Shown here piece by piece: positions 1 to 64,000 of a DNA stretch of 64,000 nt. The notes below the pieces were generated by a model. It was not told the origin of the DNA and did not search any database. It worked only from the letters and a program-made list of their open reading frames with translations. Where the stretch lies: the NCBI RefSeq assembly GCF_009745975.1, contig NZ_WHOL01000107.1, forward strand, positions 62,001 through 126,000, written 5' to 3'. Each line of letters starts with the position of its first letter. Position 1 is the stretch's first letter. The position numbers and the translations under genes were made by a program. The DNA comes from Actinokineospora pegani. GTDB lineage: Bacteria > Actinomycetota > Actinomycetes > Mycobacteriales > Pseudonocardiaceae.

Positions 1-134
1 AGCGCCCGGCACGTGCGGTCGAGCTGCGCGTGTTGTTCGAAGTGGACGATCACGACGGAGACCGACGGGGTGGGCAGCGGGTAGCGGTCCACCAGGTCCC
101 AGCGGTTGTGCGGGACGAAGACGTCGGTCAGCAC
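1..134 (-). CDS. Family 2 glycosyltransferase, N-terminal end only (cut by window edge)
   Basis: Only the first 44 codons are inside the window. The translation begins VLTDVFVPHN and runs into PSVSVVIVHFEQ, which is the usual opening beta strand of a GT-A (family 2) glycosyltransferase that binds a nucleotide sugar. The GTG start at 134 lies just upstream of the TGA of the preceding gene (128-130), so the two overlap by 7 bases and are probably translated together. The rest of the gene, including its DXD motif, lies outside the window, so the family call rests on a short match. Confidence 0.6.
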   Translation of the reverse strand, partial: MLTDVFVPHNRWDLVDRYPLPTPSVSVVIVHFEQHAQLDRTCRA

Positions 135-1078
135 GAAGCCTCCAGCACCGAGGCGTAGAGGTCGCGGTGCATCCCGCCCACGTCGAACCACCGCGCGGGC
201 CCCGCCGCCCGGGTCACGGCCTCGTCGCGCAATGCCCGGTCCACCAGGTCGTCCAGGTCCTGGTCCGTCTCGTACAGGTGGACCGCGGAAGGGGCCATCG
301 CGGCCAGCTCCCGCGAGTAGGCGCCCGCGGCCACCAGCGGACGACGGCCGACCGACAACCAGCTCATCACCGAACCGCTCGCGCTGACCCGTCGAGCAGG
401 CGCCACCGGCACCGCCACCGCGGACAGCCCCGCCGCCATGCCCGGGTCGTCCAGCGTCCCGGTCACTGTGAACCGGACACCGAGCTCCTCGGCCACCGCG
501 GCCAACCCCGCGGCGAGCCCCGCGTGCCCCGCGCTGGCCGCCCCCAACGCCACGACCTCCGGGCGCCACGGGTGCCGGGCCGCCGCCCGGATGACCTCCT
601 CGTGCCCCTTTCCCGGGTAGACGAACCCCGCCACCCCCAGCGCGGTCCGCCGCCGTTGCCCGGCGTGCGCCGCGCGGTGAGGCAGCGGCAGCGGGATGAC
701 ATCGGGCTTCTCGCCCGTCAGCGCCAGCACCTTCTCCGCCTCGTGCCCCGCCGACACCACCACGCGCGCGCCGGAGTCCAGCACCCGCCGGTAGGCCGCG
801 CCACGGCGGGCGTCCCGCCCGGGGTCGGGGTCGTCCCCGGGCAGGTCGTGCACGGTGACGACCACTGGCCCGGCGACACCCGCGGCCCACCCCTCGAACG
901 CCGACGCCGCCGTCGCGGCGGCACCGTCGTAGAGGCTGTCCGAGAACTGGACGTGCACGAGGTCCGCGCCGGACTCGACCACCCGCACCCCCCGTTCCAG
1001 GAGCAGTGTCGACAGGCACCGCGCGTGCCGTGCGACGCCGTGGCCCTCGGGCCCCGGGCAGTGCATCCGCACCCTCAT
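128..1078 (-). CDS. Glycosyltransferase, GT4-like
   Basis: A 316-residue protein starting MRVRMHCPGPEGHG, with a GT-B style layout. The N-terminal half carries DLVHVQFSD and VVVTVHDLPG, the strands that normally bind the acceptor. The C-terminal half carries GFVYPGKGHEE, like the phosphate-binding strand of GT4 enzymes, followed by VVALGAAS and a late SASGSVMSWLS segment. It should transfer a sugar to a lipid- or protein-linked glycan in the cytoplasm. The ATG at 1078 overlaps the stop of the upstream gene (ATGA), so it sits in the middle of a coupled minus-strand operon. The donor sugar and acceptor cannot be read. A very long open frame continues upstream of this start, but it is antisense to the divergent gene and is not credible. 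Confidence 0.72.
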   Translation of the reverse strand: MRVRMHCPGPEGHGVARHARCLSTLLLERGVRVVESGADLVHVQFSDSLYDGAAATAASAFEGWAAGVAGPVVVTVHDLPGDDPDPGRDARRGAAYRRVLDSGARVVVSAGHEAEKVLALTGEKPDVIPLPLPHRAAHAGQRRRTALGVAGFVYPGKGHEEVIRAAARHPWRPEVVALGAASAGHAGLAAGLAAVAEELGVRFTVTGTLDDPGMAAGLSAVAVPVAPARRVSASGSVMSWLSVGRRPLVAAGAYSRELAAMAPSAVHLYETDQDLDDLVDRALRDEAVTRAAGPARWFDVGGMHRDLYASVLEASC

Positions 1079-2121
1079 CCCCGCCACCGGGCCAGGACGT
1101 CCCGGTAGACCCGCTCGTGCGCGGCGGCGATCCCCGCGCGCTGCCGGGAGCGGTCGTCGGCCGAGGCCTGCCACCCGGGGCGCAGCTCCCACGCCGACCG
1201 GAGCTGGGCGGTGAGCGAGTCCGGCTCCGCCGCGGCGGCCTCCCAGCGGTACACCAGGCACGGGGCCTGCTCGGCGTAGCAGCCGCACGACGGCACCAGC
1301 GCCGCCGTCCCCAGGTCGTGGCACGCCTCCAACCAGCCCGAGTGCGTGCCGAAGCGGTACGGGAGCACCGACAGGTCGAGCGAGGCCAGGTACGCCCACA
1401 GCTCCTCGTCGCCGAACCGGGGGTGGACGCGCAGGTCGACACCCAGCCGCTCCACCCGCCGCGCGACGGCCCGACCGCGCTCGTCGTCGTGGGCGTCGAC
1501 GCGGACGGTCACCCCCGGCAGCGCGCTCGCGGCCTCGGCGAGCCGTTGCGCCACGGTGACCGGGTCGCTGTTGGCCCGCTGGCTCTTGGCGTGCACGCCC
1601 ACCACGAACCCCGGTCGCACGGGTCGTCCACCGCCCAGCCACCGCTCGTCGACGACGTGCGGGTGGGGGATGACCGACGCCGTCCTGCCCCAGCGGGAGC
1701 GCACCCGCGCAGCGGCGCCGCGGGTCAGCGTGATCAGCGCGTCCGCCGCCGGGATCAGCGCGTCGAGCGCCGCCGTGTGCCGCTCCGGCGTCTCGTGGTG
1801 CGGGTTGCGCAGGTCGTGCACGGTCAGCACCAGCGGCTTGCGGGCGGACCGCAGCGCGTCCGCCACGGCCAGGAGCTCGGCCGGTGTGCGGTCGTCGAAG
1901 CCGAAGTGCAGGTGCAGGAGGTCGAAGTCGGCGGCGTGCGCCCGCACCCAGTCCGGCCGCAGCATCACCGGGGGCCACCACTGCCCGGCGGGCGCGCCGG
2001 GAACCGCCGGGTCGTCCAGCCGCTGGACCGCGCCACCACCACCCGCAGGCGCGAGGTGGCGGACGTAGGGGTGGTCCGCGGGCACAGAGGCGACGCGCAG
2101 CGGCGGGGCACTGGTCAGCAC
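1075..2121 (-). CDS. Glycosyltransferase, GT4-like
   Basis: A predicted 348-residue GT-B glycosyltransferase. DFDLLHLHFGFD and KPLVLTVHDLRN form the N-terminal Rossmann fold. ASVIPHPHVVD marks the domain junction, and GVHAKSQRANSD to LRVHPRFGDEELW the C-terminal fold with the end of the sugar-nucleotide site. HDLGTAALVPSCG stands where GT4 enzymes have their conserved acidic motif. I prefer the GTG at 2121 (VLTSAPPLRVASV), with GGGGA about ten bases upstream; a start at 2181 would add 20 Gly/Ala-rich residues. It is the first gene of the minus operon and lies back to back with the WcbI gene, 61 bases away, so the two operons probably share a small divergent promoter region. Confidence 0.72.
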   Translation of the reverse strand: MLTSAPPLRVASVPADHPYVRHLAPAGGGGAVQRLDDPAVPGAPAGQWWPPVMLRPDWVRAHAADFDLLHLHFGFDDRTPAELLAVADALRSARKPLVLTVHDLRNPHHETPERHTAALDALIPAADALITLTRGAAARVRSRWGRTASVIPHPHVVDERWLGGGRPVRPGFVVGVHAKSQRANSDPVTVAQRLAEAASALPGVTVRVDAHDDERGRAVARRVERLGVDLRVHPRFGDEELWAYLASLDLSVLPYRFGTHSGWLEACHDLGTAALVPSCGCYAEQAPCLVYRWEAAAAEPDSLTAQLRSAWELRPGWQASADDRSRQRAGIAAAHERVYRDVLARWRG

Positions 2122-2182
2122 TACCGGCGAATCCCCAGGACCGGCCCCGCCGAAACCTCCGCCAGCGGCGGCAGCGCCCAAG

Positions 2183-3106
2183 GTGGACGATGTGCTCGTG
2201 GACGGAGGACGGCGGGCGCACTACGGCGACTTCTACACCGCCGACCGGTCCGACGAGCCGGTGGCGGTGGTGATCGGCAACTGCCAGGCCGAGTCGCTGC
2301 GCGTGCTGCTGTCCACGTCGGAGACCTTCCCGGTCCGCGCGGTGCGCGTCCCCCCGGTGCACGAGCTGACCGGGGACGACCTGCCGTTCCTGCGGTCGCT
2401 GCTGTCGAACGCGGTCATGCTCGCCACCCAGCCCGTCCGGGACGACTACCGCGGCCTGCCGCTGGGCACGCGCCAGCTCACCGGGCTGCTGCCCCCGTCC
2501 GCCCAGGTCGTGCGGTGGCCGGTCGTCCGCTACCACGGCCTGCACCCGTTCAACGCCATCGTCCGCCACCCCCTCGACCGCTCGCTCGACCCGCCGGTCG
2601 TGCCCTACCACGACCTGCGCACCCTGACCGCGGCCGCGGGCCTGGACTGGCGGCCCGACCTGAGCCCCCAGCGGCTGCGCGCGGTCGCCGCCGACGCCGT
2701 GGCGGACCTGGCGCGGCGCGAGGGGGCCGCGGGCGTCGACGTGCGCGCGTCCGACCTGCTGCTGCCCGCGGGCGCGCGGGCGGCCCACACGCTCAACCAC
2801 CCCGGCAACGACGTCCTGCTCGGGCTGGCCCGCCGCGTCCAGAGCGCGTTCGGTCACACCCCGGACGCCCGCGACCCGGGGCGCACGCTGCTCGACAGCG
2901 TGCACGCCCCGCTCATCCCGGAGGTCGTGCGCGCCCTCGACCTCGACGCCGCCCCCCGGCCGCATTGGGTTGTGGCCAACCGCGAAGTCGACGACGAGCA
3001 GGTCCGCGCCGCCCAACTGGCCTGGTACGCCGAGCACCCCGCCTGGGTCGCCGCCGGGCTCGACCGGCTCGCCCGCCGGCTGGCCCTGCTCGCCACCCCC
3101 GACTGA
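2183..3106 (+). CDS. WcbI-type polysaccharide biosynthesis protein
   Basis: A 307-residue protein whose VVIGNCQAESLRVLL segment is the signature of the WcbI family. These proteins are related to SGNH hydrolases and have been implicated as acetyl or acyl transferases in capsule synthesis. The mid-region HGLHPFNAIVRHP and the late HTLNHPGNDVLL blocks fit the same family, with conserved histidines that may be catalytic. The GTG at 2183 has no good ribosome-binding site, and GTGs at 2192 and 2198 are in frame, so the N-terminus is uncertain by a few residues. It is divergent from the minus-strand glycosyltransferases and leads the plus-strand glycosyltransferase run, which supports modification of the same glycan. 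The family call is fairly sure; the chemistry is inferred. Confidence 0.7.
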   Translation: MDDVLVDGGRRAHYGDFYTADRSDEPVAVVIGNCQAESLRVLLSTSETFPVRAVRVPPVHELTGDDLPFLRSLLSNAVMLATQPVRDDYRGLPLGTRQLTGLLPPSAQVVRWPVVRYHGLHPFNAIVRHPLDRSLDPPVVPYHDLRTLTAAAGLDWRPDLSPQRLRAVAADAVADLARREGAAGVDVRASDLLLPAGARAAHTLNHPGNDVLLGLARRVQSAFGHTPDARDPGRTLLDSVHAPLIPEVVRALDLDAAPRPHWVVANREVDDEQVRAAQLAWYAEHPAWVAAGLDRLARRLALLATPD

Positions 3107-3248
3107 AGATCGAATTGTGCGACCGGCCCCCGGGGGTGATGCTCGACCCGGTCACGTCAAGCAGCGGCCGTGCCCACCCCGTCGTCGCAGGCGTGCCTGC
3201 ACCTGGCGCTGGGCCGCTCACTCCCGCCTTCCCTGGAGGACGGTGTCC

Positions 3249-4334
3249 TTGACAAGTCCCGAGGTGTCGCCCAGCGGCCCCGCGCTGCGGGTCGCGCTGG
3301 TCGCCTCCGCCCGCTTCCCGATCCGGGAACCCTTCGCGGGCGGCCTGGAGGCCCACACCTGGCAGCTCGCCACCGGCTTGGCCGCCCGGGGCCACGAGGT
3401 GCACGTCTACGCGGGCGCGGGCTCCGACCCGATCCTCGACGTGCGCGGGCTCAGACCGCTGCCCGCGCTGTCCGCGGCCGCCCGCCAGGACGTCAGCATG
3501 CCCGCGGAGTACTTCCTCGCCGAGCACCACGCCTACCTCGGGCTCATGCTCGGCCTCGCGCTCGACACCGGCTACGACGTGGTGCACAACAACTCCCTGC
3601 ACTACCTGCCCATCGCGATGGCCGACGCGGTCCCCGCGCCGGTGCTCACCACGCTGCACACCCCGCCCACGCCCTGGCTGGAGTCCGCGCTCGACATCAG
3701 CCGCGACCGGGGCCTCACCTTCGCCGCCGTCAGCCGCCACACCGCCCGGATGTGGGCGCACTGCGTGCCCGACGCGCACGTCGTCCCCAACGGCGTCGAC
3801 CTGGAGCTGTGGCGGCCGGGGCCCGGCGGCGGCCCGCCGCTGTGGTTCGGCCGGGTGGCCCCGGAGAAGGGCCCGGTGCCCGCGATCCTGGCCGCCCGGG
3901 CGGCGGGCACGGGCCTGCTGCTGGCCGGACCGTGCCCCGACCGGGACTTCTTCCGCGCCGAGGTCGAGCCGCTGCTCGGGGCCGGGGTCGACTACGTCGG
4001 GCACCTGGACCACCTGGCCCTGGCCCGCCTCGTCGGCGAGTCGTCGGTCGCGGTGATCACCCCGTGCTGGGACGAGCCCTACGGGCTGGTCGTCGCCGAG
4101 GCGCTGGCCTGCGGCACCCCGGTGGCGGCCTTCGCCCGCGGCGCCCTGCCCGAACTGGTCGACGCCGACTCCGGCCTGCTCGTCGAGCCCGGCGACATCG
4201 ACGCCCTGGCGGACGCGATCAAGACCGTCGCCACCCTCGACCGCGCCGCCGTGCGCCGCCGCGCCGAGGAGCTGTGCTCGGTCGAGCGGATGGTCGAGGG
4301 CTACGAGCACCTCTACCGGGCGGTCGTGGGGTGA
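3249..4334 (+). CDS. Glycosyltransferase family 4 (GT-B)
   Basis: A 361-residue enzyme with a clear GT4 pattern. FAGGLEAHTWQLA is the N-terminal glycine-rich loop, AAVSRHTARMW and VVPNGVDLELW form the domain junction, and LWFGRVAPEKG is the start of the donor domain. ITPCWDEPYGLVVAEALACG is the E-x7-E catalytic region. The TTG start at 3249 is chosen because GGAGGA at 3235-3240 lies eight bases before it; the GTG at 3243 would be too close. The stop overlaps the GTG of the next gene (GTGA). It probably adds a hexose from a nucleotide sugar to a glycan intermediate at the inner face of the membrane. The 142 bases before it hold no gene. Confidence 0.85.
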   Translation: MTSPEVSPSGPALRVALVASARFPIREPFAGGLEAHTWQLATGLAARGHEVHVYAGAGSDPILDVRGLRPLPALSAAARQDVSMPAEYFLAEHHAYLGLMLGLALDTGYDVVHNNSLHYLPIAMADAVPAPVLTTLHTPPTPWLESALDISRDRGLTFAAVSRHTARMWAHCVPDAHVVPNGVDLELWRPGPGGGPPLWFGRVAPEKGPVPAILAARAAGTGLLLAGPCPDRDFFRAEVEPLLGAGVDYVGHLDHLALARLVGESSVAVITPCWDEPYGLVVAEALACGTPVAAFARGALPELVDADSGLLVEPGDIDALADAIKTVATLDRAAVRRRAEELCSVERMVEGYEHLYRAVVG

Positions 4335-5347
4335 TCGCCTACTACGCCCACCACCACGGCAGCGGGCACCGCCACCGCGCCACCGCGATCGCCAGGCGGC
4401 TGTCCTCGCCGGTCATCGGCCTGTCCAGCGCCGCGCGCCCCGCCGACTGGCCGGGGGAGTGGGTGCGGCTGCCCGACGACGCGGCGGGCGTGGACCCCGT
4501 GCGCGACGACGCCACCGCCGCCGGGCTGCTGCACTGGGCGCCGATCGGGCACCCGGGCCACCTCGCCCGCGCGCACGCCATCAGCGCCGTCCTGGCCACC
4601 CGCGGCGTCCGGCTGCTGGTCGCCGACGTCTCGGCCGAGGTCGCCGTCCTGGCCCGCCTGCACGGCGTCCCGGTCGTGGTCATGGCCCAGCCGGGGGCGC
4701 GCACGGACCCGGCGCACCTGCTCGCCTACGGCCTGGCCCGGCGGCTGCTCGCGCCGTGGCCCGCGCGGCCGCAGCCGGACTGGCCGCCGGAGTGGCTGGC
4801 CAAGACGACCCACCTGGGCGCGGTGTCCCGCTTCGACCCCGCGCCCGGCGGCGCCGTCCGCGAGCGGCGCGTCCTCGTGCTCTGGGGCTCCGGCGGCCTC
4901 GACGTGTCGGCCGACCAGCTCCGGGCGGCGGCCTCGGCCACGCCGGGGTGGTCGTGGGAGGTGGCCGGGCCCCGCGCCCCCTCGGCCGGGGCGGACCCGT
5001 CGAACCTGCGGTGGCTCGGGTGGGTCGCCGACCCGTGGGAGGCGCTGCGGTCGGCCGGGGTGGTGGTCACCCACGCGGGGCAGAACGCCGTCGCCGAGGT
5101 CGCCGCCGCCCGGCGGCCCGCCGTCGTCGTCCCGCAGGAGCGGCCGTTCGGCGAGCAGCACGCCACCGCCGGGGCGCTGGACCGGGCGGGCCTCGCCGTC
5201 GTCAGCCCGTCGTGGCCCGACCCCGCGGCCTGGCCCGCCGCGCTCGACCGGGCCGCCCGCCTGGGCGGGGAGGCGTGGTCGTCGTGGTCGGACGGCCACG
5301 GGGCCGACCGGGCGGCGGCCGAACTGGAGGCGCTGGCCAGCCGATGA
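4331..5347 (+). CDS. MurG-like glycosyltransferase (GT28 C-terminal fold)
   Basis: A 338-residue protein beginning VIAYYAHHHGSGHRHRATAI, a glycine-histidine loop as in MurG and related GT-B enzymes. The C-terminal half has VLVLWGSGGLD, then LRWLGWVADPWEALRSAG, and VVVTHAGQNAVAEVAAA with the PQERPFGEQ loop, which together form the UDP-sugar site of the glycosyltransferase 28 family. It overlaps its neighbours on both sides by four bases (GTGA, then ATGA), so it is part of one transcript with the GT4 and GT2 genes. It is not the cell's own MurG: the mur/fts context is absent. Its donor is unknown. Confidence 0.75.
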   Translation: MIAYYAHHHGSGHRHRATAIARRLSSPVIGLSSAARPADWPGEWVRLPDDAAGVDPVRDDATAAGLLHWAPIGHPGHLARAHAISAVLATRGVRLLVADVSAEVAVLARLHGVPVVVMAQPGARTDPAHLLAYGLARRLLAPWPARPQPDWPPEWLAKTTHLGAVSRFDPAPGGAVRERRVLVLWGSGGLDVSADQLRAAASATPGWSWEVAGPRAPSAGADPSNLRWLGWVADPWEALRSAGVVVTHAGQNAVAEVAAARRPAVVVPQERPFGEQHATAGALDRAGLAVVSPSWPDPAAWPAALDRAARLGGEAWSSWSDGHGADRAAAELEALASR

Positions 5348-6159
5348 CGACGCGCACCGCGGTGATCACCATCGTCCACGGCCGGGAGCGGCACCTGCGC
5401 AACCAGCGCGCCTGCCTGGCCGCCGACCCGCCGGACCTGCACGTCGTGGTCGTCATGGGCGACGGCCCGGCGCCGGAGGGGCCATCGCCCTGCCGCACCG
5501 TCGTCGCCCGCCTCCCCGCCCGCGCCGACCTGCTGCCGCTGGCCGCGGCCCGCAACCTCGGCGCCACCACAGCCCTCGACGCGGGCGCGGGCACCCTGGT
5601 CTTCCTCGACGTCGACTGCCTCCCCGCGCCCGGCCTGGTCACCCGCTACCGCGCCGCCGCCCGCACCCCCGCCATCCTGTGCGGCCCGGTCACCTACCTG
5701 CCCCCGCCGCCCGGGACCGGCTACCCCCTGGACGACCTGCCCGCGTGGATCGACCCCCACCCCGGCCGCCCCGCCCCGCCCGACGGGCAGGCGGTCGAGG
5801 ACGACCGGTGGCACCTGTTCTGGTCGCTGTCGTTCGCCCTCACCGCGCGGACCTGGACCCGCGTCGGCGGCTTCTGCGAGCGGTACCGGGGCTACGGCGC
5901 CGAGGACACCGACTTCGCCCTGTCCGCGGACCGGGCGGGAGCCCGCCTGCTGTGGCTGGGCGGCGCGCACGCCCTGCACCAGCACCACCCCCCGACCCGC
6001 CACCAGCCGGGCGTCGAGGCCCAGATCGTGGACAACGCCCGGGTCTTCCACGCCCGCTGGGGCTGGTGGCCCATGCCCACCTGGCTCGACGACCTGCGCG
6101 ACCGCGGTCTCGTCGACTTCGACCCGGCGAGCGACACCCTGCGTCTCAGATCCTCTTAG
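5344..6159 (+). CDS. Glycosyltransferase family 2 with galactosyltransferase-type C-terminus
   Basis: A 271-residue GT-A enzyme. TAVITIVHGRERHLRNQ is the nucleotide-binding start, AAARNLGA the family 2 helix, and LVFLDVDCLPAPG carries the DXD-type metal motif near residue 85. GGFCERYRGYGAEDTDFALS is the ED motif of the N-terminal galactosyltransferase/GT27-like C-terminal module. Its ATG overlaps the TGA of the MurG-like gene. It ends the plus-strand glycan operon; the next gene is 200 bases away and unrelated. It is likely cytoplasmic or membrane associated and adds one sugar to the same product as its neighbours. Confidence 0.8.
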   Translation: MTTRTAVITIVHGRERHLRNQRACLAADPPDLHVVVVMGDGPAPEGPSPCRTVVARLPARADLLPLAAARNLGATTALDAGAGTLVFLDVDCLPAPGLVTRYRAAARTPAILCGPVTYLPPPPGTGYPLDDLPAWIDPHPGRPAPPDGQAVEDDRWHLFWSLSFALTARTWTRVGGFCERYRGYGAEDTDFALSADRAGARLLWLGGAHALHQHHPPTRHQPGVEAQIVDNARVFHARWGWWPMPTWLDDLRDRGLVDFDPASDTLRLRSS

Positions 6160-6361
6160 GACTGATCGGGTGACGTCTGGGCGTGCGGGTCGTCGCCCTG
6201 GGTGACAGCCACGACGCCGTGCGGTCGGCCGGTGCCCGGCGGGCGGGCACGGACTAGGGTGGCCCGGCGGGAACAAGTCCGGCGGGCCCGTGGTTCTACG
6301 AACTGCCAGGTCCGCTCGGCGGTGGGCCCGACCGGACGACGAGGATGAACGAGGAGAGTCG
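6160..6361 (+). promoter_or_regulatory. Intergenic region with probable thioredoxin promoter
   Basis: Two hundred bases without a gene. A 7-bp inverted repeat (6232-6238 with 6244-6250, GTGCCCG/CGGGCAC) could end the glycosyltransferase transcript. TAGGGT at 6255-6260 is a plausible -10 element for the thioredoxin gene, but no convincing -35 is seen. GAGGAGAG at about 6350-6357 is the ribosome-binding site. Confidence 0.3.
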
Positions 6362-6712
6362 ATGGCAAGCACAGGGACGAGCACGGGCGCGGTGGCCGAG
6401 GTCACAGACGCGAGCTTCCAGGCCGAGGTGCTCGGCCACGACAAGCCGATCCTGGTCGACTTCTGGGCCACCTGGTGCCCGCCCTGCCGGATGATCGCGC
6501 CGGTGCTGGCCGAGATCGCCAAGGACCGCGCCGACTCGCTGGCCATCGCCAAGCTCGACGCCGACCACAACCCGAAGACCATGGCCGAGTACCAGGTCAC
6601 CTCGCTGCCGACGCTGCTGCTGTTCCGCGACGGCGAGGTCATCCACACGATCGTCGGCGCCCGCGCCAAGACCAAGCTCCTCCAGGAGATCGACGACGCG
6701 CTGCGCGCCTGA
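6362..6712 (+). CDS. trxA: Thioredoxin with WCPPC active site
   Basis: A 116-residue single-domain thioredoxin of normal length. ILVDFWATWCPPCRMIAPVL holds the redox pair, SLPTLLLFRDGE the cis-proline loop, and the acidic residue buried under the active site is present. It should reduce protein disulfides in the cytoplasm with electrons from thioredoxin reductase. The active site is CPPC, not the CGPC of classical thioredoxins; a proline in that position is known to change redox potential and partner range. The ATG at 6362 follows GAGGAGAG at good spacing. It stands alone between a strong terminator and unrelated genes, with no reductase beside it. Confidence 0.9.
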   Translation: MASTGTSTGAVAEVTDASFQAEVLGHDKPILVDFWATWCPPCRMIAPVLAEIAKDRADSLAIAKLDADHNPKTMAEYQVTSLPTLLLFRDGEVIHTIVGARAKTKLLQEIDDALRA

Positions 6713-6735
6713 CCCCGGCGCCGGGTCCACTCCAC

Positions 6736-6766
6736 GGGCCGCCGCCCCCACCCGGGGCGGCGGCCC
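6736..6766 (+). terminator. Strong hairpin after the thioredoxin gene
   Basis: A perfect 13-bp stem (GGGCCGCCGCCCC at 6736-6748 with its complement at 6754-6766) with a 5-base loop lies 24 bases after the thioredoxin stop. There is no T run, as is usual in actinomycetes. Confidence 0.7.
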
Positions 6767-6825
6767 GCGTCGTCGCGCTGGATCGTCCTCTCAGGACCAA
6801 GTGGCCGGTGTGCGACGATGGTCGC

Positions 6826-7251
6826 GTGCGCTACCGCAGACCCGGTTTCGAGTCCCTGCTCGAAGGCCCGTACAACCGGTTCCGCCTCCCCGCCCGAGGT
6901 GACGACTTCGCCATCTGGTCCCTGGTCGACAGCGTCTTCCTCGGCGCGAAGGGCCTCCACGGCGACTTCCCGCCCCTGCACCCCAGGCTCCTGCGCCAGT
7001 TGCTCGACCACGCCCCCGACCCCGAGTTCCTCGGCCTGCACCACCACCGCCGCTCCCTGCGGGCCGACGAGATAGCCGTGGCCTTCGGCGACCCGCCACC
7101 CACCCGCCGGGCCTGGCTCCTGCGCGCCGACGAGGTGGCCCGGGCGTGGGGCCGCCCCCTGCTGGGCCCGGAGGGCCTGGTGGCCGAGGTCCTGGGCCCG
7201 GACGCCCCCGGCCACCTCCCGGACCCGCCACCCCCCGCCTTGGCGGGCTAA
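6826..7251 (+). CDS. Conserved-looking hypothetical protein, 141 aa
   Basis: The GTG at 6826 opens a 141-residue frame with strong GC at third codon positions. The product (VRYRRPGFESLLEGPYNRF at the start) is soluble, rich in Arg, Pro and Leu, with several histidines in the middle (LHHHRRSLRADE) and a proline-rich tail. I see no signal peptide, membrane segment or known motif. It has its own transcript context: a terminator lies before it and a decayed transposon region follows. I do not recognise the family. Confidence 0.55.
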   Translation: MRYRRPGFESLLEGPYNRFRLPARGDDFAIWSLVDSVFLGAKGLHGDFPPLHPRLLRQLLDHAPDPEFLGLHHHRRSLRADEIAVAFGDPPPTRRAWLLRADEVARAWGRPLLGPEGLVAEVLGPDAPGHLPDPPPPALAG

Positions 7252-7267
7252 TGCGTAAGCCAGGGCG

Positions 7268-7423
7268 GTGACCGAGGACAGGCGAAGGGTGCCCAAGATC
7301 AATGACCGCCTGGCCGGTGGTCGGCGTATGGGCAGGCCACCGAAGCTGTCCTATTCCGAGCTGGTCACCCTGGCGGTGGCCCAGGCGTTGTCGGGATTCA
7401 CCTCCGGGGCCACCGCGCCGAGG
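7268..7423 (+). pseudogene. IS982-type transposase remnant, N-terminal fragment
   Basis: Reading from GTG 7268, the translation runs INDRLAGGRRMGRPPKLS then SELVTLAVAQALSGFTS. This matches, from memory of the family, the N-terminus of actinobacterial IS982-family transposases (a DRLAGR-x-GRPPKLSD-x-EL-x-x-LAVAQALLGF pattern). After about 7420 the reading is lost, and none of the DDE catalytic blocks can be found, so the gene is dead. No terminal inverted repeats or target duplication are visible. Confidence 0.55.
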
Positions 7424-7954
7424 CGCTGTACCGGCTCGGCCCGTTGTCCCCCCGGCCGTGACCGCTGTACAGGAACCCCGCGTCGCGGGCCCGAGCCGCC
7501 GGGGCCACCCGGTGGTGTGGGGCGCCCGCCCGGGTCCGCTGGGGCTGTTCGGCCTCTATCGCTATCGCCGCCGTGGCCACCTGGGGTTGCCCGCCGCGCT
7601 CGGCCCTGGCCGCCGTGGTCGACGCCGTTGGCCAGATCCTCGGTGCGGAGCCACGTGTGCGGTCCGCGGCGGTCGAGCAAGCCCCGCAGCCGGCGGCCCT
7701 GGTCCTCAGACCTGGCCGACTGGCGGGAGGAGGACGGGGAACCCGCCACGCCGTGCGCGGTGACGGTGGTGCTCGCCCTGACCGAAGCGCACCCGCACAC
7801 CTGCCCGGGGTCGGAGCTGCCGGGCCCGTGGCCGCGCGGCCTTGCGTCGAGCAGCTACTCGGCCCGGCGGGCGCCGTGTTCGTGCTCGACCGCGCGCTGG
7901 TGCGCGGGTCCGGGTCAACAACGCTCCGTTTCCACGTGCCGTCGTGACGGTGTC
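7424..7954. other. Non-coding, decayed region
   Basis: About 530 bases with no gene I can support. Short stretches look codon-like (for example around 7700-7800 on the plus strand, giving DLADWREEDGEP), but stops and frame changes break them. This is probably debris from the same insertion event as the transposase fragment before it. Confidence 0.45.
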
Positions 7955-8959
7955 CTATTTCGTGCCAGGACCGCGGAACGTGGTGCGGTAGGCGGCCGGG
8001 GACACTCCGAGGGCGGTGTGGAAGTGCCGCCGGAGGGAGCTGGCGGTGCCGAAGCCGCACTCGGCGGCGATTCGATCGATGGTGTGACTGGTCTCCTCCA
8101 GCAGCGCGCGGGCGCGCTCTACGCGCTGCTGGAACAGCCACTCGGCGGGAGAGAGCCCGACCTCGTCGCGGAAGCGGCGGGTGAAGGTGCGTACGCTCAT
8201 CGCCGCTTGGGCGGCCAGGTCGCGTAGTTGCAGCGGCTGGTCGATGCGTTGAGCGGCCCAGGCGCGCACGGTGCCGGTGGAGGACTCGGGCTCTTGGGGG
8301 ATCGGGTGCTGGATGTACTGGGCTTGTCCGCCGGGGCGGTGCGGCGGGACGACCGTGCCGCGGGCGACGTCGTTGGCCACCGCGGAGCCGTGGTCGGTGC
8401 GGATCATGTGTAGGCACAGATCGATCCCGGAGGCTACGCCCGCGGCAGTGAGCACCCGGCCCTCGTCGGTGTAGAGCACGTCCGGGTCCAGGCGCACGCC
8501 CGGGTGCAGGGCGCGGAACTGTGCGCTGGAACGCCAGTGCGTGGTGGCGCGCAGCCCGTCGAGCAGACCCGCCGCGGCGAGCACGAACGAGCCGGTGCAG
8601 ATCGAGGCGATCCGCGCGTCCGGGCGGATCCGGCACAGCGCCGCGGCCATCTGCGGGGCCAGGTCCTCGGTGGGCCGGTAGTCCTCGTCGGAGGCGGGCA
8701 ACACGACGGTGTCGGCCAGCGCCAAGATCTCCGGCCCGTGCTTGACGTTCACCGTGATGTCCGCGTCGGTGCGCAGCTCACCGGGCTCCAGCGCGCACGT
8801 CGCCACCTGGTAGAGGGGTGCGCCGTGGGCTGAGCGGGCCTGCCCGAACAGCCGCAGGACTATGCCCAGCTCCATCGGCAGCAACCCGGGCCGGACCAGC
8901 ACGGCGACCCGGTGCGGTGTGCTGTCCTCGAAGGCGGGAATGGCCCGATCTGCGCGCAT
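7955..8959 (-). CDS. GlxA-family transcriptional regulator (DJ-1/PfpI-like domain plus AraC helix-turn-helix)
   Basis: A 334-residue regulator. Residues about 15-190 form a DJ-1/PfpI-like (GATase1-type) domain with the nucleophile-elbow-like ASICTGSFVLAAAG. The C-terminal 95 residues form two AraC-type helix-turn-helix units (LAAQAAMSVRTFTRRF and IAAECGFGTASSLRRHF). These proteins sense small molecules or redox state and activate or repress nearby genes. The start at 8959 is chosen because GAAGG lies five bases upstream; a longer frame is open but has no better site. It is divergent from the MFS gene at 9034, only 74 bases away, and probably controls it. Confidence 0.88.
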   Translation of the reverse strand: MRADRAIPAFEDSTPHRVAVLVRPGLLPMELGIVLRLFGQARSAHGAPLYQVATCALEPGELRTDADITVNVKHGPEILALADTVVLPASDEDYRPTEDLAPQMAAALCRIRPDARIASICTGSFVLAAAGLLDGLRATTHWRSSAQFRALHPGVRLDPDVLYTDEGRVLTAAGVASGIDLCLHMIRTDHGSAVANDVARGTVVPPHRPGGQAQYIQHPIPQEPESSTGTVRAWAAQRIDQPLQLRDLAAQAAMSVRTFTRRFRDEVGLSPAEWLFQQRVERARALLEETSHTIDRIAAECGFGTASSLRRHFHTALGVSPAAYRTTFRGPGTK

Positions 8960-9033
8960 GATGGCCTTCAGGCTACTCGGCTCCACGCGCGCTGCCGAGC
9001 AGGGTGGGAGAACCAGAGCCGAAGGAGGAAGGG

Positions 9034-10377
9034 ATGACCGCACAACGCGTCCAAGCCGCACCCGCCGCCGCGCGCGCTTGGTGGGTGGCCGCCGTCGCGG
9101 GGCTGACGATCGTCGCGGCGGGGGCGTTCACCACGGTGCCCGGACTGCTCGTCGACCCGCTCAACCGGGACTTCGGGTGGTCCCGGTCGTCGATCTCGGT
9201 CGCGGTGGCCGTGAACATGGTGCTGTACGGGGTCACCGCCCCGTTCGCCGCCGCGCTGATGGACCGGTTCGGCATCCGGCGCGTCGTGACCGCCGCACTG
9301 GCGCTGATCGCACTCGGCGCGGGGCTGACGACGATGATGACCGCGGCGTGGCAGTTGACCCTCTACTGGGGATTGCTGGTCGGGCTCGGGTGCGGGTCAC
9401 TGACCATGACCTTCGCCGTGACGGTCACGAACGCGTGGTTCGTCAAGCGGCGTGGGCTGGTCACCGGCGCGCTGACCGGCGCGAGCCACCTGGGGCAGTT
9501 GGCGTTCCTCCCGGTGCTGGCCTGGGTGGTGCAGAACAAGGGTTGGCGGCTGGCGCCCATCGTGTTGTGCCTGGCCGCAGCCGTCGTGGTGGTGTTGGTG
9601 TGGCTGCTGCTGCGTGATCACCCGGCCGACCTGGGCCGCAAGCCCTATGGGGCTGAGGAGTTCACGCCGAAGCCGCCGCCCGCGCAGGACTCGGCGGGCC
9701 GGGCGATCACTGTGCTGGGCCGGTCCGCGCGCGGCGGGCGGTTCTGGCTCATCGCGGCGACGTTCGCGATCTGCGGGGCCTCGACCAACGGGATCATGTG
9801 GTCGCACTTCGCCCCGGCCGCGCACGACCACGGCATGCCGATGACCATCGCCGCCGGGCTGCTGACGGCCATCGGCGTGTGCTCGGCGACCGGCACGGTC
9901 ATCTCCGGATGGCTCACCGACCGGGTCGACGCGCGGCTGTTGCTCGTCGGGTACTACGCGCTGCGCGCGGTGACGCTGTTCCTGCTGCCATCGATCCTCG
10001 CACCGACCGTCGCCCCCTCGATGGTGGTGTGGGTCGTGGTCTACGGGCTCATCGACGTGGCGACCGTGCCCCCGACCATCCACATCTGCCGCAAGCTCTA
10101 TGGCGACGACAGCCCGGTCGTGTTCGGCTGGGTCAATGCCGCGCACCAGCTCGGCGCGGGCGCGATGGCGCTGGTCGCCGGGATGCTGCGGGACAGTCTG
10201 GGGTCCTACGACGCGATGGGCTACTCGGCGGCGGTGCTGTGCGTCGGTGCGGCAGGAATCGCGCTCACGCTCGCCCCTGGCGAGCACGCTCGTGAACGGC
10301 CCCCGACGGACGGATCGGCCGTCCAGCAAGCGGACGAGGGGAGCGGCACCCGATCAGCCGACAAGCTGAAAGCGTAG
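9034..10377 (+). CDS. MFS transporter (monocarboxylate/oxalate-formate type)
   Basis: A 447-residue protein with about twelve membrane helices. FGWSRSSISVAVAV after helix 1 and FAAALMDRFGIRRV between helices 2 and 3 are typical of the MCT/OFA branch of the major facilitator superfamily, and GWLTDRVDARLLL repeats the loop in the second half. It probably moves an organic anion across the cytoplasmic membrane with protons. ATG 9034 follows AGGAGGAAGGG directly. It is divergent from the GlxA-type regulator, its likely controller. The substrate cannot be told from the sequence. Confidence 0.85.
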   Translation: MTAQRVQAAPAAARAWWVAAVAGLTIVAAGAFTTVPGLLVDPLNRDFGWSRSSISVAVAVNMVLYGVTAPFAAALMDRFGIRRVVTAALALIALGAGLTTMMTAAWQLTLYWGLLVGLGCGSLTMTFAVTVTNAWFVKRRGLVTGALTGASHLGQLAFLPVLAWVVQNKGWRLAPIVLCLAAAVVVVLVWLLLRDHPADLGRKPYGAEEFTPKPPPAQDSAGRAITVLGRSARGGRFWLIAATFAICGASTNGIMWSHFAPAAHDHGMPMTIAAGLLTAIGVCSATGTVISGWLTDRVDARLLLVGYYALRAVTLFLLPSILAPTVAPSMVVWVVVYGLIDVATVPPTIHICRKLYGDDSPVVFGWVNAAHQLGAGAMALVAGMLRDSLGSYDAMGYSAAVLCVGAAGIALTLAPGEHARERPPTDGSAVQQADEGSGTRSADKLKA

Positions 10378-10457
10378 TCGGAGTCTGTCAACGGTTACAC
10401 GGCAAAGCACTTGTCGTGCAGGCCAGCACCCGCCCTCCCGCATCCGGCGCACGAGCG
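10378..10457. other. Convergent intergenic gap
   Basis: Eighty bases between the convergent MFS and phosphodiesterase genes. I see only weak, GC-rich pairing and no clear terminator. Confidence 0.3.
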
Positions 10458-12515
10458 CTAGGCGGGCTCCGGGTGCCCCAACTCCGTCAGCCACCCGCGC
10501 ACGACCCGGTGCAACTGCTCCGCCCCCACGATCTCCCCGGGCTCCGCCAACTCCGACGGGTACAGCAGGAACCCCCGCGACTGCCCACCCCCCAACCCGC
10601 CATGCGACCCCACGTGCACCTCGAACGGCGAGGCGTCGTCGGTCGCGGGCCGGTACCGGCTGTTGATCACGATGTCCGGGCAGTGCTCGAACCCGTCCGT
10701 CCGGCGGATGAGGTCCGCAGCGTGCGGGCCGTACCCGGCCAGCGGGTCCTCGCCCCGCACCGTGTCATCGTCCAGCTCCCGGACGCCGTCGCGGCCCAGG
10801 ACGAGCGGGCCGCGCTCGCCGCGGACCAGCATGAAGCCCACACCCGGGTGGTCGACGAGGGCCGGGAGCAGGTCGGGGAACTCGCGCTCGATGGTCGCCA
10901 GGTCGACGCGGCCCGGGAGGTCGGTGAGCGACACCATCGCGGTGTGGCCGGAGACCACGACCACGACGCCGGGGGCGGCGCGGACGGTCCCCGCGGGTCT
11001 GCCCTCGACGGTGCGGTGGCGGTCGGTGGTGGCGGTGCGGGTCACCCGGGCGCGCAGGGCCTTGGCGATGGGGCCCGCGCCGGTGGAGGCCTCGGCCAGG
11101 GTGGCGCCGAGTTGCCAGCCCTCGGCGGTCGAGCGCCCGCGGCGGTCCCGGGGGACCTCCGCGCCGCAGAGCCTGCCGACGAGCTGCTCGACCGACTCGC
11201 CGAAGCGGTGGGTGAAGGCCTCGCCCTGGGTGACGCCGTGGTCGGAGAGAACGACCAGGTGGTAGCGGCGGGGGGCCAGCCGGGCGGCGCGGTGCAGGCG
11301 GCCGATCTGCTGGTCGATGGAGCGGACGACGGCCAGGGCGTCGAAGCGCTCGATGCCGGTGTGGTGAGCCACCTCGTCGTAGCCGAGGAAGTCGGCGTAG
11401 ACCACCGGACGGCCCTCGAGCATGTCGCCGATGAGCGCGGAGACCACCAGGTCGCGGGCGATCACCGTCGTGCCCGCGCGGGCGAACGGGTAGAACCCGC
11501 CCCGGTTGACCCGCGGGGTGACCCCCGCGCGGCGCTGGCGCACCGACGCGGACACCTCGCGCAGCACGTCGACGACGAAGGAGCCGAAGGTGCGCAGCAG
11601 GTTGGCCGGGTTGGCGAAGTAGGCGTACCAGCCCGCGCCGATCGCGTCACCGCGCTTGGTGGGGCCGCTCAGCAACGGGACGGCGCTCATCGTCATGCTG
11701 GTGTAGTCGGCGTCGCCGGTGAACAGCCCGCCGCGCGCCGCGCCGCCGTTGGCCAGCAGGCCGCGGCCGTCGGAGTGCCTGCGCTCGATCTCGGCCGCGT
11801 CGACCGGGTGCGCGCACGCCATGACGTGGTCGCGGTCCTTCTCGTACCAGCGGAAGCCCAGGATGTCCTCATTGGACCCGTGCAGCAGCCCGCACACGCT
11901 CGCCCCGGTCTGCGAACTCCAGTCGCAGTGCCAGTCGGTGAGGGTGTGGCTGCCCTCGGACAGCCAGCGCGCCAGCGTCGGCAGGTCGCCGTCGCGGACC
12001 CCGCGCCGCACGGTGTCGTGGCCCAGGCCGTCGATCTGCAGCAGCAGCACCCCGGGCGGCGCGTCGGCGGGGGAGTCCTCGCCGTCGCGGAGCCTGCGGG
12101 CCGCGCGCCGGAAGAAGACCTCGTCCTCGTCCAGGGCCAGGACACTGGAGATCGTGCCCGCGACCGCCGAGACCACCACCGCCACCAGCACCGCCGTGCG
12201 CAGGTTCGCGATCTCCACGTACGGCACGGCGAACGAGATCGCCAGCACGCCCGCGCCCAGCAGCAGGAACGAGAACAGCCCGAGGAACAGCACCGCCCCG
12301 CGCGGGGCGTAGCGCATGATCAGCGGCCACACCACGCCGGAGAGCAGGCCGACCATCGCCGCGAACACCGTGGGCTGCCACCACAGCGGCATCGCGAAGT
12401 CGACCAGCCCCCGTTCGAGCAGGTGCAGCGCCACCGCCACCAGCAACCACACCAGCAGCACCCGGGCGACGACCCGCCCGCCCCGCACCAGCCGCCCGCT
12501 CGACTCACCGGTCAC
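10458..12515 (-). CDS. Membrane-anchored phosphodiesterase/alkaline-phosphatase-fold protein
   Basis: A 685-residue protein with four membrane helices in the first 130 residues (often annotated as a phage-holin-family region) and a type I phosphodiesterase/nucleotide pyrophosphatase domain after that. The metal and nucleophile motifs are visible: LLLQIDGLGHDTVRRG, TGASVCGLLHG, DFLGYDEVAHHTG, VVLSDHGVTQGE and the final VHVGSHGGLGGG histidine. The catalytic domain probably faces outside and acts on a phosphodiester in the envelope, such as a teichoic-acid or glycolipid head group. The GTG start at 12515 overlaps the end of the DedA gene by 11 bases, so the three genes from 13886 to 10458 form one operon. 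Confidence 0.8.
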   Translation of the reverse strand: MTGESSGRLVRGGRVVARVLLVWLLVAVALHLLERGLVDFAMPLWWQPTVFAAMVGLLSGVVWPLIMRYAPRGAVLFLGLFSFLLLGAGVLAISFAVPYVEIANLRTAVLVAVVVSAVAGTISSVLALDEDEVFFRRAARRLRDGEDSPADAPPGVLLLQIDGLGHDTVRRGVRDGDLPTLARWLSEGSHTLTDWHCDWSSQTGASVCGLLHGSNEDILGFRWYEKDRDHVMACAHPVDAAEIERRHSDGRGLLANGGAARGGLFTGDADYTSMTMSAVPLLSGPTKRGDAIGAGWYAYFANPANLLRTFGSFVVDVLREVSASVRQRRAGVTPRVNRGGFYPFARAGTTVIARDLVVSALIGDMLEGRPVVYADFLGYDEVAHHTGIERFDALAVVRSIDQQIGRLHRAARLAPRRYHLVVLSDHGVTQGEAFTHRFGESVEQLVGRLCGAEVPRDRRGRSTAEGWQLGATLAEASTGAGPIAKALRARVTRTATTDRHRTVEGRPAGTVRAAPGVVVVVSGHTAMVSLTDLPGRVDLATIEREFPDLLPALVDHPGVGFMLVRGERGPLVLGRDGVRELDDDTVRGEDPLAGYGPHAADLIRRTDGFEHCPDIVINSRYRPATDDASPFEVHVGSHGGLGGGQSRGFLLYPSELAEPGEIVGAEQLHRVVRGWLTELGHPEPA

Positions 12516-13113
12516 GGGCGCCCTCCCGCTTCCGGCGCACGAGCGCCTGGACGCCGCCGATCACCAGCGTCACCAGCAGGATCAGCATCGTCGCCACCAG
12601 CGTGGCCACCAGCGGGTTGTCGAACAGGCCCCCGCTGAGCACGCCCAACGCCGCGTACGCGACCGCCCACAGCAGGCACGCGCACGCCGCGGCCGGGACC
12701 AGCCGCCGCCACGGGTAGTCCAGGGCGCCGGCCGCCAGCAGCGCCGGGATGCGCCCGGCGGGCACCATCCGCCCCACCAGCACGACCAGCCAGCCGCGCC
12801 GGGTGAACCGGTCGCGCGCCGCGGCGAGCTTGTCGGGGGACTGGCGGCGCTCGAAGAACCTGGTCAGCGCCCCGCGCCCACCCCGGCCCGCGCCGAAGGT
12901 GACCAGGTCGCCGACCAGCGCGCCCAGGGCCGAGAACAGGACCACCAGCCACAGGTCGAGGTCGCCGCCGCTGACCGCGACCGCCGCCCCCGCGCCGACC
13001 ACCGCCCCGGTCGGGATCACCGGGATGATCGACCCGAGCAGCACCCCGGCGAAGACCACCGGGTACCCGATCGACGACGGGTGCGTCCAGTCGATCCCGA
13101 AGAACCCGCTCAC
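12505..13113 (-). CDS. DedA-family membrane protein
   Basis: A 202-residue integral membrane protein with the DedA pattern: GVLLGSIIPVIPTGAVVGAG at the N-terminus, then FERRQSPDKL and VVLVGRMVPAGRIPALLAAG, which includes the re-entrant loop arginine conserved in the family, and three C-terminal helices. Known DedA proteins flip lipid carriers such as undecaprenyl phosphate or phosphatidylethanolamine. GTG 13113 overlaps the preceding stop (GTGA), and its end overlaps the phosphodiesterase gene. The combination suggests turnover of a membrane-lipid-linked phosphate compound. Confidence 0.85.
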   Translation of the reverse strand: MSGFFGIDWTHPSSIGYPVVFAGVLLGSIIPVIPTGAVVGAGAAVAVSGGDLDLWLVVLFSALGALVGDLVTFGAGRGGRGALTRFFERRQSPDKLAAARDRFTRRGWLVVLVGRMVPAGRIPALLAAGALDYPWRRLVPAAACACLLWAVAYAALGVLSGGLFDNPLVATLVATMLILLVTLVIGGVQALVRRKREGARDR

Positions 13114-13886
13114 CGCACCCACCTGCCCAGCGGCACGTCGTGCCCCGGCTCGGTCACCAGCACCCGGGTGGCCACCCCGGACCGGGCCACGGCGTCGGCG
13201 AACCGCCGCGGCGGTTCCACCAGCAGCCTGCGCATCCGCCCCCGCGCCAGCCCCGCCACGGCCAGCGTCCCCCAGTGCACCGGGACCGCGACCGCCGGGC
13301 CGATCAGCCGCACGGCCTCGGCCGCGCGCACCGGGTCCAGGTGCCCCGGCCCCAGCGTCGGGCCCCAGCCCCACACCGGCAGCAGCGCCACGTCGACCCC
13401 GGCCAACTCGGCCATGCCGGGGAACAGGTCGGTGTCGCCCGCGGCGTAGACCCGCCTGCCCCCGCCGTCGACGAGGTGGCCCATCGCCTCGGCCTGCGGG
13501 CCGCGGGTCGACCTCGGGCCCCAGCGGTGGCCGGAGTGGGCGGCGGGCACCCCGGTCACCACGAGGCCGCCGTGCTCGAGCCGCTCGCCGGGCGCGAGCT
13601 CGTCGACCCGGCGCACGCCCTTGGCGCGCAGCCAGTCGCCCGCGCCGCGCGGCACGACCACCCGGGCGTCGAGCAGCCGCAGCGACGGCAGGTGCAGGTG
13701 GTCGCCGTGCAGGTGGGAGAGCAGGACCAGGTCGACGCCGTCGCGGTCGGCGCGGGTCGTCGGGGCGACCACGCGGCGCAGCGCCGAGACCCGGTCGGTG
13801 AGCACGGGGTCGGTGAGCACCACGTGCCCGGCCAGCTCCACCCGCACGGTGGAGTGCCCGACGAACCGCACCGCCAGGTCCCGCAT
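13110..13886 (-). CDS. Metallo-beta-lactamase-fold hydrolase (UlaG/YtnP-like)
   Basis: A 258-residue soluble enzyme. VDLVLLSHLHGDHLHLPS carries the H-x-H-x-D-H zinc motif, VPAAHSGHRWGPR and VYAAGDTDLFPG supply further metal ligands, and AVPVHWGTLAV the late histidine. This matches the MBL-fold group that includes UlaG and NAPE-PLD-like enzymes, which hydrolyse phosphodiester or lactone bonds. It is the first gene of an operon with DedA and the membrane phosphodiesterase, which makes a lipid phosphodiester a reasonable but unproved substrate. The ATG at 13886 is the chosen start; a GTG is also open further up. Confidence 0.8.
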   Translation of the reverse strand: MRDLAVRFVGHSTVRVELAGHVVLTDPVLTDRVSALRRVVAPTTRADRDGVDLVLLSHLHGDHLHLPSLRLLDARVVVPRGAGDWLRAKGVRRVDELAPGERLEHGGLVVTGVPAAHSGHRWGPRSTRGPQAEAMGHLVDGGGRRVYAAGDTDLFPGMAELAGVDVALLPVWGWGPTLGPGHLDPVRAAEAVRLIGPAVAVPVHWGTLAVAGLARGRMRRLLVEPPRRFADAVARSGVATRVLVTEPGHDVPLGRWVR

Positions 13887-14317
13887 GCGGTCGAGTATGT
13901 CAGGGCGGGCTGCCGCGGACCCGAGCCCACCTGCTCCGACCGGGTGGCACGCGGTGATCTCGGCGACCCGGGCCTGCCGGGGCGCGCGACCGGTCCCACG
14001 ATCGCCGCGTGGGCCGAGCGGTCCACCGCGGGGGCGCGGGTGTGGTGCTGGTCGCCGACAGCACGGGCGGGATGTCGCACACCGCCCCGCGGGCCTGGGA
14101 GCGGGGTCAACGGCATCTCCACCGGCACCCCGTCCGTCCGCCTTCCAGCCCGTCGCGGTGTGGATCACCCGCGCGGCGGCGTGGGCGGACTTCCCCCGCA
14201 CACCACGCTTTCCGGCCCGGCGCGCGGGACGCCCGGACGCGTTCCTGCGCCATCTCGCCGACAAGTGCGTGACGGCCGTCATAGCCCCCGGTAGGCCGGT
14301 CGGCTGATGTTTCGCCC
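13887..14317. other. Intergenic region without a supported gene
   Basis: About 430 bases. One plus-strand stretch (about 14155-14290) has codon-like composition and would read VWITRAAAWADFPRTP and FLRHLADKCVTAVIAP, but it has no start and is not linked to a gene, so it may be the tail of a deleted gene. It lies just upstream of the apparent deletion junction at about 14396. Confidence 0.35.
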
Positions 14318-14319
14318 GT

Positions 14320-15411
14320 GTGGAGGGTGTTATGGTCCCGCTGCTCTGCACAACTGAACACACCGCCTGTGACGAGGAAGCCGGTCGAAATCCGGCACTC
14401 GGCCTCGCGGTCGCGGCGAGCCGCACCACCAACCCGTGGCTGCTGGCCACGATCGTCGCCGTCGCCTGCTACGTCGTCGCCGCCCGGCGCACCGACGCCC
14501 CGTGGGCACTGGCGTTCCGGATGTACCTGTGGCTGGGCGCGGTCATCGTCGTCATGCGGGTGGTGTTCCGGCTGGTCTTCGGCGGGGCCGAGGGCTCCAC
14601 GATCGTGCTGAGCCTGCCGGAGATCCCGCTGCCCGCCTGGGCCGCGGGCATCCGGCTGCTCGGCGGCTTCTACGACGGGCTGCGGCTGGCCACCATGGTG
14701 GTCTGCCTCGGCGCGGCCAACGCCCTGGCCAACCCCAAGCGGCTGCTCAAGGCGCTGCCGCCCGCGCTCCACGAGGTCGGCACGGCGGTGGTCGTCGCCC
14801 TGTCGGTGTTCCCGCAGCTAGCCGAGAGCGTGCTGCGCGTGCGGCGGGCGCGCAGGCTGCGCGGCGGGTCCCGCAAGGGGTTCAAGGCGCTGCACACCAT
14901 CGTCATCCCCGTCCTCGAGGACGCCCTCGACCGGTCGCTGCGGCTGGCCGCGTCGATGGATTCGCGCGGGTACGGCCGCTCCGGGGCCGTGCGCGGCCGC
15001 CCGCTCGCCGGGGCGCTGATGATCACCGGCTTGCTCGGGGTGTGCGTCGGCGTCTACGCCACCCTCGACGGCACCACGCCCCGCTTCCTGGCCGCGCCCG
15101 TGCTCGTCGTCGGGCTGGTCGTCGCGCTCATCGGCTTCCGCGCCGCCGGGGCCAGGGTCCGGCGCAGCCGTTACCGGCCCGACCGCTGGCGCGCCCCCGA
15201 GGTCGTCGTCGCGGCAGGCGGCGTGCTCGTCGCCGTGGTCCTGTTCGCGACCTCCTCGATCGACCCGGCCAACCTCAACCCGTCGCTGACCACCCTGTCC
15301 TGGCCGCTGCTGTCGTGGCCGCCGCTGGGCGGGGTCGGGCTCGGCGGCAAGGGGTTGGCCACCCTGTCCTCCAGCGGGTCGACGGCCGGGGCCCCCGCCC
15401 TGACCTGCTGA
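14320..15411 (+). pseudogene. ECF transporter T component (CbiQ/EcfT-like), truncated and fused to riboswitch DNA
   Basis: From about residue 26 (ALGLAVAASRTTNP) the protein is a clear energy-coupling-factor T component: several membrane helices and the paired coupling-helix motifs LRVRRARRLRG and SMDSRGYGR, which contact the ATPases. Residues 1-25 come from translating riboswitch-like DNA and do not resemble the family, whose proteins usually have a longer N-terminus with a Trp-rich helix. The stretch IRLLGGFYDG seems to lack about ten residues found between RLLG and the FYDG part in relatives, and the tail ends in an odd Gly/Ser-rich run. No ATPase or S-component gene is nearby. It is most likely a remnant of a cobalamin or cobalt-precursor transporter. 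Confidence 0.6.
14325..14396 (+). promoter_or_regulatory. Cobalamin riboswitch remnant (5' half)
   Basis: The segment GGTGTTATGGTCCCG (14327-14341) followed by CGCCTGTGACGAGGAAG (14364-14380) and the 5-bp hairpin GCCGG/CCGGC (14380-14384 with 14392-14396, loop TCGAAAT) resembles the first half of an actinobacterial AdoCbl riboswitch, where GAGGAAGCCGGT is followed by a matching CCGGC arm. The expected following part (the GCGGTC..CGCCACTGT strand and the distal B12-box region) is absent; coding sequence for the T component begins at once. It therefore cannot work as a normal riboswitch. The resemblance is from memory of the consensus, not a model search. Confidence 0.5.
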
Positions 15412-15456
15412 TCCCATGCGCTGCCGTGGGGCCGCGCGGCTGACATGCTGGACCCA

Positions 15457-15493
15457 GCGGCCGGGCCCCGAGGTGCGGACGGGGCCCGGCCGC
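15457..15493. terminator. Bidirectional hairpin terminator
   Basis: A perfect 13-bp stem (GCGGCCGGGCCCC at 15457-15469 with 15481-15493) and an 11-base loop lie between the convergent T-component remnant and the nitrilase-like gene, seven bases past the latter's stop. Confidence 0.7.
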
Positions 15494-15499
15494 GCTGGT

Positions 15500-16639
15500 T
15501 CACGCGTCACAGGGGCGGTAATCGACCGGTTCCCAGATCGCCACGGAGTCCTTCGGCGTGGCCGCCTGCCCCGGCAGGCACAGTTGCAGCCCCACGGGCA
15601 GCTCCATGTTCCGCGGACCCGGCCGCACGTCGTTGGTGCGCCGCACCCCGGAGGCCTCCACGGCGGTCACCCGCTGCACGTCGGTCGTCGGCCACACGGC
15701 GCCCGCGCCCGGCCGCATCCCGTCGCAGATCGCGGCGTACCCGCCGACCCGCGCGGTGATCCCGTCCTGGGCGTCGAGCTCCATCCCGCACGAGGTCACC
15801 AGGTGCACGTCCACCTTCGGCATCGGTTCCCGGGTCTGCGCGGGCCACAGCGTCTCCATGTGCCGCAGCACGCCCGGCCCCGACATCCGGTGCCCGAGCC
15901 TGCGCATGTGCTCCAGGCACACCTCCAGCCCGAAGGTGATCGGGTCGCCGTTGCTGTCGTTGACCCCGTGCACGGCGAACGCGTGCCACCGCCAGAACTC
16001 CCAGTCGCCCATCACCTGCTGGTAGGCGGCGTTCAGCGCGGCGTCGCGGTTGGTATTGGTGCCGGGGGCCGACCCGTCGTAGTCGATGTGCGACATGAGC
16101 TGCTTCTGGTTCGTCGTCGCCGAGACCACCGTGGGCAGGCTCGCCGGGTCCCGGTTGCCCTCCTGCTCGGCCTCGCTCAGCTCGGTCGGGACGCCGCCGC
16201 GCAGGGCCAGGACCGTGTTGAAGTACAGCGGGTACCCGGTGCCGGAGTCCGCGGCTGGTCGGTGCCAGAACATCGTCCCCGGCACGACCAGCCAGTTGTT
16301 GAACTCCTTGGTCTGGAAGAACGGCTTGAGCACCTTCTCGGTGATCTCGGGCAGCACCGCGTCGCCGTTGGGGTAGCTGTCGAGCACCGGCGTCGCCCCC
16401 TGCGCGGGGCCGCCGTAGCGGAAGAAGAACTCCGGCGCCACGAACACCTTGAGCGTGTTGTCGCCGCCGATGCGGCTGCTCTGGTCGTTGCGGACGAAGT
16501 CCGCGGCCGCGCACAGCGCCTTGGCCCTGGTCGTGGCGTCGGCGGTGTACGGGTCCGCCGTGCCGGTGGGGATGACCTGGGTCAGGGTGGAGGTCTGCAC
16601 GCCGTAGCCGATGAACTGGATCTTGGTGTAGTTCGTCAT
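15500..16639 (-). CDS. Divergent nitrilase-superfamily (carbon-nitrogen hydrolase-like) protein
   Basis: A 379-residue soluble protein starting MTNYTKIQFIGYG. KVFVAPEFFFRYGG gives the glutamate of the carbon-nitrogen hydrolase triad in its usual PE context, and FGLEVCLEHMRR matches the cysteine nucleophile elbow. A lysine in the region between them (EKVLKPFFQTKEF or KQLMSHIDYD) could complete the triad. The protein is longer than typical nitrilases and has unusual insertions, so it may be a specialised amidase or an inactive relative. It follows the RhiA-like gene by 88 bases on the same strand, with a GAGGAGCCCC ribosome-binding site, and probably shares its transcript. Confidence 0.55.
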   Translation of the reverse strand: MTNYTKIQFIGYGVQTSTLTQVIPTGTADPYTADATTRAKALCAAADFVRNDQSSRIGGDNTLKVFVAPEFFFRYGGPAQGATPVLDSYPNGDAVLPEITEKVLKPFFQTKEFNNWLVVPGTMFWHRPAADSGTGYPLYFNTVLALRGGVPTELSEAEQEGNRDPASLPTVVSATTNQKQLMSHIDYDGSAPGTNTNRDAALNAAYQQVMGDWEFWRWHAFAVHGVNDSNGDPITFGLEVCLEHMRRLGHRMSGPGVLRHMETLWPAQTREPMPKVDVHLVTSCGMELDAQDGITARVGGYAAICDGMRPGAGAVWPTTDVQRVTAVEASGVRRTNDVRPGPRNMELPVGLQLCLPGQAATPKDSVAIWEPVDYRPCDA

Positions 16640-16727
16640 GGGGGCTCCTCGTCGGGGGTTCGCGGGCGGTGGGGACCAGGGCGGCCCGGCGGCGCGGGCA
16701 GGTGCGCCGCCGGGCCTGGTGCGCCGC

Positions 16728-17354
16728 TCAGGCGCTGCCGGTGGTGATCTTCCAGAGGTTGGTCGAGTCGAGCGTGGCGACCATGTCGAAGGTGCCGTCG
16801 TAGGGCACCGGCGCCTCGTTGGTGATCTGCTCCACGTCGAGCACCTCGCCCGGCTCGAACGTGCCCGCGGTGACCCAGTACTCCGGGTGCGGGCGGAACA
16901 CCAGGTTCATGTTCGGCTGGGCCTGCACCGCGAACACCCCGGCGTTGGACATGCCGATGCCGACCGTGGCCGAGGCGTTGGGGATGGTCGACAGCTCGCG
17001 GACGTAGAGGTTGCCCAGCTCCGGGGTGCCCGCGGCGCTGCCGGGCACGAAGCGGAACGCGCCGTCGCGGAAGTCGAACTGGACCTGGTTGTTGTTGAGG
17101 TTGTCCGGGTCGGCTGGCAGGGTCTGCTGGGCCTGGAAGGTCACGCCCGGCTGCAGGGAGCCGGTCTGCGACCACACGAAGCTGTAGTCCAGCGTCCAGT
17201 TGAACCGCACGGTGGTGCCCGGCCAGGCAGGCGCGGTCAACCAGGCCAGCGACATCGCGTCGGGCACGCCGAGGTCGACGGCCTTCTGGTAGACGCACAG
17301 GTCCTGGTACTGGGTGGAATTGTTCACGACGGTGAGGGAATAGTTCGTCGACAT
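16728..17354 (-). CDS. RhiA-like (rhizosphere-induced protein family) protein
   Basis: A 208-residue protein beginning MSTNYSLTVVNNSTQYQDLC. Features such as AMSLAWLTAPAWPGTTVRFN, SFVWSQTGSLQPGV, SATVGIGMSNAGVFAVQAQP and LVFRPHPEYWVTAGTF agree with what I recall of RhiA of Rhizobium leguminosarum and its relatives, small beta-rich proteins of unknown activity. There is no signal peptide. The ATG at 17354 follows GAGGAG at good distance, and the codon use is less extreme than that of the neighbours, with many Asn and Thr residues. It pairs with the nitrilase-like gene downstream. The function is not known; the family call is moderately sure. Confidence 0.55.
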   Translation of the reverse strand: MSTNYSLTVVNNSTQYQDLCVYQKAVDLGVPDAMSLAWLTAPAWPGTTVRFNWTLDYSFVWSQTGSLQPGVTFQAQQTLPADPDNLNNNQVQFDFRDGAFRFVPGSAAGTPELGNLYVRELSTIPNASATVGIGMSNAGVFAVQAQPNMNLVFRPHPEYWVTAGTFEPGEVLDVEQITNEAPVPYDGTFDMVATLDSTNLWKITTGSA

Positions 17355-17745
17355 TGTGCGCTCCTCGGGGGTCATTAGCACAGGTGTAGTCCGACGTCGA
17401 AGCGGGGCGGCCCGAATTAACCGAACAGCGGGCAGCTCTTCCCGACGCCTCGGGGAAATGGCGTATTCAGCGCGACACGGCTCGTTGCGCGCGTCCTTCG
17501 CGCGGCGCAACAAGTCCTGCCTCCGGTACTGTCTGGACAGTCAGCCAGGGCGGCCGGAGTTCGGAATCTCCCTTTCGGGTTTCGCAATTCCGAGCGCCAC
17601 ATCAGTAGACACGCGCGGCAATGCGACGGTCAAGGAGAAGGAACATCGCTCGATGGGGTCGGCGAAATGATTACAGAACGCGATCCGCGCGGCTGGGGCG
17701 CGGGACACAGAACGCTTCCGGGCCAGTGACGCAAGCGGTCGCGGC
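17355..17745. promoter_or_regulatory. Lower-GC intergenic region with a palindrome at 17528-17541
   Basis: About 390 bases between divergent genes, clearly richer in A and T than the rest of the window. ACTGTC-TG-GACAGT at 17528-17541 is a perfect 6-bp inverted repeat and a candidate operator for the RhiA-like operon or the zinc-ribbon gene. No gene can be supported inside it. Confidence 0.35.
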
Positions 17746-18066
17746 GTGAGCTGCGCGGAGTGCGGACGGCCCAACCCGAGGCCCGCGACGGGCAGGCCGC
17801 GGCTGTACTGCTCGGCCGCGTGCAGGCAGCGCGCCTACCGCGGCCGCGCCGCGGAGCGCCCACCCGACGGACTGCGCGTCGACCTGGTCGACCTGGCGTT
17901 GCGCCTGCGCGCGAACGCCGACCAGCTCGCCCTGCTGGCCTGGGGGTGGACACCGCCGCCGGGGGCGGCCGAGCTCGCCGTCGACCGGCTGCTCGACGAC
18001 ACGGTCCGGATCGCCACCCGGCTGTCGGCTCTGCTCGGGGAGCGCGGGCCCCGACGGAACGCGTGA
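17746..18066 (+). CDS. Small zinc-ribbon protein
   Basis: A 106-residue protein. The N-terminus CAECGRPNPRPATGRPRLYC followed by SAACRQRAYR gives a Cys4 zinc-ribbon (CxxC with a later CxxxC) and the RQRAYR ending seen in many small actinobacterial proteins, sometimes annotated as FCS-like or HNH-like zinc fingers. The rest is helical, with VDLVDLALRLRANADQLALL suggesting a short coiled segment. It probably binds zinc and perhaps DNA or protein. The start is GTG 17746; GAAACC-type spacing signals are weak. It is not in an operon with any neighbour. Confidence 0.65.
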   Translation: MSCAECGRPNPRPATGRPRLYCSAACRQRAYRGRAAERPPDGLRVDLVDLALRLRANADQLALLAWGWTPPPGAAELAVDRLLDDTVRIATRLSALLGERGPRRNA

Positions 18067-18236
18067 CGAAACCCGTCGCGCGGCGCTGGGCCGAACGGTG
18101 CAACGCATACGGCTGTCTGGGTGGCCGCGCGCGGCGCGCACACTCCCGATTCCGGATACGCGCAGGTCGGTCCCACCCGCCCACCGGGTGAGGCCGACCT
18201 GCTCTTCCGCTCCGGGCTATCGCTTGTGGACCCCGC
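18067..18236. other. Intergenic region, nothing recognised
   Basis: About 170 bases between the zinc-ribbon gene and the convergent DHA2 exporter. No gene, repeat or clear terminator is seen. Confidence 0.3.
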
Positions 18237-19700
18237 TCAGGCCTTCCCGGCCACCGGTTCGGCGGCGGGCGCGGCCTGCGGCACCGGCGCCGCGCGACCG
18301 GGCAGGAAGGCCGCGATCAGCGCCGCGACCAGCCCCGCGGCCGACCCGATGGCGAGGATGACGCGGAAACCGGTGGGGGAGGGCAGGTCCACCGGACCGA
18401 ACCGCAGGGTCATGGTCGCCAGCACCGCTCCGGCCACCGCGCTGCACACCGACGTGCCGATCGAGCGCATCAGGGTGTTGAGGCTGTTGGCCGCCGCCGT
18501 CTCCGAGATCGGCACGGCGCCCATCACGAGCGCGGGCATCGCGCCGTAGGCCAGGCCGATGCCCGCGCCGATCACCGTCGAGACCAGCACCAGGTGCCAG
18601 AGCTGCGACATCAACGCCACGTTGAGCGCGTACCCGGCCGCGACGACGAGCGCACCGGTGATCAGCGTCGTCTTCGGCCCGCGCAGCCGCGACAGCCGCG
18701 CCGACACCGGCGCCATCGCCATCATCACCAGCCCGGACGGCGCGAGCACCAGGCCCACGGCCACCATCGGCTGGCCGAGCCCGTACCCGGTCGCCCGGGG
18801 GAGCTGCAAGATCTGCGGCAGCACCAGCGACATCGCGAACATCGAGAACCCGAACACCGCCGAGGCCAGGTTGGTCAGCAGCACCTGCGGCCGCGCGCTG
18901 GTCCGCAGGTCGACCAGCGGCGCGCCCGCGCGCAGCTCCCACCAGCCCCACACCAGCAGCACCACGACCGCGACCGCGAACAGGCCCAGGGTCATCGCGC
19001 TCGTCCAGCCCCAGTCCGAGCCCTTGGAGATCGCCAGCAGCAGGCTCATCAGGGCCACCGACAGCCCCACCGCGCCGGGGAAGTCGAACTGCCCGCCCGA
19101 GCGCACCGGCGACTCCGGCACCACCGCCAGCACCAGCCCCGTGCCCAGCACACCCAGCGCCGCCGCGAGCCAGAACAGCGCGTGCCAGTCGACGTTGTCG
19201 GCGAGCAGCGCCGCGGCGGGCAGGCCGAGCGCGCCGCCCACCCCCAGCGACGCGCTCATCAGCGCGATCGCCGAGCCGAGCCGCTCGGCGGGCAACTCGT
19301 CGCGCATGATGCTGATGCCCAGCGGGATCACCCCGGAGGCCATGCCCTGCAACGCCCTGGCGACGATCATCGGCGGCAGCGTGTCGCTCAGCGCGGCCAG
19401 CACCGAGCCCGCGATGAGCAGGCCGAGGCTGACCAGCAGCATCCGCCGCTTGCCGAACATGTCGCCGAGGCGGCCGACCGTCGGGGTGGCCACGGCGGCG
19501 GCCAGCAGCGTCGCGGTGATCGCCCACGCGGTGTCGGCGGGCGCGGCCCCGAGCAGGTCGGGCAGCCGGGGCACCAGCGGGATCACCACGGTCTGCATCA
19601 GCGAGACGGTGATGCCGCCGAAGGCCAGCACGGCGATCACGGCGCTGGGGTTGCGCACCTTGGGGGCCGCCGCGGGGGCGGTCGTGCGGGGACGAGGCAT
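18237..19700 (-). CDS. MFS drug exporter, DHA2 (EmrB/QacA) family
   Basis: A 487-residue protein with about fourteen membrane helices. MQTVVIPLVPRLPDLL in helix 1, ATPTVGRLGDMFGKRRMLL as the loop 2-3 motif A, and RALQGMASGVIPLGISIMRD as the DHA2 motif near helix 4-5 are plain. Family members expel drugs or small metabolites in exchange for protons. ATG 19700 is used. The gene is divergent from the TetR gene at 19888 with a TetR-like operator between them, so expression is probably induced by a substrate of the pump. Confidence 0.88.
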   Translation of the reverse strand: MPRPRTTAPAAAPKVRNPSAVIAVLAFGGITVSLMQTVVIPLVPRLPDLLGAAPADTAWAITATLLAAAVATPTVGRLGDMFGKRRMLLVSLGLLIAGSVLAALSDTLPPMIVARALQGMASGVIPLGISIMRDELPAERLGSAIALMSASLGVGGALGLPAAALLADNVDWHALFWLAAALGVLGTGLVLAVVPESPVRSGGQFDFPGAVGLSVALMSLLLAISKGSDWGWTSAMTLGLFAVAVVVLLVWGWWELRAGAPLVDLRTSARPQVLLTNLASAVFGFSMFAMSLVLPQILQLPRATGYGLGQPMVAVGLVLAPSGLVMMAMAPVSARLSRLRGPKTTLITGALVVAAGYALNVALMSQLWHLVLVSTVIGAGIGLAYGAMPALVMGAVPISETAAANSLNTLMRSIGTSVCSAVAGAVLATMTLRFGPVDLPSPTGFRVILAIGSAAGLVAALIAAFLPGRAAPVPQAAPAAEPVAGKA

Positions 19701-19706
19701 ACCCGC

Positions 19707-19740
19707 GAGTTTAAATCAGTCGCTTGACTTAGTTTCACCC
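19707..19740. promoter_or_regulatory. Probable TetR operator and promoter for the DHA2 exporter
   Basis: AGTC-GCTT-GACT at 19718-19729 is an inverted repeat in a short AT-rich patch (TTTAAATC..TTAGTTT) directly upstream of the exporter start on the minus strand. Its position between a TetR gene and an exporter makes it the likely binding site. The symmetry extends partly outward but with mismatches. Confidence 0.5.
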
Positions 19741-19798
19741 CGTCGCTTCACTGGGAGTGCGGAACCCATCACGCCCGAACTCCGGGAGGACGCCCACC

Positions 19799-19891
19799 AT
19801 GACCGTCGCAGCCGAGCGGACAACGGCCCCACCAGCCAGGACTGGCGGCACGGCTACCCGGGACGCCGGCGACGCCCCGGTACGGTGGTGA
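19799..19891 (+). CDS. 30-codon leader peptide coupled to the TetR gene
   Basis: ATG 19799 follows GGGAGGA at good spacing, the best ribosome-binding site in this region, and opens a 30-residue frame (MTVAAERTTAPPARTGG at the start) whose TGA overlaps the GTG start of the TetR gene in a GTGA quartet. The TetR gene has no ribosome-binding site of its own, so it is probably translated by re-initiation after this peptide. The peptide has no recognisable motif. It could also be the stump of a longer deleted gene. Confidence 0.5.
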   Translation: MTVAAERTTAPPARTGGTATRDAGDAPVRW

Positions 19892-20553
19892 CCGTGGTGA
19901 CCGACGTCGGCAGGACCCAGCGCGCGGGGCAGGTGGACGCCACCCGCCAGCGGCTGCTGGACACCGCCGAGCGGCTGTTCGCCGAACTGGGCTTGGCCGC
20001 CGTGTCGAACCGGCAGATCAGCGCGGCCGCGGGCCAGGGCAACAACGCCGCCGTCGGCTACCACTTCGGCGCCAAGGCCGACCTGGTGCGCGCCATCATC
20101 GAGCGGCGCACCGCCACCATCGAGGCCATCCGCGAGTCGATGGTCGAGCGGGTTCGCGGCTCGCGGGACCTGCGGGACTGGGTCAACTGCCTGGTCCGCC
20201 CGGTCACCGCGCACCTGGACAGCCTCGGCGGGCCCACCTGGTTCGCCCGCTTCGGCGCCCAGGTCACCGCCGACCCGGCCTTCCGCTCGATGAGCGCCGA
20301 GGTCGCGCTGGCCACCCCGTCGCTGCGCACCGTGCTCGACGGCCTCGACGCCTGCCTGGCCGACCTGCCCGAGGACGTGCGGCGCACCCGCTGGGACATG
20401 GTGCGGCTGCTGATGACGCACGGCTGCGCCGAGCGCGAGCAGGCCTTGGCCGACGGCGGCCTGACCACCGGCGCCGACTGGGACGCCGCCGCCACCGGGA
20501 TGGTCGACGCCCTCGTCGGCCTGCTGCGCGCCCCGGTCACCCCACAGGACTGA
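19888..20553 (+). CDS. TetR-family transcriptional regulator
   Basis: A 221-residue regulator. TRQRLLDTAERLFAELG and ISAAAGQGNNAAVGYHFGAK form the N-terminal TetR helix-turn-helix (the recognition helix ends in the usual YHF). The C-terminal domain is helical and binds the effector. The GTG at 19888 overlaps the leader peptide stop; other GTGs at 19885, 19894 and 19897 are in frame, so the first residues are uncertain. It most likely represses the divergent DHA2 exporter and perhaps the P450 gene that follows. Confidence 0.85.
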   Translation: MTVVTDVGRTQRAGQVDATRQRLLDTAERLFAELGLAAVSNRQISAAAGQGNNAAVGYHFGAKADLVRAIIERRTATIEAIRESMVERVRGSRDLRDWVNCLVRPVTAHLDSLGGPTWFARFGAQVTADPAFRSMSAEVALATPSLRTVLDGLDACLADLPEDVRRTRWDMVRLLMTHGCAEREQALADGGLTTGADWDAAATGMVDALVGLLRAPVTPQD

Positions 20554-20595
20554 CCCCCGCCTTCCCCCGCGACGCGATCCCGCCACAGGAGAGCG

Positions 20596-20770
20596 ATGAG
20601 TGCCGTGCTGGACGGCCTCGCCGCGGCCGGCGCACCTCGACCGCGGCGCCATGACCCGCACCCTGGTCGACCACACCCGCGCCGAGCGCGAGGCCGCGCT
20701 CGTCCCCGCCACCACCGGCCGGTGGCTCGCCCCGGTCACCGGCCCCGACCCCCGAGGAGCACGCCCATGA
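20596..20770 (+). pseudogene. Small frame-broken ORF upstream of the P450 gene
   Basis: ATG 20596 follows AGGAGAGCG and starts MSAVLDGLAAAG, but the frame that ends with an ATGA overlap on the P450 start is the +1 frame, reading AHLDRGAMTRTLVDHTRAER and ending at 20770. Joining the two by dropping one G near 20629 would give a protein of about 58 residues coupled to the P450. Alternatively, only the 39-codon ORF from ATG 20651 is real. I do not recognise the product. Confidence 0.35.
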
Positions 20771-21969
20771 CGGCCGACACCACCGACGCGATCCCGGAGT
20801 ACCCGATGAGCCGGGCGCCCGGCTGCCCGTTCGACCCGCCGCCGCGGCTCGCCGAGCTGCGCGAGCACGACCCGATCACCCGCGTGCGGCTGTGGGACGG
20901 CACGACGCCGTGGCTGGTCACCCGGCACGCCGACCAGAAGGCGCTGCTGCGCGACCCCCGGGTCAGCGCCGACATGACCCACGACGACTACCCGCGCCAG
21001 GCGCCCGGCCCGAAGCGGACGCTGAGCTTCATCGGCATGGACGCCCCGGAGCACCCCCGCCTGCGGCGGATGCTCAGCGCGGACTTCGCGATCAAGCGGG
21101 TGGAGGACATGCGCCCGGCCGTGCAGCGCGTCGTCGACGACTGCGTCGACCGGATGCTGGCAGGTCCCAACCCGACCGACCTGGTCGAGGCGTTCGCGCT
21201 GCCCGTGCCCTCGCTGGTGATCTGCGACCTGCTCGGCGTGCCCTACGCCGACCACGACTTCTTCCAGGACAACAGCAAGGTCCTGATCAACCGCGGGTCC
21301 ACGCCGGACGAGCGGATGGCCGCCTCCGGGCGGCTGCACCACTACCTCGCCGACCTGCTGGCCGCCAAGCGCGCCGACCCGCGCGACGACATGCTCTCCG
21401 GGCTGGCCGGGCGGGTGGACGCGGGCGAGCTGTCCGCCACCGAGGCCACCGAGATGGCCGTGCTGATGCTCATCGCGGGCCACGAGACCACGGCGAACAT
21501 GATCTCGCTGAGCACCCTGGCCCTGCTGCGCGACCCGGACCAGCTCGCCCTGCTGCGCGACGGCGACCAAGACGTGGCCAAGACGGCCGTCGACGAGCTG
21601 CTGCGCTACCTGACGATCACCCACGGCGGCAGGCGCCGGTTCGCCACCGAGGACATCGAGATCGGCGGACGGGTGATCCGCGCGGGCGAGGGCATCGTGC
21701 TGCCCAACGAGAGCGCCAACCGCGACCCGGAGGTGTTCGCCGAGCCCGACCGCATCGACCTGCTCCGCTCGTCCCGGTCGCACCTGGCGTTCGGGTTCGG
21801 CGTGCACCAGTGCCTCGGGCAGCCGCTGGCCCGGCTGGAGCTGGAGGTCGTCTACCGGACGTTGTTCCGCCGCGTCCCGACGCTGGCGCCCGCCACCGAC
21901 TTCGACACGGTGCCGTTCAAGCACGACGGGTTCGTCTACGGCCTCTACGAGCTGCCCGTCACCTGGTGA
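20767..21969 (+). CDS. Cytochrome P450
   Basis: A 400-residue soluble bacterial P450. The motifs are AGHETT in the I helix (residues 237-242), the ExxR pair at E277/R280, and [10 protein letters not shown] with the heme cysteine at residue 349. It should hydroxylate or otherwise oxidise a small organic molecule using electrons from a ferredoxin and reductase, but neither is encoded nearby. It resembles the second P450 at the end of the window, especially around the I helix. ATG 20767 follows GAGGAGCACGCCC. It lies downstream of the TetR gene and may be controlled by it. Confidence 0.92.
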
Positions 21970-21974
21970 GAACG

Positions 21975-22017
21975 CGCGAACGCCGGTCCCCGGGGTGCTC
22001 GGGGACCGGCGTTCGCG
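21975..22017. terminator. Bidirectional terminator between the P450 gene and valS
   Basis: A perfect 17-bp stem (CGCGAACGCCGGTCCCC at 21975-21991 with 22001-22017) and a 9-base loop lie between the convergent P450 and valS genes, five bases after the P450 stop. Confidence 0.85.
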
Positions 22018-22021
22018 TGCT

Positions 22022-24598
22022 TCACCGCTGCGCGGACTGCTCCGGCTGCTCGGCCAGGGTGACCGCGATGTCGAGCGCGTCGACGTCGGCGGCCTCGAGG
22101 GTCAGCGACGCGACGTTGCCCGCGGTGGCCAGGTCGGCCTGGATGCGGGCGATCGCGTCCACAGTGGCCTGCCTGCCGCGGATCACGACGGTCTCGACCG
22201 GGACCCGCATCGACCGCTTGCTGTCCGACTTGGCCTTGCGCACCGCGCTGATCACCGTGCTGGCCAACGCCATCAGCTCATCGCCCTGGCCCGCGCCCGC
22301 GGACGGCGTCGGCCACTCGGCCAGGTGCACCGAGCCCTCGTGCCACCACGACCAGGTCTCCTCCGCGCTGTAGGGCAGGAACGGCGCGAACAACCGCAGC
22401 ATCGTCGACAGCGCCGTGCGCAGCGCCAGCCGCACCGACTCGGTGGCCGCACCGCCGTCCTTGGCGTAGGCGCGGTCCTTGACCAGCTCCAGGTAGTCGT
22501 CGCAGAACTGCCAGAAGAAGCGTTCGGTGCGCTCCAGCGCGGTGGTGTACTCGAACGCCTCCAGCGCCTCGGTCGACTGGCGCACGACGTCGTCCAGCGC
22601 GGCCAGCATCGCCCGGTCCAGCGGCTCGGTCACCTCGGCGGCCGCGGTCGGCTCGTCGAAGCCGAGGACGAACTTGGCCGCGTTGAGCAGCTTGGTCGCC
22701 AGCCTGCGGCCGATCTTCATCTGGCCCTGGTCGAAGGCGGTGTCGGTGCCCGGCCGCCCGCTCGCCGCCCAGTACCGGACCGCGTCGGAGCTGAACTCCT
22801 CCAGCAGGCCCATCGGGGTGACGACGTTGCCCTTGGACTTCGACATCTTCTTGCGGTCGGGGTCCAGGATCCAGCCCGACAGCGTGGTGTGCCGCCACGG
22901 CAGGGTGTCCTGCTCCAACTGCGCGCGCAGCACGGTGGAGAACAGCCAGGTGCGGATGATGTCGTGGCCCTGCGGGCGCAGGTCCATCGGGAAGGTCCGC
23001 GCGAACAGGTCGGCGTCCTCCTCCCAGCCGCAGGCGATCTGCGGGGTCAGCGACGAGGTGGCCCAGGTGTCCATGACGTCCGGGTCGCCGGTGAACCCGC
23101 CCGGCTGGTCCCGCTGCTCGGCGGTGTAGCCCGGCGGCACGTCGGAACTGGGGTCGATCGGCAGGTCGGCCTCGGTGGGCAGGATCGGCTGGTCGTGGCG
23201 CGGCTCGCCCTGGTCGTCGACCGGGTACCAGATCGGGAACGGCACGCCGAAGAAGCGCTGGCGGCTGACCAGCCAGTCGCCGTTGAGGCCGCGCACCCAG
23301 TCGTCGTAGCGGGCCTTCATGTAGGCCGGGTGCCAGTTCAGCTCGGCGCCGCGGGCCAGCAGCTCGTCCTGGTGGGACTTGGAGCGGATGAACCACTGCC
23401 TGCTGGACACGATCTCCAGCGGCTTGTCGCCCTTCTCGAAGAACTTGACCGGGCGCACGATCTTGCGCGGCTCGCCGTCGAGGTCGCCGGAGTCGCGCAG
23501 CAGCCCGACCACGCGCTCGCGTGCGGTGTGGACGGTCGCGCCGACCAGCTCCGCGTAGGCCTTGAGGCCCTCGGGGGAGTCCAGTCCGGACGGGGCGTCG
23601 GCGAGCACGCGGCCGTCGCGGCCGATGATCGTGCGCGCGGGCAGCGACAGCTCGCGCCACCACTGCACGTCGGTCAGGTCGCCGAAGGTGCAGCACATGG
23701 CGATGCCCGCGCCGCGGTCCATCTCGGCGGCCGGGTGGGCGAGCACCGGGACCTCGACGCCGAAGACCGGCGTGCGGACCGTGGTGCCGAACAGCGGCTG
23801 GTACCGCTCGTCGTCGGGGTGCGCGATCAGCGCGACGCACGCGGGCAGCAGCTCCGGGCGGGTGGTCTCGATGAAGACCTTCGCGTCACCGGGGGCGTGG
23901 AAGGAGATCCGGTGCCAGGCGCCGGGGTGCTCGCGGTCCTCCAGCTCGGCCTGCGCCACGGCGGTGCGGAAGCCGACGTCCCACAGGGTCGGCGCCTCGG
24001 CCTGGTACGCCTCGTCCTTGGCCAGCAGGCGCAGGAACGCCCGCTGCGACGCGCGCTGCGACCGCTTGCCGATCGTCGTGTACTGGTGCTTCCAGTCGAC
24101 CGAGAGGCCCAGGCGCCGCCAGACCGCCTCGAACGCCTTCTCGTCCTCGGCCGTGAGCTTCTCGCACAGCTCGACGAAGTTGCGGCGGGAGACGTCGACG
24201 GGCTTGACGCCCTTCTTGGTCACCGGCTCCGGCTCGGCGAAGTCCGCGTCGTAGGGCAGCGAGGGCTCGCAGCGCACGCCGTAGTAGTTCTGCACCCGGC
24301 GCTCGGTGGGCAGGCCGTTGTCGTCCCAGCCCATCGGGTAGAACACCTGCTTGCCGCGCATCCGCTGGAAGCGGGCGACGATGTCGGTGTGGGTGTAGGA
24401 GAACACGTGCCCCACGTGCAGCGAGCCGCTGGCGGTCGGGGGCGGCGTGTCGATCGAGAATACCGCCGCGCGCTCAGCGGTCCCGGGGAACGAGTAGGTC
24501 CCCTGCTGCTCCCACCGCTGCGCCCACGTCGCCTCAAGCCCGTCCAGGGACGGCCGCTCGGGCACGTTCGGCGTGGTCTCGTGCACGTCCTTTGCCAC
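22022..24598 (-). CDS. valS: Valyl-tRNA synthetase
   Basis: An 858-residue class I synthetase that joins valine to tRNA-Val. GSLHVGH at about residues 58-64 is the HIGH motif, [18 protein letters not shown] is the family block after it, and KKMSKSKGN near residue 583 is the KMSKS loop. The central editing (CP1) domain with [19 protein letters not shown] is present. The length and the [17 protein letters not shown] block are those of the actinobacterial form, which has only a short C-terminal part. The GTG start at 24598 is preceded by a weak AGG signal. It is the only valS seen here and probably the housekeeping copy. Confidence 0.97.
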
Positions 24599-24720
24599 CT
24601 CATCAACGCGAAATCAACCGCGAAATCGTCGGAACCCTCATCGCGAACACCACCGCGCGCGGCCCCACCGGTGCGGGGGCTGCGCGCGGGTTTCCAGCCT
24701 ACCAACCCCCGATCAGCGGT

Positions 24721-25392
24721 TTATCCGCGTGCCCGGATGTGCCCCTCGACCCCGTCGAGCAGCCGCTGGAGACCGAAGGCCAGGTCCGGGGCCGTGGAGG
24801 TCTCGTCGCCGCCCTGGTCGTCCGGACCGGTCATCACCGCGGCCAGGGCGGGGAACTCGCCGCCCGCCACGGCGGCGGCGATCCGCTCGAGGTAGGGCGT
24901 GCCGGGGCCCGCGGCGCGCAGGTCGAGGGTGATCCGGGCCAGGTCGCGGATGGCGCCCATCAGGAAGGTGGTGGTGGACAGCGCCTCCTGGCCGGTCAGG
25001 CCCGCCCCGGTCAGCGCGGCGAGGGAGAACTCCAGCCAGGCGAGCTGCGCGCGGCTCGACGGCGGAGCGGTGGTCTGCACCCTGGGGACCCAGGGGTGGC
25101 GCAGGTAGACCGCCCACAGCGCGTCCGCCCAGCGGGTCATGCCCGCCCGCCACGGCTCGCCGGGCTCGGGGGCGGGGGCGCCCGCCGCGGCGTGGTCGAC
25201 GGCGGCGGCCATCAGCTCGTCCTTGGTGGCGACGTAGCGGTAGAGCGACATCGTCGAGTAGCCGAACTCCTTGGCCACCCGCTGCATGGACACCGCGTCC
25301 AGGCCCTCGGCGTCGGCGACCCGCACGGTCGCGGCCGCGATCTGCTCGACGCTGAGCGACGGACGGGGCCCGCGCCGCCCTGGTGCCGCCAC
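24721..25392 (-). CDS. TetR-family regulator with TetR_C_1-type effector domain
   Basis: A 223-residue regulator. [18 protein letters not shown] and [20 protein letters not shown] form the helix-turn-helix in the style of the tetracycline repressor, and the rest is a helical effector domain with [15 protein letters not shown]. The GTG at 25392 is preferred because GGGAGG lies five bases upstream; an upstream ATG would run into the operator region. It is divergent from the ABC exporter genes 87 bases away, with direct repeats between them, so it probably represses that exporter until the transported drug binds. Confidence 0.87.
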
Positions 25393-25406
25393 CCCGACCT
25401 CCCTCG

Positions 25407-25461
25407 TTGACCGCCGTGGGAATCCGTGTATAGCATACGCGCTAATCTGTGTATGGCATAA
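25407..25461 (+). promoter_or_regulatory. Promoter and tandem operator for the DrrAB-type exporter
   Basis: GTGTATAGCATA at 25426-25437 and GTGTATGGCATA at 25449-25460 are 12-base direct repeats with one mismatch, 23 bases apart, about two helical turns. Each has partial dyad symmetry (GTAT-N3-ATAC in the first). TTGACC (25407-25412) and TATAGC (25429-25434), 16 bases apart, form a plausible plus-strand promoter whose -10 lies inside the first repeat, so a TetR protein bound there would block it. Confidence 0.6.
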
Positions 25462-25478
25462 ACAGTTTGGGGTGGGCA

Positions 25479-26378
25479 ATGAACGGACCCGTGGTCGCGG
25501 TGCGCGGCCTGGTGAAATCCCTCGGCGGGCGGCGGGTGCTCGACGGGGTGGACCTGGAGGTCCCGGCGGGCGGCGTGCTGGCGCTGCTCGGGCCGAACGG
25601 GGCGGGCAAGACCACGGTCGTCCGCGTGCTCAGCACGCTGCTGCGCCCGGACGCGGGCACGGTCGTGGTCAACGGCCACGACGTGGTCGCCGCGCCGCAC
25701 CGGGTGCGCGGCACGATCGGCCTGACCGGGCAGTACGCCGCCGTCGACGGGCTGCTGACCGGTGCGGAGAACCTGCGGATGATGGCCAGGCTGGCCCGTC
25801 TCGGCCGCCGGGCCGCCCACGCCCGCGCCGACGCCCTGCTGGAGCGGTTCGACCTGGTCGAGGCCGGGGGGCGGCAGGTCCGGGCCTACTCCGGCGGGAT
25901 GCGCAGGCGCCTGGACCTGGCCGCCAGCCTGGTCGCCCGCCCGCCGCTGCTCGTCCTGGACGAGCCGACCACCGGCCTGGACCCGCGCAGCCGGGCCACC
26001 CTGTGGTCGGCCATCCGCGAACTGCTGACCGAGGGCACGACCGTCGTGCTCACCACCCAGTACCTGGAGGAGGCCGACCGCCTCGCCGACCACGTCACCG
26101 TGCTCGACGGCGGCCGGGTCGTCGCGGAGGGCTCCCCGGCCCGGCTCAAGGCCTCGGTCGGCGCCGACCGGCTCGAACTGGGCTTCGCCGACGCCGCCGC
26201 CGCGTCCTCGGCCGCCGACCTGCTCGGCGGCGCCGCGACCGGGGCGTCGGTGTCGTTGGCGCTGTCGTCGGTCCCGCACCTGCGCGACGTGCTCGCCGCG
26301 GTCGACCCGGTGACGGTCGCCATCGCCAAACCCACCCTCGACGACGTCTTCCTCGAACTGACCGGAGGCCGCCGGTGA
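25479..26378 (+). CDS. ABC exporter ATP-binding protein, DrrA family
   Basis: A 299-residue ATPase. The Walker A GPNGAGKTT, the signature YSGGMRRRLDLA, the Walker B LLVLDEPTTGLD and the switch region LTTQYLEEADRLAD are complete. The C-terminal 80 residues form the DrrA-type tail (PTLDDVFLELTG). It powers export of a drug or lipid by the membrane partner encoded next. ATG 25479 is chosen over the ATG at 25449, which falls inside the operator. The stop overlaps the permease start (GTGA). Confidence 0.92.
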   Translation: MNGPVVAVRGLVKSLGGRRVLDGVDLEVPAGGVLALLGPNGAGKTTVVRVLSTLLRPDAGTVVVNGHDVVAAPHRVRGTIGLTGQYAAVDGLLTGAENLRMMARLARLGRRAAHARADALLERFDLVEAGGRQVRAYSGGMRRRLDLAASLVARPPLLVLDEPTTGLDPRSRATLWSAIRELLTEGTTVVLTTQYLEEADRLADHVTVLDGGRVVAEGSPARLKASVGADRLELGFADAAAASSAADLLGGAATGASVSLALSSVPHLRDVLAAVDPVTVAIAKPTLDDVFLELTGGRR

Positions 26379-27127
26379 TCACCGACTCCCGCGTCCTGGT
26401 GGGGCGCTGCCTGCGCCACCTCCTGCGCAACCCCGAGCAACTGGTCACCACGGTCGCGCTGCCCGTGGTCCTGCTGCTGACCTTCCGCTACCTGTTCGGC
26501 GGCGCCATCGACGGCGGCACCGGCGCGTACGCCGACTACATCGTCCCCGGCCTGTTCACCCTCGCGGTCACCTTCAACGCCACCACGACGACCGTCGCGG
26601 TCGTGACCGACCTGAGCGAGGGCATCGTGGAGCGGTTCCGGTCGATGCCGATGGCCGCGCCCGCCGTGCTGGTCGGGCACGTGGTGGCGGCGCTGGTGCG
26701 CAACCTGCTGTCCGTCGCCGTCATCGTCCTGCTCGGCCTGGTGGTCGGCTTCCGGCCCACGGCGGACGCGGGGGAGTGGTTGGCGGCGCTGGGCGTGCTG
26801 ACCCTGTTCATCGTCGCGATCTCGTGGGCCTCGGTGGTGTTCGGCCTGGTGTCGCGATCGGTGGAGACGGCGACCGGGCTGAGCCTGGTCCTCGTGTTCC
26901 TGCCGTACACGAGCACCGCGATGGTCCCCGCGCACACGCTGCCCGCCGCGCTGCGCGTGGTGGCCGAGCAGCACCCGATCACGGCGGTCATCGAGACCGT
27001 GCGGGGTCTGGTGCTCGATGCCCCGATCGGGCGGCACTGGTGGGTGGCGCTGCTGTGGTGGTGCGGGCTGGTGGCCCTGCTCGTGCCGCTCGCGGCCGTC
27101 CTGTTCCGGAAGCAGGCCGCGCGATGA
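26375..27127 (+). CDS. ABC exporter permease, DrrB (ABC-2) family
   Basis: A 250-residue membrane protein with about six helices and the ABC-2 pattern: LRNPEQLVTTVALPVVLLLT in the first helix, DLSEGIVERFRSMPM as the conserved cytoplasmic coupling loop, and VFLPYTSTAMVP followed by EQHPITAVIETVR near the end. With the upstream ATPase it forms an exporter similar to the daunorubicin system. It is translationally coupled on both sides (GTGA before, ATGA after). The substrate is unknown; the divergent TetR gene suggests a toxic compound. Confidence 0.9.
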   Translation: MITDSRVLVGRCLRHLLRNPEQLVTTVALPVVLLLTFRYLFGGAIDGGTGAYADYIVPGLFTLAVTFNATTTTVAVVTDLSEGIVERFRSMPMAAPAVLVGHVVAALVRNLLSVAVIVLLGLVVGFRPTADAGEWLAALGVLTLFIVAISWASVVFGLVSRSVETATGLSLVLVFLPYTSTAMVPAHTLPAALRVVAEQHPITAVIETVRGLVLDAPIGRHWWVALLWWCGLVALLVPLAAVLFRKQAAR

Positions 27128-27291
27128 CACCGGCGCGCCCCGCGTCGGGATCGCGGTCGGTGGCCGTGCCGCTGGTCGCCGCGGCCACGCTGCTCAGCGG
27201 GCTGGTCTGGGTGCTGTCGTGTCGGGGCGGGCCGACCGCGAAACCCGGCCCGGCCTGCTGCGGTGCGCGGACCCCTCGCGCGTCCACCTGA
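27124..27291 (+). CDS. Small lipoprotein-like or single-pass membrane peptide, 55 aa
   Basis: ATG 27124 overlaps the permease stop (ATGA), which supports a real, coupled gene. The product starts MTPARPASGSRS and has one hydrophobic stretch, VAVPLVAAATLLSGLVWVL, followed at once by SCRGG; VLSC fits a lipobox. The short tail contains a Cys-Cys pair (ACCGARTP). It may be an accessory part of the exporter or an unrelated secreted lipopeptide. No similar protein is known to me. Confidence 0.5.
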   Translation: MTPARPASGSRSVAVPLVAAATLLSGLVWVLSCRGGPTAKPGPACCGARTPRAST

Positions 27292-27404
27292 CAAAGTCGC
27301 GCTCCCGGGCGTTCCCGCTGCTAGGTTCGCTGGGTCGGTGCGCGATCTCGCCGCGACGAGGTCGTCGCCTGCGCCCGCCGCCACCTCGACGCCGATGGGG
27401 ACCC

Positions 27405-28001
27405 ATGAGCGAGCTCGACCAGCACGTCGACACCGCGCGCCGCGCGACCCGGGTCGCCGGGGACTACTCGCACGTCCTGCTCGTCCGCGACCTGCCCGCC
27501 CCGGCGGGCGAGGTGTGGTCGGCGCTGACCGAGCCGGACCGGATCAGCCGGTGGTTCCTGCCGGTCAGCGGCGACCTGCGGGTCGGCGGCGCGTTCACCG
27601 TCGAGGGCAACGCCGAGGGCGAGGTCCTGGTGTGCGAGCCGGACTCGCTGCTGCGCGTCACCTACGGCGCCCCGGACAGCGTGGTCGAACTGCGCCTGAG
27701 CGGTTCGACCACGCTGGAACTGGAGCACACCGTCTCCTTGGACGTGGCCGACGGCGCGGGCGCGCTCTACGTCGGGCCCGGCTGGGACATCAGCATGCTG
27801 TGGCTGCTCAAGCACCTGGACGGGACGCTGCCCGACGACCCGGTGGCCGCGGAGAACAGCCTGGCGGGCCAGCGGTACTCCGCGCAGGCCGTGCACCGCT
27901 GGGCCGACACGCTCACCGGCCTGATCGCCCCGGACGCGCTGGCCTCGGCGGTCGACGAGTCGCTGGCCCAGTACGCGCCGGACCTGCCCCGCCCGGCGTA
28001 G
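27405..28001 (+). CDS. SRPBCC (AHSA1-like) family protein
   Basis: A 198-residue protein with the START-like fold. DLPAPAGEVWSALTEPDRIS is the first strand and helix, RWFLPVSGDLRVGGAF the typical AHSA1 block, and WLLKHLDGTLPDD lies before the long C-terminal helix. Such proteins bind hydrophobic ligands or act with ArsR-type regulators in antibiotic or stress responses; no regulator of that kind is adjacent here. ATG 27405 is the start. The 113 bases before it hold no gene. Confidence 0.8.
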   Translation: MSELDQHVDTARRATRVAGDYSHVLLVRDLPAPAGEVWSALTEPDRISRWFLPVSGDLRVGGAFTVEGNAEGEVLVCEPDSLLRVTYGAPDSVVELRLSGSTTLELEHTVSLDVADGAGALYVGPGWDISMLWLLKHLDGTLPDDPVAAENSLAGQRYSAQAVHRWADTLTGLIAPDALASAVDESLAQYAPDLPRPA

Positions 28002-28040
28002 GCTGGACCGGAAGGCACACCGGACTCTGGGGGTTTGACG

Positions 28041-28871
28041 ATGCCTCGCACGATGCTGTCCGCAGGTGGGATCGATTACCAGGACACCGGCGGCGATGGC
28101 CCGGTGCTGGTCCTCACCCACGGCTTCCCGATGGACCACACCCAGTGGCGCAAGGTCCTCCCACACCTCGACGGCTACCGCTGCGTCCTGCCGACCCTGC
28201 CGCTCGGCGCCCACCGCACCCCGATGAACCCCGACGCCGACCTGTCCCAGCGCGGCCTGGCGCACCTGCTCGCCGACTTCCTCGACGCCCTCGACCTGCG
28301 CGAGGTCACCCTCGTCATGAACGACTGGGGCGGCCCCCAGTTCCTGGTCAGCGAGGGCCGGGCCGACCGCGTCGCCCGCCTGGTCCTGGTCGCCTGCGAG
28401 GCGTTCGACAACTTCCCCCCGCCCCCCGCCCGCCCCCTGACCCTCCTGTGCGCCCTCCCCGGCGGCGTCCGCCTGATGATGGCCCTGACCCGCACCAAGT
28501 TCTTCCGCCACAACAAGAAGGCCTTCGGCGCCGTCAGCCGCACGGGCGTTCCCGATGCGGTCCTCGACGCCTGGTTCGCCCCCGCCACCGCCAGCAAGGA
28601 CATCCGCCGGGACCTGGCCAAGTTCGCCGCGGGCACCCCCGAGCCGTCCACCCTCTTGGCGTGGTCCGCCCGCCTGGCCGACTTCGACCGCCCGGCCCTG
28701 GTCGTCTGGGCCCCGGACGACCTCATGATGCCCCCCGACCACGGCCGACGCCTGGCAGAGCTGTTGCCGCAGGGGCGGTTGGTCGAGATCCCGGGCAGCT
28801 CCACCCTCATCCCGGAGGACCAGCCGGACGAACTCGCCCGCGTCCTCAAGGACTTCCTCGCGGAGGCTTAG
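28041..28871 (+). CDS. Alpha/beta-hydrolase-fold protein with Asp nucleophile
   Basis: A 276-residue protein. VLTHGFPMDHTQW is the oxyanion loop, LVMNDWGGPQF the nucleophile elbow with Asp95 in place of the usual serine, and LVVWAPDDLMMPPDH the acid region. An aspartate in that place is found in haloalkane dehalogenases and epoxide hydrolases. Near the C-terminus, where the catalytic histidine is expected, the sequence is IPGSSTLIPEDQP with no histidine. I recall similar tails in other actinobacterial members, so this may be a family feature, not damage. Activity is uncertain. Confidence 0.75.
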   Translation: MPRTMLSAGGIDYQDTGGDGPVLVLTHGFPMDHTQWRKVLPHLDGYRCVLPTLPLGAHRTPMNPDADLSQRGLAHLLADFLDALDLREVTLVMNDWGGPQFLVSEGRADRVARLVLVACEAFDNFPPPPARPLTLLCALPGGVRLMMALTRTKFFRHNKKAFGAVSRTGVPDAVLDAWFAPATASKDIRRDLAKFAAGTPEPSTLLAWSARLADFDRPALVVWAPDDLMMPPDHGRRLAELLPQGRLVEIPGSSTLIPEDQPDELARVLKDFLAEA

Positions 28872-29088
28872 GACGGTGTTGTGCTGAGCTCCCCAGTGGA
28901 CCGCGTCCGCGGCGTGCGCGGATCAGGTGTCGCGCTGGGACCCGCTCGACGGCTGCCGTGGACACCGGCCCGCCCACCCGCGGCGATGGCGTCCCCTCGG
29001 CAGGCGGCGGATCTCGTGCGGCCTCGCCTGGTGATCCCGGGCATGATGGGACAGGACCGACAGCGCAGAACCCCGTGGAGTCAGCAGA
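28872..29088. other. Intergenic region, nothing recognised
   Basis: Two hundred and seventeen bases between co-directional hydrolase genes. No gene, repeat or clear promoter stands out. Confidence 0.3.
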
Positions 29089-29838
29089 ATGCGACGCGAA
29101 GTCCAGATCACCACCCCCGACGGCACCGCCGCGGCGACCGTCCACCTCCCCGACGGGGAGGGTCCCTGGCCAGGTGTGGTGATGTTCCCGGACGCGTTCG
29201 GGTTCCGCGAGACCTTCCGGGAGATGGGTGACACGCTGGCGGCCAGCGGGTTCGTGACCCTGGTGCCCGACCTGTACTACCGCAGCCCCGGCTGGGCCCC
29301 GTTCGACCCGGCCACCGCGTTCGGCGACCCGGACGAGCGGGCCCGCCTCGGGGCGCTGATGGGGTCGCTGATCGACGACCCGGGCCGGGTCATCGCCGAC
29401 GTCCACGCCTACGTGGACTTCCTGCTCGCCCTGCCCGAGGTCGACGGCGCCGCGGTCGGCACGACCGGGTACTGCATGGGCGGGTGGATCTCGCTGACCG
29501 CCGCGGGCGAGCTGGGCGCCAAGATCGCCGCGGCCGCGTCCTTCCACGGCGGCAAGCTCGCCGTCGAGGACGACCCGGTCAGCCCGCACCTGGCCGCGGG
29601 CCGGATCTCGGCCACCGTCTACGTCGCCGGGGCCGAGGAGGACGACTCGTTCACCCCCGAGCAGGCCGACTTGCTCGACCGCGCGCTGACCGACGCGGGC
29701 GTGGAGCACACCGTCGAGTTCTACTCCGCCCGGCACGGCTTCGCCGTGCGCGACAACGCCACCCACGACGCCGCGGCCGAGGCCCGCCACTGGGGCGCCC
29801 TGGGCACCCTCTACGGCGGCACGCTGCTCAAGTCCTGA
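29089..29838 (+). CDS. Dienelactone hydrolase family protein
   Basis: A 249-residue alpha/beta hydrolase. VVMFPDAFGFRETFREM is the family start, VGTTGYCMGGWISL the nucleophile elbow with the cysteine typical of dienelactone hydrolases, AGAEEDDSF the acid loop, and SARHGFAVRD supplies the histidine. The complete Cys-Asp-His triad suggests an active carboxyl-ester or lactone hydrolase. ATG 29089 is the start; the gene stands alone and ends at a strong terminator. Confidence 0.88.
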   Translation: MRREVQITTPDGTAAATVHLPDGEGPWPGVVMFPDAFGFRETFREMGDTLAASGFVTLVPDLYYRSPGWAPFDPATAFGDPDERARLGALMGSLIDDPGRVIADVHAYVDFLLALPEVDGAAVGTTGYCMGGWISLTAAGELGAKIAAAASFHGGKLAVEDDPVSPHLAAGRISATVYVAGAEEDDSFTPEQADLLDRALTDAGVEHTVEFYSARHGFAVRDNATHDAAAEARHWGALGTLYGGTLLKS

Positions 29839-29843
29839 CGCGC

Positions 29844-29878
29844 CGGTGCCCGCCCCCCGGACCAGGGGGCGGGCACCG
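29844..29878. terminator. Bidirectional hairpin terminator
   Basis: A perfect 14-bp stem (CGGTGCCCGCCCCC at 29844-29857 with 29865-29878) and a 7-base loop lie between the convergent dienelactone hydrolase and antitoxin-like genes. Confidence 0.8.
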
Positions 29879-29887
29879 TGGCGGCGG

Positions 29888-30088
29888 TCAGGTGGGGGGC
29901 TGCTGGTCGTTGCCGCCGGTGCGGCGCAGGTGCTCCTTGGCCTTCTCGGTCGCGCTGTCGATCTTGTCCGAGTGCTGGCCGAACCGGCCCTTGGCGGCCT
30001 CGCCCGCCTTGTCCACGCCCTGCTCGGCCTTGTCCGGGTTCTTGCCCAGCGCTTCCTTCGCCTTGTTCTTCAGGTCGTCGAGGTTCAC
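29888..30088 (-). CDS. Small MT0933-type antitoxin-like / CsbD-like protein
   Basis: A 66-residue hydrophilic, Lys- and Glu-rich helix: NLDDLKNKAKEALGKNPDK, then KAGEAAKGRFGQHSDKIDS. This fits the actinobacterial family annotated as antitoxin (MT0933/Rv0909-like), which also resembles CsbD stress proteins. No toxin gene lies next to it, so the antitoxin name is only a family label. GTG 30088 follows GAGGAGGAACC closely. It is divergent from the PPK2 gene. Confidence 0.65.
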   Translation of the reverse strand: MNLDDLKNKAKEALGKNPDKAEQGVDKAGEAAKGRFGQHSDKIDSATEKAKEHLRRTGGNDQQPPT

Positions 30089-30250
30089 GGTTCCTCCTCT
30101 GGTCGGAGATCTCTTCCTCGGGGGAGGTGCCCGTTCCGCGGCAGTCTCACCATCACCCGTTCGGTGGATGGCGGTGAACGGGCTCGCCCCGGTCCCGGTC
30201 TGGCCGCACCAGCGGGAGTAACCGGGGCGGTCGCCGGGTATCTCCGGTCC
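30089..30250. promoter_or_regulatory. Divergent promoter region of the antitoxin-like and ppk2 genes
   Basis: One hundred and sixty bases. CCCGTTC (30156-30162) and GAACGGG (30176-30182) form an inverted repeat with a 13-base spacer, a possible regulator site. No sigma-factor motif is convincing. Confidence 0.3.
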
Positions 30251-31225
30251 GTGGTCCATGACGACGCCGAGGCCAAGGCCCTCTTCCCCGAATTACGCGA
30301 CGACGTGCGCGTGGACGCCTCAGACGAGGAGGAGCCGGTCCTGCTGCGCGCGGACGGCTCTCCCGTGCAGACCTGGCGGGAGAACTATCCGATCGCCGAC
30401 CGGATGGACCGCGCCGAGTACGACGCGCTCAAGCGCCGCCTGCAGATCGAACTGCTCAAGCTGCAGTACTGGCTGCAGGACACCGGCCAGCGAATGCTGA
30501 TCCTGTTCGAGGGCCGCGACGCCGCGGGCAAGGGCGGCACCATCAAGCGGTTCACCGAGCACCTCGACCCGCGCGCGGCGCGCGTGGTGGCCCTGGGCAA
30601 GCCGTCCGAGCGCGAACAGGGCCAGTGGTACTTCCAGCGCTACGCCAAGCACCTGCCCGCCGCGGGGGAGATGGTCCTGTTCGACCGCTCCTGGTACAAC
30701 CGCGCCGGGGTCGAGAGGGTCATGGGCTACTGCGACGACGAGCAGTACCAGCGGTTCCTGCGCCAGGCCCCCGCCTTCGAGGACATGCTCGTCGACGACG
30801 GCGTGCTGCTGGTCAAGCTGTGGTTCTCCGTGTCGCGCGCCGAGCAGCGGACCCGCTTCGTCATCCGCCAGGTCGACCCGGTCCGGCGGTGGAAGCTCAG
30901 CGTCAACGACATCGCGTCCCTGGACCGCTGGGACGACTACACCGAGGCCAAGGTGGCGATGTTCCGGGCCACCGACACTGACCAGGCCCCGTGGACCGTG
31001 GTCAAGAGCAACGACAAGAAGCGCGCCAGGATCGAGGCCATCCGCCACGTCCTGGCCCGCTTCCCCTACCCCGGCCGCGACGAGGAGGTCATCGGCGACC
31101 CCGACCCCCGCATCGTCGGCCCCGCCGCCACCCTGCTCGAACCGGGCGAGGAGGACTCCGACCTGAGCCCCACCCGGCTGGCGTCCGGCGCCGAGGGCCC
31201 GGGGGAGCACCCCGACGTGGCCTGA
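30251..31225 (+). CDS. ppk2: Polyphosphate kinase 2
   Basis: A 324-residue PPK2 enzyme, which moves phosphate between polyphosphate and nucleoside di- or monophosphates. The Walker A FEGRDAAGKGGTIKRF, the lid and Walker B FDRSWYNRAGVERVMG, and the DPVRRWKLSVNDIAS block are all present. The N-terminal 60 residues are acidic; the C-terminal 30 are variable. The GTG at 30251 is the likely start. It is not in an operon with ppx or ppk1. The specificity (ADP or GDP) cannot be read from the sequence. Confidence 0.92.
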   Translation: MVHDDAEAKALFPELRDDVRVDASDEEEPVLLRADGSPVQTWRENYPIADRMDRAEYDALKRRLQIELLKLQYWLQDTGQRMLILFEGRDAAGKGGTIKRFTEHLDPRAARVVALGKPSEREQGQWYFQRYAKHLPAAGEMVLFDRSWYNRAGVERVMGYCDDEQYQRFLRQAPAFEDMLVDDGVLLVKLWFSVSRAEQRTRFVIRQVDPVRRWKLSVNDIASLDRWDDYTEAKVAMFRATDTDQAPWTVVKSNDKKRARIEAIRHVLARFPYPGRDEEVIGDPDPRIVGPAATLLEPGEEDSDLSPTRLASGAEGPGEHPDVA

Positions 31226-31367
31226 GCGCCCAGCTTCTCCACAACCCTGCGAGCCGCGATCGACTCCGGCATCGCCAACCCCCACGGCATCGTCCTCACC
31301 AGCCGACCAGCGCACTGCCCACCGCAGTCCGCGAAAGCAGCTACGAGGCTGCCCCTAGGGTGGGCTG
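31226..31367. other. Intergenic region, possible coding debris
   Basis: About 140 bases. One frame reads TTLRAAIDSGIANPHGIVL with coding-like composition but has no start and no link to a gene. I do not call it. Confidence 0.25.
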
Positions 31368-31768
31368 ATGACGTCGGTCAAGCGGTTCCAGGTCACCTTC
31401 GACTGCGCGGACCCCCAGCGCGTCGCCCGCTTCTGGTGCGAGGTGCTGGGGTACGTCGTGCCACCGTCGTTGGAGGAGCACGCGGCGGGCCAGCGTTCGG
31501 CGTTCGCCTGCGTCGACCCCTCCGGCACGGGTCCGCGGCTGTACTTCCAGCGCGTTCCCGAGGGCAAGGTCGTCAAGAACCGGGTGCACCTCGACGTGCG
31601 GGTGGGTGTCGGGCTCGTGGGGAGGAGCGCCTCGCCGCCCTCGAGGCCGAGTGCGCGCGGCTGGTCGCGCTCGGCGCGGTGCGCGAGCGACTGCTGCCCG
31701 CCAACGACGAGGACGAGTCGTGCCTGGTGATGCTGGACGTGGAGGGCAACGAGTTCTGCCTGGACTGA
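31368..31768 (+). pseudogene. VOC/glyoxalase-like protein, frameshifted
   Basis: The first frame from ATG 31368 reads FQVTFDCADPQRVARFWCEV and RVHLDVRVGVGLVG, a VOC (Glyoxalase_6) domain start. After about 31619 the family continues in the next frame: EERLAALEAECARLVALGA, then SCLVMLDVEGNEFCLD and the stop at 31768. Adding one G to the GTGGGGAGG run at 31617-31625 restores a single 134-residue frame. It is either a recent pseudogene or a one-base sequence error in a G run. If intact, the protein would be a small metal-dependent dioxygenase or isomerase relative. Confidence 0.75.
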
Positions 31769-31793
31769 GTGCCGCGGCCCAGGCGGCGGGTGG

Positions 31794-32393
31794 TCACGGG
31801 TCCAGGCCCAGCCTCCGCAGTTCGGTCGCGGCCAGTGCGGCGACCGCGTCCGGGTCGGCGGCGCGCCAGCCGGTGGCCAGGCCCTCGGTCCGGGCCAGGC
31901 GGGGCAGGGAAGAAGTCACCAGCGCGCGGAGCGCCAGCAGGTCGTGGCCCTCGCTGCCGCAGGAGCGCAGGCGGGCGGCCGCGCTCGCCTCGCGGACGTA
32001 GCGGAAGCGGCGGGGCAGCCACACGATGAGCACGAGGGTGGTGGGCAGGGCGACGAGGGCGATGGTGACCCACAGCGCCAGGCCCTCCACCGCCTCGACC
32101 TGCCACTGGCCGGCGGCGGTGAGCTGGTCGGCCGCCGAGGAGCCGGTGTTCAGCGCGCCCGCGACGTCGTCGCCGACCAGGGGGATGCCGTTGGCCTTGC
32201 CCGCGGCGTCGGCGAAGGTGTTGTGCAGGTCGTTGCCCGCGGTGATCAGGCCGTTGCCTGGGCCGCGCAGTTCCAGGACGCGGTCGCGCACCTCGCGGGC
32301 GAGCAGCGCGGCCAAGGCGATGAGCAGGACGACCACCAGGTCCGCCACCGCCTGGCGGGTGCGGCGGCCGGGTTCTTCGGCGTAGAGCTTCAC
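31794..32393 (-). CDS. Two-helix membrane protein of unknown function
   Basis: A 199-residue protein. A helix near residues 17-35 (VADLVVVLLIALAALL) and another near 108-128 (LWVTIALVALPTTLVLIVWL) frame an outside-facing loop of about 75 residues that contains GNDLHNTFADAAGKANGIP. The C-terminal 70 residues are cytoplasmic and Arg/Ala/Leu rich. ATG 32393 is a clear start. I know similar unnamed proteins in actinomycetes but no function. Confidence 0.7.
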   Translation of the reverse strand: MKLYAEEPGRRTRQAVADLVVVLLIALAALLAREVRDRVLELRGPGNGLITAGNDLHNTFADAAGKANGIPLVGDDVAGALNTGSSAADQLTAAGQWQVEAVEGLALWVTIALVALPTTLVLIVWLPRRFRYVREASAAARLRSCGSEGHDLLALRALVTSSLPRLARTEGLATGWRAADPDAVAALAATELRRLGLDP

Positions 32394-32830
32394 CGGGTGG
32401 GGGTACCCCGCGCCACCCGTGCTCAGCTAGGCCGAACAGCGCTGATCGGGGGGTTCTTCCGGCTCCCCGGCGTCTCCCGCGACGAGCTCAGGACACCATT
32501 CGCGATGTGACCTTCCGCGAGCGGATGTCGGCGTCGACGGGGCGTTCGAGGCCGTCGGGGAACGGCGGATCTACGCGCGGACATGGGCAGGGGCCACCTG
32601 GCTGGATTGGCAGATGGAACAAAAGGAAGGCGGTGACGGGACAGCCCCCTGGTCCTTGTGGGGCAACGCGGTGAACAGGGAACGGCGTCGCCCCCAACGG
32701 TCAGTGGACGCTGCGCGGAGGGGAGCTGAACTCGGGAACCCGCCCCTGCGCGGGTGCCTAGACTCCGGTTCCCGGGACCGCTCCACGGTCGGGTGTCGCG
32801 CCGGGGTCACCGGGACCTGCGAGGTGAGGG
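32394..32830. other. Intergenic region upstream of the kinase operon
   Basis: About 440 bases. One plus-strand frame (about 32530-32760) has some codon-like stretches, such as FEAVGERRIYARTWAG, but no start signal, and codon positions become irregular. I support no gene here; the promoter of the kinase operon should lie near the end. Confidence 0.3.
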
Positions 32831-34021
32831 GTGCGGGACGAGCTGGGTCGGTATCGGCTCATCAGGCTGCTCGGGCGTGGCGGGATGGGCGAGGTGCACC
32901 TGGCCCAGGACACCAAGATGGGCAGCAGGTCGGTCGCGGTGAAGCTGCTCAGCGCCAGCACGCTGGAGGACCCGGAGCTGCGGCGGCGGTTCCGGCGGGA
33001 GTGCGAGTTCGCCGCGCAGGTCCAGCACCCCAACGTGCTGCCGGTGTACGACTACTCGACCGGCGACAAGCCCTACATCGTCATGCCCTACGTCGACGGC
33101 AAGGACCTGGCGACCCTCGTGCGTGAGCACCCCGACGGGATCGCGCCGGAGCTGGCGGTGCACGTGGTGGGGCAGATCGCCTCGGCGTTGGACGCCGCGC
33201 ACCGCCAGGACCTGCGGCACCGGGACGTGAAGCCGTCGAACGTGATGGTCGAGCAGTTGACCACCGACAGCTTCCACGCCTGGCTGTTCGACTGGGGCAT
33301 CGCCCAGCGGATCGAGGCGCCCGCGCTGACCAGGCACAACCAGGTCGTCGGCACCCCGTACTACCTGGCCCCGGAGCGGCTGGCGGGCGGCTCGGACCAC
33401 CGGGCCGACATCTACGCGCTGGCCGTGCTGCTCTACGAGTGCCTGTGCGGGCGCAGGCCGTTCACCGGTGAAGACGCCGCCGTGCTGCTCGCCCACATGA
33501 ACACCCCGCCGCCCGCGCTGCCCCCCAGGATCGGGGCGGGGCTGCGGGCCGTGGTCGCCAAGGGCCTGGCCAAGCGCCCCGAGGAGCGCTACCAGACCGC
33601 GGGTGAGATGGCCGAGGCCGCGCGCGCCGCGCTGCGGGCCGAGGCCCAGGAGCGGCTGCGCCAGTCCATCGAGGGCGAGCTGCGGCCCGCGGGCGACACC
33701 ACGCGGATCCCCGTGCCCGCCGCCGCGCCCCAGCGGTCGTCGCGCCAACCCCACCGCGCCCAGCCACGGCCGCCCGGACCCAAGGGGCCGGGCAGGCTCC
33801 CCGAGACCGCCGCGGGCGCGGTGATCGGCGCCATCACCGCGGTCGCGCTGATCCTCGTCGACGTCATGCCCGTGGGGCGGGCGCCGCTGCTCATCCCGTT
33901 GCTGGTCGTGGCGGGCGCGCTCATCGCCTTCGGCCTGCGCGGGCCCAGCGCGCCGCCCGCCCCGCCCGGGCCGGGCGACCAGACCCGCGACCCGGGAGGG
34001 TTCCCGCCGCCGCGCGCCTAG
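32831..34021 (+). CDS. Ser/Thr protein kinase with C-terminal membrane hairpin
   Basis: A 396-residue Hanks-type kinase. The glycine loop LLGRGGMGEVHLA, Lys38 in SVAVKLL, the catalytic loop HRDVKPSN (His130 to Asp132), FDWGIAQ in place of DFG, and GTPYYLAPERL are complete, so it should be active. After the kinase domain comes a Pro/Arg-rich linker, then two hydrophobic segments (about residues 320-365) that would form a membrane hairpin, and a short tail. There are no PASTA repeats or other sensor domains. It lies 39 bases before the FHA gene, whose product may read its phosphothreonines. Confidence 0.9.
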   Translation: MRDELGRYRLIRLLGRGGMGEVHLAQDTKMGSRSVAVKLLSASTLEDPELRRRFRRECEFAAQVQHPNVLPVYDYSTGDKPYIVMPYVDGKDLATLVREHPDGIAPELAVHVVGQIASALDAAHRQDLRHRDVKPSNVMVEQLTTDSFHAWLFDWGIAQRIEAPALTRHNQVVGTPYYLAPERLAGGSDHRADIYALAVLLYECLCGRRPFTGEDAAVLLAHMNTPPPALPPRIGAGLRAVVAKGLAKRPEERYQTAGEMAEAARAALRAEAQERLRQSIEGELRPAGDTTRIPVPAAAPQRSSRQPHRAQPRPPGPKGPGRLPETAAGAVIGAITAVALILVDVMPVGRAPLLIPLLVVAGALIAFGLRGPSAPPAPPGPGDQTRDPGGFPPPRA

Positions 34022-34060
34022 CGTCAGCAGGGAGACCACCAGCACACGAAGGAGCCCCCG

Positions 34061-34876
34061 GTGTCGGGCATGTACTTCCTCGAACCGCTCACCCCGAGCC
34101 TGCTGCGGCACGAGCCGCTGGTCGCGGGTGGCCCGGCGCCGGTCGGCACGCTGTTCGTGCTCGGCCAGGACGGCGGCTACGCGGCCACACCGCACCCGGC
34201 CCGCACCCTGGTCCTGGGCCGCAACAGCCCGGACGTGCACGTGACCGTGGGCTCCGAGGACTGGTACGTCAGCCGCGAGCACGCCACCCTCCGCTGCGCG
34301 CGCGACGGCCGCTGGACCCTGCGCAACGGCGGCAAGCTGCCCATCCGCATCCCCGAGACCCCCGCGCTGCTGCACCAGCACGAGGCCCCGGTGCCGTGCG
34401 GCTACACCCCGCTCTACATCCAGGGCAGCCGCCTGCACGTGGTGGAGCTGTTGGTGAGCGCGGGACCGAGGGGCGCGGGCGAGGTCCGGCCCGGCACCGG
34501 CACCCGCGACCTGGCGTGGCCGCTGTCGGACCGCGAGCGCCTCGTCCTGGTGGCGCTGTTCCAGCTCCACCTGCTGCGCGCCGACGACGCGCACCCGTTG
34601 TCCTGGAACGAGACCGCGCGCTGCCTCAACGAGGTGCCCGGCCAGCGCGGCTGGAACGACCGCAAGGCCGAGCACGCCGTCGACGGCGTGCGCAAGCGGC
34701 TGGCCGCGGCCGGGGTCGGCGGCGTCACCGCCGACTCCGCGCCCGCCGACGCGATCAAGCGCAACCTGCTGCGGGTGCTGGTCGACACCGCGACCCTCGC
34801 GCCACCGGATCTGCGGCTGCTGGACGAGGGCGTGGACTCGCCGAGACGCAACGAGCAGAGCGGAGTGGTTCGGTGA
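34061..34876 (+). CDS. FHA-domain protein with C-terminal winged-helix-like domain
   Basis: A 271-residue protein. The FHA domain (about residues 45-115) has LVLGRNSPDVHV, SREHATLRC and LRNGGKLPIRIP, the loops that bind phosphothreonine. The second half has LSDRERLVLVALFQLHLL, SWNETARCLNE and EHAVDGVRKRLAAAG, a helix pattern like a winged-helix domain. GTG 34061 follows AAGGAG at eight bases. The stop overlaps the next start (GTGA). It is probably the cytoplasmic reader of the upstream kinase, linking it to gene control or to the binding proteins encoded next. Confidence 0.85.
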   Translation: MSGMYFLEPLTPSLLRHEPLVAGGPAPVGTLFVLGQDGGYAATPHPARTLVLGRNSPDVHVTVGSEDWYVSREHATLRCARDGRWTLRNGGKLPIRIPETPALLHQHEAPVPCGYTPLYIQGSRLHVVELLVSAGPRGAGEVRPGTGTRDLAWPLSDRERLVLVALFQLHLLRADDAHPLSWNETARCLNEVPGQRGWNDRKAEHAVDGVRKRLAAAGVGGVTADSAPADAIKRNLLRVLVDTATLAPPDLRLLDEGVDSPRRNEQSGVVR

Positions 34877-36006
34877 CGGTGCCGGACAAGGGCGGTGGCG
34901 CGGGTGGGCTGCTGCGGTTGGTGGCCCTGGTGACCGGCGTGGCGATCATCGCCGTCGTCGCGGTCTACCTGGCCAAGGGCGACGGGGAGAGCGCGAGCGG
35001 CGGGTGCGCCGGGTCGGTGGCCGAGGTGCGGGGGATCATCGGCTCGGAGAAGGAGCAGTACTTCCGCGACCCCAGGGTCGTCGAGCGGCTGCGGTGCCTG
35101 GGCCTGCGGACCGTGATCGACTCGCGCGGTTCGCTGGACATGGTCGACCCGCTGCGGCGTCCGGGCAACGGCTACGACTTCGCCTTCCCGGGCAGCCGGG
35201 TCACCGCGCGCAAGATCATGGAGGACGAGGCGGTCCAGCACGGGCTGCCCGCCCTGGACCAGTACGAGGTGTTCTCCTCGCCCATGGTCGTCGCCACGCT
35301 GACCGAGACCGTCGGCGTGCTGCGCGACCACGGCTCCGCGCGGACGGTGGACGGGCAGACCGTCGTCGACCTCGCCGCGATCGTGGAGATGGCGCGCACG
35401 GGAACGACCTGGAACTCCATCAAGGACAACCCCACCGCCGCCGACCAGACCCAGGTGCTGCTCAACTCCACCGACCCGGACGCCTCCAACTCCGGCTTCC
35501 TGCTGCTGGCCGCCGCCGCGTGGTCGGCCAACGGCAACCGAGCCCAGATCGGCTCGGCGGCGCTGCCCGGGGTGGCCGACCAGGTCTGCCAGGTCTTCGC
35601 GGCGCAGGGCGGAAGCAAGCCGGTCAAGTCCCAAGACCTGTTCGACCAGTACGCCGGGCAGAACCCCAAGACCCGCATGGCCTACGTCTACGAGTCGCAG
35701 GTGCTCTCGGCGCGGGTGCTGCCCGAGGGCCACGCGGTGATGTACCCGAACCCGGGGATCGCCTCGGTGCACACGGTGATCGCGCTGACCGCCGGTGGGC
35801 AGCGCGTCGGCCAGGTGCTGCGCGAGGACGACGAGCTGGCCCGGCTCGTCGCCGAGCACGGCTTCCGGCCGCAGGGCCGCGCCGCCCGGCCCGGCGCCGC
35901 CGACCCGGCCGTCACCGCCGCCGAGTCGCCCTCCTTCGACGAGATGAGCGCGCTCACCGACCTGCTCGTCGCCAAGCGGAACTCCGGGAAGAGGTGCGAC
36001 CAGTGA
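34873..36006 (+). CDS. Membrane-anchored extracellular substrate-binding-like protein
   Basis: A 377-residue protein with one N-terminal membrane helix (LVALVTGVAIIAVVAVYLA, residues about 13-33) and an outside domain of the periplasmic-binding type (SBP_bac_11-like). EVFSSPMVVATL, WNSIKDNPTAADQTQ, LLNSTDPDASNSGF and HAVMYPNPGIASVHTVIALT are matched by similar blocks in the next protein. Partners for transport are absent, so it may sense or hold a ligand for signalling. It overlaps the genes before and after by four bases. Confidence 0.8.
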   Translation: MTVPDKGGGAGGLLRLVALVTGVAIIAVVAVYLAKGDGESASGGCAGSVAEVRGIIGSEKEQYFRDPRVVERLRCLGLRTVIDSRGSLDMVDPLRRPGNGYDFAFPGSRVTARKIMEDEAVQHGLPALDQYEVFSSPMVVATLTETVGVLRDHGSARTVDGQTVVDLAAIVEMARTGTTWNSIKDNPTAADQTQVLLNSTDPDASNSGFLLLAAAAWSANGNRAQIGSAALPGVADQVCQVFAAQGGSKPVKSQDLFDQYAGQNPKTRMAYVYESQVLSARVLPEGHAVMYPNPGIASVHTVIALTAGGQRVGQVLREDDELARLVAEHGFRPQGRAARPGAADPAVTAAESPSFDEMSALTDLLVAKRNSGKRCDQ

Positions 36007-37598
36007 GGACCAGGCTCAAGGCGACCGCGATGCTGCTGGTGGCGCTCGCCCTGGCGGCGTGCACGACCGGGGGCGCCCCGGAGCGCGACGCGGGCACCCC
36101 CGGCACGCTGCGCGTGCTGGCGGGCAGCGAACTCGCCGACATGCGACCGGTCCTCGAGCGCGCGGCGGCGGCCACCGGCGTGCGGGTCGAGCTGACCTTC
36201 GTCGGCAGCCTCGACGGGGCCAAGCAGGTCGCCGACGGCACAGCCGACCGCGAGTACGACGCGGTGTGGTTCTCCTCCACGAACTACCTGCGGACCTTCC
36301 CCGGCGCCGCGGCGCACCTGGGCACCTCCGTGCAGACGATGGCTTCCCCGGTCGTCCTCGGCCTGAAGAAGTCCACCGCCGACCGGCTCGGCTGGGCGGG
36401 CGGCGAGGTCGCCTGGACCGACGTCGTCGCCGCCGCCGAGCGCGACGCGTTCACCTTCGCCATGACCGACCCGAACGCGTCCAACTCCGGTTTCGCCGCG
36501 CTGCTGGCGATGACCGCGGCGCTGGACGGCGGCCAGCGGGCCCTGGACGTCGACGCGATCGCACGAGTCGCACCGCAGGTGTCGGCGTTGTTCGGCGGGC
36601 ACCGGCTCACCGCGCCCTCCTCCGGCTGGCTCACCGACGCCTACGTCGACCGCGCCACCGGCGGGAACCCGGGCGAGCCGGTCGACGGCCTGGTCAACTA
36701 CGAGTCCTCGCTGGTCGAGCTGAACAACTCCGGCCGCCTGCCCGAGCCGATGACGCTGATCTACCCCGCCGACGGCGTGGTGGTGGGCGACTACCCGCTC
36801 ACCGTGCTCGCGGGCGCCACCACCGAGGCCCAGGACCTGCACCGCAGGCTCGTCGAGCACCTGCGCGGCCCCGAGGCGCAGGAGGACATCGGCGTCACCA
36901 CCCACCGCCGCCCAGCCGTCCCGGGCGTGGCGCGGCCCGCGGGCCTGCCGGGGGCGCTGAACGAGATCCCGTTCCCCGATAGCTGGGCCACGATCGAGGC
37001 GCTCCTCGACGCCTACAACAACGACCTGCGCCGCCCGTCGCGGACCGTCTACGTGCTCGACGTCTCGGGGTCGATGGCCGACGACGGCAGGCTGCCCGCG
37101 TTGAAGCAGGCCCTGGGCCAGTTGACCGGAGCGGGTTCGGAGCTGGACGGGAAGGTGTGCGGGTTCCGCGAGCGCGAGGAGGTGCTCATGGTCCCGTTCA
37201 GCTCCGCCCCGCTGCCCACCCGCGCCTTCACCGTCGACTCGGGCGACCCCGGGCCCGGCCTGGAGTCGATCCGCGCGGCGGTCGACGGCCTCGCGGCGGG
37301 CGGCGGCACCGCGATCTACGACTCGCTGATCAAGGCCCAGCGCGACCTGGCGGCGGACCGGGACCGGTTCGTCAGCATCGTGCTGATGACCGACGGGGAG
37401 AACACCGACGGCTCGGGCCTGCGCGGCTACCTGGACTTCCTGGCGTCCACGAAACCGGTGCAGGTCTTCCCGATCCTGTTCGGCGAGGCCAACGAGGCCG
37501 AGATGCGCACCGTCGCCCAACGCACCGGGGGGCAGTACGTCGACGCCCGCAAGGACAGCCTGGCCTCGGCGTTCTGCGAGATCCGCGGGTACCAGTGA
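36003..37598 (+). CDS. Lipoprotein fusing a substrate-binding domain to a vWA domain
   Basis: A 531-residue lipoprotein. The signal peptide ends in ALALAAC. Residues about 35-320 form a periplasmic-binding-type domain (VWFSSTNYLRTFPG, DPNASNSGF, LVNYESSLVELNNSG), related to the preceding protein. Residues about 348-530 form a von Willebrand A domain whose metal site is complete: DVSGSM at 353-358, the GGGTAIYDS threonine, and TDG with Asp464. Such a domain usually binds protein partners through a metal ion. It is anchored outside the membrane, and its gene overlaps the preceding one (GTGA), so all four products likely act together. Confidence 0.88.
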   Translation: MRTRLKATAMLLVALALAACTTGGAPERDAGTPGTLRVLAGSELADMRPVLERAAAATGVRVELTFVGSLDGAKQVADGTADREYDAVWFSSTNYLRTFPGAAAHLGTSVQTMASPVVLGLKKSTADRLGWAGGEVAWTDVVAAAERDAFTFAMTDPNASNSGFAALLAMTAALDGGQRALDVDAIARVAPQVSALFGGHRLTAPSSGWLTDAYVDRATGGNPGEPVDGLVNYESSLVELNNSGRLPEPMTLIYPADGVVVGDYPLTVLAGATTEAQDLHRRLVEHLRGPEAQEDIGVTTHRRPAVPGVARPAGLPGALNEIPFPDSWATIEALLDAYNNDLRRPSRTVYVLDVSGSMADDGRLPALKQALGQLTGAGSELDGKVCGFREREEVLMVPFSSAPLPTRAFTVDSGDPGPGLESIRAAVDGLAAGGGTAIYDSLIKAQRDLAADRDRFVSIVLMTDGENTDGSGLRGYLDFLASTKPVQVFPILFGEANEAEMRTVAQRTGGQYVDARKDSLASAFCEIRGYQ

Positions 37599-37635
37599 CC
37601 GTCTTGAGTGGACAGAGCCGCCACCGTCCCGCTCG

Positions 37636-38106
37636 CTATCGCGTGCGGCACCCCTCCGGTTGCGCGGTCTCGCCGCTGGCGTCGGGCTGGCAGCAGGCGG
37701 CGGGGGAGGCCAGTGCGGCGCTGTCGCTGCCGTAGCTGGCTGAGTCCCCCTTGACGGTGTAGACCTCCCACGGTTCCTGTCCGGGGCCGTGGACCCACAC
37801 CTTGTCCTGGAGCGCGTAGCAACAGGTCGTGCCGTTCTCCACCAGCGTGTCCACGCCCTGCCCGGTGAGGCGCTGGGCGGCGGCGTCGACCTGGTCGGTG
37901 GTCTCGACCTCGACCCCCAGGTGGTCCATGACCGTGGCCTGGCCGGGCTCGCCCGCCAGGAGGACGAGCTTGAGCGGGGGCTCGGTGATGGCGAAGTTGG
38001 CGTAGCCGTCGCGCAGCTTGGCGGGCTCGACGCCGAAGAGCTTGGTGTAGAAGTCGATCGAGGCTCGCAGGTCGCCCACGCGCAGCGCGAGCTGGACTCG
38101 GGACAT
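37636..38106 (-). CDS. arsI: ArsI/CadI-type VOC dioxygenase (C-As lyase-like)
   Basis: A 156-residue VOC protein. RVQLALRVGDLRASIDFYTK is the start, VMDHLGVEVETTDQV supplies a metal histidine, and ENGTTCCYALQDKVWVHGP with EPWEVYTVKGDS carries the vicinal cysteines and the glutamate characteristic of ArsI. ArsI breaks the carbon-arsenic bond of trivalent organoarsenicals; related CadI proteins are only cadmium induced. The extra CC near the C-terminus (SPAACCQPD) is notable. ATG 38106 follows GGAGTGCAC. It is divergent from arsR and shares its operator. Confidence 0.85.
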   Translation of the reverse strand: MSRVQLALRVGDLRASIDFYTKLFGVEPAKLRDGYANFAITEPPLKLVLLAGEPGQATVMDHLGVEVETTDQVDAAAQRLTGQGVDTLVENGTTCCYALQDKVWVHGPGQEPWEVYTVKGDSASYGSDSAALASPAACCQPDASGETAQPEGCRTR

Positions 38107-38163
38107 GTGCACTCCTTGAATAGGTGAATGTCGAAACAGTGGTGCCCCCACCTTTTTCGAACG

Positions 38164-38195
38164 CATAGACGTCTGTCAACATAGACGTATGTCAA
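38164..38195. promoter_or_regulatory. Tandem ArsR operator overlapping the arsR start codon
   Basis: CATAGACGTCTGTCAA (38164-38179) and CATAGACGTATGTCAA (38180-38195) are adjacent 16-base repeats with one difference. The second contains the ATG start of arsR at 38189. On the minus strand each repeat reads TTGACA at its start, a -35-like element, so the arsI promoter is probably covered as well. No ribosome-binding site precedes the ATG, which suggests a leaderless arsR mRNA. Confidence 0.7.
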
Positions 38196-38554
38196 AACAG
38201 TTGCCGCTGGCCGCGGTGGACGCCTGCTGCTCCCCGCTGGCCCGCGAGCCGTTGACCGCCGGGCAGGCGGTGGACCTGGCCAGGCTGTTCAAGGCCATGT
38301 CGGACCCGGTGCGGCTGCGGCTGCTGTCGCTGATCGCCTCCCACGACGGGGGCGAGGCGTGCGTGTGCGACCTGGCGGACGCCTTCGACCTGTCGCAGCC
38401 CACGATCTCCCACCACCTCAAGGTGCTGCGCGAGTCCGGTCTGATCACCGGGGAGCGGCGGGGGACCTGGGTGTACTACCGGGTCCACCCCGAGGTCCTG
38501 GCCCGGTTGTCCGCGGTCCTGGTCGCGGGCGAGCCCCCCGTGGTGACCGCGTGA
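38189..38554 (+). CDS. arsR: ArsR-family metalloregulator
   Basis: A 121-residue winged-helix repressor. ARLFKAMSDPVRLRLLSLIA is the family start, GGEACVCDLADAFDLSQPTISHH (read in parts) includes the ACVCDL arsenite-binding cysteines of the ELCVCDL type, and WVYYRVHPEVL the wing end. The N-terminal DACCSPL adds two more cysteines seen in actinobacterial CmtR/ArsR relatives. It should release DNA when arsenite or antimonite binds. It overlaps acr3 by four bases (GTGA) and starts within its own operator. Confidence 0.95.
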   Translation: MSKQLPLAAVDACCSPLAREPLTAGQAVDLARLFKAMSDPVRLRLLSLIASHDGGEACVCDLADAFDLSQPTISHHLKVLRESGLITGERRGTWVYYRVHPEVLARLSAVLVAGEPPVVTA

Positions 38555-39609
38555 GCGCCGCACCACCGCAGGCGCGGATGGGCAGGCTCTCGACGCTGGA
38601 CCGGTTCCTGCCGGTGTGGATCGGCGCGGCCATGCTCGTGGGCCTCGCGGCAGGCCGGTGGGTCCCCGGGCTGGGGGAGGCGCTGGACGCGGTGTCGGTG
38701 TCCGGGGTGTCCCTGCCGATCGCCCTGGGCCTGCTGATCATGATGTACCCGGTGCTGGCCAAGGTCCGCTACGACCGGCTCGACACCGTCACCGGCGACC
38801 GCCGCCTGCTGTGGACCTCGCTGGTGGCCAACTGGGTCATCGGCCCGGCGCTGATGTTCGCCCTGGCCTGGCTGCTGCTGCCGGACCTGCCCGAGTACCG
38901 CACCGGCCTGATCATCGTCGGCCTGGCCCGCTGCATCGCGATGGTCATCATCTGGAACGACCTCGCCTGCGGCGACCGGGAGGCCGCCGCCGTCCTGGTG
39001 GCGCTGAACTCGGTGTTCCAGGTGGTCGCCTTCGGCGCGCTGGGCTGGTTCTACCTCTCGGTCCTGCCCGGGTGGCTCGGGCTCCCGCAGACCGAGCTCG
39101 CCGTGTCCGGCTGGCAGCTCGCGGGCAGCGTGCTGGTCTTCCTCGGCATCCCCCTGGTCGCCGGGTTCCTCACCCGCCACCTCGGCGAACGGGCCAAGGG
39201 GCGCGACTGGTACGAGACCCGGTTCCTCCCCCGCATCGGTCCAGCCGCCCTGTACGGGCTGCTGTTCACCATCGTGGTCCTGTTCGCGCTGCAAGGTGAG
39301 CAGGTCACCAGCCGACCGCTCGACGTGGCGCGCATCGCCTTGCCGCTGCTGATCTACTTCGCCCTCATGTGGGCCGGGTCCTACGCGCTCGGCCGCGCGG
39401 TGGGCCTGCCCTACGAGCGCGCCACCACGCTGGCGTTCACCGCCGCGGGCAACAACTTCGAGCTGGCCATCGCCGTGGCCATCGCGACCTTCGGCGCCAC
39501 CAGCGGCCAAGCCCTCGCCGGGGTCGTCGGCCCCCTCATCGAGGTCCCCGTCCTCGTCGGCCTCGTCTACGTCTCCCTTGCCCTGCGCCGCCGCGCCACT
39601 TCCTCTTAG
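38551..39609 (+). CDS. acr3: Arsenite efflux permease, Acr3 family
   Basis: A 352-residue membrane protein with about ten helices. LARCIAMVIIWNDLACGD carries the conserved cysteine of Acr3 proteins, LIMMYPVLAKVRYD marks the start of the core, and FTAAGNNFELAIAVAIATFG the second family block. It pumps arsenite out of the cell by membrane potential. Its GTG overlaps the arsR stop, and arsC follows eight bases after its stop, so the three form one operon. Confidence 0.95.
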   Translation: MSAAPPQARMGRLSTLDRFLPVWIGAAMLVGLAAGRWVPGLGEALDAVSVSGVSLPIALGLLIMMYPVLAKVRYDRLDTVTGDRRLLWTSLVANWVIGPALMFALAWLLLPDLPEYRTGLIIVGLARCIAMVIIWNDLACGDREAAAVLVALNSVFQVVAFGALGWFYLSVLPGWLGLPQTELAVSGWQLAGSVLVFLGIPLVAGFLTRHLGERAKGRDWYETRFLPRIGPAALYGLLFTIVVLFALQGEQVTSRPLDVARIALPLLIYFALMWAGSYALGRAVGLPYERATTLAFTAAGNNFELAIAVAIATFGATSGQALAGVVGPLIEVPVLVGLVYVSLALRRRATSS

Positions 39610-39617
39610 GAGCCCCC

Positions 39618-40034
39618 GTGACCACCGCACCCGAGGTCCTGTTCGTCTGCGTCCACAACGCCGGACGCTCCCAGATGGCCGCCGCCCTCCTGCACCACCA
39701 CGCCGCCGGGGCCGTCACCGTCCGCTCCGCCGGCTCCGCCCCCGCCGACTCCGTCAACCCCGCCGTCGTGGCGGTCATGGCCGAACTCGGCCTCGACCTG
39801 ACCCGCGAGTTCCCCAAACCCCTGACCACCGAGGCGGTCCAGGCCGCCGACGTCGTGATCACGATGGGCTGCGGCGACGCCTGCCCCTACTTCCCCGGCA
39901 AGCGCTACCTGGACTGGAAGCTCGACGACCCCGCGGGCCAGGGCGCCGACGCCGTGCGCCCGATCCGCGACGAGATCGACCGCCGCGTCCAAGCCCTGCT
40001 CGCCGAACTCGTCCCCGCCGAGCCCACCCCCTGA
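39618..40034 (+). CDS. arsC: Arsenate reductase, low-molecular-weight phosphatase type
   Basis: A 138-residue enzyme. VLFVCVHNAGRSQMAAALL is the P-loop with the nucleophile Cys11 and Arg17, MGCGDACPYFPGKRYLDW holds the two further cysteines used to resolve the arsenate adduct and the conserved aspartate region follows. It reduces arsenate to arsenite, which Acr3 exports. In actinomycetes the electron donor may be thioredoxin or mycothiol; the sequence does not decide. GTG 39618 follows TAGGAGCCCCC. Confidence 0.95.
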   Translation: MTTAPEVLFVCVHNAGRSQMAAALLHHHAAGAVTVRSAGSAPADSVNPAVVAVMAELGLDLTREFPKPLTTEAVQAADVVITMGCGDACPYFPGKRYLDWKLDDPAGQGADAVRPIRDEIDRRVQALLAELVPAEPTP

Positions 40035-40044
40035 CCCGGCGGGC

Positions 40045-40905
40045 TCACGCCTGCGGTGGCCCCGGCAGGGCGACCCGCTCGGGGCCCAGGACGGACAGGA
40101 GCCGCAGCTTCTCGTGGCTCTCGCTGCCGGGGACGGCGGTGTAGACGAGGAGCATCTGCGACTGGTCGGGGTCCAGGAGTATCTGGCAGGTCAGCTCCAG
40201 GAAGCCGACCTCGGGGTGGGTGTAGCGCTTCACGCCGTTGTAGTGGACGCCGATCTCGTGGTCGTCCCAGATGGCGCGGAACTCCTCGCTGCGGGCGAGC
40301 AAGAGGTCTTGGAGGTGGGCGGCCCGTGAGCCGGGTCCGCGGAGCGTGACCATCTTGCGCAGGCCCGCGGCGAAGACGCGGGAGTGCAGGGCGTGGTCGT
40401 CGGGGTGGTAGCGGGCCCGGGTCGCCGGGTCGGTGAACCACCGGTAGCCGATGCTGCGGGCCGGGCCGGTGTAGCGGGTGGTGTCGCCGGTGACCGCGAT
40501 GCCGAGCGGGGTCTGCCGGAGGGTCTCGCCGAGCTCGGTGACGATCTCGGCGGGGGTGTCGGCGAGCCGGTCGAGGACGCGCAGGAGGCCGGGGCTGATG
40601 TGGTCGCCCGCCGGGCCCCGCGCGGGCGGGTTGTGCCCGGCGAGGCGGAACAGGTGGTCGCGTTCGTCGATGGACAGGTGCAGGCCCTGGGCGAGGGAGG
40701 CGATCATCTGCTCGGACGGGTGCGGGCCGCGTTCCCGCTCGAGCCTGCTGTAGTAGTCGGCGGAGATGTGGCAGAGCGCGGCGACCTCCTCGCGGCGCAG
40801 ACCGGCGGTCCTGCGCCGCTGCCCGCGGGCGAGGCCCACGTCCTCGGGTTGCAGCGACTCCCGGCGGTGGCGCAGGAACGCGGCGAGTCCGGCTCGGTCG
40901 ATCAC
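40045..40905 (-). CDS. XRE-family regulator with MmyB-like ligand-binding domain
   Basis: A 286-residue regulator. [16 protein letters not shown] and [17 protein letters not shown] then [10 protein letters not shown] form the helix-turn-helix of the MmyB-like group. The C-terminal domain ([30 protein letters not shown]-type block, [14 protein letters not shown]) is the PAS-like MmyB domain that binds fatty acids. GTG 40905 follows GGGAGGGACAACC. It is divergent from the SDR gene at 41088, a common pairing in actinomycetes, and probably controls it. Confidence 0.88.
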
Positions 40906-41023
40906 GGTTGTCCCTCCCTGTGCCGCCCCATCGTGCCACCGGCGCCGGGTCGCTGCCTCGGACTGCTGATCCCCCCTTGCGGGGTCGAGGCCGGGGCCGG
41001 TCTGCCTGGGATCAAGAGGCCGT

Positions 41024-41050
41024 GGTTGCGCCCGCCGATCGGGCGCAACC
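41024..41050. promoter_or_regulatory. Perfect 10-bp inverted repeat, probable operator
   Basis: GGTTGCGCCC (41024-41033) and GGGCGCAACC (41041-41050) with the spacer GCCGATC lie between the divergent XRE regulator and SDR genes, 37 bases before the SDR start. It could bind the MmyB-like regulator or form an mRNA hairpin. Confidence 0.5.
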
Positions 41051-41087
41051 TGGGGTCGCACCACCCCCAGGACACCAGGAGCAGCAC

Positions 41088-42056
41088 ATGGCACGCACCC
41101 GACCGGACATCGCCGTCCCCGACCTCTCCGGCAGGCTCGCCGTCGTCACCGGCGCCAGCGACGGGATCGGGCTGGGCCTCGCCGCCCGCCTGGCCGCCGC
41201 GGGCGCCGAGGTCGTCATGCCCGTCCGCAACCCCGGCAAGGGCGCGGCCGCGATCGCGAAGATCGCAGAGCGGAACCCGGCGGCGGCGCTGTCGCTGCGG
41301 GACCTGGACCTGTCGTCGCTGGACTCGGTCGCCGCGCTGGGGGCCACGCTGCTCGGCGAGGGCCGTCCGATCCACATCCTCGTCAACAACGCGGGCGTGA
41401 TGACCCCGCCGGACCGCCAGAGCACGGCCGACGGCTTCGAGTTGCAGTTCGGGAGCAACCACCTGGGCCACTTCGCCCTCGTCGCCCACCTGCTGCCCCT
41501 GCTGCGCGCGGGACGTGCGCGCGTGACCTCGCAACTGAGCGTCAGCGCCAACGAGCACGCCATCAACTGGGACGACCCGAACTGGGAGCGGTCCTACCAC
41601 GGCCGCCGCGCCTACAGCCAGTCCAAGATCGCGCTCGGCCTCTTCGGCCTCGAGCTGGACCGGCGCAGCCAGGCCGGGGGCTGGGGCGTCACCAGCAACC
41701 TCGCCCACCCCGGCATCGCCCCCACCAGCCTCCTGGCCGCGCGCCCCGAGATCGGCCGCCCCCGGGACACGACGGGCGTCCGCCTCATCCGCGCCCTGTC
41801 CCGCCGCGGCCTCCTCGCCGGGACGGTCGAGACGGCCCTGCTCCCCGCCCTGTTGGCCGCCACCTCACCGCACGCCCGCGGCGCCCGCCTGTACGGCCCC
41901 AGCGGCCTCGGCGGCCTGTCCGGCGCACCCGCCGAGCAACCCGTCTACTCCCGCCTCCGCGGTGCGGACGACGCCAGGCGCATCTGGCAGATCTCCGAGA
42001 ACCTGACCCGCACCGCCTTCCCGGCCGACGAACGCGCCCAGCGGCCCCGGCTCTGA
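41088..42056 (+). CDS. Short-chain dehydrogenase/reductase (retinol-dehydrogenase-like)
   Basis: A 322-residue [20 protein letters not shown] is the NAD(P) loop (TGxxxGxG), ILVNNAGVM the NNAG motif, [16 protein letters not shown] the helix 4 block, and the catalytic YSQSK ([12 protein letters not shown]) the Tyr-x3-Lys pair; [10 protein letters not shown] supplies the serine. It should oxidise an alcohol or reduce a carbonyl with NADP. The ATG at 41088 follows AGGAGCAGCAC. The partner gene is the divergent XRE regulator. Confidence 0.88.
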
Positions 42057-42193
42057 CGCCGGTCCAGCGCTCGTGGACGGTGGCATGGGGGACGCCGGGT
42101 GCGACCGCACCGCCCTCGGCGGCCCGGGAGTGCCGAGTCGGCGGCCGAGAAACCCCACCCACGTGCTGAGCGGGGCGCACCCCAGGGCGTGTC
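42057..42193. other. Convergent intergenic gap
   Basis: About 137 bases between the convergent SDR and CitE-like genes. No terminator or gene is evident. Confidence 0.3.
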
Positions 42194-43027
42194 CTAGCCG
42201 CGGTCGAGGGTCTCGCGGGCGGTGCGCAGGACGGCGGGGTCGAGGAAGTGGCCGTCGGGGTCGACCGCGGTCGACTCGCCCGCCTGGACACGGGCCAGCA
42301 GGGCGGTGGCGGCGGCCACCTCCTCGGCGGTGGCGGTGAACCCGGCGTTGATCACCGGGACCTGCCCGGGGTGCAGGGCGGTCCGGGCGCGGAAGCCCTG
42401 GCGCAGCAGGGTGGCGGTGGTGCGGGTCAGGCGGTCGGCGTCGGCGACGGTGGTCTCGACCGGGCCGACCGGGGCGGGCAGGCCGGTGGCCGCGCAGGCG
42501 AGCACGACCTGCAGCCGGACGCCGTGCAGTTCGGTGCGGTCGGCGTCGGGGCGCACCCGCAGCTCGCCCGCCAGGTCCGCCTCGCCGATGCCCAACCGGA
42601 CCACCCGGGGGGCCCGGCACACCTGTTCGGCGTGCAGGACCCCCGCCGCGGTCTCGATGAGCGCGATGACCGGGACGGCGCCACCGGGCAGGCCGCGCTC
42701 GCGCTCCAACCCGGAGAGCAGGTCGTCGAGCCGGGCCAGGGCTGCGGGCTCGGCCTTGGGCAGCCACACCCCGGCCAGACCCGGACCGACCACCGCGGCC
42801 AGGTCGGCCGCCAAGGCGTCGGCGCCCGGGTTGACCCGCACCCACAGCGGGGTGCCCCCCGGCCCTGCCCGCAGTGCCGCGGCCGCGGCGGTCCGGGCGG
42901 CGGCCTTGGCCGGGACCGGCACGGCGTCCTCGAGGTCGATGATGACCGCGTCGGCGGCGGAGGCCGTGGCCTTCGGCACCCGGTCGGGGCGGTGGCCGGG
43001 CACGTACAGGTAGGAGCGGGCGGGCAT
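42194..43027 (-). CDS. CitE-like CoA-ester lyase (HpcH/HpaI family)
   Basis: A 277-residue protein starting MPARSYLYVPGHRPDRVPKA. IIDLEDAVPVPAK carries the metal-binding acidic pair, PLWVRVNPGAD the arginine motif, and VPVIALIETAAGVL with RLGIGEADLAGEL the second metal glutamate and aspartate. Relatives cleave citramalyl-CoA, malyl-CoA or similar 3-hydroxyacyl-CoA esters to pyruvate or glyoxylate plus an acyl-CoA. Its ATG overlaps the IclR stop. As the last gene of the minus operon in the large catabolic locus, it is a good candidate for the final carbon-carbon cleavage. Confidence 0.85.
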   Translation of the reverse strand: MPARSYLYVPGHRPDRVPKATASAADAVIIDLEDAVPVPAKAAARTAAAAALRAGPGGTPLWVRVNPGADALAADLAAVVGPGLAGVWLPKAEPAALARLDDLLSGLERERGLPGGAVPVIALIETAAGVLHAEQVCRAPRVVRLGIGEADLAGELRVRPDADRTELHGVRLQVVLACAATGLPAPVGPVETTVADADRLTRTTATLLRQGFRARTALHPGQVPVINAGFTATAEEVAAATALLARVQAGESTAVDPDGHFLDPAVLRTARETLDRG

Positions 43028-43773
43028 CAGGTCCCCCGGAGCATCTCGGAGACGGTGGCGGCGGCGGCCACCACGGACGGGCCGAAGGTCTCCCGGGTGG
43101 ACTCGGCCAGCCGGGCGTGCGGGCCGCAGATGCTGAAGCAGGCGAACGCCCGGGAGCCGCGGCCGAGGATGGGCGCGGCGACGGCGGCGGCGTACGGGTC
43201 GCGCTCGCCGCTGCTCTCGGTGTAGCCGCGGGCCCGGTCGGCGGCCAGGACCTCGCGGAGGGTGTCCCGGTCGCGGACGGTGTGCTCGGTGAGCGGGGCC
43301 AAGTCGATCTCGCCGAGGTACTGCTCCAGCTCGGACTCGCTGAAGGTCATCAGCATCGCCCGGCCGGACGCGCCCGCGTACAGCGGGGCCCGCCTGCCGA
43401 CCTCGACGGTCATCCGGACGTCCTGCCTGCTCTCGGCCTGGGCGACGTACACGCGCATCGCGCCGATCAGGAAGCTCAGGGTCACCGTCTCGCCGCTGCT
43501 GTCGCGCAGCTCGTCCATGACCGGCTGCGCCAGCGCCCGGACGTCCACGGTGCCGAGCGTGGCCAGGCTCAGCTCGGTCGCCCGCGGGCCGAGCCGGTAG
43601 CGGCCGCGGTCGTGCTCCTTGGTGGTGAGACCGGTCTTGGTCAGCGCCTCCAGCACCCGGTGGACCGCGCTCTTGGGCAGGTCCAGGCGCTGGGCGATGT
43701 CGGTCACCCCCAGCTCCGGCTCACCGCTGGTGAAGCACAGCAGCACCCCGGCCACCCGTTCCACCGACTGCAT
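43027..43773 (-). CDS. IclR-family transcriptional regulator
   Basis: A 248-residue regulator. QSVERVAGVLLCFTSGEPEL and VTDIAQRLDLPKSAVHRVLE form the winged helix, and PLYAGASGRAMLMTFSE, YTESSGERDPYAAAVAAPI and the FACFSICGPHARL block form the effector-binding IclR domain. Members of the family control aromatic or acid catabolism in response to pathway metabolites. It sits between the flavoprotein gene (15 bases upstream) and the CitE-like gene in the minus operon and probably controls both divergent operons. Confidence 0.93.
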   Translation of the reverse strand: MQSVERVAGVLLCFTSGEPELGVTDIAQRLDLPKSAVHRVLEALTKTGLTTKEHDRGRYRLGPRATELSLATLGTVDVRALAQPVMDELRDSSGETVTLSFLIGAMRVYVAQAESRQDVRMTVEVGRRAPLYAGASGRAMLMTFSESELEQYLGEIDLAPLTEHTVRDRDTLREVLAADRARGYTESSGERDPYAAAVAAPILGRGSRAFACFSICGPHARLAESTRETFGPSVVAAAATVSEMLRGT

Positions 43774-43788
43774 CTGTTGTCCTCTCGG

Positions 43789-45762
43789 TCACAGCCTGCC
43801 GCGGAGCGCGGCCGCGGCGGCTGGTGTCTGGTCACCACCGGTCGCCGACAGGCCCGCGAGCCTGCCGTCGAACGCGGCTTCCAGTGCTGAGCGGGGCGCG
43901 TGCGCGTCCCCGACGACCGCGTGGTCCACGCCCAGGTCGCGCAGCGCGTCCGCCAGGTGCGCCACGGCGGTGGGCGGGCGGAGGAAGACCACCGACGAGA
44001 CGCCGTCGAGCACCTGGGTCCGCCCCGACAGCGGATCGGCCAAGATCATAGATCCTCCCGTCACCCGTACGGGTGTGCGCATGAGCAGTGCGGAGAAGTC
44101 GCGGCCGCGCAGCCGCTCCAGCAGCGCGGGCCTGGTGTAGAGCGAGACCCGCCAGGCCAGCGCGGGCCGGTCGGTGACCAGGGTGACCCGGCTGCCGTGC
44201 TCGAGCAGCAGCTCGGCGAGGGCCAGACCGGTCGCCGAGCCCTCCGAGTCGACGAGCACCGCGTGCCCGCCCGCGCGGCCCGGGTCCTCGACCGCCGCCC
44301 GCAGCGTGAGCGCGGGGAAGTCCGCGTCCTCGGGGCCGGGCCGCTCGACGGCCCCGGTGGCGAGGACGACGTGGTCCCAGCCCTCGGCGAGCAGGCCGGG
44401 GTCGGCGGTCGTGCCCAGGCGCACCTCGGCGCCCGCGGCCCGCACGGCGGCGGCGAGCTGGTCGACGTAGACCCGGTAGCCGGGCCGCAGGACGGCGGCG
44501 AGGGTGAGCGCGCCGCCCAGCCGCGGGGCCGCGTCGAGCAGGGTGACCCGGTGGCCCACCTCGGCGGCGGCCAGCGCGGCCTCCATCCCGGCGGGTCCGC
44601 CGCCGACGACGAGCATCCGGCGGCGCGGCCCGCGGGCGGCGGCGGCGCGCAGCGCGGCCCACTCCCGCTCCAGCCCGGCCTCGGGGTTGACCACGCAGCC
44701 GATCGGCAGGCCCAGCTCCAGCCTGCCCGCGCAGCCCTGGTTGCAGGCGATGCAGTCGCGGCCCGCCCGCCGGTCGCGGTGGCGGGCGACGAGGTCCGGG
44801 ACCGCGATGTGCGGGCGGGCCAGCGCGACCAGGTCGGCGTCGCCGTCGGCGACCACCCGCTCGGCGTTGTCCAGGGTGTCCACCCGGCCGACCGCGAGGA
44901 CGGCGGTGCCGGGGAAGGCGTCCTTGAACGCCCGCGGCAGGTGCCGGAACGCCATCGGCGGGTAGGTCATGTCGGCCATCTGCGTGGCCACGCTCACCGA
45001 ACCGACGTAGGCCGAGTGGCTGACGTGCAGCACGTCGACCGGGAACTCGGCGAGCAGCGCGCCGACGACCTCGACCATCTCCGGCAGGCCGAGGCCGCCG
45101 GGCAGGAACTCGTCGGCGCTGATCCGCAGCAGCAGCGGCAGGTCGGTGGCCGCCGTGACCGAGGTGAGCACCTCGCGGGCCAGCCGGAGCCTGCGCTCGG
45201 GGTCGCCGCCGTAGGCGTCGTCGCGGTCGTTGCTCGCGGGGGAGAGGAACTGCTGGAGCAGGTGCCCGTGTCCCAAGTGGATCTCCACGGCGTCCGCCCC
45301 GGAGGTCTGGACCCGGGCGGCCGCGGCGCCGAAACCGGCGACCACCTCGGCGATCTCGGCGGTGGTCATCCGGTGCGGGGTGGCCGCGGTGCCCGACCAC
45401 GGCCGGTCGGAGGCGCCCCAGGGGGCGGTGAGCACGTGGTGCCCGCCCGCCTGCCTGCCCACGTGCAGCAGTTGCGCGGCGAGCTTGGCGCCCTCGTCGT
45501 GCACCGCGTCGACGAGGGCGGCCAGCGCGGGCACGACCCGGTCGTCGAAGGCGGCCACGGTGGTGGTGCGGCCGAGGCTCGTGGGGTGCACCCGCATCCC
45601 CTCGGTCACGATCAGGCCGACCCCGCCCGCGGCCCTGGCCCGGTGGTAGGCGGCGTGCCGGGCGGAGAACAGGCCGTCGACGGCGAAGTTCGTGGTGTGC
45701 GCGGGCATCACGACGCGGTTGCGCAGCGACAACCGTCCCACCTGGACTGGCTCGAGCAGCAC
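43789..45762 (-). CDS. FMN/FAD/4Fe-4S oxidoreductase of the 2,4-dienoyl-CoA reductase/TMADH type
   Basis: A 657-residue flavoprotein. Residues 1-330 form the OYE-like FMN barrel (LSLRNRVVMPAHTTNF, HLGHGHLLQQFLSPASNDR). CIACNQGC then LPIGC (Cys337, 340, 344, 356) is a canonical 4Fe-4S site. Residues about 370-657 hold a dinucleotide-binding fold (MLVVGGGPAGMEAAL) and a second Rossmann region. It probably reduces or oxidises a small unsaturated or amine substrate. The GTG at 45762 is preferred because AGGAGG lies six bases upstream; a GTG at 45780 has no such site. It is paralogous to the gene at 47580 across the divergent promoter. Confidence 0.88.
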   Translation of the reverse strand: MLLEPVQVGRLSLRNRVVMPAHTTNFAVDGLFSARHAAYHRARAAGGVGLIVTEGMRVHPTSLGRTTTVAAFDDRVVPALAALVDAVHDEGAKLAAQLLHVGRQAGGHHVLTAPWGASDRPWSGTAATPHRMTTAEIAEVVAGFGAAAARVQTSGADAVEIHLGHGHLLQQFLSPASNDRDDAYGGDPERRLRLAREVLTSVTAATDLPLLLRISADEFLPGGLGLPEMVEVVGALLAEFPVDVLHVSHSAYVGSVSVATQMADMTYPPMAFRHLPRAFKDAFPGTAVLAVGRVDTLDNAERVVADGDADLVALARPHIAVPDLVARHRDRRAGRDCIACNQGCAGRLELGLPIGCVVNPEAGLEREWAALRAAAARGPRRRMLVVGGGPAGMEAALAAAEVGHRVTLLDAAPRLGGALTLAAVLRPGYRVYVDQLAAAVRAAGAEVRLGTTADPGLLAEGWDHVVLATGAVERPGPEDADFPALTLRAAVEDPGRAGGHAVLVDSEGSATGLALAELLLEHGSRVTLVTDRPALAWRVSLYTRPALLERLRGRDFSALLMRTPVRVTGGSMILADPLSGRTQVLDGVSSVVFLRPPTAVAHLADALRDLGVDHAVVGDAHAPRSALEAAFDGRLAGLSATGGDQTPAAAAALRGRL

Positions 45763-45919
45763 CGGTGACCTCCTCGTCACGTCCCGTCAACCGCGCGTGT
45801 CCACATGGCACGAATGCGTTTCGTCTCACATGAACTCTTGACAATGCCCGTCCAGCCTATTGGTATGTGGAACAACAAAGCAACCAAATCCCGCTGAGCG
45901 GAACAGATCGAGGTCTCGG
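45763..45919. promoter_or_regulatory. Divergent promoter/operator region of the catabolic locus
   Basis: For the plus operon, TTGACA (45838-45843) and TGGTAT (45861-45866) are 17 bases apart. ACGAA-TGCGT-TTCGT at 45810-45824 is a short palindrome, and TTGGT (45860-45864) with ACCAA (45883-45887) is a wider one overlapping the -10; both are candidate IclR sites. The region is richer in A and T than its surroundings. Confidence 0.5.
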
Positions 45920-47578
45920 ATGGCGATCAGCATGGCGAAGAGAGCAAACGCGACACGGATTTTGCGCCGAACGGCGCGTGCTGGGGCGCTGGTGACCGCT
46001 GTCGCGCTGGTGGCGAGCGCCTGCGGCGGCGGCGGTCAGTCCTCGGGCCAGGGCGGGTCGAACGAGACCTTCACCTACGCCCTGACCGGCCTGCCCACCA
46101 GCCTCGACCCGGCCGACTACCAGGGCGACCCGTCGCGCAACATCGGCTTCGAGCTGAGCAGCGCGCTGTTCCGCTGGGACACCGAGGGCCTGCCCGAGCA
46201 GGGCTGCGGCACGCTGGCCAACGTCGGCCAGCTCACCGGCGAGCTGGCCGAGTCCTACGAGCGCGGTGCCGACGGCAAGAGCGTCACGGTGAAGCTGCGC
46301 GAGATGAAGAGCGCGGCGGGCAACCCGCTGACGGCCAACGACGTCAAGTGGACCTTCGACCGGCTCATCGCGCTGAAGGTCAGCACGCCGGGCACCCTGA
46401 TGCAGGACATCGCCGACTACGCCGCCGACCCGATCAAGGTCGTCGACGACCGCACGTTCCAGATCGTCCTCGACGAGCCCTCCGCCATGGACCTGGCCAT
46501 CCTGACCTGGTCGCAGTTCCGCGTCCTGGACAGCACCGAGGCGAAGAAGAACGTCACCGCCGACGACCCGTGGGCCAAGAAGTACCTGGCCGCCAACGCC
46601 GCCACCTTCGGTCCGTGGACCCAGACCCCGGCCGAGTTCGTGGCGGGCGACCGGCTCACCCTCTCGCCCAACCCCAACTACACCGGGGAGCGCGGCGACG
46701 TCCGAAAGCTGATCTTCCTGGCCGTGCCGGACGCCGCCAGCCGGGCCCAGCTCGTCTCCACCGGCAACGCCAACTACGCCACCGCCCTGCAGTACGAGCA
46801 GTACGCCCAGCTCAAGACGAACACCGGCGTCGAGGTCCAGACCTGCGCCTCGGCCGACCGCATCCCGCTGGTGCTCAACGCCAAGGACCCGAACCTGGCC
46901 AAGCCGGAGGTGCGCCGGGCCATCTCGATGGCCCTGGACCGCAAGACCATCGTCGACGCCGTCTACCGCGGCTTCAACAAGCCCTCGCTCTACGGTGTCA
47001 GCCAGGCCTACGGCGTCGACCCGGGTCCCGAAGGCGCCTACGAGTTCAACGTGGACGAGGCCAAGGCGCTGCTGGCGCGGGCCGGGGTCGGCCCGCTGGC
47101 CATCACCCTGCACATCAGCCCGGCCCGGCCGGGCTCGGAGGCCGAGCAGATCGCCATCCTGGTCAAGTCCCAGCTCGCCGCGATCGGCGTCGAGGTCAAC
47201 ATCCAGACCGTGGCCAGCGCCACCGAGATCAACACGATCTTCAAGGACGCCAGCTACCAGGCGATGCTCTACCTGGAGCCGCCCGCGGTCGCCGACCCCT
47301 ACTACTCGGTGTTCCTCTACAACTCCTCGGCCAGCAAGCTCAACACCTTCGGCTACAAGAACCCCGAGCTGGACGCGATCGCCACCGAGCTGGGCACGAC
47401 CGAGCCCGGCCCCGAGCGCGACGAGCTGCACAAGCAGGCCGCTGAGCAACTGGTGAGCAACCCCGGCTTCATCTACCTGATCGACCGGGACTTCGTGCAC
47501 GCCGTTCGCAAGGGCTTCACCAACTACCAGCACGCGCCCAACGGCGAGATGTTCGTGCACACCCTGAAGAAGGGCTGA
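45920..47578 (+). CDS. ABC transporter solute-binding lipoprotein (peptide/opine/nickel type, family 5)
   Basis: A 552-residue secreted lipoprotein. The signal peptide ends in ALVASAC followed by GGGG. The mature part is a family 5 binding protein: TSLDPADYQGDPSRNIGF at the start, SVTVKLREMKSAAGNPLTAND with VKWTFDRL, the VRRAISMALDRKTIVDAVYR block, and PYYSVFLYNSSASKLN near the end. ATG 45920 follows GAGG at six bases. It should catch the substrate outside the cell and deliver it to the DppBC-like permease encoded further along the operon. It is the first gene of a fifteen-gene run and is one base from the next gene. Confidence 0.93.
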   Translation: MAISMAKRANATRILRRTARAGALVTAVALVASACGGGGQSSGQGGSNETFTYALTGLPTSLDPADYQGDPSRNIGFELSSALFRWDTEGLPEQGCGTLANVGQLTGELAESYERGADGKSVTVKLREMKSAAGNPLTANDVKWTFDRLIALKVSTPGTLMQDIADYAADPIKVVDDRTFQIVLDEPSAMDLAILTWSQFRVLDSTEAKKNVTADDPWAKKYLAANAATFGPWTQTPAEFVAGDRLTLSPNPNYTGERGDVRKLIFLAVPDAASRAQLVSTGNANYATALQYEQYAQLKTNTGVEVQTCASADRIPLVLNAKDPNLAKPEVRRAISMALDRKTIVDAVYRGFNKPSLYGVSQAYGVDPGPEGAYEFNVDEAKALLARAGVGPLAITLHISPARPGSEAEQIAILVKSQLAAIGVEVNIQTVASATEINTIFKDASYQAMLYLEPPAVADPYYSVFLYNSSASKLNTFGYKNPELDAIATELGTTEPGPERDELHKQAAEQLVSNPGFIYLIDRDFVHAVRKGFTNYQHAPNGEMFVHTLKKG

Positions 47579-47579
47579 C

Positions 47580-49574
47580 ATGAACGACTACCCCACCTTG
47601 TTCAGCCCGCTCCGGATCGGCCCGCTGACGGCGAAGAACCGCGTGTGGATGACAGCGCACAGCACACAACTGGTGAAGGACCACAACTTCACCGACGAGC
47701 ACGTGCACTACTACGCCGAGCGCGCCCGCGGCGGCGTCGGGGTCATCACCATGGAGGCGATGGCCGTGCACCCCACGACCCAGCCGTACAAGGGGAAGAT
47801 CTTCGCCTTCGACCCCGCCGTGGTGCCCAACTACGAGAAGCTGGCCGCGGCCGTGCACGAGCACGGCACGCTGCTGCTGGCCCAGCCCTGGCACCGCGGC
47901 CGGGAGACCAGCGGCACGGTCAACCGGCTGCCGGTGTGGGCGCCGTCGTCGGTGCCGGACGTGGTCTACCGCGAGATGCCGCACGTGCTGGTGGACGAGG
48001 AGATCGACGAGCTGGTCAACGGCTACACCCTGGCGGCCAGGCACGCCGTGGAGGGCGGCCTGGACGGGGTGGAGGTGCACGGCCTGGCCCACGGCTACCT
48101 GCTCGGCCAGTTCCTCTCGCCCGCCACCAACCACCGCACCGACCAGTTCGGCGGGTCGTTCGAGAACCGGCTCCGGCTCGTCCTCGACATCATCGCCAGG
48201 ACCAGGGCCGAGACCGGCCGCACCAAGATCGTCGGCGTCCGGATCAACGGCAGCGACGGCGGCGTGCCCGGCGGGCTCACCAACGCGGACTGGGCGCGGA
48301 TCGCCCGGGCCATCGCCGACACCGGCCTGGTCGACTACATCTCGGTCACCCGCGGCACCTACATCGAGCGGATGGACATCTACGGCGCCACCCCGCAGCC
48401 CGCCGGGTTCCAGGTCGAGGACACCGCCCGGATCAAGGCCGCGGTGCCCGAGCTGCCGGTGGTGGTCGTGGGCCGGATGAACACCCCGGAGCTGGCCGAG
48501 CAGGTGCTCGCCGCCGGACAGGCCGACATGGTGGGCATGGCCCGGCAGCTCATCGCCGACCCGGAGTGGTCCAACAAGGCCCGCGACGGCAAGGCGACCT
48601 CGATCCGGCCGTGCGTCGGGGCGAACTGGTGCATGGCCTCGATCGTCAACTCGCCGCTGGCCTGCGTGCACAACCCGGCGGTCGGCCGCGAGCTGACCCT
48701 CGGCGCGGGCACGCTGACCGACGCCCCGGCGGCCAAGCGGGTCGCCGTGGTCGGCGGGGGGCCGGGCGGGATGCGCGCGGCGCTGACCGCCGCCCAGCGC
48801 GGGCACCGGGTGACCCTGTTCGAGCAGGACGACGAGCTGGGCGGGCAGGTGCGGCTGATCGGCCGCTCGGAGACCTACGCCGAGTGGCAGGGGATCACCG
48901 ACTGGCTGATCTCCCAGCTCGACCAGACCGACGTCCAGGTGCAGCTCAAGCACCGGGCCGAGGCCGACGAGCTGCTCGCCGAGGGCTTCGACGAGGTGGT
49001 CGTGGCCACCGGGTCGACCCCGCTCAAGCACGGGTGGAGCTCGCTGCGCCCGTCCTCGTGGGGGGACGGGACGGTCGTGCCCGGCGCGGACCAGTGGAAC
49101 GTCTACTCGATCGCCGAGGCGCTCTCGGGCAAGGCGCGGATCGGGCCCCGGGTGTTCATCTTCGACGACACCGGCGCCCGGCAGCCGGTGGTGGCCGCGG
49201 AGTACCTGGCCGACCGCAGGCACGAGGTCACCCTGGTGACCCGGCTCCCGCAGGTCGCCCCCGACCTCGAGGCCAGCCGCGACCTGCAGGCCACCTACCG
49301 CCGCCTCCGCAACAAGGGCATCCGGTTCATCACCGACCACGAGGTCGACGCGGTGGTGGAGGACTCGGTGGTGCTCCGCGACGTCTGGACCGGCGAGACC
49401 ACCACCCACACCGACGTCGACGCGGTGGTGCTCAGCACCGGCAACGCCGCGGACGACGCGCTCTACCACGCCCTCAAGGGCCGACTGCCGGTGCGCGCGA
49501 TCGGCGACTGCGTGTCGCCGCGCCGCATCTTCAACGCCATCTGGGAAGGCGAACTCGCCGGACGGGAGATCTGA
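47580..49574 (+). CDS. Second TMADH/2,4-dienoyl-CoA reductase-like flavoprotein with altered Fe-S site
   Basis: A 664-residue flavoprotein parallel to the one at 43789. Its FMN barrel has LTAKNRVWMTAHSTQL and GLAHGYLLGQFLSPATNHR, and VAVVGGGPGGMRAALTAAQ begins the dinucleotide domain. The iron-sulfur region reads CVGANWC then LAC: Cys345, Ala348, Cys351, Cys362. By alignment with trimethylamine dehydrogenase from memory, position 348 should be the second cluster cysteine. Three cysteines could hold a 4Fe-4S cluster with a fourth ligand, a 3Fe-4S cluster, or none. It lies between the binding-protein gene and the CMD gene and is likely a core catabolic enzyme. Confidence 0.88.
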   Translation: MNDYPTLFSPLRIGPLTAKNRVWMTAHSTQLVKDHNFTDEHVHYYAERARGGVGVITMEAMAVHPTTQPYKGKIFAFDPAVVPNYEKLAAAVHEHGTLLLAQPWHRGRETSGTVNRLPVWAPSSVPDVVYREMPHVLVDEEIDELVNGYTLAARHAVEGGLDGVEVHGLAHGYLLGQFLSPATNHRTDQFGGSFENRLRLVLDIIARTRAETGRTKIVGVRINGSDGGVPGGLTNADWARIARAIADTGLVDYISVTRGTYIERMDIYGATPQPAGFQVEDTARIKAAVPELPVVVVGRMNTPELAEQVLAAGQADMVGMARQLIADPEWSNKARDGKATSIRPCVGANWCMASIVNSPLACVHNPAVGRELTLGAGTLTDAPAAKRVAVVGGGPGGMRAALTAAQRGHRVTLFEQDDELGGQVRLIGRSETYAEWQGITDWLISQLDQTDVQVQLKHRAEADELLAEGFDEVVVATGSTPLKHGWSSLRPSSWGDGTVVPGADQWNVYSIAEALSGKARIGPRVFIFDDTGARQPVVAAEYLADRRHEVTLVTRLPQVAPDLEASRDLQATYRRLRNKGIRFITDHEVDAVVEDSVVLRDVWTGETTTHTDVDAVVLSTGNAADDALYHALKGRLPVRAIGDCVSPRRIFNAIWEGELAGREI

Positions 49575-49580
49575 ACACCC

Positions 49581-50000
49581 ATGCCGACCAACAACACGGC
49601 CACCAGCACGCCGACCAGCAGTGCCGAGCTGACCGACGAGCAGATCGTCGAGCGGGCCAGGGCCAAGCGCGGCGGCACGCTGCTGCCGGTGCACCAGCTC
49701 ATGGCCGAGGTGGACCCGCAGATCCTGCGCAAGTACGACGACCTGGCCTCGGACCTGCTCTTCGCCGAGCAGCCGCGCGCACTCGACCTCAAGACCCGCT
49801 ACCTGGTGCTGTGCGGGATCACCACGGCGGTCAAGGGCGACCCGGACGGGATCGTCTGGAGCGCGAAGCGGGCCATGAAGGAGGGCGCCTCGCGCCGGGA
49901 GGTGCTGGAGGCGATCCTGCTGTCCGCGCTGCCCGGCGGCGTGCCCACCGTCGAGGAGGCCACGCACGTGTTCGGCCGGATCTTCGACGACGAGTCCTGA
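49581..50000 (+). CDS. Carboxymuconolactone decarboxylase (CMD) family protein
   Basis: A 139-residue helical protein. LDLKTRYLVLCGITTAVKGD and MKEGASRREVLEAILLSALPGG are the two family blocks. The usual AhpD-type CxxC pair is absent: the matching place holds only the single Cys in LVLCGI. CMD relatives without the cysteine pair include true decarboxylases and proteins of unknown role. It is six bases after the flavoprotein gene and fourteen before the DUF2848 gene, so it belongs to the operon. The first 20 residues are a Thr/Ser-rich tail. Confidence 0.82.
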   Translation: MPTNNTATSTPTSSAELTDEQIVERARAKRGGTLLPVHQLMAEVDPQILRKYDDLASDLLFAEQPRALDLKTRYLVLCGITTAVKGDPDGIVWSAKRAMKEGASRREVLEAILLSALPGGVPTVEEATHVFGRIFDDES

Positions 50001-50013
50001 GCGGGGCGGCCGG

Positions 50014-50739
50014 ATGACCACCTTCGCCCTCCACCTCGCCCTGCCGGACGGGGACCGGCCGCTGTCGGCCGCCCCCACCCGGCTCTACAACCTCGGTTCG
50101 GCCACGGTGGACTCCGCCGCGGCCGAGGCGCACCAGCGGGAGGTCGCCGACGTCGGGGTGCGCATCGCCTTCGACGTGCCCGCCCCGCGGATCTACCCGA
50201 TGGCGGTCAACTCGGTGACCACCGACGACGTCGTCGGCGTGCACAGCGGGCGCACCTCCGGCGAGGCCGAGGTGGTCCTGCTGGTCTCGGACGGGGAGCT
50301 CTACATCGGGGTCGGCTCCGACCACACCGACCGGGAGCTGGAGCGGCTGTCGATCATCTGGTCCAAGCAGTACTCCCCGAGCGTGCTCGGTAAGCGCGTC
50401 TGGCGCTGGGCCGACGTCGAGCCCAGGTGGGACCGCCTGGTGCTGGAGTCCACTGTGGACGGGGAGCTGTACCAGCGCGGCCCGGCCTCGGTGTTCCTGT
50501 CGCCGCCGGAGATCCTGAAGGTCCTCGGCGAGCGGGTGAGCGAGCTGCCGCCGTCGTACCTCGTCTTCTGCGGCACCTACACCAGCATCGATAACCGCAT
50601 CCGGCACGGCGGCCAGTGGACCGCGGCGCTGCACGACCCGGAGACCGGTGCGCGGCTGGAGCTGTCCTACCGGGTCGTCGACCTGCTCGCCGAGATCGAG
50701 ACCGGCTTCCGGGTCCCCCTCCGACCGAAGGAGCGCTGA
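50014..50739 (+). CDS. DUF2848 family protein
   Basis: A 241-residue protein. LYIGVGSDHTDRELERLSI followed by WSKQYSPSVLGKRVWRW and SPPEILKVLGERVSELPPSY agree with the DUF2848 family as I recall it, a set of enzymes without assigned reaction that often lie beside hydantoin- or amide-related genes. There is no signal peptide or membrane helix. The ATG of the next gene overlaps its stop by one base. Its SDHTDR motif with histidine and two aspartates may bind a metal. Confidence 0.7.
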   Translation: MTTFALHLALPDGDRPLSAAPTRLYNLGSATVDSAAAEAHQREVADVGVRIAFDVPAPRIYPMAVNSVTTDDVVGVHSGRTSGEAEVVLLVSDGELYIGVGSDHTDRELERLSIIWSKQYSPSVLGKRVWRWADVEPRWDRLVLESTVDGELYQRGPASVFLSPPEILKVLGERVSELPPSYLVFCGTYTSIDNRIRHGGQWTAALHDPETGARLELSYRVVDLLAEIETGFRVPLRPKER

Positions 50740-51527
50740 TGTACGGACGCAGGGCGCGGGTGGGCGTCGTGGTGCCCGCCACCAACACCACCGTGGAGCC
50801 GGAGTTCGCCGCGCACGCACCGGCCGGGGTCGCCGTGCTGGCCACCCGGGTCCCGGTCGCCGAGGTGGATCGACCCGAGGACAAGGTGGCCAGCCTGCTG
50901 GCCATGCGCGAGCAGGTCGACGGCGCGGTGGCGCACCTGGCCTCGGCCGGGGTCGACGCGATCGCCTACGCCTGCACCTCCGGAAGCTTCCTCGCCGGGC
51001 GCGACGCGGACAGTGCGATGTGCGCCCGCCTCTCCGAACGGCACGGCGTCCCGGTCGTCACCGCCAGCTCGGCGCTGACCGCCGCGCTCACCGCGCTGTC
51101 GGCCGGCAGGGTCGCGGTGGCCACCCCGTACGTGGCCGCCGTCGCCGACGGGGCCGCCGGGTACCTGGCGCAGGCCGGGTACGAGGTGGTCTCCCGCAAC
51201 GACCTGCACGTGCTGTCCAACCTGGCCAAGGGCAGGCTGGAGCCGACCGCCAGCTACCTCGCCGCCCGCGACCTCGACGTCGCCGACGCCGACGCCGTGG
51301 TCATCGGCTGCACCAACTGGCGCACGCTGGACGCGCTCGTCGCGGTCGAGGCCGACACCGGCAGGCCCGCGGTGAGCAGCAACCTGGCCACCCTGTGGGC
51401 GCTGCTGCGCCTGGCCGGGGTCGACGGCCCGCTCAGCCCCGGCACGGCGCTGATGTCGCTGGACCTGCCCGAGTCCGCCCGCACCGGGTGGGCCGCGCCC
51501 GTGGCGACGGGGGTGCGCGGTGGCTGA
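50739..51527 (+). CDS. Maleate isomerase/arylmalonate decarboxylase-like protein (Asp/Glu racemase superfamily)
   Basis: A 262-residue enzyme. VGVVVPATNTTVEPEFAAHA is the N-terminal substrate loop, AIAYACTSGSFLAG holds the first cysteine and VVIGCTNWRTLDA the second. Both catalytic cysteines of maleate isomerase-type enzymes are thus present. Members turn maleate into fumarate, decarboxylate malonates or racemise hydantoins. The overlap with the genes on either side puts it firmly in the operon. A cis-trans isomerisation of an unsaturated diacid or amide acid is a fitting role. Confidence 0.85.
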   Translation: MYGRRARVGVVVPATNTTVEPEFAAHAPAGVAVLATRVPVAEVDRPEDKVASLLAMREQVDGAVAHLASAGVDAIAYACTSGSFLAGRDADSAMCARLSERHGVPVVTASSALTAALTALSAGRVAVATPYVAAVADGAAGYLAQAGYEVVSRNDLHVLSNLAKGRLEPTASYLAARDLDVADADAVVIGCTNWRTLDALVAVEADTGRPAVSSNLATLWALLRLAGVDGPLSPGTALMSLDLPESARTGWAAPVATGVRGG

Positions 51528-52245
51528 CCCGACCGACACCCGGCCGGTCGCCCTGGTGACCGGCGGCGCGGGCGGCATCGGCCGCGCCCTGTGCGCCGAC
51601 CTCGCCCAGCACGGGCACACCGTGGTCAGCGCCGACCTGGTCGCGGACCCGGTGCCCGGCGCCGCGCACTCGATCGAGCTCGACCTGCGGTCGGGGGAGT
51701 CGTGCCGGGCCGCCGTCGCCGATGTGCTGGCCCGGTTCGGCGGGCTCGACCTGCTCGTCAACAACGCGGGCGTCAACGCCAGGGGCCGCGCCCAGGACGT
51801 CCCCGAGGAGGTGTGGCTGCCGGTGGTGGACATCAACCTCAACGGCACGCTGCGGATGTGCCAGGCCGCGCACGCCGCGCTGGCCGCGCGCGGCGGCACG
51901 GTCGTCAACCTGGCCTCGACCGGTGGCCTGGTGGCCATCGCGGGCTCGGCCGTCTACGGCGTCACCAAGGCGGCCGTGATCCACCTGACCAAGGTCCTCG
52001 CCCTGGAGTGGGCGGCCGAGGGCGTGCGGGTCAACGCCGTCGCCCCGACCATCGTGCCCTCCCCGATGACCGCCGACGTGGTCGACGACGCCGAGTACAT
52101 GGCGGCCAAGCTGGCCTCCATCCCGCTCGGCCGGGTCGTCGACGCCGCCGAGGTCGCCGCCGCCGTGCGCTGGCTGGCCTCGCCCGCGGCGGGCATGGTC
52201 ACCGGCCACACCCTCCCCGTCGACGGCGGGGTGAGCGTGCTGTGA
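51520..52245 (+). CDS. Short-chain dehydrogenase/reductase (FabG-like)
   Basis: A 241-residue SDR. ALVTGGAGGIGRALCADLA is the cofactor loop, LLVNNAGVNARG the NNAG motif, and NLASTGGLVAIAGSAVYGVTK (read in parts) contains the catalytic Ser and Tyr-x3-Lys. An acidic residue at the end of strand 2 (SADLV) favours NAD over NADP. Its start overlaps the isomerase gene by eight bases and its end the permease gene by four. It would oxidise a hydroxy intermediate of the pathway. Confidence 0.9.
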   Translation: MADPTDTRPVALVTGGAGGIGRALCADLAQHGHTVVSADLVADPVPGAAHSIELDLRSGESCRAAVADVLARFGGLDLLVNNAGVNARGRAQDVPEEVWLPVVDINLNGTLRMCQAAHAALAARGGTVVNLASTGGLVAIAGSAVYGVTKAAVIHLTKVLALEWAAEGVRVNAVAPTIVPSPMTADVVDDAEYMAAKLASIPLGRVVDAAEVAAAVRWLASPAAGMVTGHTLPVDGGVSVL

Positions 52246-53324
52246 GCGACGTGAGCGTCAAGGCCGAGGTCTCCCAGCCCGGCCCGGAGGCCCCCAAGCG
52301 CGGCGAGCGCCGCCGCAGGCCGATCCTGCGCTACGTGCTGCGCCGGGTCGTGATCGTGCCGATCTCGCTGTTCGTGCTCGGCAGCGTGTGCTTCGTGCTG
52401 GTCCTGTTCATCCCCGGCGACCCCGCGGTGACCATCCTGGGCGACTTCGCCACCCCCGAGCAGGTCGCCCTGGTCAACGAGCAGCTCGGCCTGGACCAGC
52501 CGCTGTGGGACCGGTACGTGTCCTTCTGGGGCAACCTGTTGCAGGGGGACCTGGGCACCTCGTTCTTCACCAACCAGCCGGTGCTGCACGAGATCGCCCT
52601 GTTCCTGCCCAACACCATCGAGCTGGTGGTGCTGGCGCTGCTCGTCGCGGTGAGCCTGGGCCTGGTCATCGGCGTCCTCGGCGCCTACTTCGCCCGCCGC
52701 TGGCCGGACCGGGTGATGACCGGCCTGACGTCGGGGCTGCAGTCCGTGCCGGACTTCTTCCTGGCCCTGGTGGGCATCTACGTCTTCTTCTTCCTGCTCG
52801 GCTGGGCCCCGGCGCCCATCGGCAGGCTGCCCATCGAGGCGGGCGGGCAGCAGACCCCGTTCCTGATCTTCGGCAGCCTGTTCAGCGGCGACTGGACCAC
52901 CCTGGGCCAGGCGCTGTCGCACGCGGCGCTGCCGGTGATGTCACTGGGCCTGGTGTACTCGTCGTACTTCGCCAAGACCGCCCGCGGCAGCATGGGCACG
53001 GCGCTGACCACACCGCAGGTGGAGTTCGCCCGGGCCTGTGGCCTGCGCGAGCGCACCGTGGTGCGCTACGCGTTCCTGGCGTCGCGGACCACGGTCATCA
53101 CCTACATCGCGATCCTGTTCGGCTCGCTGCTCGGCGGCGCGGCCATCGTGGAGCGGGTCTTCAACTGGCGCGGCATGGGCCAGTGGGCGCTGGACGGGGT
53201 GCTCAAGGTCGACGTGCCGATCATCCAGGGCTTCGTGGTCACCGCGGGCCTGATGACCCTGACCCTGTTCCTCGTGCTGGACCTGGTGGTCCTGGCCCTC
53301 GACCCGCGGGTGAGCTATGAGTGA
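52242..53324 (+). CDS. ABC transporter permease, DppB-like
   Basis: A 360-residue permease with about six helices. LRYVLRRVVIVPISLFVLGS is the usual first helix, GDLGTSFFTNQPVLHEI the family loop, and EFARACGLRERTVVRYAFL the cytoplasmic EAA loop for the ATPase, followed by GGAAIVERVFNWRGMGQW. The N-terminal 25 residues are a charged extension. With the DppC-like partner it forms the membrane channel for the solute delivered by the binding lipoprotein. GTG 52242 overlaps the SDR stop. Confidence 0.93.
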   Translation: MSDVSVKAEVSQPGPEAPKRGERRRRPILRYVLRRVVIVPISLFVLGSVCFVLVLFIPGDPAVTILGDFATPEQVALVNEQLGLDQPLWDRYVSFWGNLLQGDLGTSFFTNQPVLHEIALFLPNTIELVVLALLVAVSLGLVIGVLGAYFARRWPDRVMTGLTSGLQSVPDFFLALVGIYVFFFLLGWAPAPIGRLPIEAGGQQTPFLIFGSLFSGDWTTLGQALSHAALPVMSLGLVYSSYFAKTARGSMGTALTTPQVEFARACGLRERTVVRYAFLASRTTVITYIAILFGSLLGGAAIVERVFNWRGMGQWALDGVLKVDVPIIQGFVVTAGLMTLTLFLVLDLVVLALDPRVSYE

Positions 53325-54171
53325 GACGACCAAGGCCCCGGCCCGCCCGTCGGTCGCGCACTCGGTGTGGCGCGCGGTGCGCGGCAACCCGGGCATCGCC
53401 ATCGGCGGCGGGATGCTGCTGGCCATGCTGCTCGCGGCGTTCTTCGCGCCGCTGCCCTACGACCCGATCACCCCGGACCCGACCAGCGTCCAGCAGGCGC
53501 CGTCCGGCGCGCACGTCTTCGGCACCGACGCCAACGGGTTCGACGTGTTCTCCCGGGTCGTCGCGGCCGGTCGCAGCGACCTGGTGCTGGCGCTGCTGGG
53601 CACGCTCGTCTCACTCGTCGTCGGCCTGCTGATCGGGCTGCCGCTGAGCACCAAGAGCCGCTACAGCGAGGGGTTCATGCGGGCCCTGGACGCCTTCCAG
53701 TCCTTCCCGCTGATCGTGCTGTCGGTGACCATCGTGTCGCTGACCGGCAACGCCATCCAGAACATCGTCTACGCCATCGTCATCATCAACGGACCCCGGT
53801 TCATCCGGCTCATCCGCGGCGAGGCGCTGGCCATCCGCGACGGCCGGTTCATCGAGGCCGCCGTCGCCACCGGGGCCCGGCCGCGGCGGATCGTGTTCCG
53901 CCACATCATGCCCAACGTGGTCGACGTCTGCCTGGTGCAGTGCTCGCTCACCGCGGCCAACGCCGTGATCGTCATCGCGGCGCTGAACTTCCTCGGCATC
54001 GGCGTCTCACCGCCGGACCCGACCTGGGGCTCGATGGTCCAGGTCGGCGCCCAGGGCATCTCGACCGGCCAGTGGTGGGTCGCGATCTGGCCGGGGGTGG
54101 CGATCTTCGTCGCCATCGCCAGCCTGAACGTGCTCGCCAACGGCATCCAGCGACGGATGGAGGGGAGCTGA
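53317..54171 (+). CDS. ABC transporter permease, DppC-like
   Basis: A 284-residue permease. The VFGTDANGFDVFSRVVAAGR block near residue 70 is typical of DppC/OppC proteins, and FIEAAVATGARPRRIVFRHI is the EAA loop. About six helices are visible. The start overlaps the DppB-like gene by eight bases, and the next ATPase gene begins one base after its stop. It completes the membrane part of the importer. Confidence 0.93.
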   Translation: MSETTKAPARPSVAHSVWRAVRGNPGIAIGGGMLLAMLLAAFFAPLPYDPITPDPTSVQQAPSGAHVFGTDANGFDVFSRVVAAGRSDLVLALLGTLVSLVVGLLIGLPLSTKSRYSEGFMRALDAFQSFPLIVLSVTIVSLTGNAIQNIVYAIVIINGPRFIRLIRGEALAIRDGRFIEAAVATGARPRRIVFRHIMPNVVDVCLVQCSLTAANAVIVIAALNFLGIGVSPPDPTWGSMVQVGAQGISTGQWWVAIWPGVAIFVAIASLNVLANGIQRRMEGS

Positions 54172-54172
54172 C

Positions 54173-54997
54173 GTGCTGACCGTGTCCGGACTCACCACCG
54201 AGTTCCGCACCAGGAAGGGCCCGGTCCGGGCGATCGACGACATCGGCTTCGAGGTGCCCACCGGCGTGGCCGTCGGCGTGGTCGGCGAGACCGGCTCCGG
54301 CAAGTCGGTGACCATCCGATCGGTGCTGGGCCTGCTGCCCGCCTACGGCCGGGTGATCGGCGGCCGGGCCGAGTTCGAGGGCCAGGACCTGGTGACCGCG
54401 AGCCGCAAGCGGCTGCGCCACGTGCGCGGCAACCGGATCGGCTTCGTCGCGCAGAACCCGTTCGGCGCGCTGAACCCGGTGCTGCGCATCGAGAAGCAGT
54501 TCGCCAACGTCGTCCGCGCGCACCGCAAGATGAGCACCTCGGCCGTGCGCGAACTGGCGCTGCGGCGGTTGGAGTCGGTGCAGGTGCCCAGCCCCGAGCG
54601 GGTGCTGCGCGGCTACGCCCACGAGCTCTCCGGCGGCATGGCGCAGCGCGTGGTCATCGCACTGGCCATGCTGCACGACCCGCCGCTGGTCATCGCCGAC
54701 GAGCCGACCACCGCGCTGGACGTGACCGTGCAGCGCCAGATCCTCGACCTCATCGCCGCCCAGGTGGCGGGCGGCGACCGGTCGCTGCTGCTGGTCACCC
54801 ACGACCTCGGGGTGGTCGCGCAGTACTGCGCCCACGTCGTGGTGATGCGCTCCGGCCAGGTCGTCGAACAGGGGCCGGTGGCCGAGGTGTTCACCGACCC
54901 GCGGCACGCCTACACCCGCCAGTTGCTCGCGGCGGTGCCCCCCGCGCCGTGGTCGGCCGCGGCCAAGGCGGAGACGACGGCGGAGGCGGCCCGATGA
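54173..54997 (+). CDS. ABC transporter ATP-binding protein, DppD-like
   Basis: A 274-residue ATPase. GETGSGKSVT is Walker A, AYAHELSGGMAQRVVIA-type text (YAHELSGGMAQRV) the signature, and LVIADEPTTALDVT Walker B, followed by LLVTHDLGVVAQYC. It is shorter than usual DppD proteins, which have a C-terminal oligopeptide/dipeptide extension with Fe-S cysteines; here the tail is Ala-rich without cysteines. It forms the first half of the ATPase pair. Confidence 0.92.
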   Translation: MLTVSGLTTEFRTRKGPVRAIDDIGFEVPTGVAVGVVGETGSGKSVTIRSVLGLLPAYGRVIGGRAEFEGQDLVTASRKRLRHVRGNRIGFVAQNPFGALNPVLRIEKQFANVVRAHRKMSTSAVRELALRRLESVQVPSPERVLRGYAHELSGGMAQRVVIALAMLHDPPLVIADEPTTALDVTVQRQILDLIAAQVAGGDRSLLLVTHDLGVVAQYCAHVVVMRSGQVVEQGPVAEVFTDPRHAYTRQLLAAVPPAPWSAAAKAETTAEAAR

Positions 54998-55974
54998 GCG
55001 TCCTCGAGCTGTCCGACGTCCGGCACGTGTTCCGCCGCGGCGGCAAGGAGGTCTTCGCGGTCAACGGCGTCTCGCTGACCGTCGAGCAGGGCGAGACGGT
55101 CGCGGTCATCGGCGAGAGCGGGTCGGGCAAGTCGACCCTGGGCCGCATCGCCCTGGGCCTGATCACCCCGACCGGCGGCGAGGCCCGCTTCGACGGCGCC
55201 GCCCTGTCCGCGCTGAGCAAGGCGGACATGCGGGCCGCCCGGGCCCGCCTGCAGGTGGTGTTCCAGGAGCCCTACGAGTCGCTGAACCCGCGGATCAAGG
55301 TCGGCGACATCGTGGCCGAGCCCCTGATCATCCACCAGCCCGGGCTGAGCCGGGCGCAGCGCCGGGACCGGGTCGTGGCGATGCTGGAGCGGGTCGGGCT
55401 GTCCGCCGAGCACGCCGACCGGCTGCCCCGCCACCTCAGCGGCGGGCAGCAGCAGCGCATCGGCATCGCCAGGGCGATCATCACCGGGCCGCGGCTGGTC
55501 GTGCTGGACGAGCCGACGTCGTCGCTGGACGTGTCGGTCCGCGCCCGCGTGCTGGACCTGCTGCGCGACCTGCAACGCGAAGAGGGCATGTCCTACCTGT
55601 TCATCTCGCACGACCTGGCGACCGTCGGCACGATCAGCGACCGGGTCGCGGTGATGTACCTGGGTCAGATCGTCGAGCAGGGCCCCACCGCGGAGGTGCT
55701 GGGCAACCCCAGGCACCCCTACACCAAGGCGCTGCTCTCGGCGACGCTGAGCGCCGTCGTCGGCGAGCGCCAAGAGCACATCCCACTGCGCGGCGAGATC
55801 CCCAACCCCACCAGGGAACCGCGGGTGTGCGTCCTGAGCGGGCGCTGCCCGATCGAGGTCGCGGAGTGCTCGACCGGGCCCATCGCGGCGCGGCTGGTCG
55901 CCGACCGGCACGAGGTCGCCTGCCTGCGCGCCGAGCGCAGCGACGAGCTGCTGCCGACCGGGGAGCCCGGGTGA
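54994..55974 (+). CDS. ABC transporter ATP-binding protein, DppF-like
   Basis: A 326-residue ATPase. GESGSGKSTLGRI is Walker A, RHLSGGQQQRIGIARAI the signature, and LVVLDEPTSSLDVS Walker B, then FISHDLATVGTI. The C-terminal oligo_HPY region (HPYTKALLSA, then cysteines in RVCVLSGRCPIEVAECS and VACLRA) is present, as in DppF/OppF, and may hold an iron-sulfur cluster. It completes the importer. It overlaps both neighbours by four bases, so the catabolic genes after it are on the same mRNA. Confidence 0.93.
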   Translation: MSVLELSDVRHVFRRGGKEVFAVNGVSLTVEQGETVAVIGESGSGKSTLGRIALGLITPTGGEARFDGAALSALSKADMRAARARLQVVFQEPYESLNPRIKVGDIVAEPLIIHQPGLSRAQRRDRVVAMLERVGLSAEHADRLPRHLSGGQQQRIGIARAIITGPRLVVLDEPTSSLDVSVRARVLDLLRDLQREEGMSYLFISHDLATVGTISDRVAVMYLGQIVEQGPTAEVLGNPRHPYTKALLSATLSAVVGERQEHIPLRGEIPNPTREPRVCVLSGRCPIEVAECSTGPIAARLVADRHEVACLRAERSDELLPTGEPG

Positions 55975-56792
55975 GCGCCGGGTACCTGGACGCCCCGTGG
56001 GGCCAGGTCCACTACCACCACGCGCCCGGCGCGCCGGTCACCGAGCAACTGCGCGACGGCCGACCGCTGCTGGTGCTGCTGCACCAGAGCCCGCTCTCGG
56101 GCCGCCGCTACCGGCGGGCACTGGCCGGGCTGGCCGGGTTCTGCGTCCCGGTGGCCGTCGACACCCCCGGCTACGGCAACTCCGGCCCGCCGGGCGGGCA
56201 GTGGTCGGCCGCCGACTACGGGGCGGTGGCCTGGCTGGTCGCCGACGCGTTCGGCGCCGAGCGGCCGTGGCTGTTCGGCCGGGCCACCGGCGCGGTGTTC
56301 GCCCTCGCCGCCGCGGCCGGGCAGCCGGGCCGGGCGGCGGGCGTGGTGCTGCACGGCCTGCCGGTCTACACCGAGGCGGAGAAGGCCGACCGCCTCGCCG
56401 GGTTCGCCCCGCCGTACGCCCCCGACGACGACGGCGCGCACCTGGCCTGGATCTGGGCCCGGGTGCGCGGGGAGTACCCGTGGGCGGACCCGGCGCTGAG
56501 CACCGACCTGGTGGCCGACTACCTGGCCGCCGGACCCGACTTCGCCGCCTCCTACCGGGCCGTCTGGCGGCACGACCTGGCGGCTGCCGCCGAGCGGGCC
56601 GGGCCGGTGGACCTGCTGCTGGCGGGCGCCGCCGACCGGATCGGGCACATGCACGCCCGCGCCGTGGCCGCCGTGGCCCACACCCGGGCGGCGGTGCTGG
56701 CCGGGGCCACCGACTTCGTCGCCGAGCAGGACCCGGCCGCCTTCTGCGGCGCGCTCGCCGACACCATCGACCGAACGGGGGAAACGGCATGA
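55971..56792 (+). CDS. Alpha/beta-hydrolase-fold protein lacking nucleophile and histidine
   Basis: A 273-residue protein with a clear alpha/beta-hydrolase layout: VLLHQSPLSGRRYRRAL as the oxyanion loop, VAVDTPGYGNSG as the family block, LFGRATGAVFAL as the nucleophile elbow, and LLLAGAADRIG before the acid. The nucleophile position is Ala105 (GRATG instead of GxSxG), and where the catalytic histidine is expected the sequence is ATDFVAEQDP (Thr247-Asp248). Thus it cannot be a classical serine hydrolase. It could bind the substrate, act by general acid-base chemistry as a lyase, or be a pseudoenzyme. It is coupled on both sides in the operon, so it is likely expressed and useful. Confidence 0.8.
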   Translation: MSAGYLDAPWGQVHYHHAPGAPVTEQLRDGRPLLVLLHQSPLSGRRYRRALAGLAGFCVPVAVDTPGYGNSGPPGGQWSAADYGAVAWLVADAFGAERPWLFGRATGAVFALAAAAGQPGRAAGVVLHGLPVYTEAEKADRLAGFAPPYAPDDDGAHLAWIWARVRGEYPWADPALSTDLVADYLAAGPDFAASYRAVWRHDLAAAAERAGPVDLLLAGAADRIGHMHARAVAAVAHTRAAVLAGATDFVAEQDPAAFCGALADTIDRTGETA

Positions 56793-57994
56793 CCGCCACA
56801 CCGGGCGACGGCCCGCTGACCGGACTGCGGGTGATCGACGCCTCCACCATCCTGGCCGGGCCGCTGTGCTGCCAGCTCCTGGGCGACTACGGGGCCGAGG
56901 TCATCAAGGTCGAGCACCCGCAGCGCGGCGACGGGATGCGCGGGCACGGCCCGGCCAAGGACGGCGAACCGCTGTGGTGGAAGGAGATCTCCCGCAACAA
57001 GCGCACCGTGGCCGCCTCCCTGTCCACACCGGACGGCGCGGAGCTGCTGCTGCGCCTGGCCGAGCGCTCCGACGTGCTGGTGGAGAACTTCCGCCCGGGG
57101 ACCCTGGAGCGCTGGGGCCTGGGCCCCGACGTGCTGCTGGCGCGCAACCCCCGGCTGGTCGTGGTCCGGGTGACCGGCTTCGGCCAGACCGGGCCCTACG
57201 CCGCCCGCGCGGGCTTCGGCACCCTGGCCGAGGCGATGAGCGGGTTCGCCCACCTCACCGGCCCGGCCGACGCCCCGCCGTCGCTGCCCGCCTTCGGCCT
57301 GGCCGACACCGTGTGCGGCATCGCCGCCACCGCCGCCACCATGATGGCCCTGCACGAGCGCGACCGCTCCGGGGCGGGCCAGGTCGTCGACATGAACCTG
57401 CTGACCCCGCTGCTGACCGCCGTCGGCCCCGGCCCCACGGTCTACGACCAGCTCGGCGTGGTGGGCACCCGGCACGGCAACCGGTCGGTCAACAACGCCC
57501 CCCGCAACACCTACCGCACCGCGGACGGCAAGTGGGTCGCGGTCTCCACCAGCGCCCAGAGCATCGCCGAGCGGGTCATGCGCCTCGTCGGGCACCCCGA
57601 GGTGATCGACGAGCCGTGGTTCGCCACCGGCGGCCAGCGCGCCGAACACGCCGACCTGCTCGACGCGCACGTCGGCGGCTGGATCGCCCAGCGCACCCGG
57701 GCGGAGGTGCTGGCCGCCTTCGACGCGGCGGGCGCCGCCGTGGCCCCGGTCTACGACGCCGCCGACATCGTCGCCGACGAACACGTGAGGAAGACAGAGA
57801 TGCTGACCACCGCGCCGGACGCCAAGCTGGGCGACGTCCTGATGCACAACATCATGTGGGGGATGTCCCGGACCCCCGGGCGCATCCGGCACGTCGGCCG
57901 CGACCTGGGCGCCGACACCGACGCCGTGCTCGGTGAGCTCGGCTACCGCCCCGAGGACATCGACGCCATGCGCGCCCGCGGAGCGGTCGCGTGA
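56789..57994 (+). CDS. Type III CoA-transferase (CaiB/BaiF family)
   Basis: A 401-residue enzyme. GLRVIDASTILAGPLCCQLL is the family start, GAEVIKVEHPQRGDGMR the CoA loop, and LPAFGLADTVCGIAA contains the catalytic aspartate that forms an acyl-CoA anhydride. It moves CoA from an acyl-CoA donor to a carboxylic acid. Its ATG overlaps the preceding stop, and its own stop overlaps the cyclase start. In the pathway it would activate a (di)carboxylic acid for later cleavage. Confidence 0.92.
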   Translation: MTATPGDGPLTGLRVIDASTILAGPLCCQLLGDYGAEVIKVEHPQRGDGMRGHGPAKDGEPLWWKEISRNKRTVAASLSTPDGAELLLRLAERSDVLVENFRPGTLERWGLGPDVLLARNPRLVVVRVTGFGQTGPYAARAGFGTLAEAMSGFAHLTGPADAPPSLPAFGLADTVCGIAATAATMMALHERDRSGAGQVVDMNLLTPLLTAVGPGPTVYDQLGVVGTRHGNRSVNNAPRNTYRTADGKWVAVSTSAQSIAERVMRLVGHPEVIDEPWFATGGQRAEHADLLDAHVGGWIAQRTRAEVLAAFDAAGAAVAPVYDAADIVADEHVRKTEMLTTAPDAKLGDVLMHNIMWGMSRTPGRIRHVGRDLGADTDAVLGELGYRPEDIDAMRARGAVA

Positions 57995-58842
57995 CCCCCC
58001 GCGTCGAGACCCGCGGGACGGCCTGGCTGTCGGCCGTGCTCAGCGGCGACCCGACGGTCTTCGACCTCGGGCGCTCGCTCTACCGCGGCATGCCGCAGTC
58101 GCCGAACCACCCGCCCTACTGGCACACCCTGCCGCGCAGGCACGGCGACGCCGTCCGCGCCGACGGCGGGTCCGCCGCCGCCGACCACATCTCGCTGGGC
58201 ACCCACGTCGGCACGCACATCGACGCGTTCTCCCACGTCTCCCACGACGGCAAGCTGCTCGGCGGGGTCGACGCGCAGGACGCCCAGCGCGGCGGGGCGA
58301 TGCGCGAACTGGGCGCGGAGACCATCGAGCCGATGTTCCGCCGGGGCGTGCTGCTCGACGTGCCCGCGGCGCTGGGGCTCGACTCCTGCGACCCCGGCTA
58401 CGAGATCACCCCGGCCGACCTGGAGCGCTGCGAGCAGCACCACGGCGTCCGGCTGGGCGCCGGGGAGGTGGCGCTGATCCGCAGCGGCTGGGGCGCCCGG
58501 TTCGACTCGCCGGACCCGCGCGAGTTCATCGGCCACGACTCCGGGGTCCCGGGCGTGGGCGAGGCCGGGGCGCGCTGGCTCGCCGACCGCGGCGCGCACG
58601 CGGTGGGCGCGGACACGATCGCGTTCGAGTGCCTGCCGCCCGGCCGGGGCCACAGCCTGCTGCCCGCGCACCGGGTGCTGCTGGTCGAGCGCGGCGTGCA
58701 CATCATCGAGACGATGGACCTGGAGGCGCTGGCCGCGGCGGGGGAGCACGAGTTCCTCTTCGTCCTCGCCCCCCTCAAGCTCGTCGGCGCCACCGGCTCC
58801 CCGGTTCGGCCGCTGGCCGTGGTCGCGGGGGGTCTGCGATGA
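57991..58842 (+). CDS. Cyclase-family amidohydrolase (kynurenine formamidase/isatin hydrolase-like)
   Basis: A 283-residue enzyme. ISLGTHVGTHIDAFSHVSH holds the HxGTHxDxxxH metal motif of the family, and FDLGRSLYRGMPQSPNHPP and AFECLPPGRGHSLLPAHRVLL match further conserved blocks. Relatives hydrolyse formyl-kynurenine, isatin or other cyclic amides with manganese or zinc. GTG 57991 overlaps the CoA-transferase stop. It suggests that an amide or lactam bond is opened in the pathway. Confidence 0.9.
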   Translation: MTPRVETRGTAWLSAVLSGDPTVFDLGRSLYRGMPQSPNHPPYWHTLPRRHGDAVRADGGSAAADHISLGTHVGTHIDAFSHVSHDGKLLGGVDAQDAQRGGAMRELGAETIEPMFRRGVLLDVPAALGLDSCDPGYEITPADLERCEQHHGVRLGAGEVALIRSGWGARFDSPDPREFIGHDSGVPGVGEAGARWLADRGAHAVGADTIAFECLPPGRGHSLLPAHRVLLVERGVHIIETMDLEALAAAGEHEFLFVLAPLKLVGATGSPVRPLAVVAGGLR

Positions 58843-60272
58843 CCGCCGTGGAGACGACGCTGTCGCACGCGTTGGCCGCGTTCGCCGCGCGCACCGCGCG
58901 GCGCCCGCTGCCACCGGAGGTCGCCGACAGCGTCCGCGACCGGGTGCTCGACGTCCTGGGCCTGTGCGTCGGGGCGCTGCCGCTGGACACCAGCGCCGCC
59001 GCCCTCGCCTACGTGCGCGAGCAGGCCGGGGCCGGGCAGGCGCACGTCGTCGGACAACCCGACCGGGTGCCCGCGGCCCTGGCCGCGCTGGCCAACGGCG
59101 TCCTGGCCCACTCGCTGGACTACGACGACACGCACCTGCCCTCGGTGCTGCACCCCAGCGCGTCGGTGGTGCCCGCCGCGCTCGCCGCGGCCGAGGCCGC
59201 GGGCTCCGACGGGACCGCCCTGCTGGCCGCGATCGCCACCGGGCTGGAGGTGTGCGTCCGGCTCGGGATGGCGGGCTACGACAGCGACGCCAAGACCTCG
59301 CTGTTCTTCGAGCACGGCCAGCACGCGACCTCCATCTGCGGGGCCGTGGGCAGCGCCGTGGCCGCCGCGATGCTGCTCGGCCTCGACGAGGCGGGCATCG
59401 GGCACGCGCTGGGCATCTCGGTGTCGATGGCCTCCGGGGTCATCGAGGCCAACCGCACCGGCGGGACGGTCAAGCGGCTGCACTGCGGCTGGGCCGCGCA
59501 CGCCGGGGTCTCGGCCGCGCAGCTGGCCGCCCACGGGTTCACCGGGCCGCCCGCCGCGCTGGAGGGCCGGTTCGGGTTCTTCCAGGCCCACCTGCACGGC
59601 CGGTTCGACCCGGCGGCGATCACCGACGGCCTGGGGGAGCGGTGGGAGGTGCCGGGCATCTTCTTCAAGCCCTACCCGGCCAACCACTTCACCCACACCA
59701 TTGTCGACGCCGCCGCCGACCTGCGGGCCCAGGGCGTCACACCCGAGGCGGTGGCGTCGTTGCGGGTCGGGGTCCCGGCGTCGGTGGTGCGCACCGTCGG
59801 CGAGCCGATCGAGCGCAAGCGGCTGCCCACCACGTCGTACGAGGCGCAGTTCAGCGGCCCGTACGCCGCCGTGGTCGGCCTGCTCGGCGGCGGCGGCCTC
59901 GGCGCCGCCCTGTCCGACTACGCGCCGGACCTGCTCACCGAGCCGGGGCGCACCGCCCTGATGGCCAAGACGACGGTGGTCGCCGACGACGAGTGCACCG
60001 AGATCTTCCCGCACCAGTTCCCGTGCGTGCTGCGGGCGCGCACGGTGGACGGTCGCGAGTGGACGACCAAGGCGCTGGTCAACCGGGGCGGGCCGGACAA
60101 CCCGCTGACGCGGGAGGAACTGCGGACCAAGTTCCGCGAGAACGTGACGGGCCTGCTGGCCCCGCGGGCGGCCGAGGCCGTCGAGGCGGCGGTGGCGGGA
60201 CTCGGCGGGGCAGCGACACCGGGCGAGCTGATGGCGCTGGTCCGGACCGATCGGGGGAACAGCCGTGGATAG
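58839..60272 (+). CDS. MmgE/PrpD family protein
   Basis: A 477-residue all-alpha and alpha/beta protein. DYDDTHLPSVLHPSASVVPA is the typical acidic-His block, LGISVSMASGVIEANRTGG with KRLHCGWAAHAGVSAAQLA the second, and FKPYPANHFTHTIVDAA the third. The family includes 2-methylcitrate dehydratase, cis-aconitate decarboxylase and imidazole or iminodisuccinate-related enzymes, all acting on tri- or dicarboxylates. The ATG overlaps the cyclase stop; the amidohydrolase start follows. It may dehydrate or decarboxylate a branched diacid. Confidence 0.92.
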   Translation: MTAVETTLSHALAAFAARTARRPLPPEVADSVRDRVLDVLGLCVGALPLDTSAAALAYVREQAGAGQAHVVGQPDRVPAALAALANGVLAHSLDYDDTHLPSVLHPSASVVPAALAAAEAAGSDGTALLAAIATGLEVCVRLGMAGYDSDAKTSLFFEHGQHATSICGAVGSAVAAAMLLGLDEAGIGHALGISVSMASGVIEANRTGGTVKRLHCGWAAHAGVSAAQLAAHGFTGPPAALEGRFGFFQAHLHGRFDPAAITDGLGERWEVPGIFFKPYPANHFTHTIVDAAADLRAQGVTPEAVASLRVGVPASVVRTVGEPIERKRLPTTSYEAQFSGPYAAVVGLLGGGGLGAALSDYAPDLLTEPGRTALMAKTTVVADDECTEIFPHQFPCVLRARTVDGREWTTKALVNRGGPDNPLTREELRTKFRENVTGLLAPRAAEAVEAAVAGLGGAATPGELMALVRTDRGNSRG

Positions 60273-60285
60273 CGAGGGAGTGGAC

Positions 60286-61737
60286 ATGTACGACCTGGTT
60301 CTGCGCGACGTCGACCTGGTCCGGCCGGGTGTCGAGGCGGTGGAGCGCACCGACATCGCCGTGCGCGCAGGCAAGATCGCCGCGATCGGCCCGGACCTCG
60401 GCCCGGCGGCCGAGGTCGTCGACGGCGGCGGGCGGCTGGCGTTCCCCGGCGTCGTCGACGCCCACCAGCACTGGGGCATCTACAACGAGCTGGGCGCCGA
60501 CACCGAGTCCGAGAGCCGGGCGTGCGCCCAGGGCGGGGTCACCACCGCGCTCAACTACATGCGCACCGGCCAGTACTACCTGAACAAGGGCGGGGAGTAC
60601 GCCGCCTTCTTCCCCGAGGTGCTCGCCGCCGCGAACGGCCGCGCCTACGTCGACTACGGGTTCCACCTCGCGCCGATGATGAGCAGGCACATCGCCGAGA
60701 TCCCCGACCTGGTCAGCGAGCACGGGGTGCCCTCGTTCAAGGTGTTCATGTTCTACGGCGCGCACGGCCTGCACGGCCGCTCCGCCGACCAGAGCTCGTT
60801 CCTGATGATCCCCGAGGGGGAGCGCTACGACTACGCGCACTTCGAGTTCGTCATGCGCGGCATCCAGGCCGCCCGGGAGCGGTTCCCCGAGCTGGCCGAC
60901 GAGATCTCGCTGTCGCTGCACTGCGAGACCGCCGAGATCATGACCGCCTACACCCGCCTGGTGGAGGAGGAGGGCACGCTCACCGGCCTGGAGGCGTACT
61001 CGGCCTCGCGCCCGGCGCACTCGGAGGGCCTGGCGATCTCGGTCGCCTCCTACCTGGCGCACGAGACCGGCCTGGTCAACATCAACCTGCTGCACCTGTC
61101 CTCGCGCAAGGCCGTGGACGCGGCACTGCGCATGGCCGAGGCGTTCCCGCACATCAACTTCCGCCGCGAGGTCACCATCGGCCACCTGCTGGCCGACTTC
61201 CGCACCGCCCACGGCATCGGCGGCAAGGTCAACCCCCCGCTCCGCGACCGCGACGACGTCGAGGCGCTGTGGGAGCACGTCGCCGCGGGCGACATCGACT
61301 GGGTGGTCAGCGACCACGCCTGCTGCCGCGACGAGACCAAGTTCGGCGCCGACCGCGACGACGTGTTCGTCGCCAAGTCCGGCTTCGGTGGCACCGAGTA
61401 CCTGCTCGCGGGCCTGCTCACCGAGGCCACCCGCCGCGGCCTGCCCCCGCACCGGGTCGCCGAACTCCTCTCGGCCAACCCGGCCTGCCGCTACGGCCTG
61501 CGCGCCAAGGGCGACATCGCGGTCGGCAAGGACGCCGACATCGCCCTGGTCGACCCCACCCACTCCTGGACGGTCCGCGCCGAGGACTCCGAGTCCACCC
61601 AGGAGTACACCCCGTTCGAGGGCTTCGAGCTGACCGCCAAGGTCACCGACACCTTCCTGCGCGGCCACCACGTCCTGGACAACGGCAAGATCACCGGCGA
61701 CCCGACGGGGACCTACCTGCGCCGTCCCACATCCTGA
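60286..61737 (+). CDS. Dihydropyrimidinase/hydantoinase-like amidohydrolase
   Basis: A 483-residue metal amidohydrolase. FPGVVDAHQHWG holds the first metal histidines, PSFKVFMFYGAHG the lysine that becomes carboxylated between two metals, SLHCETAEI and INLLHLSSRK the next histidines, and WVVSDHACC the catalytic aspartate. Members open hydantoin, dihydropyrimidine, allantoin or other cyclic amides. ATG 60286 is preferred because GAGGGAG lies five bases before it; GTGs at 60265 and 60280 are in frame. It is the last gene of the operon. Confidence 0.92.
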   Translation: MYDLVLRDVDLVRPGVEAVERTDIAVRAGKIAAIGPDLGPAAEVVDGGGRLAFPGVVDAHQHWGIYNELGADTESESRACAQGGVTTALNYMRTGQYYLNKGGEYAAFFPEVLAAANGRAYVDYGFHLAPMMSRHIAEIPDLVSEHGVPSFKVFMFYGAHGLHGRSADQSSFLMIPEGERYDYAHFEFVMRGIQAARERFPELADEISLSLHCETAEIMTAYTRLVEEEGTLTGLEAYSASRPAHSEGLAISVASYLAHETGLVNINLLHLSSRKAVDAALRMAEAFPHINFRREVTIGHLLADFRTAHGIGGKVNPPLRDRDDVEALWEHVAAGDIDWVVSDHACCRDETKFGADRDDVFVAKSGFGGTEYLLAGLLTEATRRGLPPHRVAELLSANPACRYGLRAKGDIAVGKDADIALVDPTHSWTVRAEDSESTQEYTPFEGFELTAKVTDTFLRGHHVLDNGKITGDPTGTYLRRPTS

Positions 61738-61741
61738 CACC

Positions 61742-61803
61742 CACCTGCCCTGGGCCACGCGGTCGTCGACCGGGACCGGTGTCCTCCAGCAGGGCACCCG
61801 GGT
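61742..61803. terminator. Possible bidirectional terminator
   Basis: TGCCCTG (61746-61752) can pair with CAGGGCA (61790-61796), with CACC/GGTG outside. The loop is long and itself GC rich. It lies between the end of the catabolic operon and the convergent quinone reductase gene. Confidence 0.3.
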
Positions 61804-61821
61804 GGCGTAGGCCGTCGGCGG

Positions 61822-62841
61822 TCAGGAGCTGATGTCCACCAGGACCTTGCCGACGACGCCGGCCTCCACCGCCCGGTGGGCGTCGTCGGTGCGGGCGAGG
61901 GGGAAGCGGACCAGGGGCAGGCCGTGTTCCCCGCCGACCGGGAGGGCGCCGTCGCGGACCGCGGCGGCGACGTCCTCGGCGCCCGCGGCGAGCGCTCGCG
62001 CGCCGACGGTGTAGAGGACCAGGAACTGGTAGCGGGTGTTCAGCATCATGTTCTGGCGGACGTCCAGGCCGACCGGCTTGTCGCCGTCGTTGGCGTAGGT
62101 CGAGATCGTCCCCCCGGTGCGCAGGACGGCCAGGTCGAGGTCCAGGTTCGCGCCGAGCGCGACCTCGGCGACGATGTCGACGCCGTCCGGGGCGAGGGCG
62201 CGGATCTGCCCGGCGGGGTCGTCCCCGCGGTAGTTGACGACGTGGTGGGCGCCCGCCGCGGTCGCCAGCCGGGCCTTCTCGGGGCCGCTGACGGTGCTGA
62301 CCACCGTGGCGCCCGCCCACCGGGCGAGCTGGATGACCGCGTGGCCCACCGCCCCGGCCCCGCCCGCGGCGAGCACCACCTTGCCCTCGAGCGCGCCGGG
62401 GCGCAGGCGGGTCGGCCCGTCCTCGGCGACGGTGAGGGCGCGGTGCGCGGTGATGGCCGGGACACCGAGTGCGGCGCCGAGGTCGAAGCCCGCGCCGTCC
62501 GGCAGCGGCACGGCCAGGTCGGCGGGGACCACGGTGAACTCGGCGGCGGTGCCGAACGGACGGCCGACGGTGGTCATGAACAGCCACACGCGCTGGCCGA
62601 CCCGGCCCTGGTCGACCCCCGCGCCGACGGCGTCGACCACCCCCGCGCCGTCGAGGTGCGGGGTGAGCTCCGGGAACGCCATGGGGTTGGTGGCGCCGGA
62701 GCGGGTCTTCCAGTCGGTCGGGTTGACCCCCGACACCGCGACCCGGACCCGGACCTCGCCCGGGCCGGGCGCGGGGAGGTCGCGGTCGACCAGTTCCAAG
62801 ACCTCGGGGCCGCCGTTGTCGCGGTAGACGATCGCCTTCAT
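61822..62841 (-). CDS. NADPH:quinone oxidoreductase-like zinc-independent alcohol dehydrogenase family protein
   Basis: A 339-residue MDR-family reductase. MKAIVYRDNGGPEVLELVD is the start, VSGVNPTDWKTRSGA the quinone reductase block, VVLAAGGAGAVGHAVIQLA the NADPH loop, and YQFLVLYTVG a late family block. The zinc cysteines of alcohol dehydrogenases are absent. It would reduce a quinone or enone in the cytoplasm. ATG 62841 follows GAAGGACAGGTC. It is divergent from the P450 gene and convergent with the catabolic operon, so membership of that pathway is doubtful. Confidence 0.9.
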   Translation of the reverse strand: MKAIVYRDNGGPEVLELVDRDLPAPGPGEVRVRVAVSGVNPTDWKTRSGATNPMAFPELTPHLDGAGVVDAVGAGVDQGRVGQRVWLFMTTVGRPFGTAAEFTVVPADLAVPLPDGAGFDLGAALGVPAITAHRALTVAEDGPTRLRPGALEGKVVLAAGGAGAVGHAVIQLARWAGATVVSTVSGPEKARLATAAGAHHVVNYRGDDPAGQIRALAPDGVDIVAEVALGANLDLDLAVLRTGGTISTYANDGDKPVGLDVRQNMMLNTRYQFLVLYTVGARALAAGAEDVAAAVRDGALPVGGEHGLPLVRFPLARTDDAHRAVEAGVVGKVLVDISS

Positions 62842-63010
62842 GACCTGTCCTTCTCGATCGGGTGCTCTTCTCGGGTGGAACAAGGGCGGGCCTGCGTTTA
62901 TTCATCCGGTTCGGCGATCCTGCCGGGCTGGCGGTGGTGCTGGGGCGCGCCGGTGTGAATCATCGAGGCAGGTTGGCCCTGTGTCCCCATCGGCGAGAGG
63001 TGTGATCTGC

Positions 63011-64000
63011 TTGACGGCGGAAACCGAGATCCCGGCGCTGCCCACGGCGCGGCCGAGCGGGTGCCCCTTCGACCCGCCCGAGTCCTACACCCGGCTGCGG
63101 GAGGAGGACCCGGTGGCGAAGGTCCGCTGCCCGGCGGGCATGGACGCCTGGCTGGTCACCCGGCACGGCGATGTGCGGGCGGTGCTCGCCGACCGGTCGA
63201 TGAGCTCGCGTGGCGGCGCCTCGGCGCACGTCAACGCGGGCGGCAGGCTCGACGGTGAGCCCGTCCCCGGGTCGATCATCCAGCTCGACGGCGAGGCGCA
63301 CGCCCGGCTGCGGCGGATGGTGGTCGCGGAGTTCACCGTGCGGCGGGTCGAGGCCATGCGCGCCTACATCCAGCGGCTCGTCGACGACCACATCGACGCC
63401 ATGCTGGCCGCGGACGGGCCGGTCGACCTGGTGGAGGACTTCGCGCTGCCGATCCCGTCGCTGGTGATCTGCGAGCTCCTGGGCATCCCGTACGACGACC
63501 GCCGCCAGTTCCAGGCCCAGAGCACGGTCCTGGTCAGCACCGACAAGACGTTCGAGGAGAGCCAGCACGCCCTCGGCGGGCTGGCCGGCTACCTCGGGAC
63601 CCTGTTCGAGGGCAAGCTGCGCGACCCCCAGGACGACCTGATCAGCAGGCTCATCGCCAGGGGCGAGGCCGCGGGCGACCCGCTGACCATGCCCGAGCTG
63701 GTCGTCCTCGGTCTGAGCCTGCTCGTCGCGGGCCACGAGACGACGGCCAACATGATCGCGTTGAGCACCCTGGCCCTGCTGGACCATCCGGACCAGCGCG
63801 ACACCGTCCTCGCCGAGCCGGAGACCGCCGTCGAGGAGCTGCTCCGCTACCTGTCCGTGGTCCAGTTCGGCGTCCTGCGCTACGCCACCGAGGACGTCCG
63901 TGTCGGCGACCAGGCCGTCAAGGCGGGGGAGTGGCTCGTCGCCGCCCTCGGCTCGGCCAACCGCGACGAGGCCCAGTTCGCCGCCGCCGACGCGCTCGAC
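63011..64000 (+). CDS. Cytochrome P450, N-terminal 330 residues (cut by window edge)
   Basis: The frame is open to the window end. GCPFDPPESYTRLREEDPV is the usual start, [19 protein letters not shown] the I helix, VEELLRYLSVVQFG the ExxR region, and the heme cysteine lies beyond the edge. It resembles the P450 at 20767 along its whole visible length. The start is uncertain: TTG 63011 lies ten bases after GAGAGG, and GTGs at 62981 and 63002 are in frame. Its redox partner is not visible. It lies 170 bases from the divergent quinone reductase gene. Confidence 0.88.
   Translation, partial: MTAETEIPALPTARPSGCPFDPPESYTRLREEDPVAKVRCPAGMDAWLVTRHGDVRAVLADRSMSSRGGASAHVNAGGRLDGEPVPGSIIQLDGEAHARLRRMVVAEFTVRRVEAMRAYIQRLVDDHIDAMLAADGPVDLVEDFALPIPSLVICELLGIPYDDRRQFQAQSTVLVSTDKTFEESQHALGGLAGYLGTLFEGKLRDPQDDLISRLIARGEAAGDPLTMPELVVLGLSLLVAGHETTANMIALSTLALLDHPDQRDTVLAEPETAVEELLRYLSVVQFGVLRYATEDVRVGDQAVKAGEWLVAALGSANRDEAQFAAADALD

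Follow-up and report, generated by a model that had tools for sequence, protein, structure and literature searches.

An 18-gene divergent locus of Actinokineospora pegani fuses two separately occurring gene modules

A 64,000-nucleotide stretch of Actinokineospora pegani DNA (contig NZ_WHOL01000107.1, positions 62,001 to 126,000; hereafter the window) carries a dense cluster of genes for uptake and catabolism, which raises the question of what compound the encoded proteins act on and whether they act together. A previous sequence-only reading treated the cluster as a single divergent uptake-and-catabolism block and stated that no described pathway has its mix of protein families. The latter statement agrees with our searches of the open-licence literature, in which neither of the two modules defined below was found as a described pathway.

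Architecture of the locus

The locus (42194–61737) comprises 18 open frames, three on the minus strand and 15 on the plus strand, that diverge from an intergenic region at 45781–45919, as the earlier description held. Neighbouring genes on the same strand overlap or lie no more than 15 bases apart, and each junction in the series ABH–CoAT–CYC–PRPD (names as listed below) is a 4-base overlap. Codon-position GC was used to choose 15 of the 18 frames, whereas those beginning at 52239, 56789 and 58839 were set by reading frame, family and orthologues. The families named previously were confirmed by Pfam for 15 of the 18 proteins and by NCBIfam for 16, with NCBIfam providing the assignments for 52239, 56789 and 58839. 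Of the 16 cluster proteins compared with NCBIfam, none scored above the cut-off of any family among the matches listed. Two genes that had been counted but left unnamed are those for CMD (49581–50000) and ABH (55971–56792).

42194..43027, minus: CitE-like CoA-ester lyase (HpcH/HpaI family), module B; Pfam PF03328 6.4e-31; best NCBIfam match RipC, 132.6 bits (cut-off 375)
43027..43773, minus: IclR-family regulator; PF01614 1.8e-41, PF09339; nearest NCBIfam BhcR and PcaR, both under cut-off
43789..45780, minus: FLAV1, OYE/FadH-type flavoprotein; PF00724 2.2e-62; all four [4Fe-4S] cysteines, motif CIACNQGC...C; solved relatives DCR, NCR, histamine DH
45838..45843, plus: TTGACA, candidate -35 element for the plus-strand operon; the hexamer aligns across 9 of 9 divergent intergenic regions
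45869..45874, plus: GGAACA box 1, forming a direct repeat with the operator half-site; GGAACA or GGGACA here in the 9-region alignment
45888..45905, plus: candidate IclR operator ATCCCGCTGAGCGGAACA; site search with mismatches in the window and genomes
45920..47578, plus: family-5 substrate-binding lipoprotein (SBP5) of the ABC importer; PF00496 4.1e-59; LVASACGG lipobox in the translation
47580..49574, plus: FLAV2, OYE/FadH-type flavoprotein; PF00724 8.9e-66; second Fe-S ligand Cys to Ala (CxxANxC); top solved relative NCR
49581..50000, plus: carboxymuconolactone-decarboxylase-family protein (CMD); PF02627 1.9e-06
50014..50739, plus: DUF2848 protein, FAH-fold hydrolase/lyase
50739..51527, plus: AMDase/EutA/maleate-isomerase-like protein; PF17645 4.1e-29; both family cysteines, ACTSGS and GCTNW; best solved relatives maleate isomerases
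51520..52245, plus: short-chain dehydrogenase/reductase (SDR); PF13561 3.2e-57
52239..53324, plus: ABC permease, Opp/Dpp B type; NCBIfam Opp2B 2.7e-63, under cut-off
53317..54171, plus: ABC permease, OppC type; PF00528, PF12911
54173..54997, plus: ABC ATPase, OppD type; PF00005
54994..55974, plus: ABC ATPase, OppF type; PF00005, PF08352
55971..56792, plus: alpha/beta hydrolase (ABH); PF00561 2.7e-07
56789..57994, plus: type III CoA-transferase (CoAT), module B; best NCBIfam match succinate-glutarate CoA-transferase, 226.5 bits (cut-off 750)
57991..58842, plus: cyclase-family metal hydrolase (CYC), module B; PF04199 8.2e-30; solved relatives include isatin hydrolase and kynurenine formamidase
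58839..60272, plus: MmgE/PrpD-family protein (PRPD), module B; solved relatives cis-aconitate decarboxylase and IDS-epimerase; NCBIfam PrpD 6.1e-18, under cut-off
60286..61737, plus: dihydropyrimidinase/allantoinase-like cyclic amidohydrolase (HYD), module B; PF01979; NCBIfam allantoinase 231.9 bits (cut-off 357.85); solved relatives allantoinase and hydantoinase

Two modules, fused and apart

A close orthologue of the DUF2848 protein is present in 10 of the 390 family genomes searched. Eight of these ten genomes carry all 18 genes in the same layout; the remaining loci have 15 genes in G039, without CitE, CoAT and HYD, and 14 in G044, without CitE, CoAT, CYC and HYD. Lentzea fradiae and Actinophytocola algeriensis are among the carriers. 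The search for the same gene order elsewhere, which had been proposed as a check, therefore returned the complete layout in eight genomes and a partial one in two. Such recurrence of all 18 genes in one layout is far beyond chance. The flanking SDR gene (40908–42056) and ADH gene (61822–62883) have no match over the filter in the stretches initially examined around the other nine loci, and thus the boundaries originally drawn for the locus hold. Identity cut-offs and half-length filters in these genome comparisons were our own choice, and contig ends shorten several of the stretches.

The locus is a fusion of two modules, each of which also occurs separately, and the view of it as one block needs correction to this extent. 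Module A consists of the Opp-type importer, FLAV1 and FLAV2, CMD, the DUF2848 protein, the maleate-isomerase-like protein, SDR and ABH. Module B consists of CoAT, CYC, PRPD, HYD, the CitE-like lyase and the IclR regulator. The module A core is found in three alphaproteobacterial MAGs, where HYD, CYC, PRPD and CitE are unmatched in the local stretches searched. Module B without A is widespread in Actinomycetia: 37 of 394 genomes of the class have CYC matches, and module B genes occur even in assemblies of 1.4–1.9 Mb. Among 38 CYC loci, 24 carry CoAT, CYC and PRPD together, and 14 carry all five enzymes. HYD is absent from 19 of the 38, and 30 have no flavoprotein of the tested kinds within the stretch, so neither is essential for the module B core. 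In 20 HYD loci picked by hand across genera from 82 genomes with HYD, the companions are CoAT (19 loci), IclR (18) and a flavoprotein (19).

FLAV1-like proteins accompany module B without the rest of A, as do SDR- and ABH-like proteins in L178 and L191. A version in Burkholderia arboris combines MFS, a zinc-ADH-family protein, CoAT, CitE, PRPD and a cyclase; HYD has no match within the 17 kb stretch examined there. CMD has no plasmid match.

Because G039 and G044 carry CoAT–CYC–PRPD–HYD–CitE elsewhere in the genome, module A co-occurs with HYD and CoAT in all ten genomes; HYD orthologues are found in 82 of the 390 family genomes. Any A–B link apart from physical fusion is tested by just these two of the ten genomes, which belong to one genus. 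In G040, of the same genus, module B is present and a close DUF2848 orthologue is absent. The identity patterns of A genes and B genes correlate, with a mean r of 0.90 over seven genomes.

Family tests of the encoded enzymes

FLAV1 and FLAV2 were previously called TMADH-like. Two flavoproteins are indeed present, but a FadH/OYE-type assignment fits them better than that label. Both combine an Oxidored_FMN barrel with an FAD/NAD(P) domain, as in the OYE/FadH flavoproteins (mycofactocin OYE, DCR and NCR), and both miss the NCBIfam mycofactocin OYE 2 cut-off of 793.15 bits (658 for FLAV2 and 469.8 for FLAV1). FLAV1 retains four of four cluster cysteines and FLAV2 three of four; FLAV2-type sequences have CxxANxC in 21 of 22 cases and CxxSNxC in the other. 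At the position corresponding to the TMADH cysteine that carries 6-S-cysteinyl FMN, there is no Cys (AHST in FLAV2, AHTT in FLAV1). Among solved structures, FLAV2 is closest to NCR, histamine DH and DCR; two of these three are carbon-substrate reductases. In other actinobacteria, FLAV2 is accompanied by an HMGL-type lyase or THI5-type importers.

The model of the DUF2848 protein has the FAH (fumarylacetoacetate-hydrolase) fold. Every VIA-list row at high Z in the fold comparison is an FAH-superfamily entry, which supports this fold but carries no weight against others. An E-x-E...D motif and a Lys (E84, E86, D103 and K118), mapped by motif rather than on coordinates, are invariant in the 10 orthologues and in 32 of 32 distant homologues. 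We take E-x-E...D metal ligands with a following Lys to be the ligand set of the FAH superfamily. We assign the protein to the FAH fold, with E-x-E...D as its likely active site. Seven generic DUF2848 neighbourhoods, out of 55 plasmid records, have no single pathway in common, and an amidase or C–N hydrolase lies nearby in six of the seven, two of the six being near-copies. No paper on DUF2848 was found in the open-licence literature searched.

The maleate-isomerase-like protein has two cysteine motifs, ACTSGS (ACTSVS in G042) and [GS]CTNW, shared by the window protein and nine orthologues; these cysteines are presumably catalytic, as in the maleate isomerase and Asp-Glu racemase type. HYD falls under the NCBIfam equivalog cut-offs for allantoinase, dihydropyrimidinase (176.4 against 393.25 bits) and ErtD (183.3 against 650 bits) and belongs to the wider amidohydrolase family, with enamidase absent among the best 60 of its 87 solved relatives. 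The named solved relatives of SBP5 bind peptides, opines, heme or nickel and point to no substrate. Family scans of the 18 genes returned no ring monooxygenase. Profile searches confirmed the families of the CoA-transferase and CitE-like lyase, which had been proposed as the end of the pathway.

A candidate operator between the two arms

An IclR regulator had been noted within the divergent locus, and its assignment is joined by a conserved candidate operator. The sequence ATCCCGCTGAGCGGAACA has one match in the window at two or fewer mismatches (shuffle mean 0.05) and is the sole site in the window's genome at one or fewer mismatches. Across the ten genomes, the candidate operator lies at the divergent promoter in every case, with three other sites in all. 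A strict promoter scan returned no full promoter. These patterns suggest that the locus is probably controlled by IclR from between the two arms.

A molybdenum hydroxylase in sister operons

Six other B loci carry a FLAV1-like flavoprotein, and in five of these a three-subunit molybdenum hydroxylase directly precedes it. The resulting series of hydroxylase, flavoprotein and cyclic amidase corresponds to the reductive–hydrolytic nicotinate route and supports an N-heterocycle as the substrate. In Actinophytocola strains the Mo operon is linked to module B. The earlier proposal of a nitrogen heterocycle or imide therefore gains indirect support from five sister operons, although the window cluster itself has no such hydroxylase: the L176 hydroxylase subunits, used as queries, have no match in the window. 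The large subunit of the sister enzyme resembles CoxL-type and quinoline 2-oxidoreductase chains most closely and lacks AYxCSFR, which we take to be the CO-dehydrogenase motif. Entry 3hrd is listed among its solved relatives.

A proposed pathway and its alternatives

We consider it somewhat probable that the locus serves reductive–hydrolytic degradation of an oxidised ring compound, most likely an N-heterocycle of the lactam, pyridone or imide type, through its two fused modules. Every reaction, the order of steps, the substrate and the regulation in this scheme are predictions from gene content. The ring compound would be taken up by the Opp-type ABC importer, after which FLAV1 and FLAV2 would reduce ring C=C bonds and HYD would hydrolyse the cyclic amide. 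SDR, ABH, the DUF2848 protein and CMD may then trim the opened chain (redox chemistry, C–C or C–N hydrolysis, possibly decarboxylation), with the two-cysteine maleate-isomerase-like protein catalysing a cis–trans or stereochemical change of an unsaturated diacid and CYC hydrolysing a remaining amide, lactone or diketone. PRPD would add water to the unsaturated diacid, giving a hydroxy acid of the malate type; CoAT would activate this acid, and the CitE-like lyase would cleave it to an acyl-CoA and a 2-oxo acid. Both arms would be controlled by IclR from the operator between them. Counting against the scheme are the window cluster's want of a Mo hydroxylase match and of a ring monooxygenase, the CYC loci without HYD or a flavoprotein, the alphaproteobacterial A cores without module B matches, the HMGL-type and THI5-type partners of FLAV2 elsewhere, the G040 case and the promoter scan.

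OYE, FAH and PF04199 enzymes act on nitrogen-free rings too. The substrate might be a terpenoid, polyketide or flavonoid-type enone or lactone, with FLAV1 and FLAV2 as ene-reductases, with the DUF2848 protein, CYC and ABH cutting C–C or ester bonds, and with HYD acting on a minor N-bearing side product or being a diverged lactonase. The carbon-substrate reductases among the relatives of FLAV2, the CYC loci and the Burkholderia stretch without HYD, and the f20 version, for which each of three loci examined ends with an HMGL-type lyase, are all consistent with such a substrate. We nonetheless judge it unlikely, given the hydroxylase that precedes the flavoprotein in sister B loci, the near-constant pairing of CoAT with HYD, and the amidase or C–N hydrolase neighbours of DUF2848 elsewhere.

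The A core without module B enzymes in alphaproteobacterial stretches, and B without A in the actinomycete loci examined, would also fit two independent pathways side by side, acting on different compounds with a common regulator and separate metabolites. This is improbable in view of the 4-base overlaps by which CoAT, CYC and PRPD follow ABH, the fused order in eight genomes, the persistence of A and B in both unfused genomes, and the FLAV1-, SDR- and ABH-like proteins that accompany B alone. It is very improbable that FLAV1 and FLAV2 are TMADH-type N-demethylases of a methylated amine or betaine. The family resemblance to histamine and trimethylamine dehydrogenases, and the presence of a TauD-type dioxygenase close to the FLAV proteins of L059 and L090, would agree with that function, but the covalent-FMN cysteine and one FLAV2 Fe–S cysteine are missing, and no formaldehyde- or folate-linked family is found among the 18 genes.

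Beyond this locus, we tentatively suggest that module B, common in Actinomycetia, constitutes an aerobic lower pathway, as yet undescribed, for N-heterocycles that have been partly reduced. Its front end would be exchangeable: a Mo hydroxylase plus a FLAV1-like protein, MFS or ABC uptake plus a FAD_binding_2 flavoprotein, or module A with its seven enzymes and importer. Within A, the DUF2848 protein may be an FAH-type hydrolase of a new kind, acting on a ring or a chain, and FLAV2 may be a reductase of the OYE type whose iron–sulfur site has three cysteines. The analysis makes a previously anonymous operon a modular pathway that can be tested, common to many actinomycetes and partly to Alphaproteobacteria. 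It gives DUF2848 a fold and likely active site, and links PF04199 cyclases, PrpD proteins and hydantoinase-like enzymes, which are usually annotated singly. The predicted operator and the importer offer handles toward the substrate.

Comparison with known systems

Itaconate degradation proceeds through a CoA-transferase, a hydratase and a RipC/CitE lyase, and the locus resembles it in its class III CoA-transferase and CitE-family lyase, for which RipC is the best NCBIfam match. We rejected this assignment since the lyase scores far under the RipC cut-off, no MaoC hydratase is found among the families of the 18 genes, and PRPD, CYC and HYD are additional. Reductive pyrimidine degradation, in which a beta-ureidopropionase is expected beside dihydropyrimidinase, was also rejected, as no CN-hydrolase or amidase family occurs among the 18 proteins (15 examined by Pfam and the other three by NCBIfam). 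A porphobilinogen or pyrrole substrate stays a weak lead: hemC lies close to module B genes in S. cattleyicolor (L105) and, in Shinella (L107), close to a hydantoinase-like gene, but HemC queries match none of the 38 CYC loci; open-licence literature on pyrrole-2-carboxylate and cyclases held nothing relevant.

Nicotinate degradation via 1,4,5,6-tetrahydro-6-oxonicotinate (THON) begins with a molybdenum nicotinate hydroxylase. The window cluster differs from this route in having no Mo hydroxylase, an OYE/FadH-type flavoprotein, and a lower half of PrpD, CoA-transferase and CitE. Passages on the route in Eubacterium barkeri, Azorhizobium caulinodans and Bradyrhizobiaceae SG-6C describe reduction followed by hydrolytic C–N opening, a precedent for ring reduction before C–N hydrolysis, and ABC uptake genes as in the window cluster (PMC3511419, PMC9304392). 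The Aspergillus nidulans hxn nicotinate pathway, as covered in passages of PMC9304392, uses the OYE alkene reductase HxnT, the SDR HxnW and the cyclic imidase HxnM in succession. However, it is fungal and has monooxygenases, HxnM is related to peptidoglycan deacetylase and PuuE rather than dihydropyrimidinase, and those passages mention no CoA steps. In the kpi pathway for 4-hydroxypyridine in Arthrobacter sp. IN13, an alpha/beta hydrolase, an Amidohydro_1 protein and an FAA-hydrolase occur together on an N-heterocycle; its first step is that of a flavin monooxygenase, the dioxygenase KpiC opens the ring, and the main text of that paper has no occurrence of 'CoA' or 'MmgE' (PMC7356986).

Gene content of the cluster

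The cluster at 42194–61737 is a conserved, probably IclR-controlled pathway built of two modules. It lies in a window covering positions 62001–126000 of contig C107, from a 6.4 Mb genome in 128 contigs, and has 18 coding frames, three on the minus and fifteen on the plus strand. Module A comprises an Opp-type importer, the OYE/FadH-type flavoproteins FLAV1 and FLAV2, CMD, DUF2848, an AMDase-like protein, an SDR and ABH. Module B comprises a type III CoA-transferase (CoAT), a cyclase (CYC), an MmgE/PrpD protein (PRPD), a dihydropyrimidinase/allantoinase-like enzyme (HYD), a CitE-like lyase and the IclR regulator. Features referred to below are:

43789..45780, minus: FLAV1
45781–45919: divergence point
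47580..49574, plus: FLAV2
49581: CMD-family protein
50014..50739, plus: DUF2848 protein
50739..51527, plus: AMDase/EutA/maleate-isomerase-like protein
55971: alpha/beta hydrolase (ABH)

Pfam and NCBIfam return the same families as the sequence-only reading had named, and place the CMD-family protein and the alpha/beta hydrolase in the cluster as two additional members. The 16 scanned cluster proteins all stay below the cut-offs of the NCBIfam families displayed, so that a substrate-level name cannot be given to any of them.

Conservation of the 18-gene block

With DUF2848 as the probe, 10 of 390 family genomes (window counted) carry an ortholog at 66–100% identity, the next best match being 40%. 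We read 21–40 kb around each of the nine others. The same gene order does occur elsewhere, as the earlier reading had proposed to check: all 18 genes stand in the same layout in eight of the ten genomes (the window, G013, G042, G063, G077, G235, G237 and G325), the last gene of G013 passing a contig edge and continuing on another contig. At the module A locus, G039 is without CitE, CoAT and HYD, and G044 without CitE, CoAT, CYC and HYD. Named carriers are Actinokineospora spheciospongiae, Actinophytocola algeriensis, A. xinjiangensis, an Actinophytocola MAG, Pseudonocardia thermophila, Lentzea cavernae and L. fradiae. The locus is patchy, since only 2 of 16 genomes of the window's genus have a close DUF2848 ortholog.

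Pairwise identities of the 18 genes covary over seven genomes (module A versus B, mean r 0.90, minimum 0.71), as expected of a block travelling as one; common species history would yield the same pattern. Module A is accompanied by HYD and CoAT in 10 of 10 genomes, against a HYD base rate of 82/390, although eight of the ten are fused loci and the two independent cases belong to one genus. In these two, G039 and G044, HYD (76%) and CoAT (73–74%) lie elsewhere in the genome within B operons ordered FLAV1-like, a 1.6 kb stretch without assignment, CoAT, CYC, PRPD, HYD, CitE. G040, of the same genus, has module B without a close DUF2848 ortholog. Because of this, and because the independent genomes are two of one genus, the case for a link between A and B is suggestive and falls short of strong.

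A shared element in the divergent promoter region

In an alignment of the divergent regions from nine genomes, TTGACA is conserved and WTCCCNNTGANCGGAACA follows about 45 bases later, with one mismatch in G044. Allowing two mismatches at most, the window contains a single match to the pattern (shuffle mean 0.05). When ten whole genomes are scanned with no more than one mismatch, it lies at this promoter in all ten and at three other sites; the control, the pattern read backwards, gives 1 site. As the pattern was built from nine of the ten regions, the independent evidence is the tenth (G042) and the pattern's rarity elsewhere. Scanning for a complete sigma-70 promoter gave no match. We infer that WTCCCNNTGANCGGAACA is a candidate operator bound by IclR.

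Module B apart from module A

Plasmid searches with HYD, CYC and PRPD led to common neighbour genes. Rhodococcus gordoniae pDND3A carries PRPD (53%), CYC (55%), CitE (42%), IclR (39%), HYD (73%) and CoAT (65%), together with a FAD_binding_2 protein and an MFS transporter, and in Streptantibioticus cattleyicolor and Burkholderia arboris the plasmid searches showed CoAT, CitE, PRPD and a cyclase.

CYC matches at E≤1e-50 occur in 37 of 394 class genomes. All 38 CYC places other than the window and G013 were read, counting genes at ≥35% identity over more than half their length; a looser count differs by one in three rows. Of these places, 28 have CoAT, 29 PRPD, 24 CitE, 19 HYD and 19 IclR; CoAT, CYC and PRPD co-occur in 24, all five enzymes in 14, and a flavoprotein of the tested kinds in 8, all lower bounds because contig ends cut some stretches. 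Across the family, 82 of 390 genomes have a HYD ortholog (≥65%). Among 20 loci hand-picked from these over genera, 19 have CoAT, 18 IclR, 19 a flavoprotein (17 FAD_binding_2, 3 FLAV1-like, one locus with both), and 13 each CYC, PRPD and CitE.

Some actinobacterial assemblies as small as 1.4–1.9 Mb contain module-B genes (L159 in the 70% complete G475; L161, G424; L169, G703; L157, G748), and the pathway may therefore be relevant to streamlined organisms. G325 has a second CoAT-CYC-PRPD-HYD set (L178, contig C16) with IclR (35%), an SDR (53%) and an ABH-like protein (38%), adjoined by M20 peptidase and ABC importer genes. A Shinella sp. WSC3-e plasmid (L107:1–21362) groups PrpD, two AcnA, PcaC, methylisocitrate-lyase-like, hydantoinase-like, isochorismatase, ALDH, AMDase-like, ABC importer and hemC genes, a layout analogous to the window cluster, but CoA-transferase and CitE are absent from its annotation. 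On two plasmids, hemC (hydroxymethylbilane synthase) genes that pass the NCBIfam cut-off are found close to module-B-like genes (L105:7609–8640, L107:19817–20749); the 38 CYC loci gave no hemC match.

Module A apart from module B

In three alphaproteobacterial MAGs, DUF2848 (49–53%), the Opp-type importer (28–51%), FLAV2 (55–56%; split in L060) and CMD (44–48%) are consecutive. In one (L059) a FLAV1-like protein (43%) is also encoded, with a subunit of a molybdenum hydroxylase close by; the other two have three SDR matches each, and L058 also an alpha/beta hydrolase. FLAV2 matches at E≤1e-150 occur in 10 of 394 class genomes, including G000 and G013. The remaining eight (FLAV2 identity 55–59%) belong to another actinobacterial family, where FLAV2 adjoins an AMDase-like protein (24–29%) and a CoA-transferase (40–43%) in all eight, IclR is near in four, and an HMGL-type lyase comes next in 3 of 3 Pfam-checked loci. 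A Rhodococcus plasmid carries FLAV2 (55%), an AMDase-like protein (26%), THI5-type importers and a cyclase (27%).

DUF2848 also occurs in a set common to Caballeronia and Thioclava (L068, L070), with an HpaB-type monooxygenase, flavin reductase, cupin, amidase and branched-chain-type ABC importer; this would be a further unassigned pathway.

FLAV1 and FLAV2 both join an Oxidored_FMN to an FAD/NAD(P) domain and are about one third identical. All four Fe-S cysteines are intact in FLAV1. The 22 sequences read of FLAV2 and relatives (L058–L060, L064, L082–L095), from two phyla, show CxxANxC in 21 cases and CxxSNxC in 1; Ala or Ser thus replaces one of four [4Fe-4S] cysteines. By eye, the HGxAHGYLL loop of these sequences is one residue longer. 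Both cysteines typical of the maleate-isomerase/racemase type are present in the AMDase-like protein.

A molybdenum hydroxylase in sister operons

Three molybdenum-hydroxylase subunits precede the FLAV1-like gene in B operons of G044, G039, G040, G382 and G737 (Pfam on L176, tblastn on the other four; in L180 and L196 the stretch ends within the large subunit). The one remaining B locus that has a FLAV1-like protein (L188, the sixth) shows none within its stretch. The large subunit is closest to CoxL-type CO dehydrogenase and quinoline 2-oxidoreductase, and lacks AYxCSFR, the CO-dehydrogenase loop motif. The hydroxylase queries have no match in the window, and the window pathway's substrate may therefore arrive already oxidised.

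The reductive nicotinate route starts with a molybdenum hydroxylase step. Sister B operons, with hydroxylase, flavoprotein, then cyclic amidase, would follow a similar logic: the nicotinate route runs from ring reduction to C–N hydrolysis (PMC3511419, PMC9304392), and the Aspergillus nidulans order is given as OYE, SDR, cyclic imidase (PMC9304392). The sequence-only reading knew of no pathway with this gene mix, and we likewise found no description of either module among the papers listed in searches of open-licence literature, subscription papers being mostly outside coverage. Among readings of the cluster, the most support goes to a reductive-hydrolytic N-heterocycle model, towards which we lean slightly, with the substrate putative.

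TauD-family dioxygenase genes adjoin FLAV-type flavoproteins in an actinobacterium (L090) and an alphaproteobacterium (L059).
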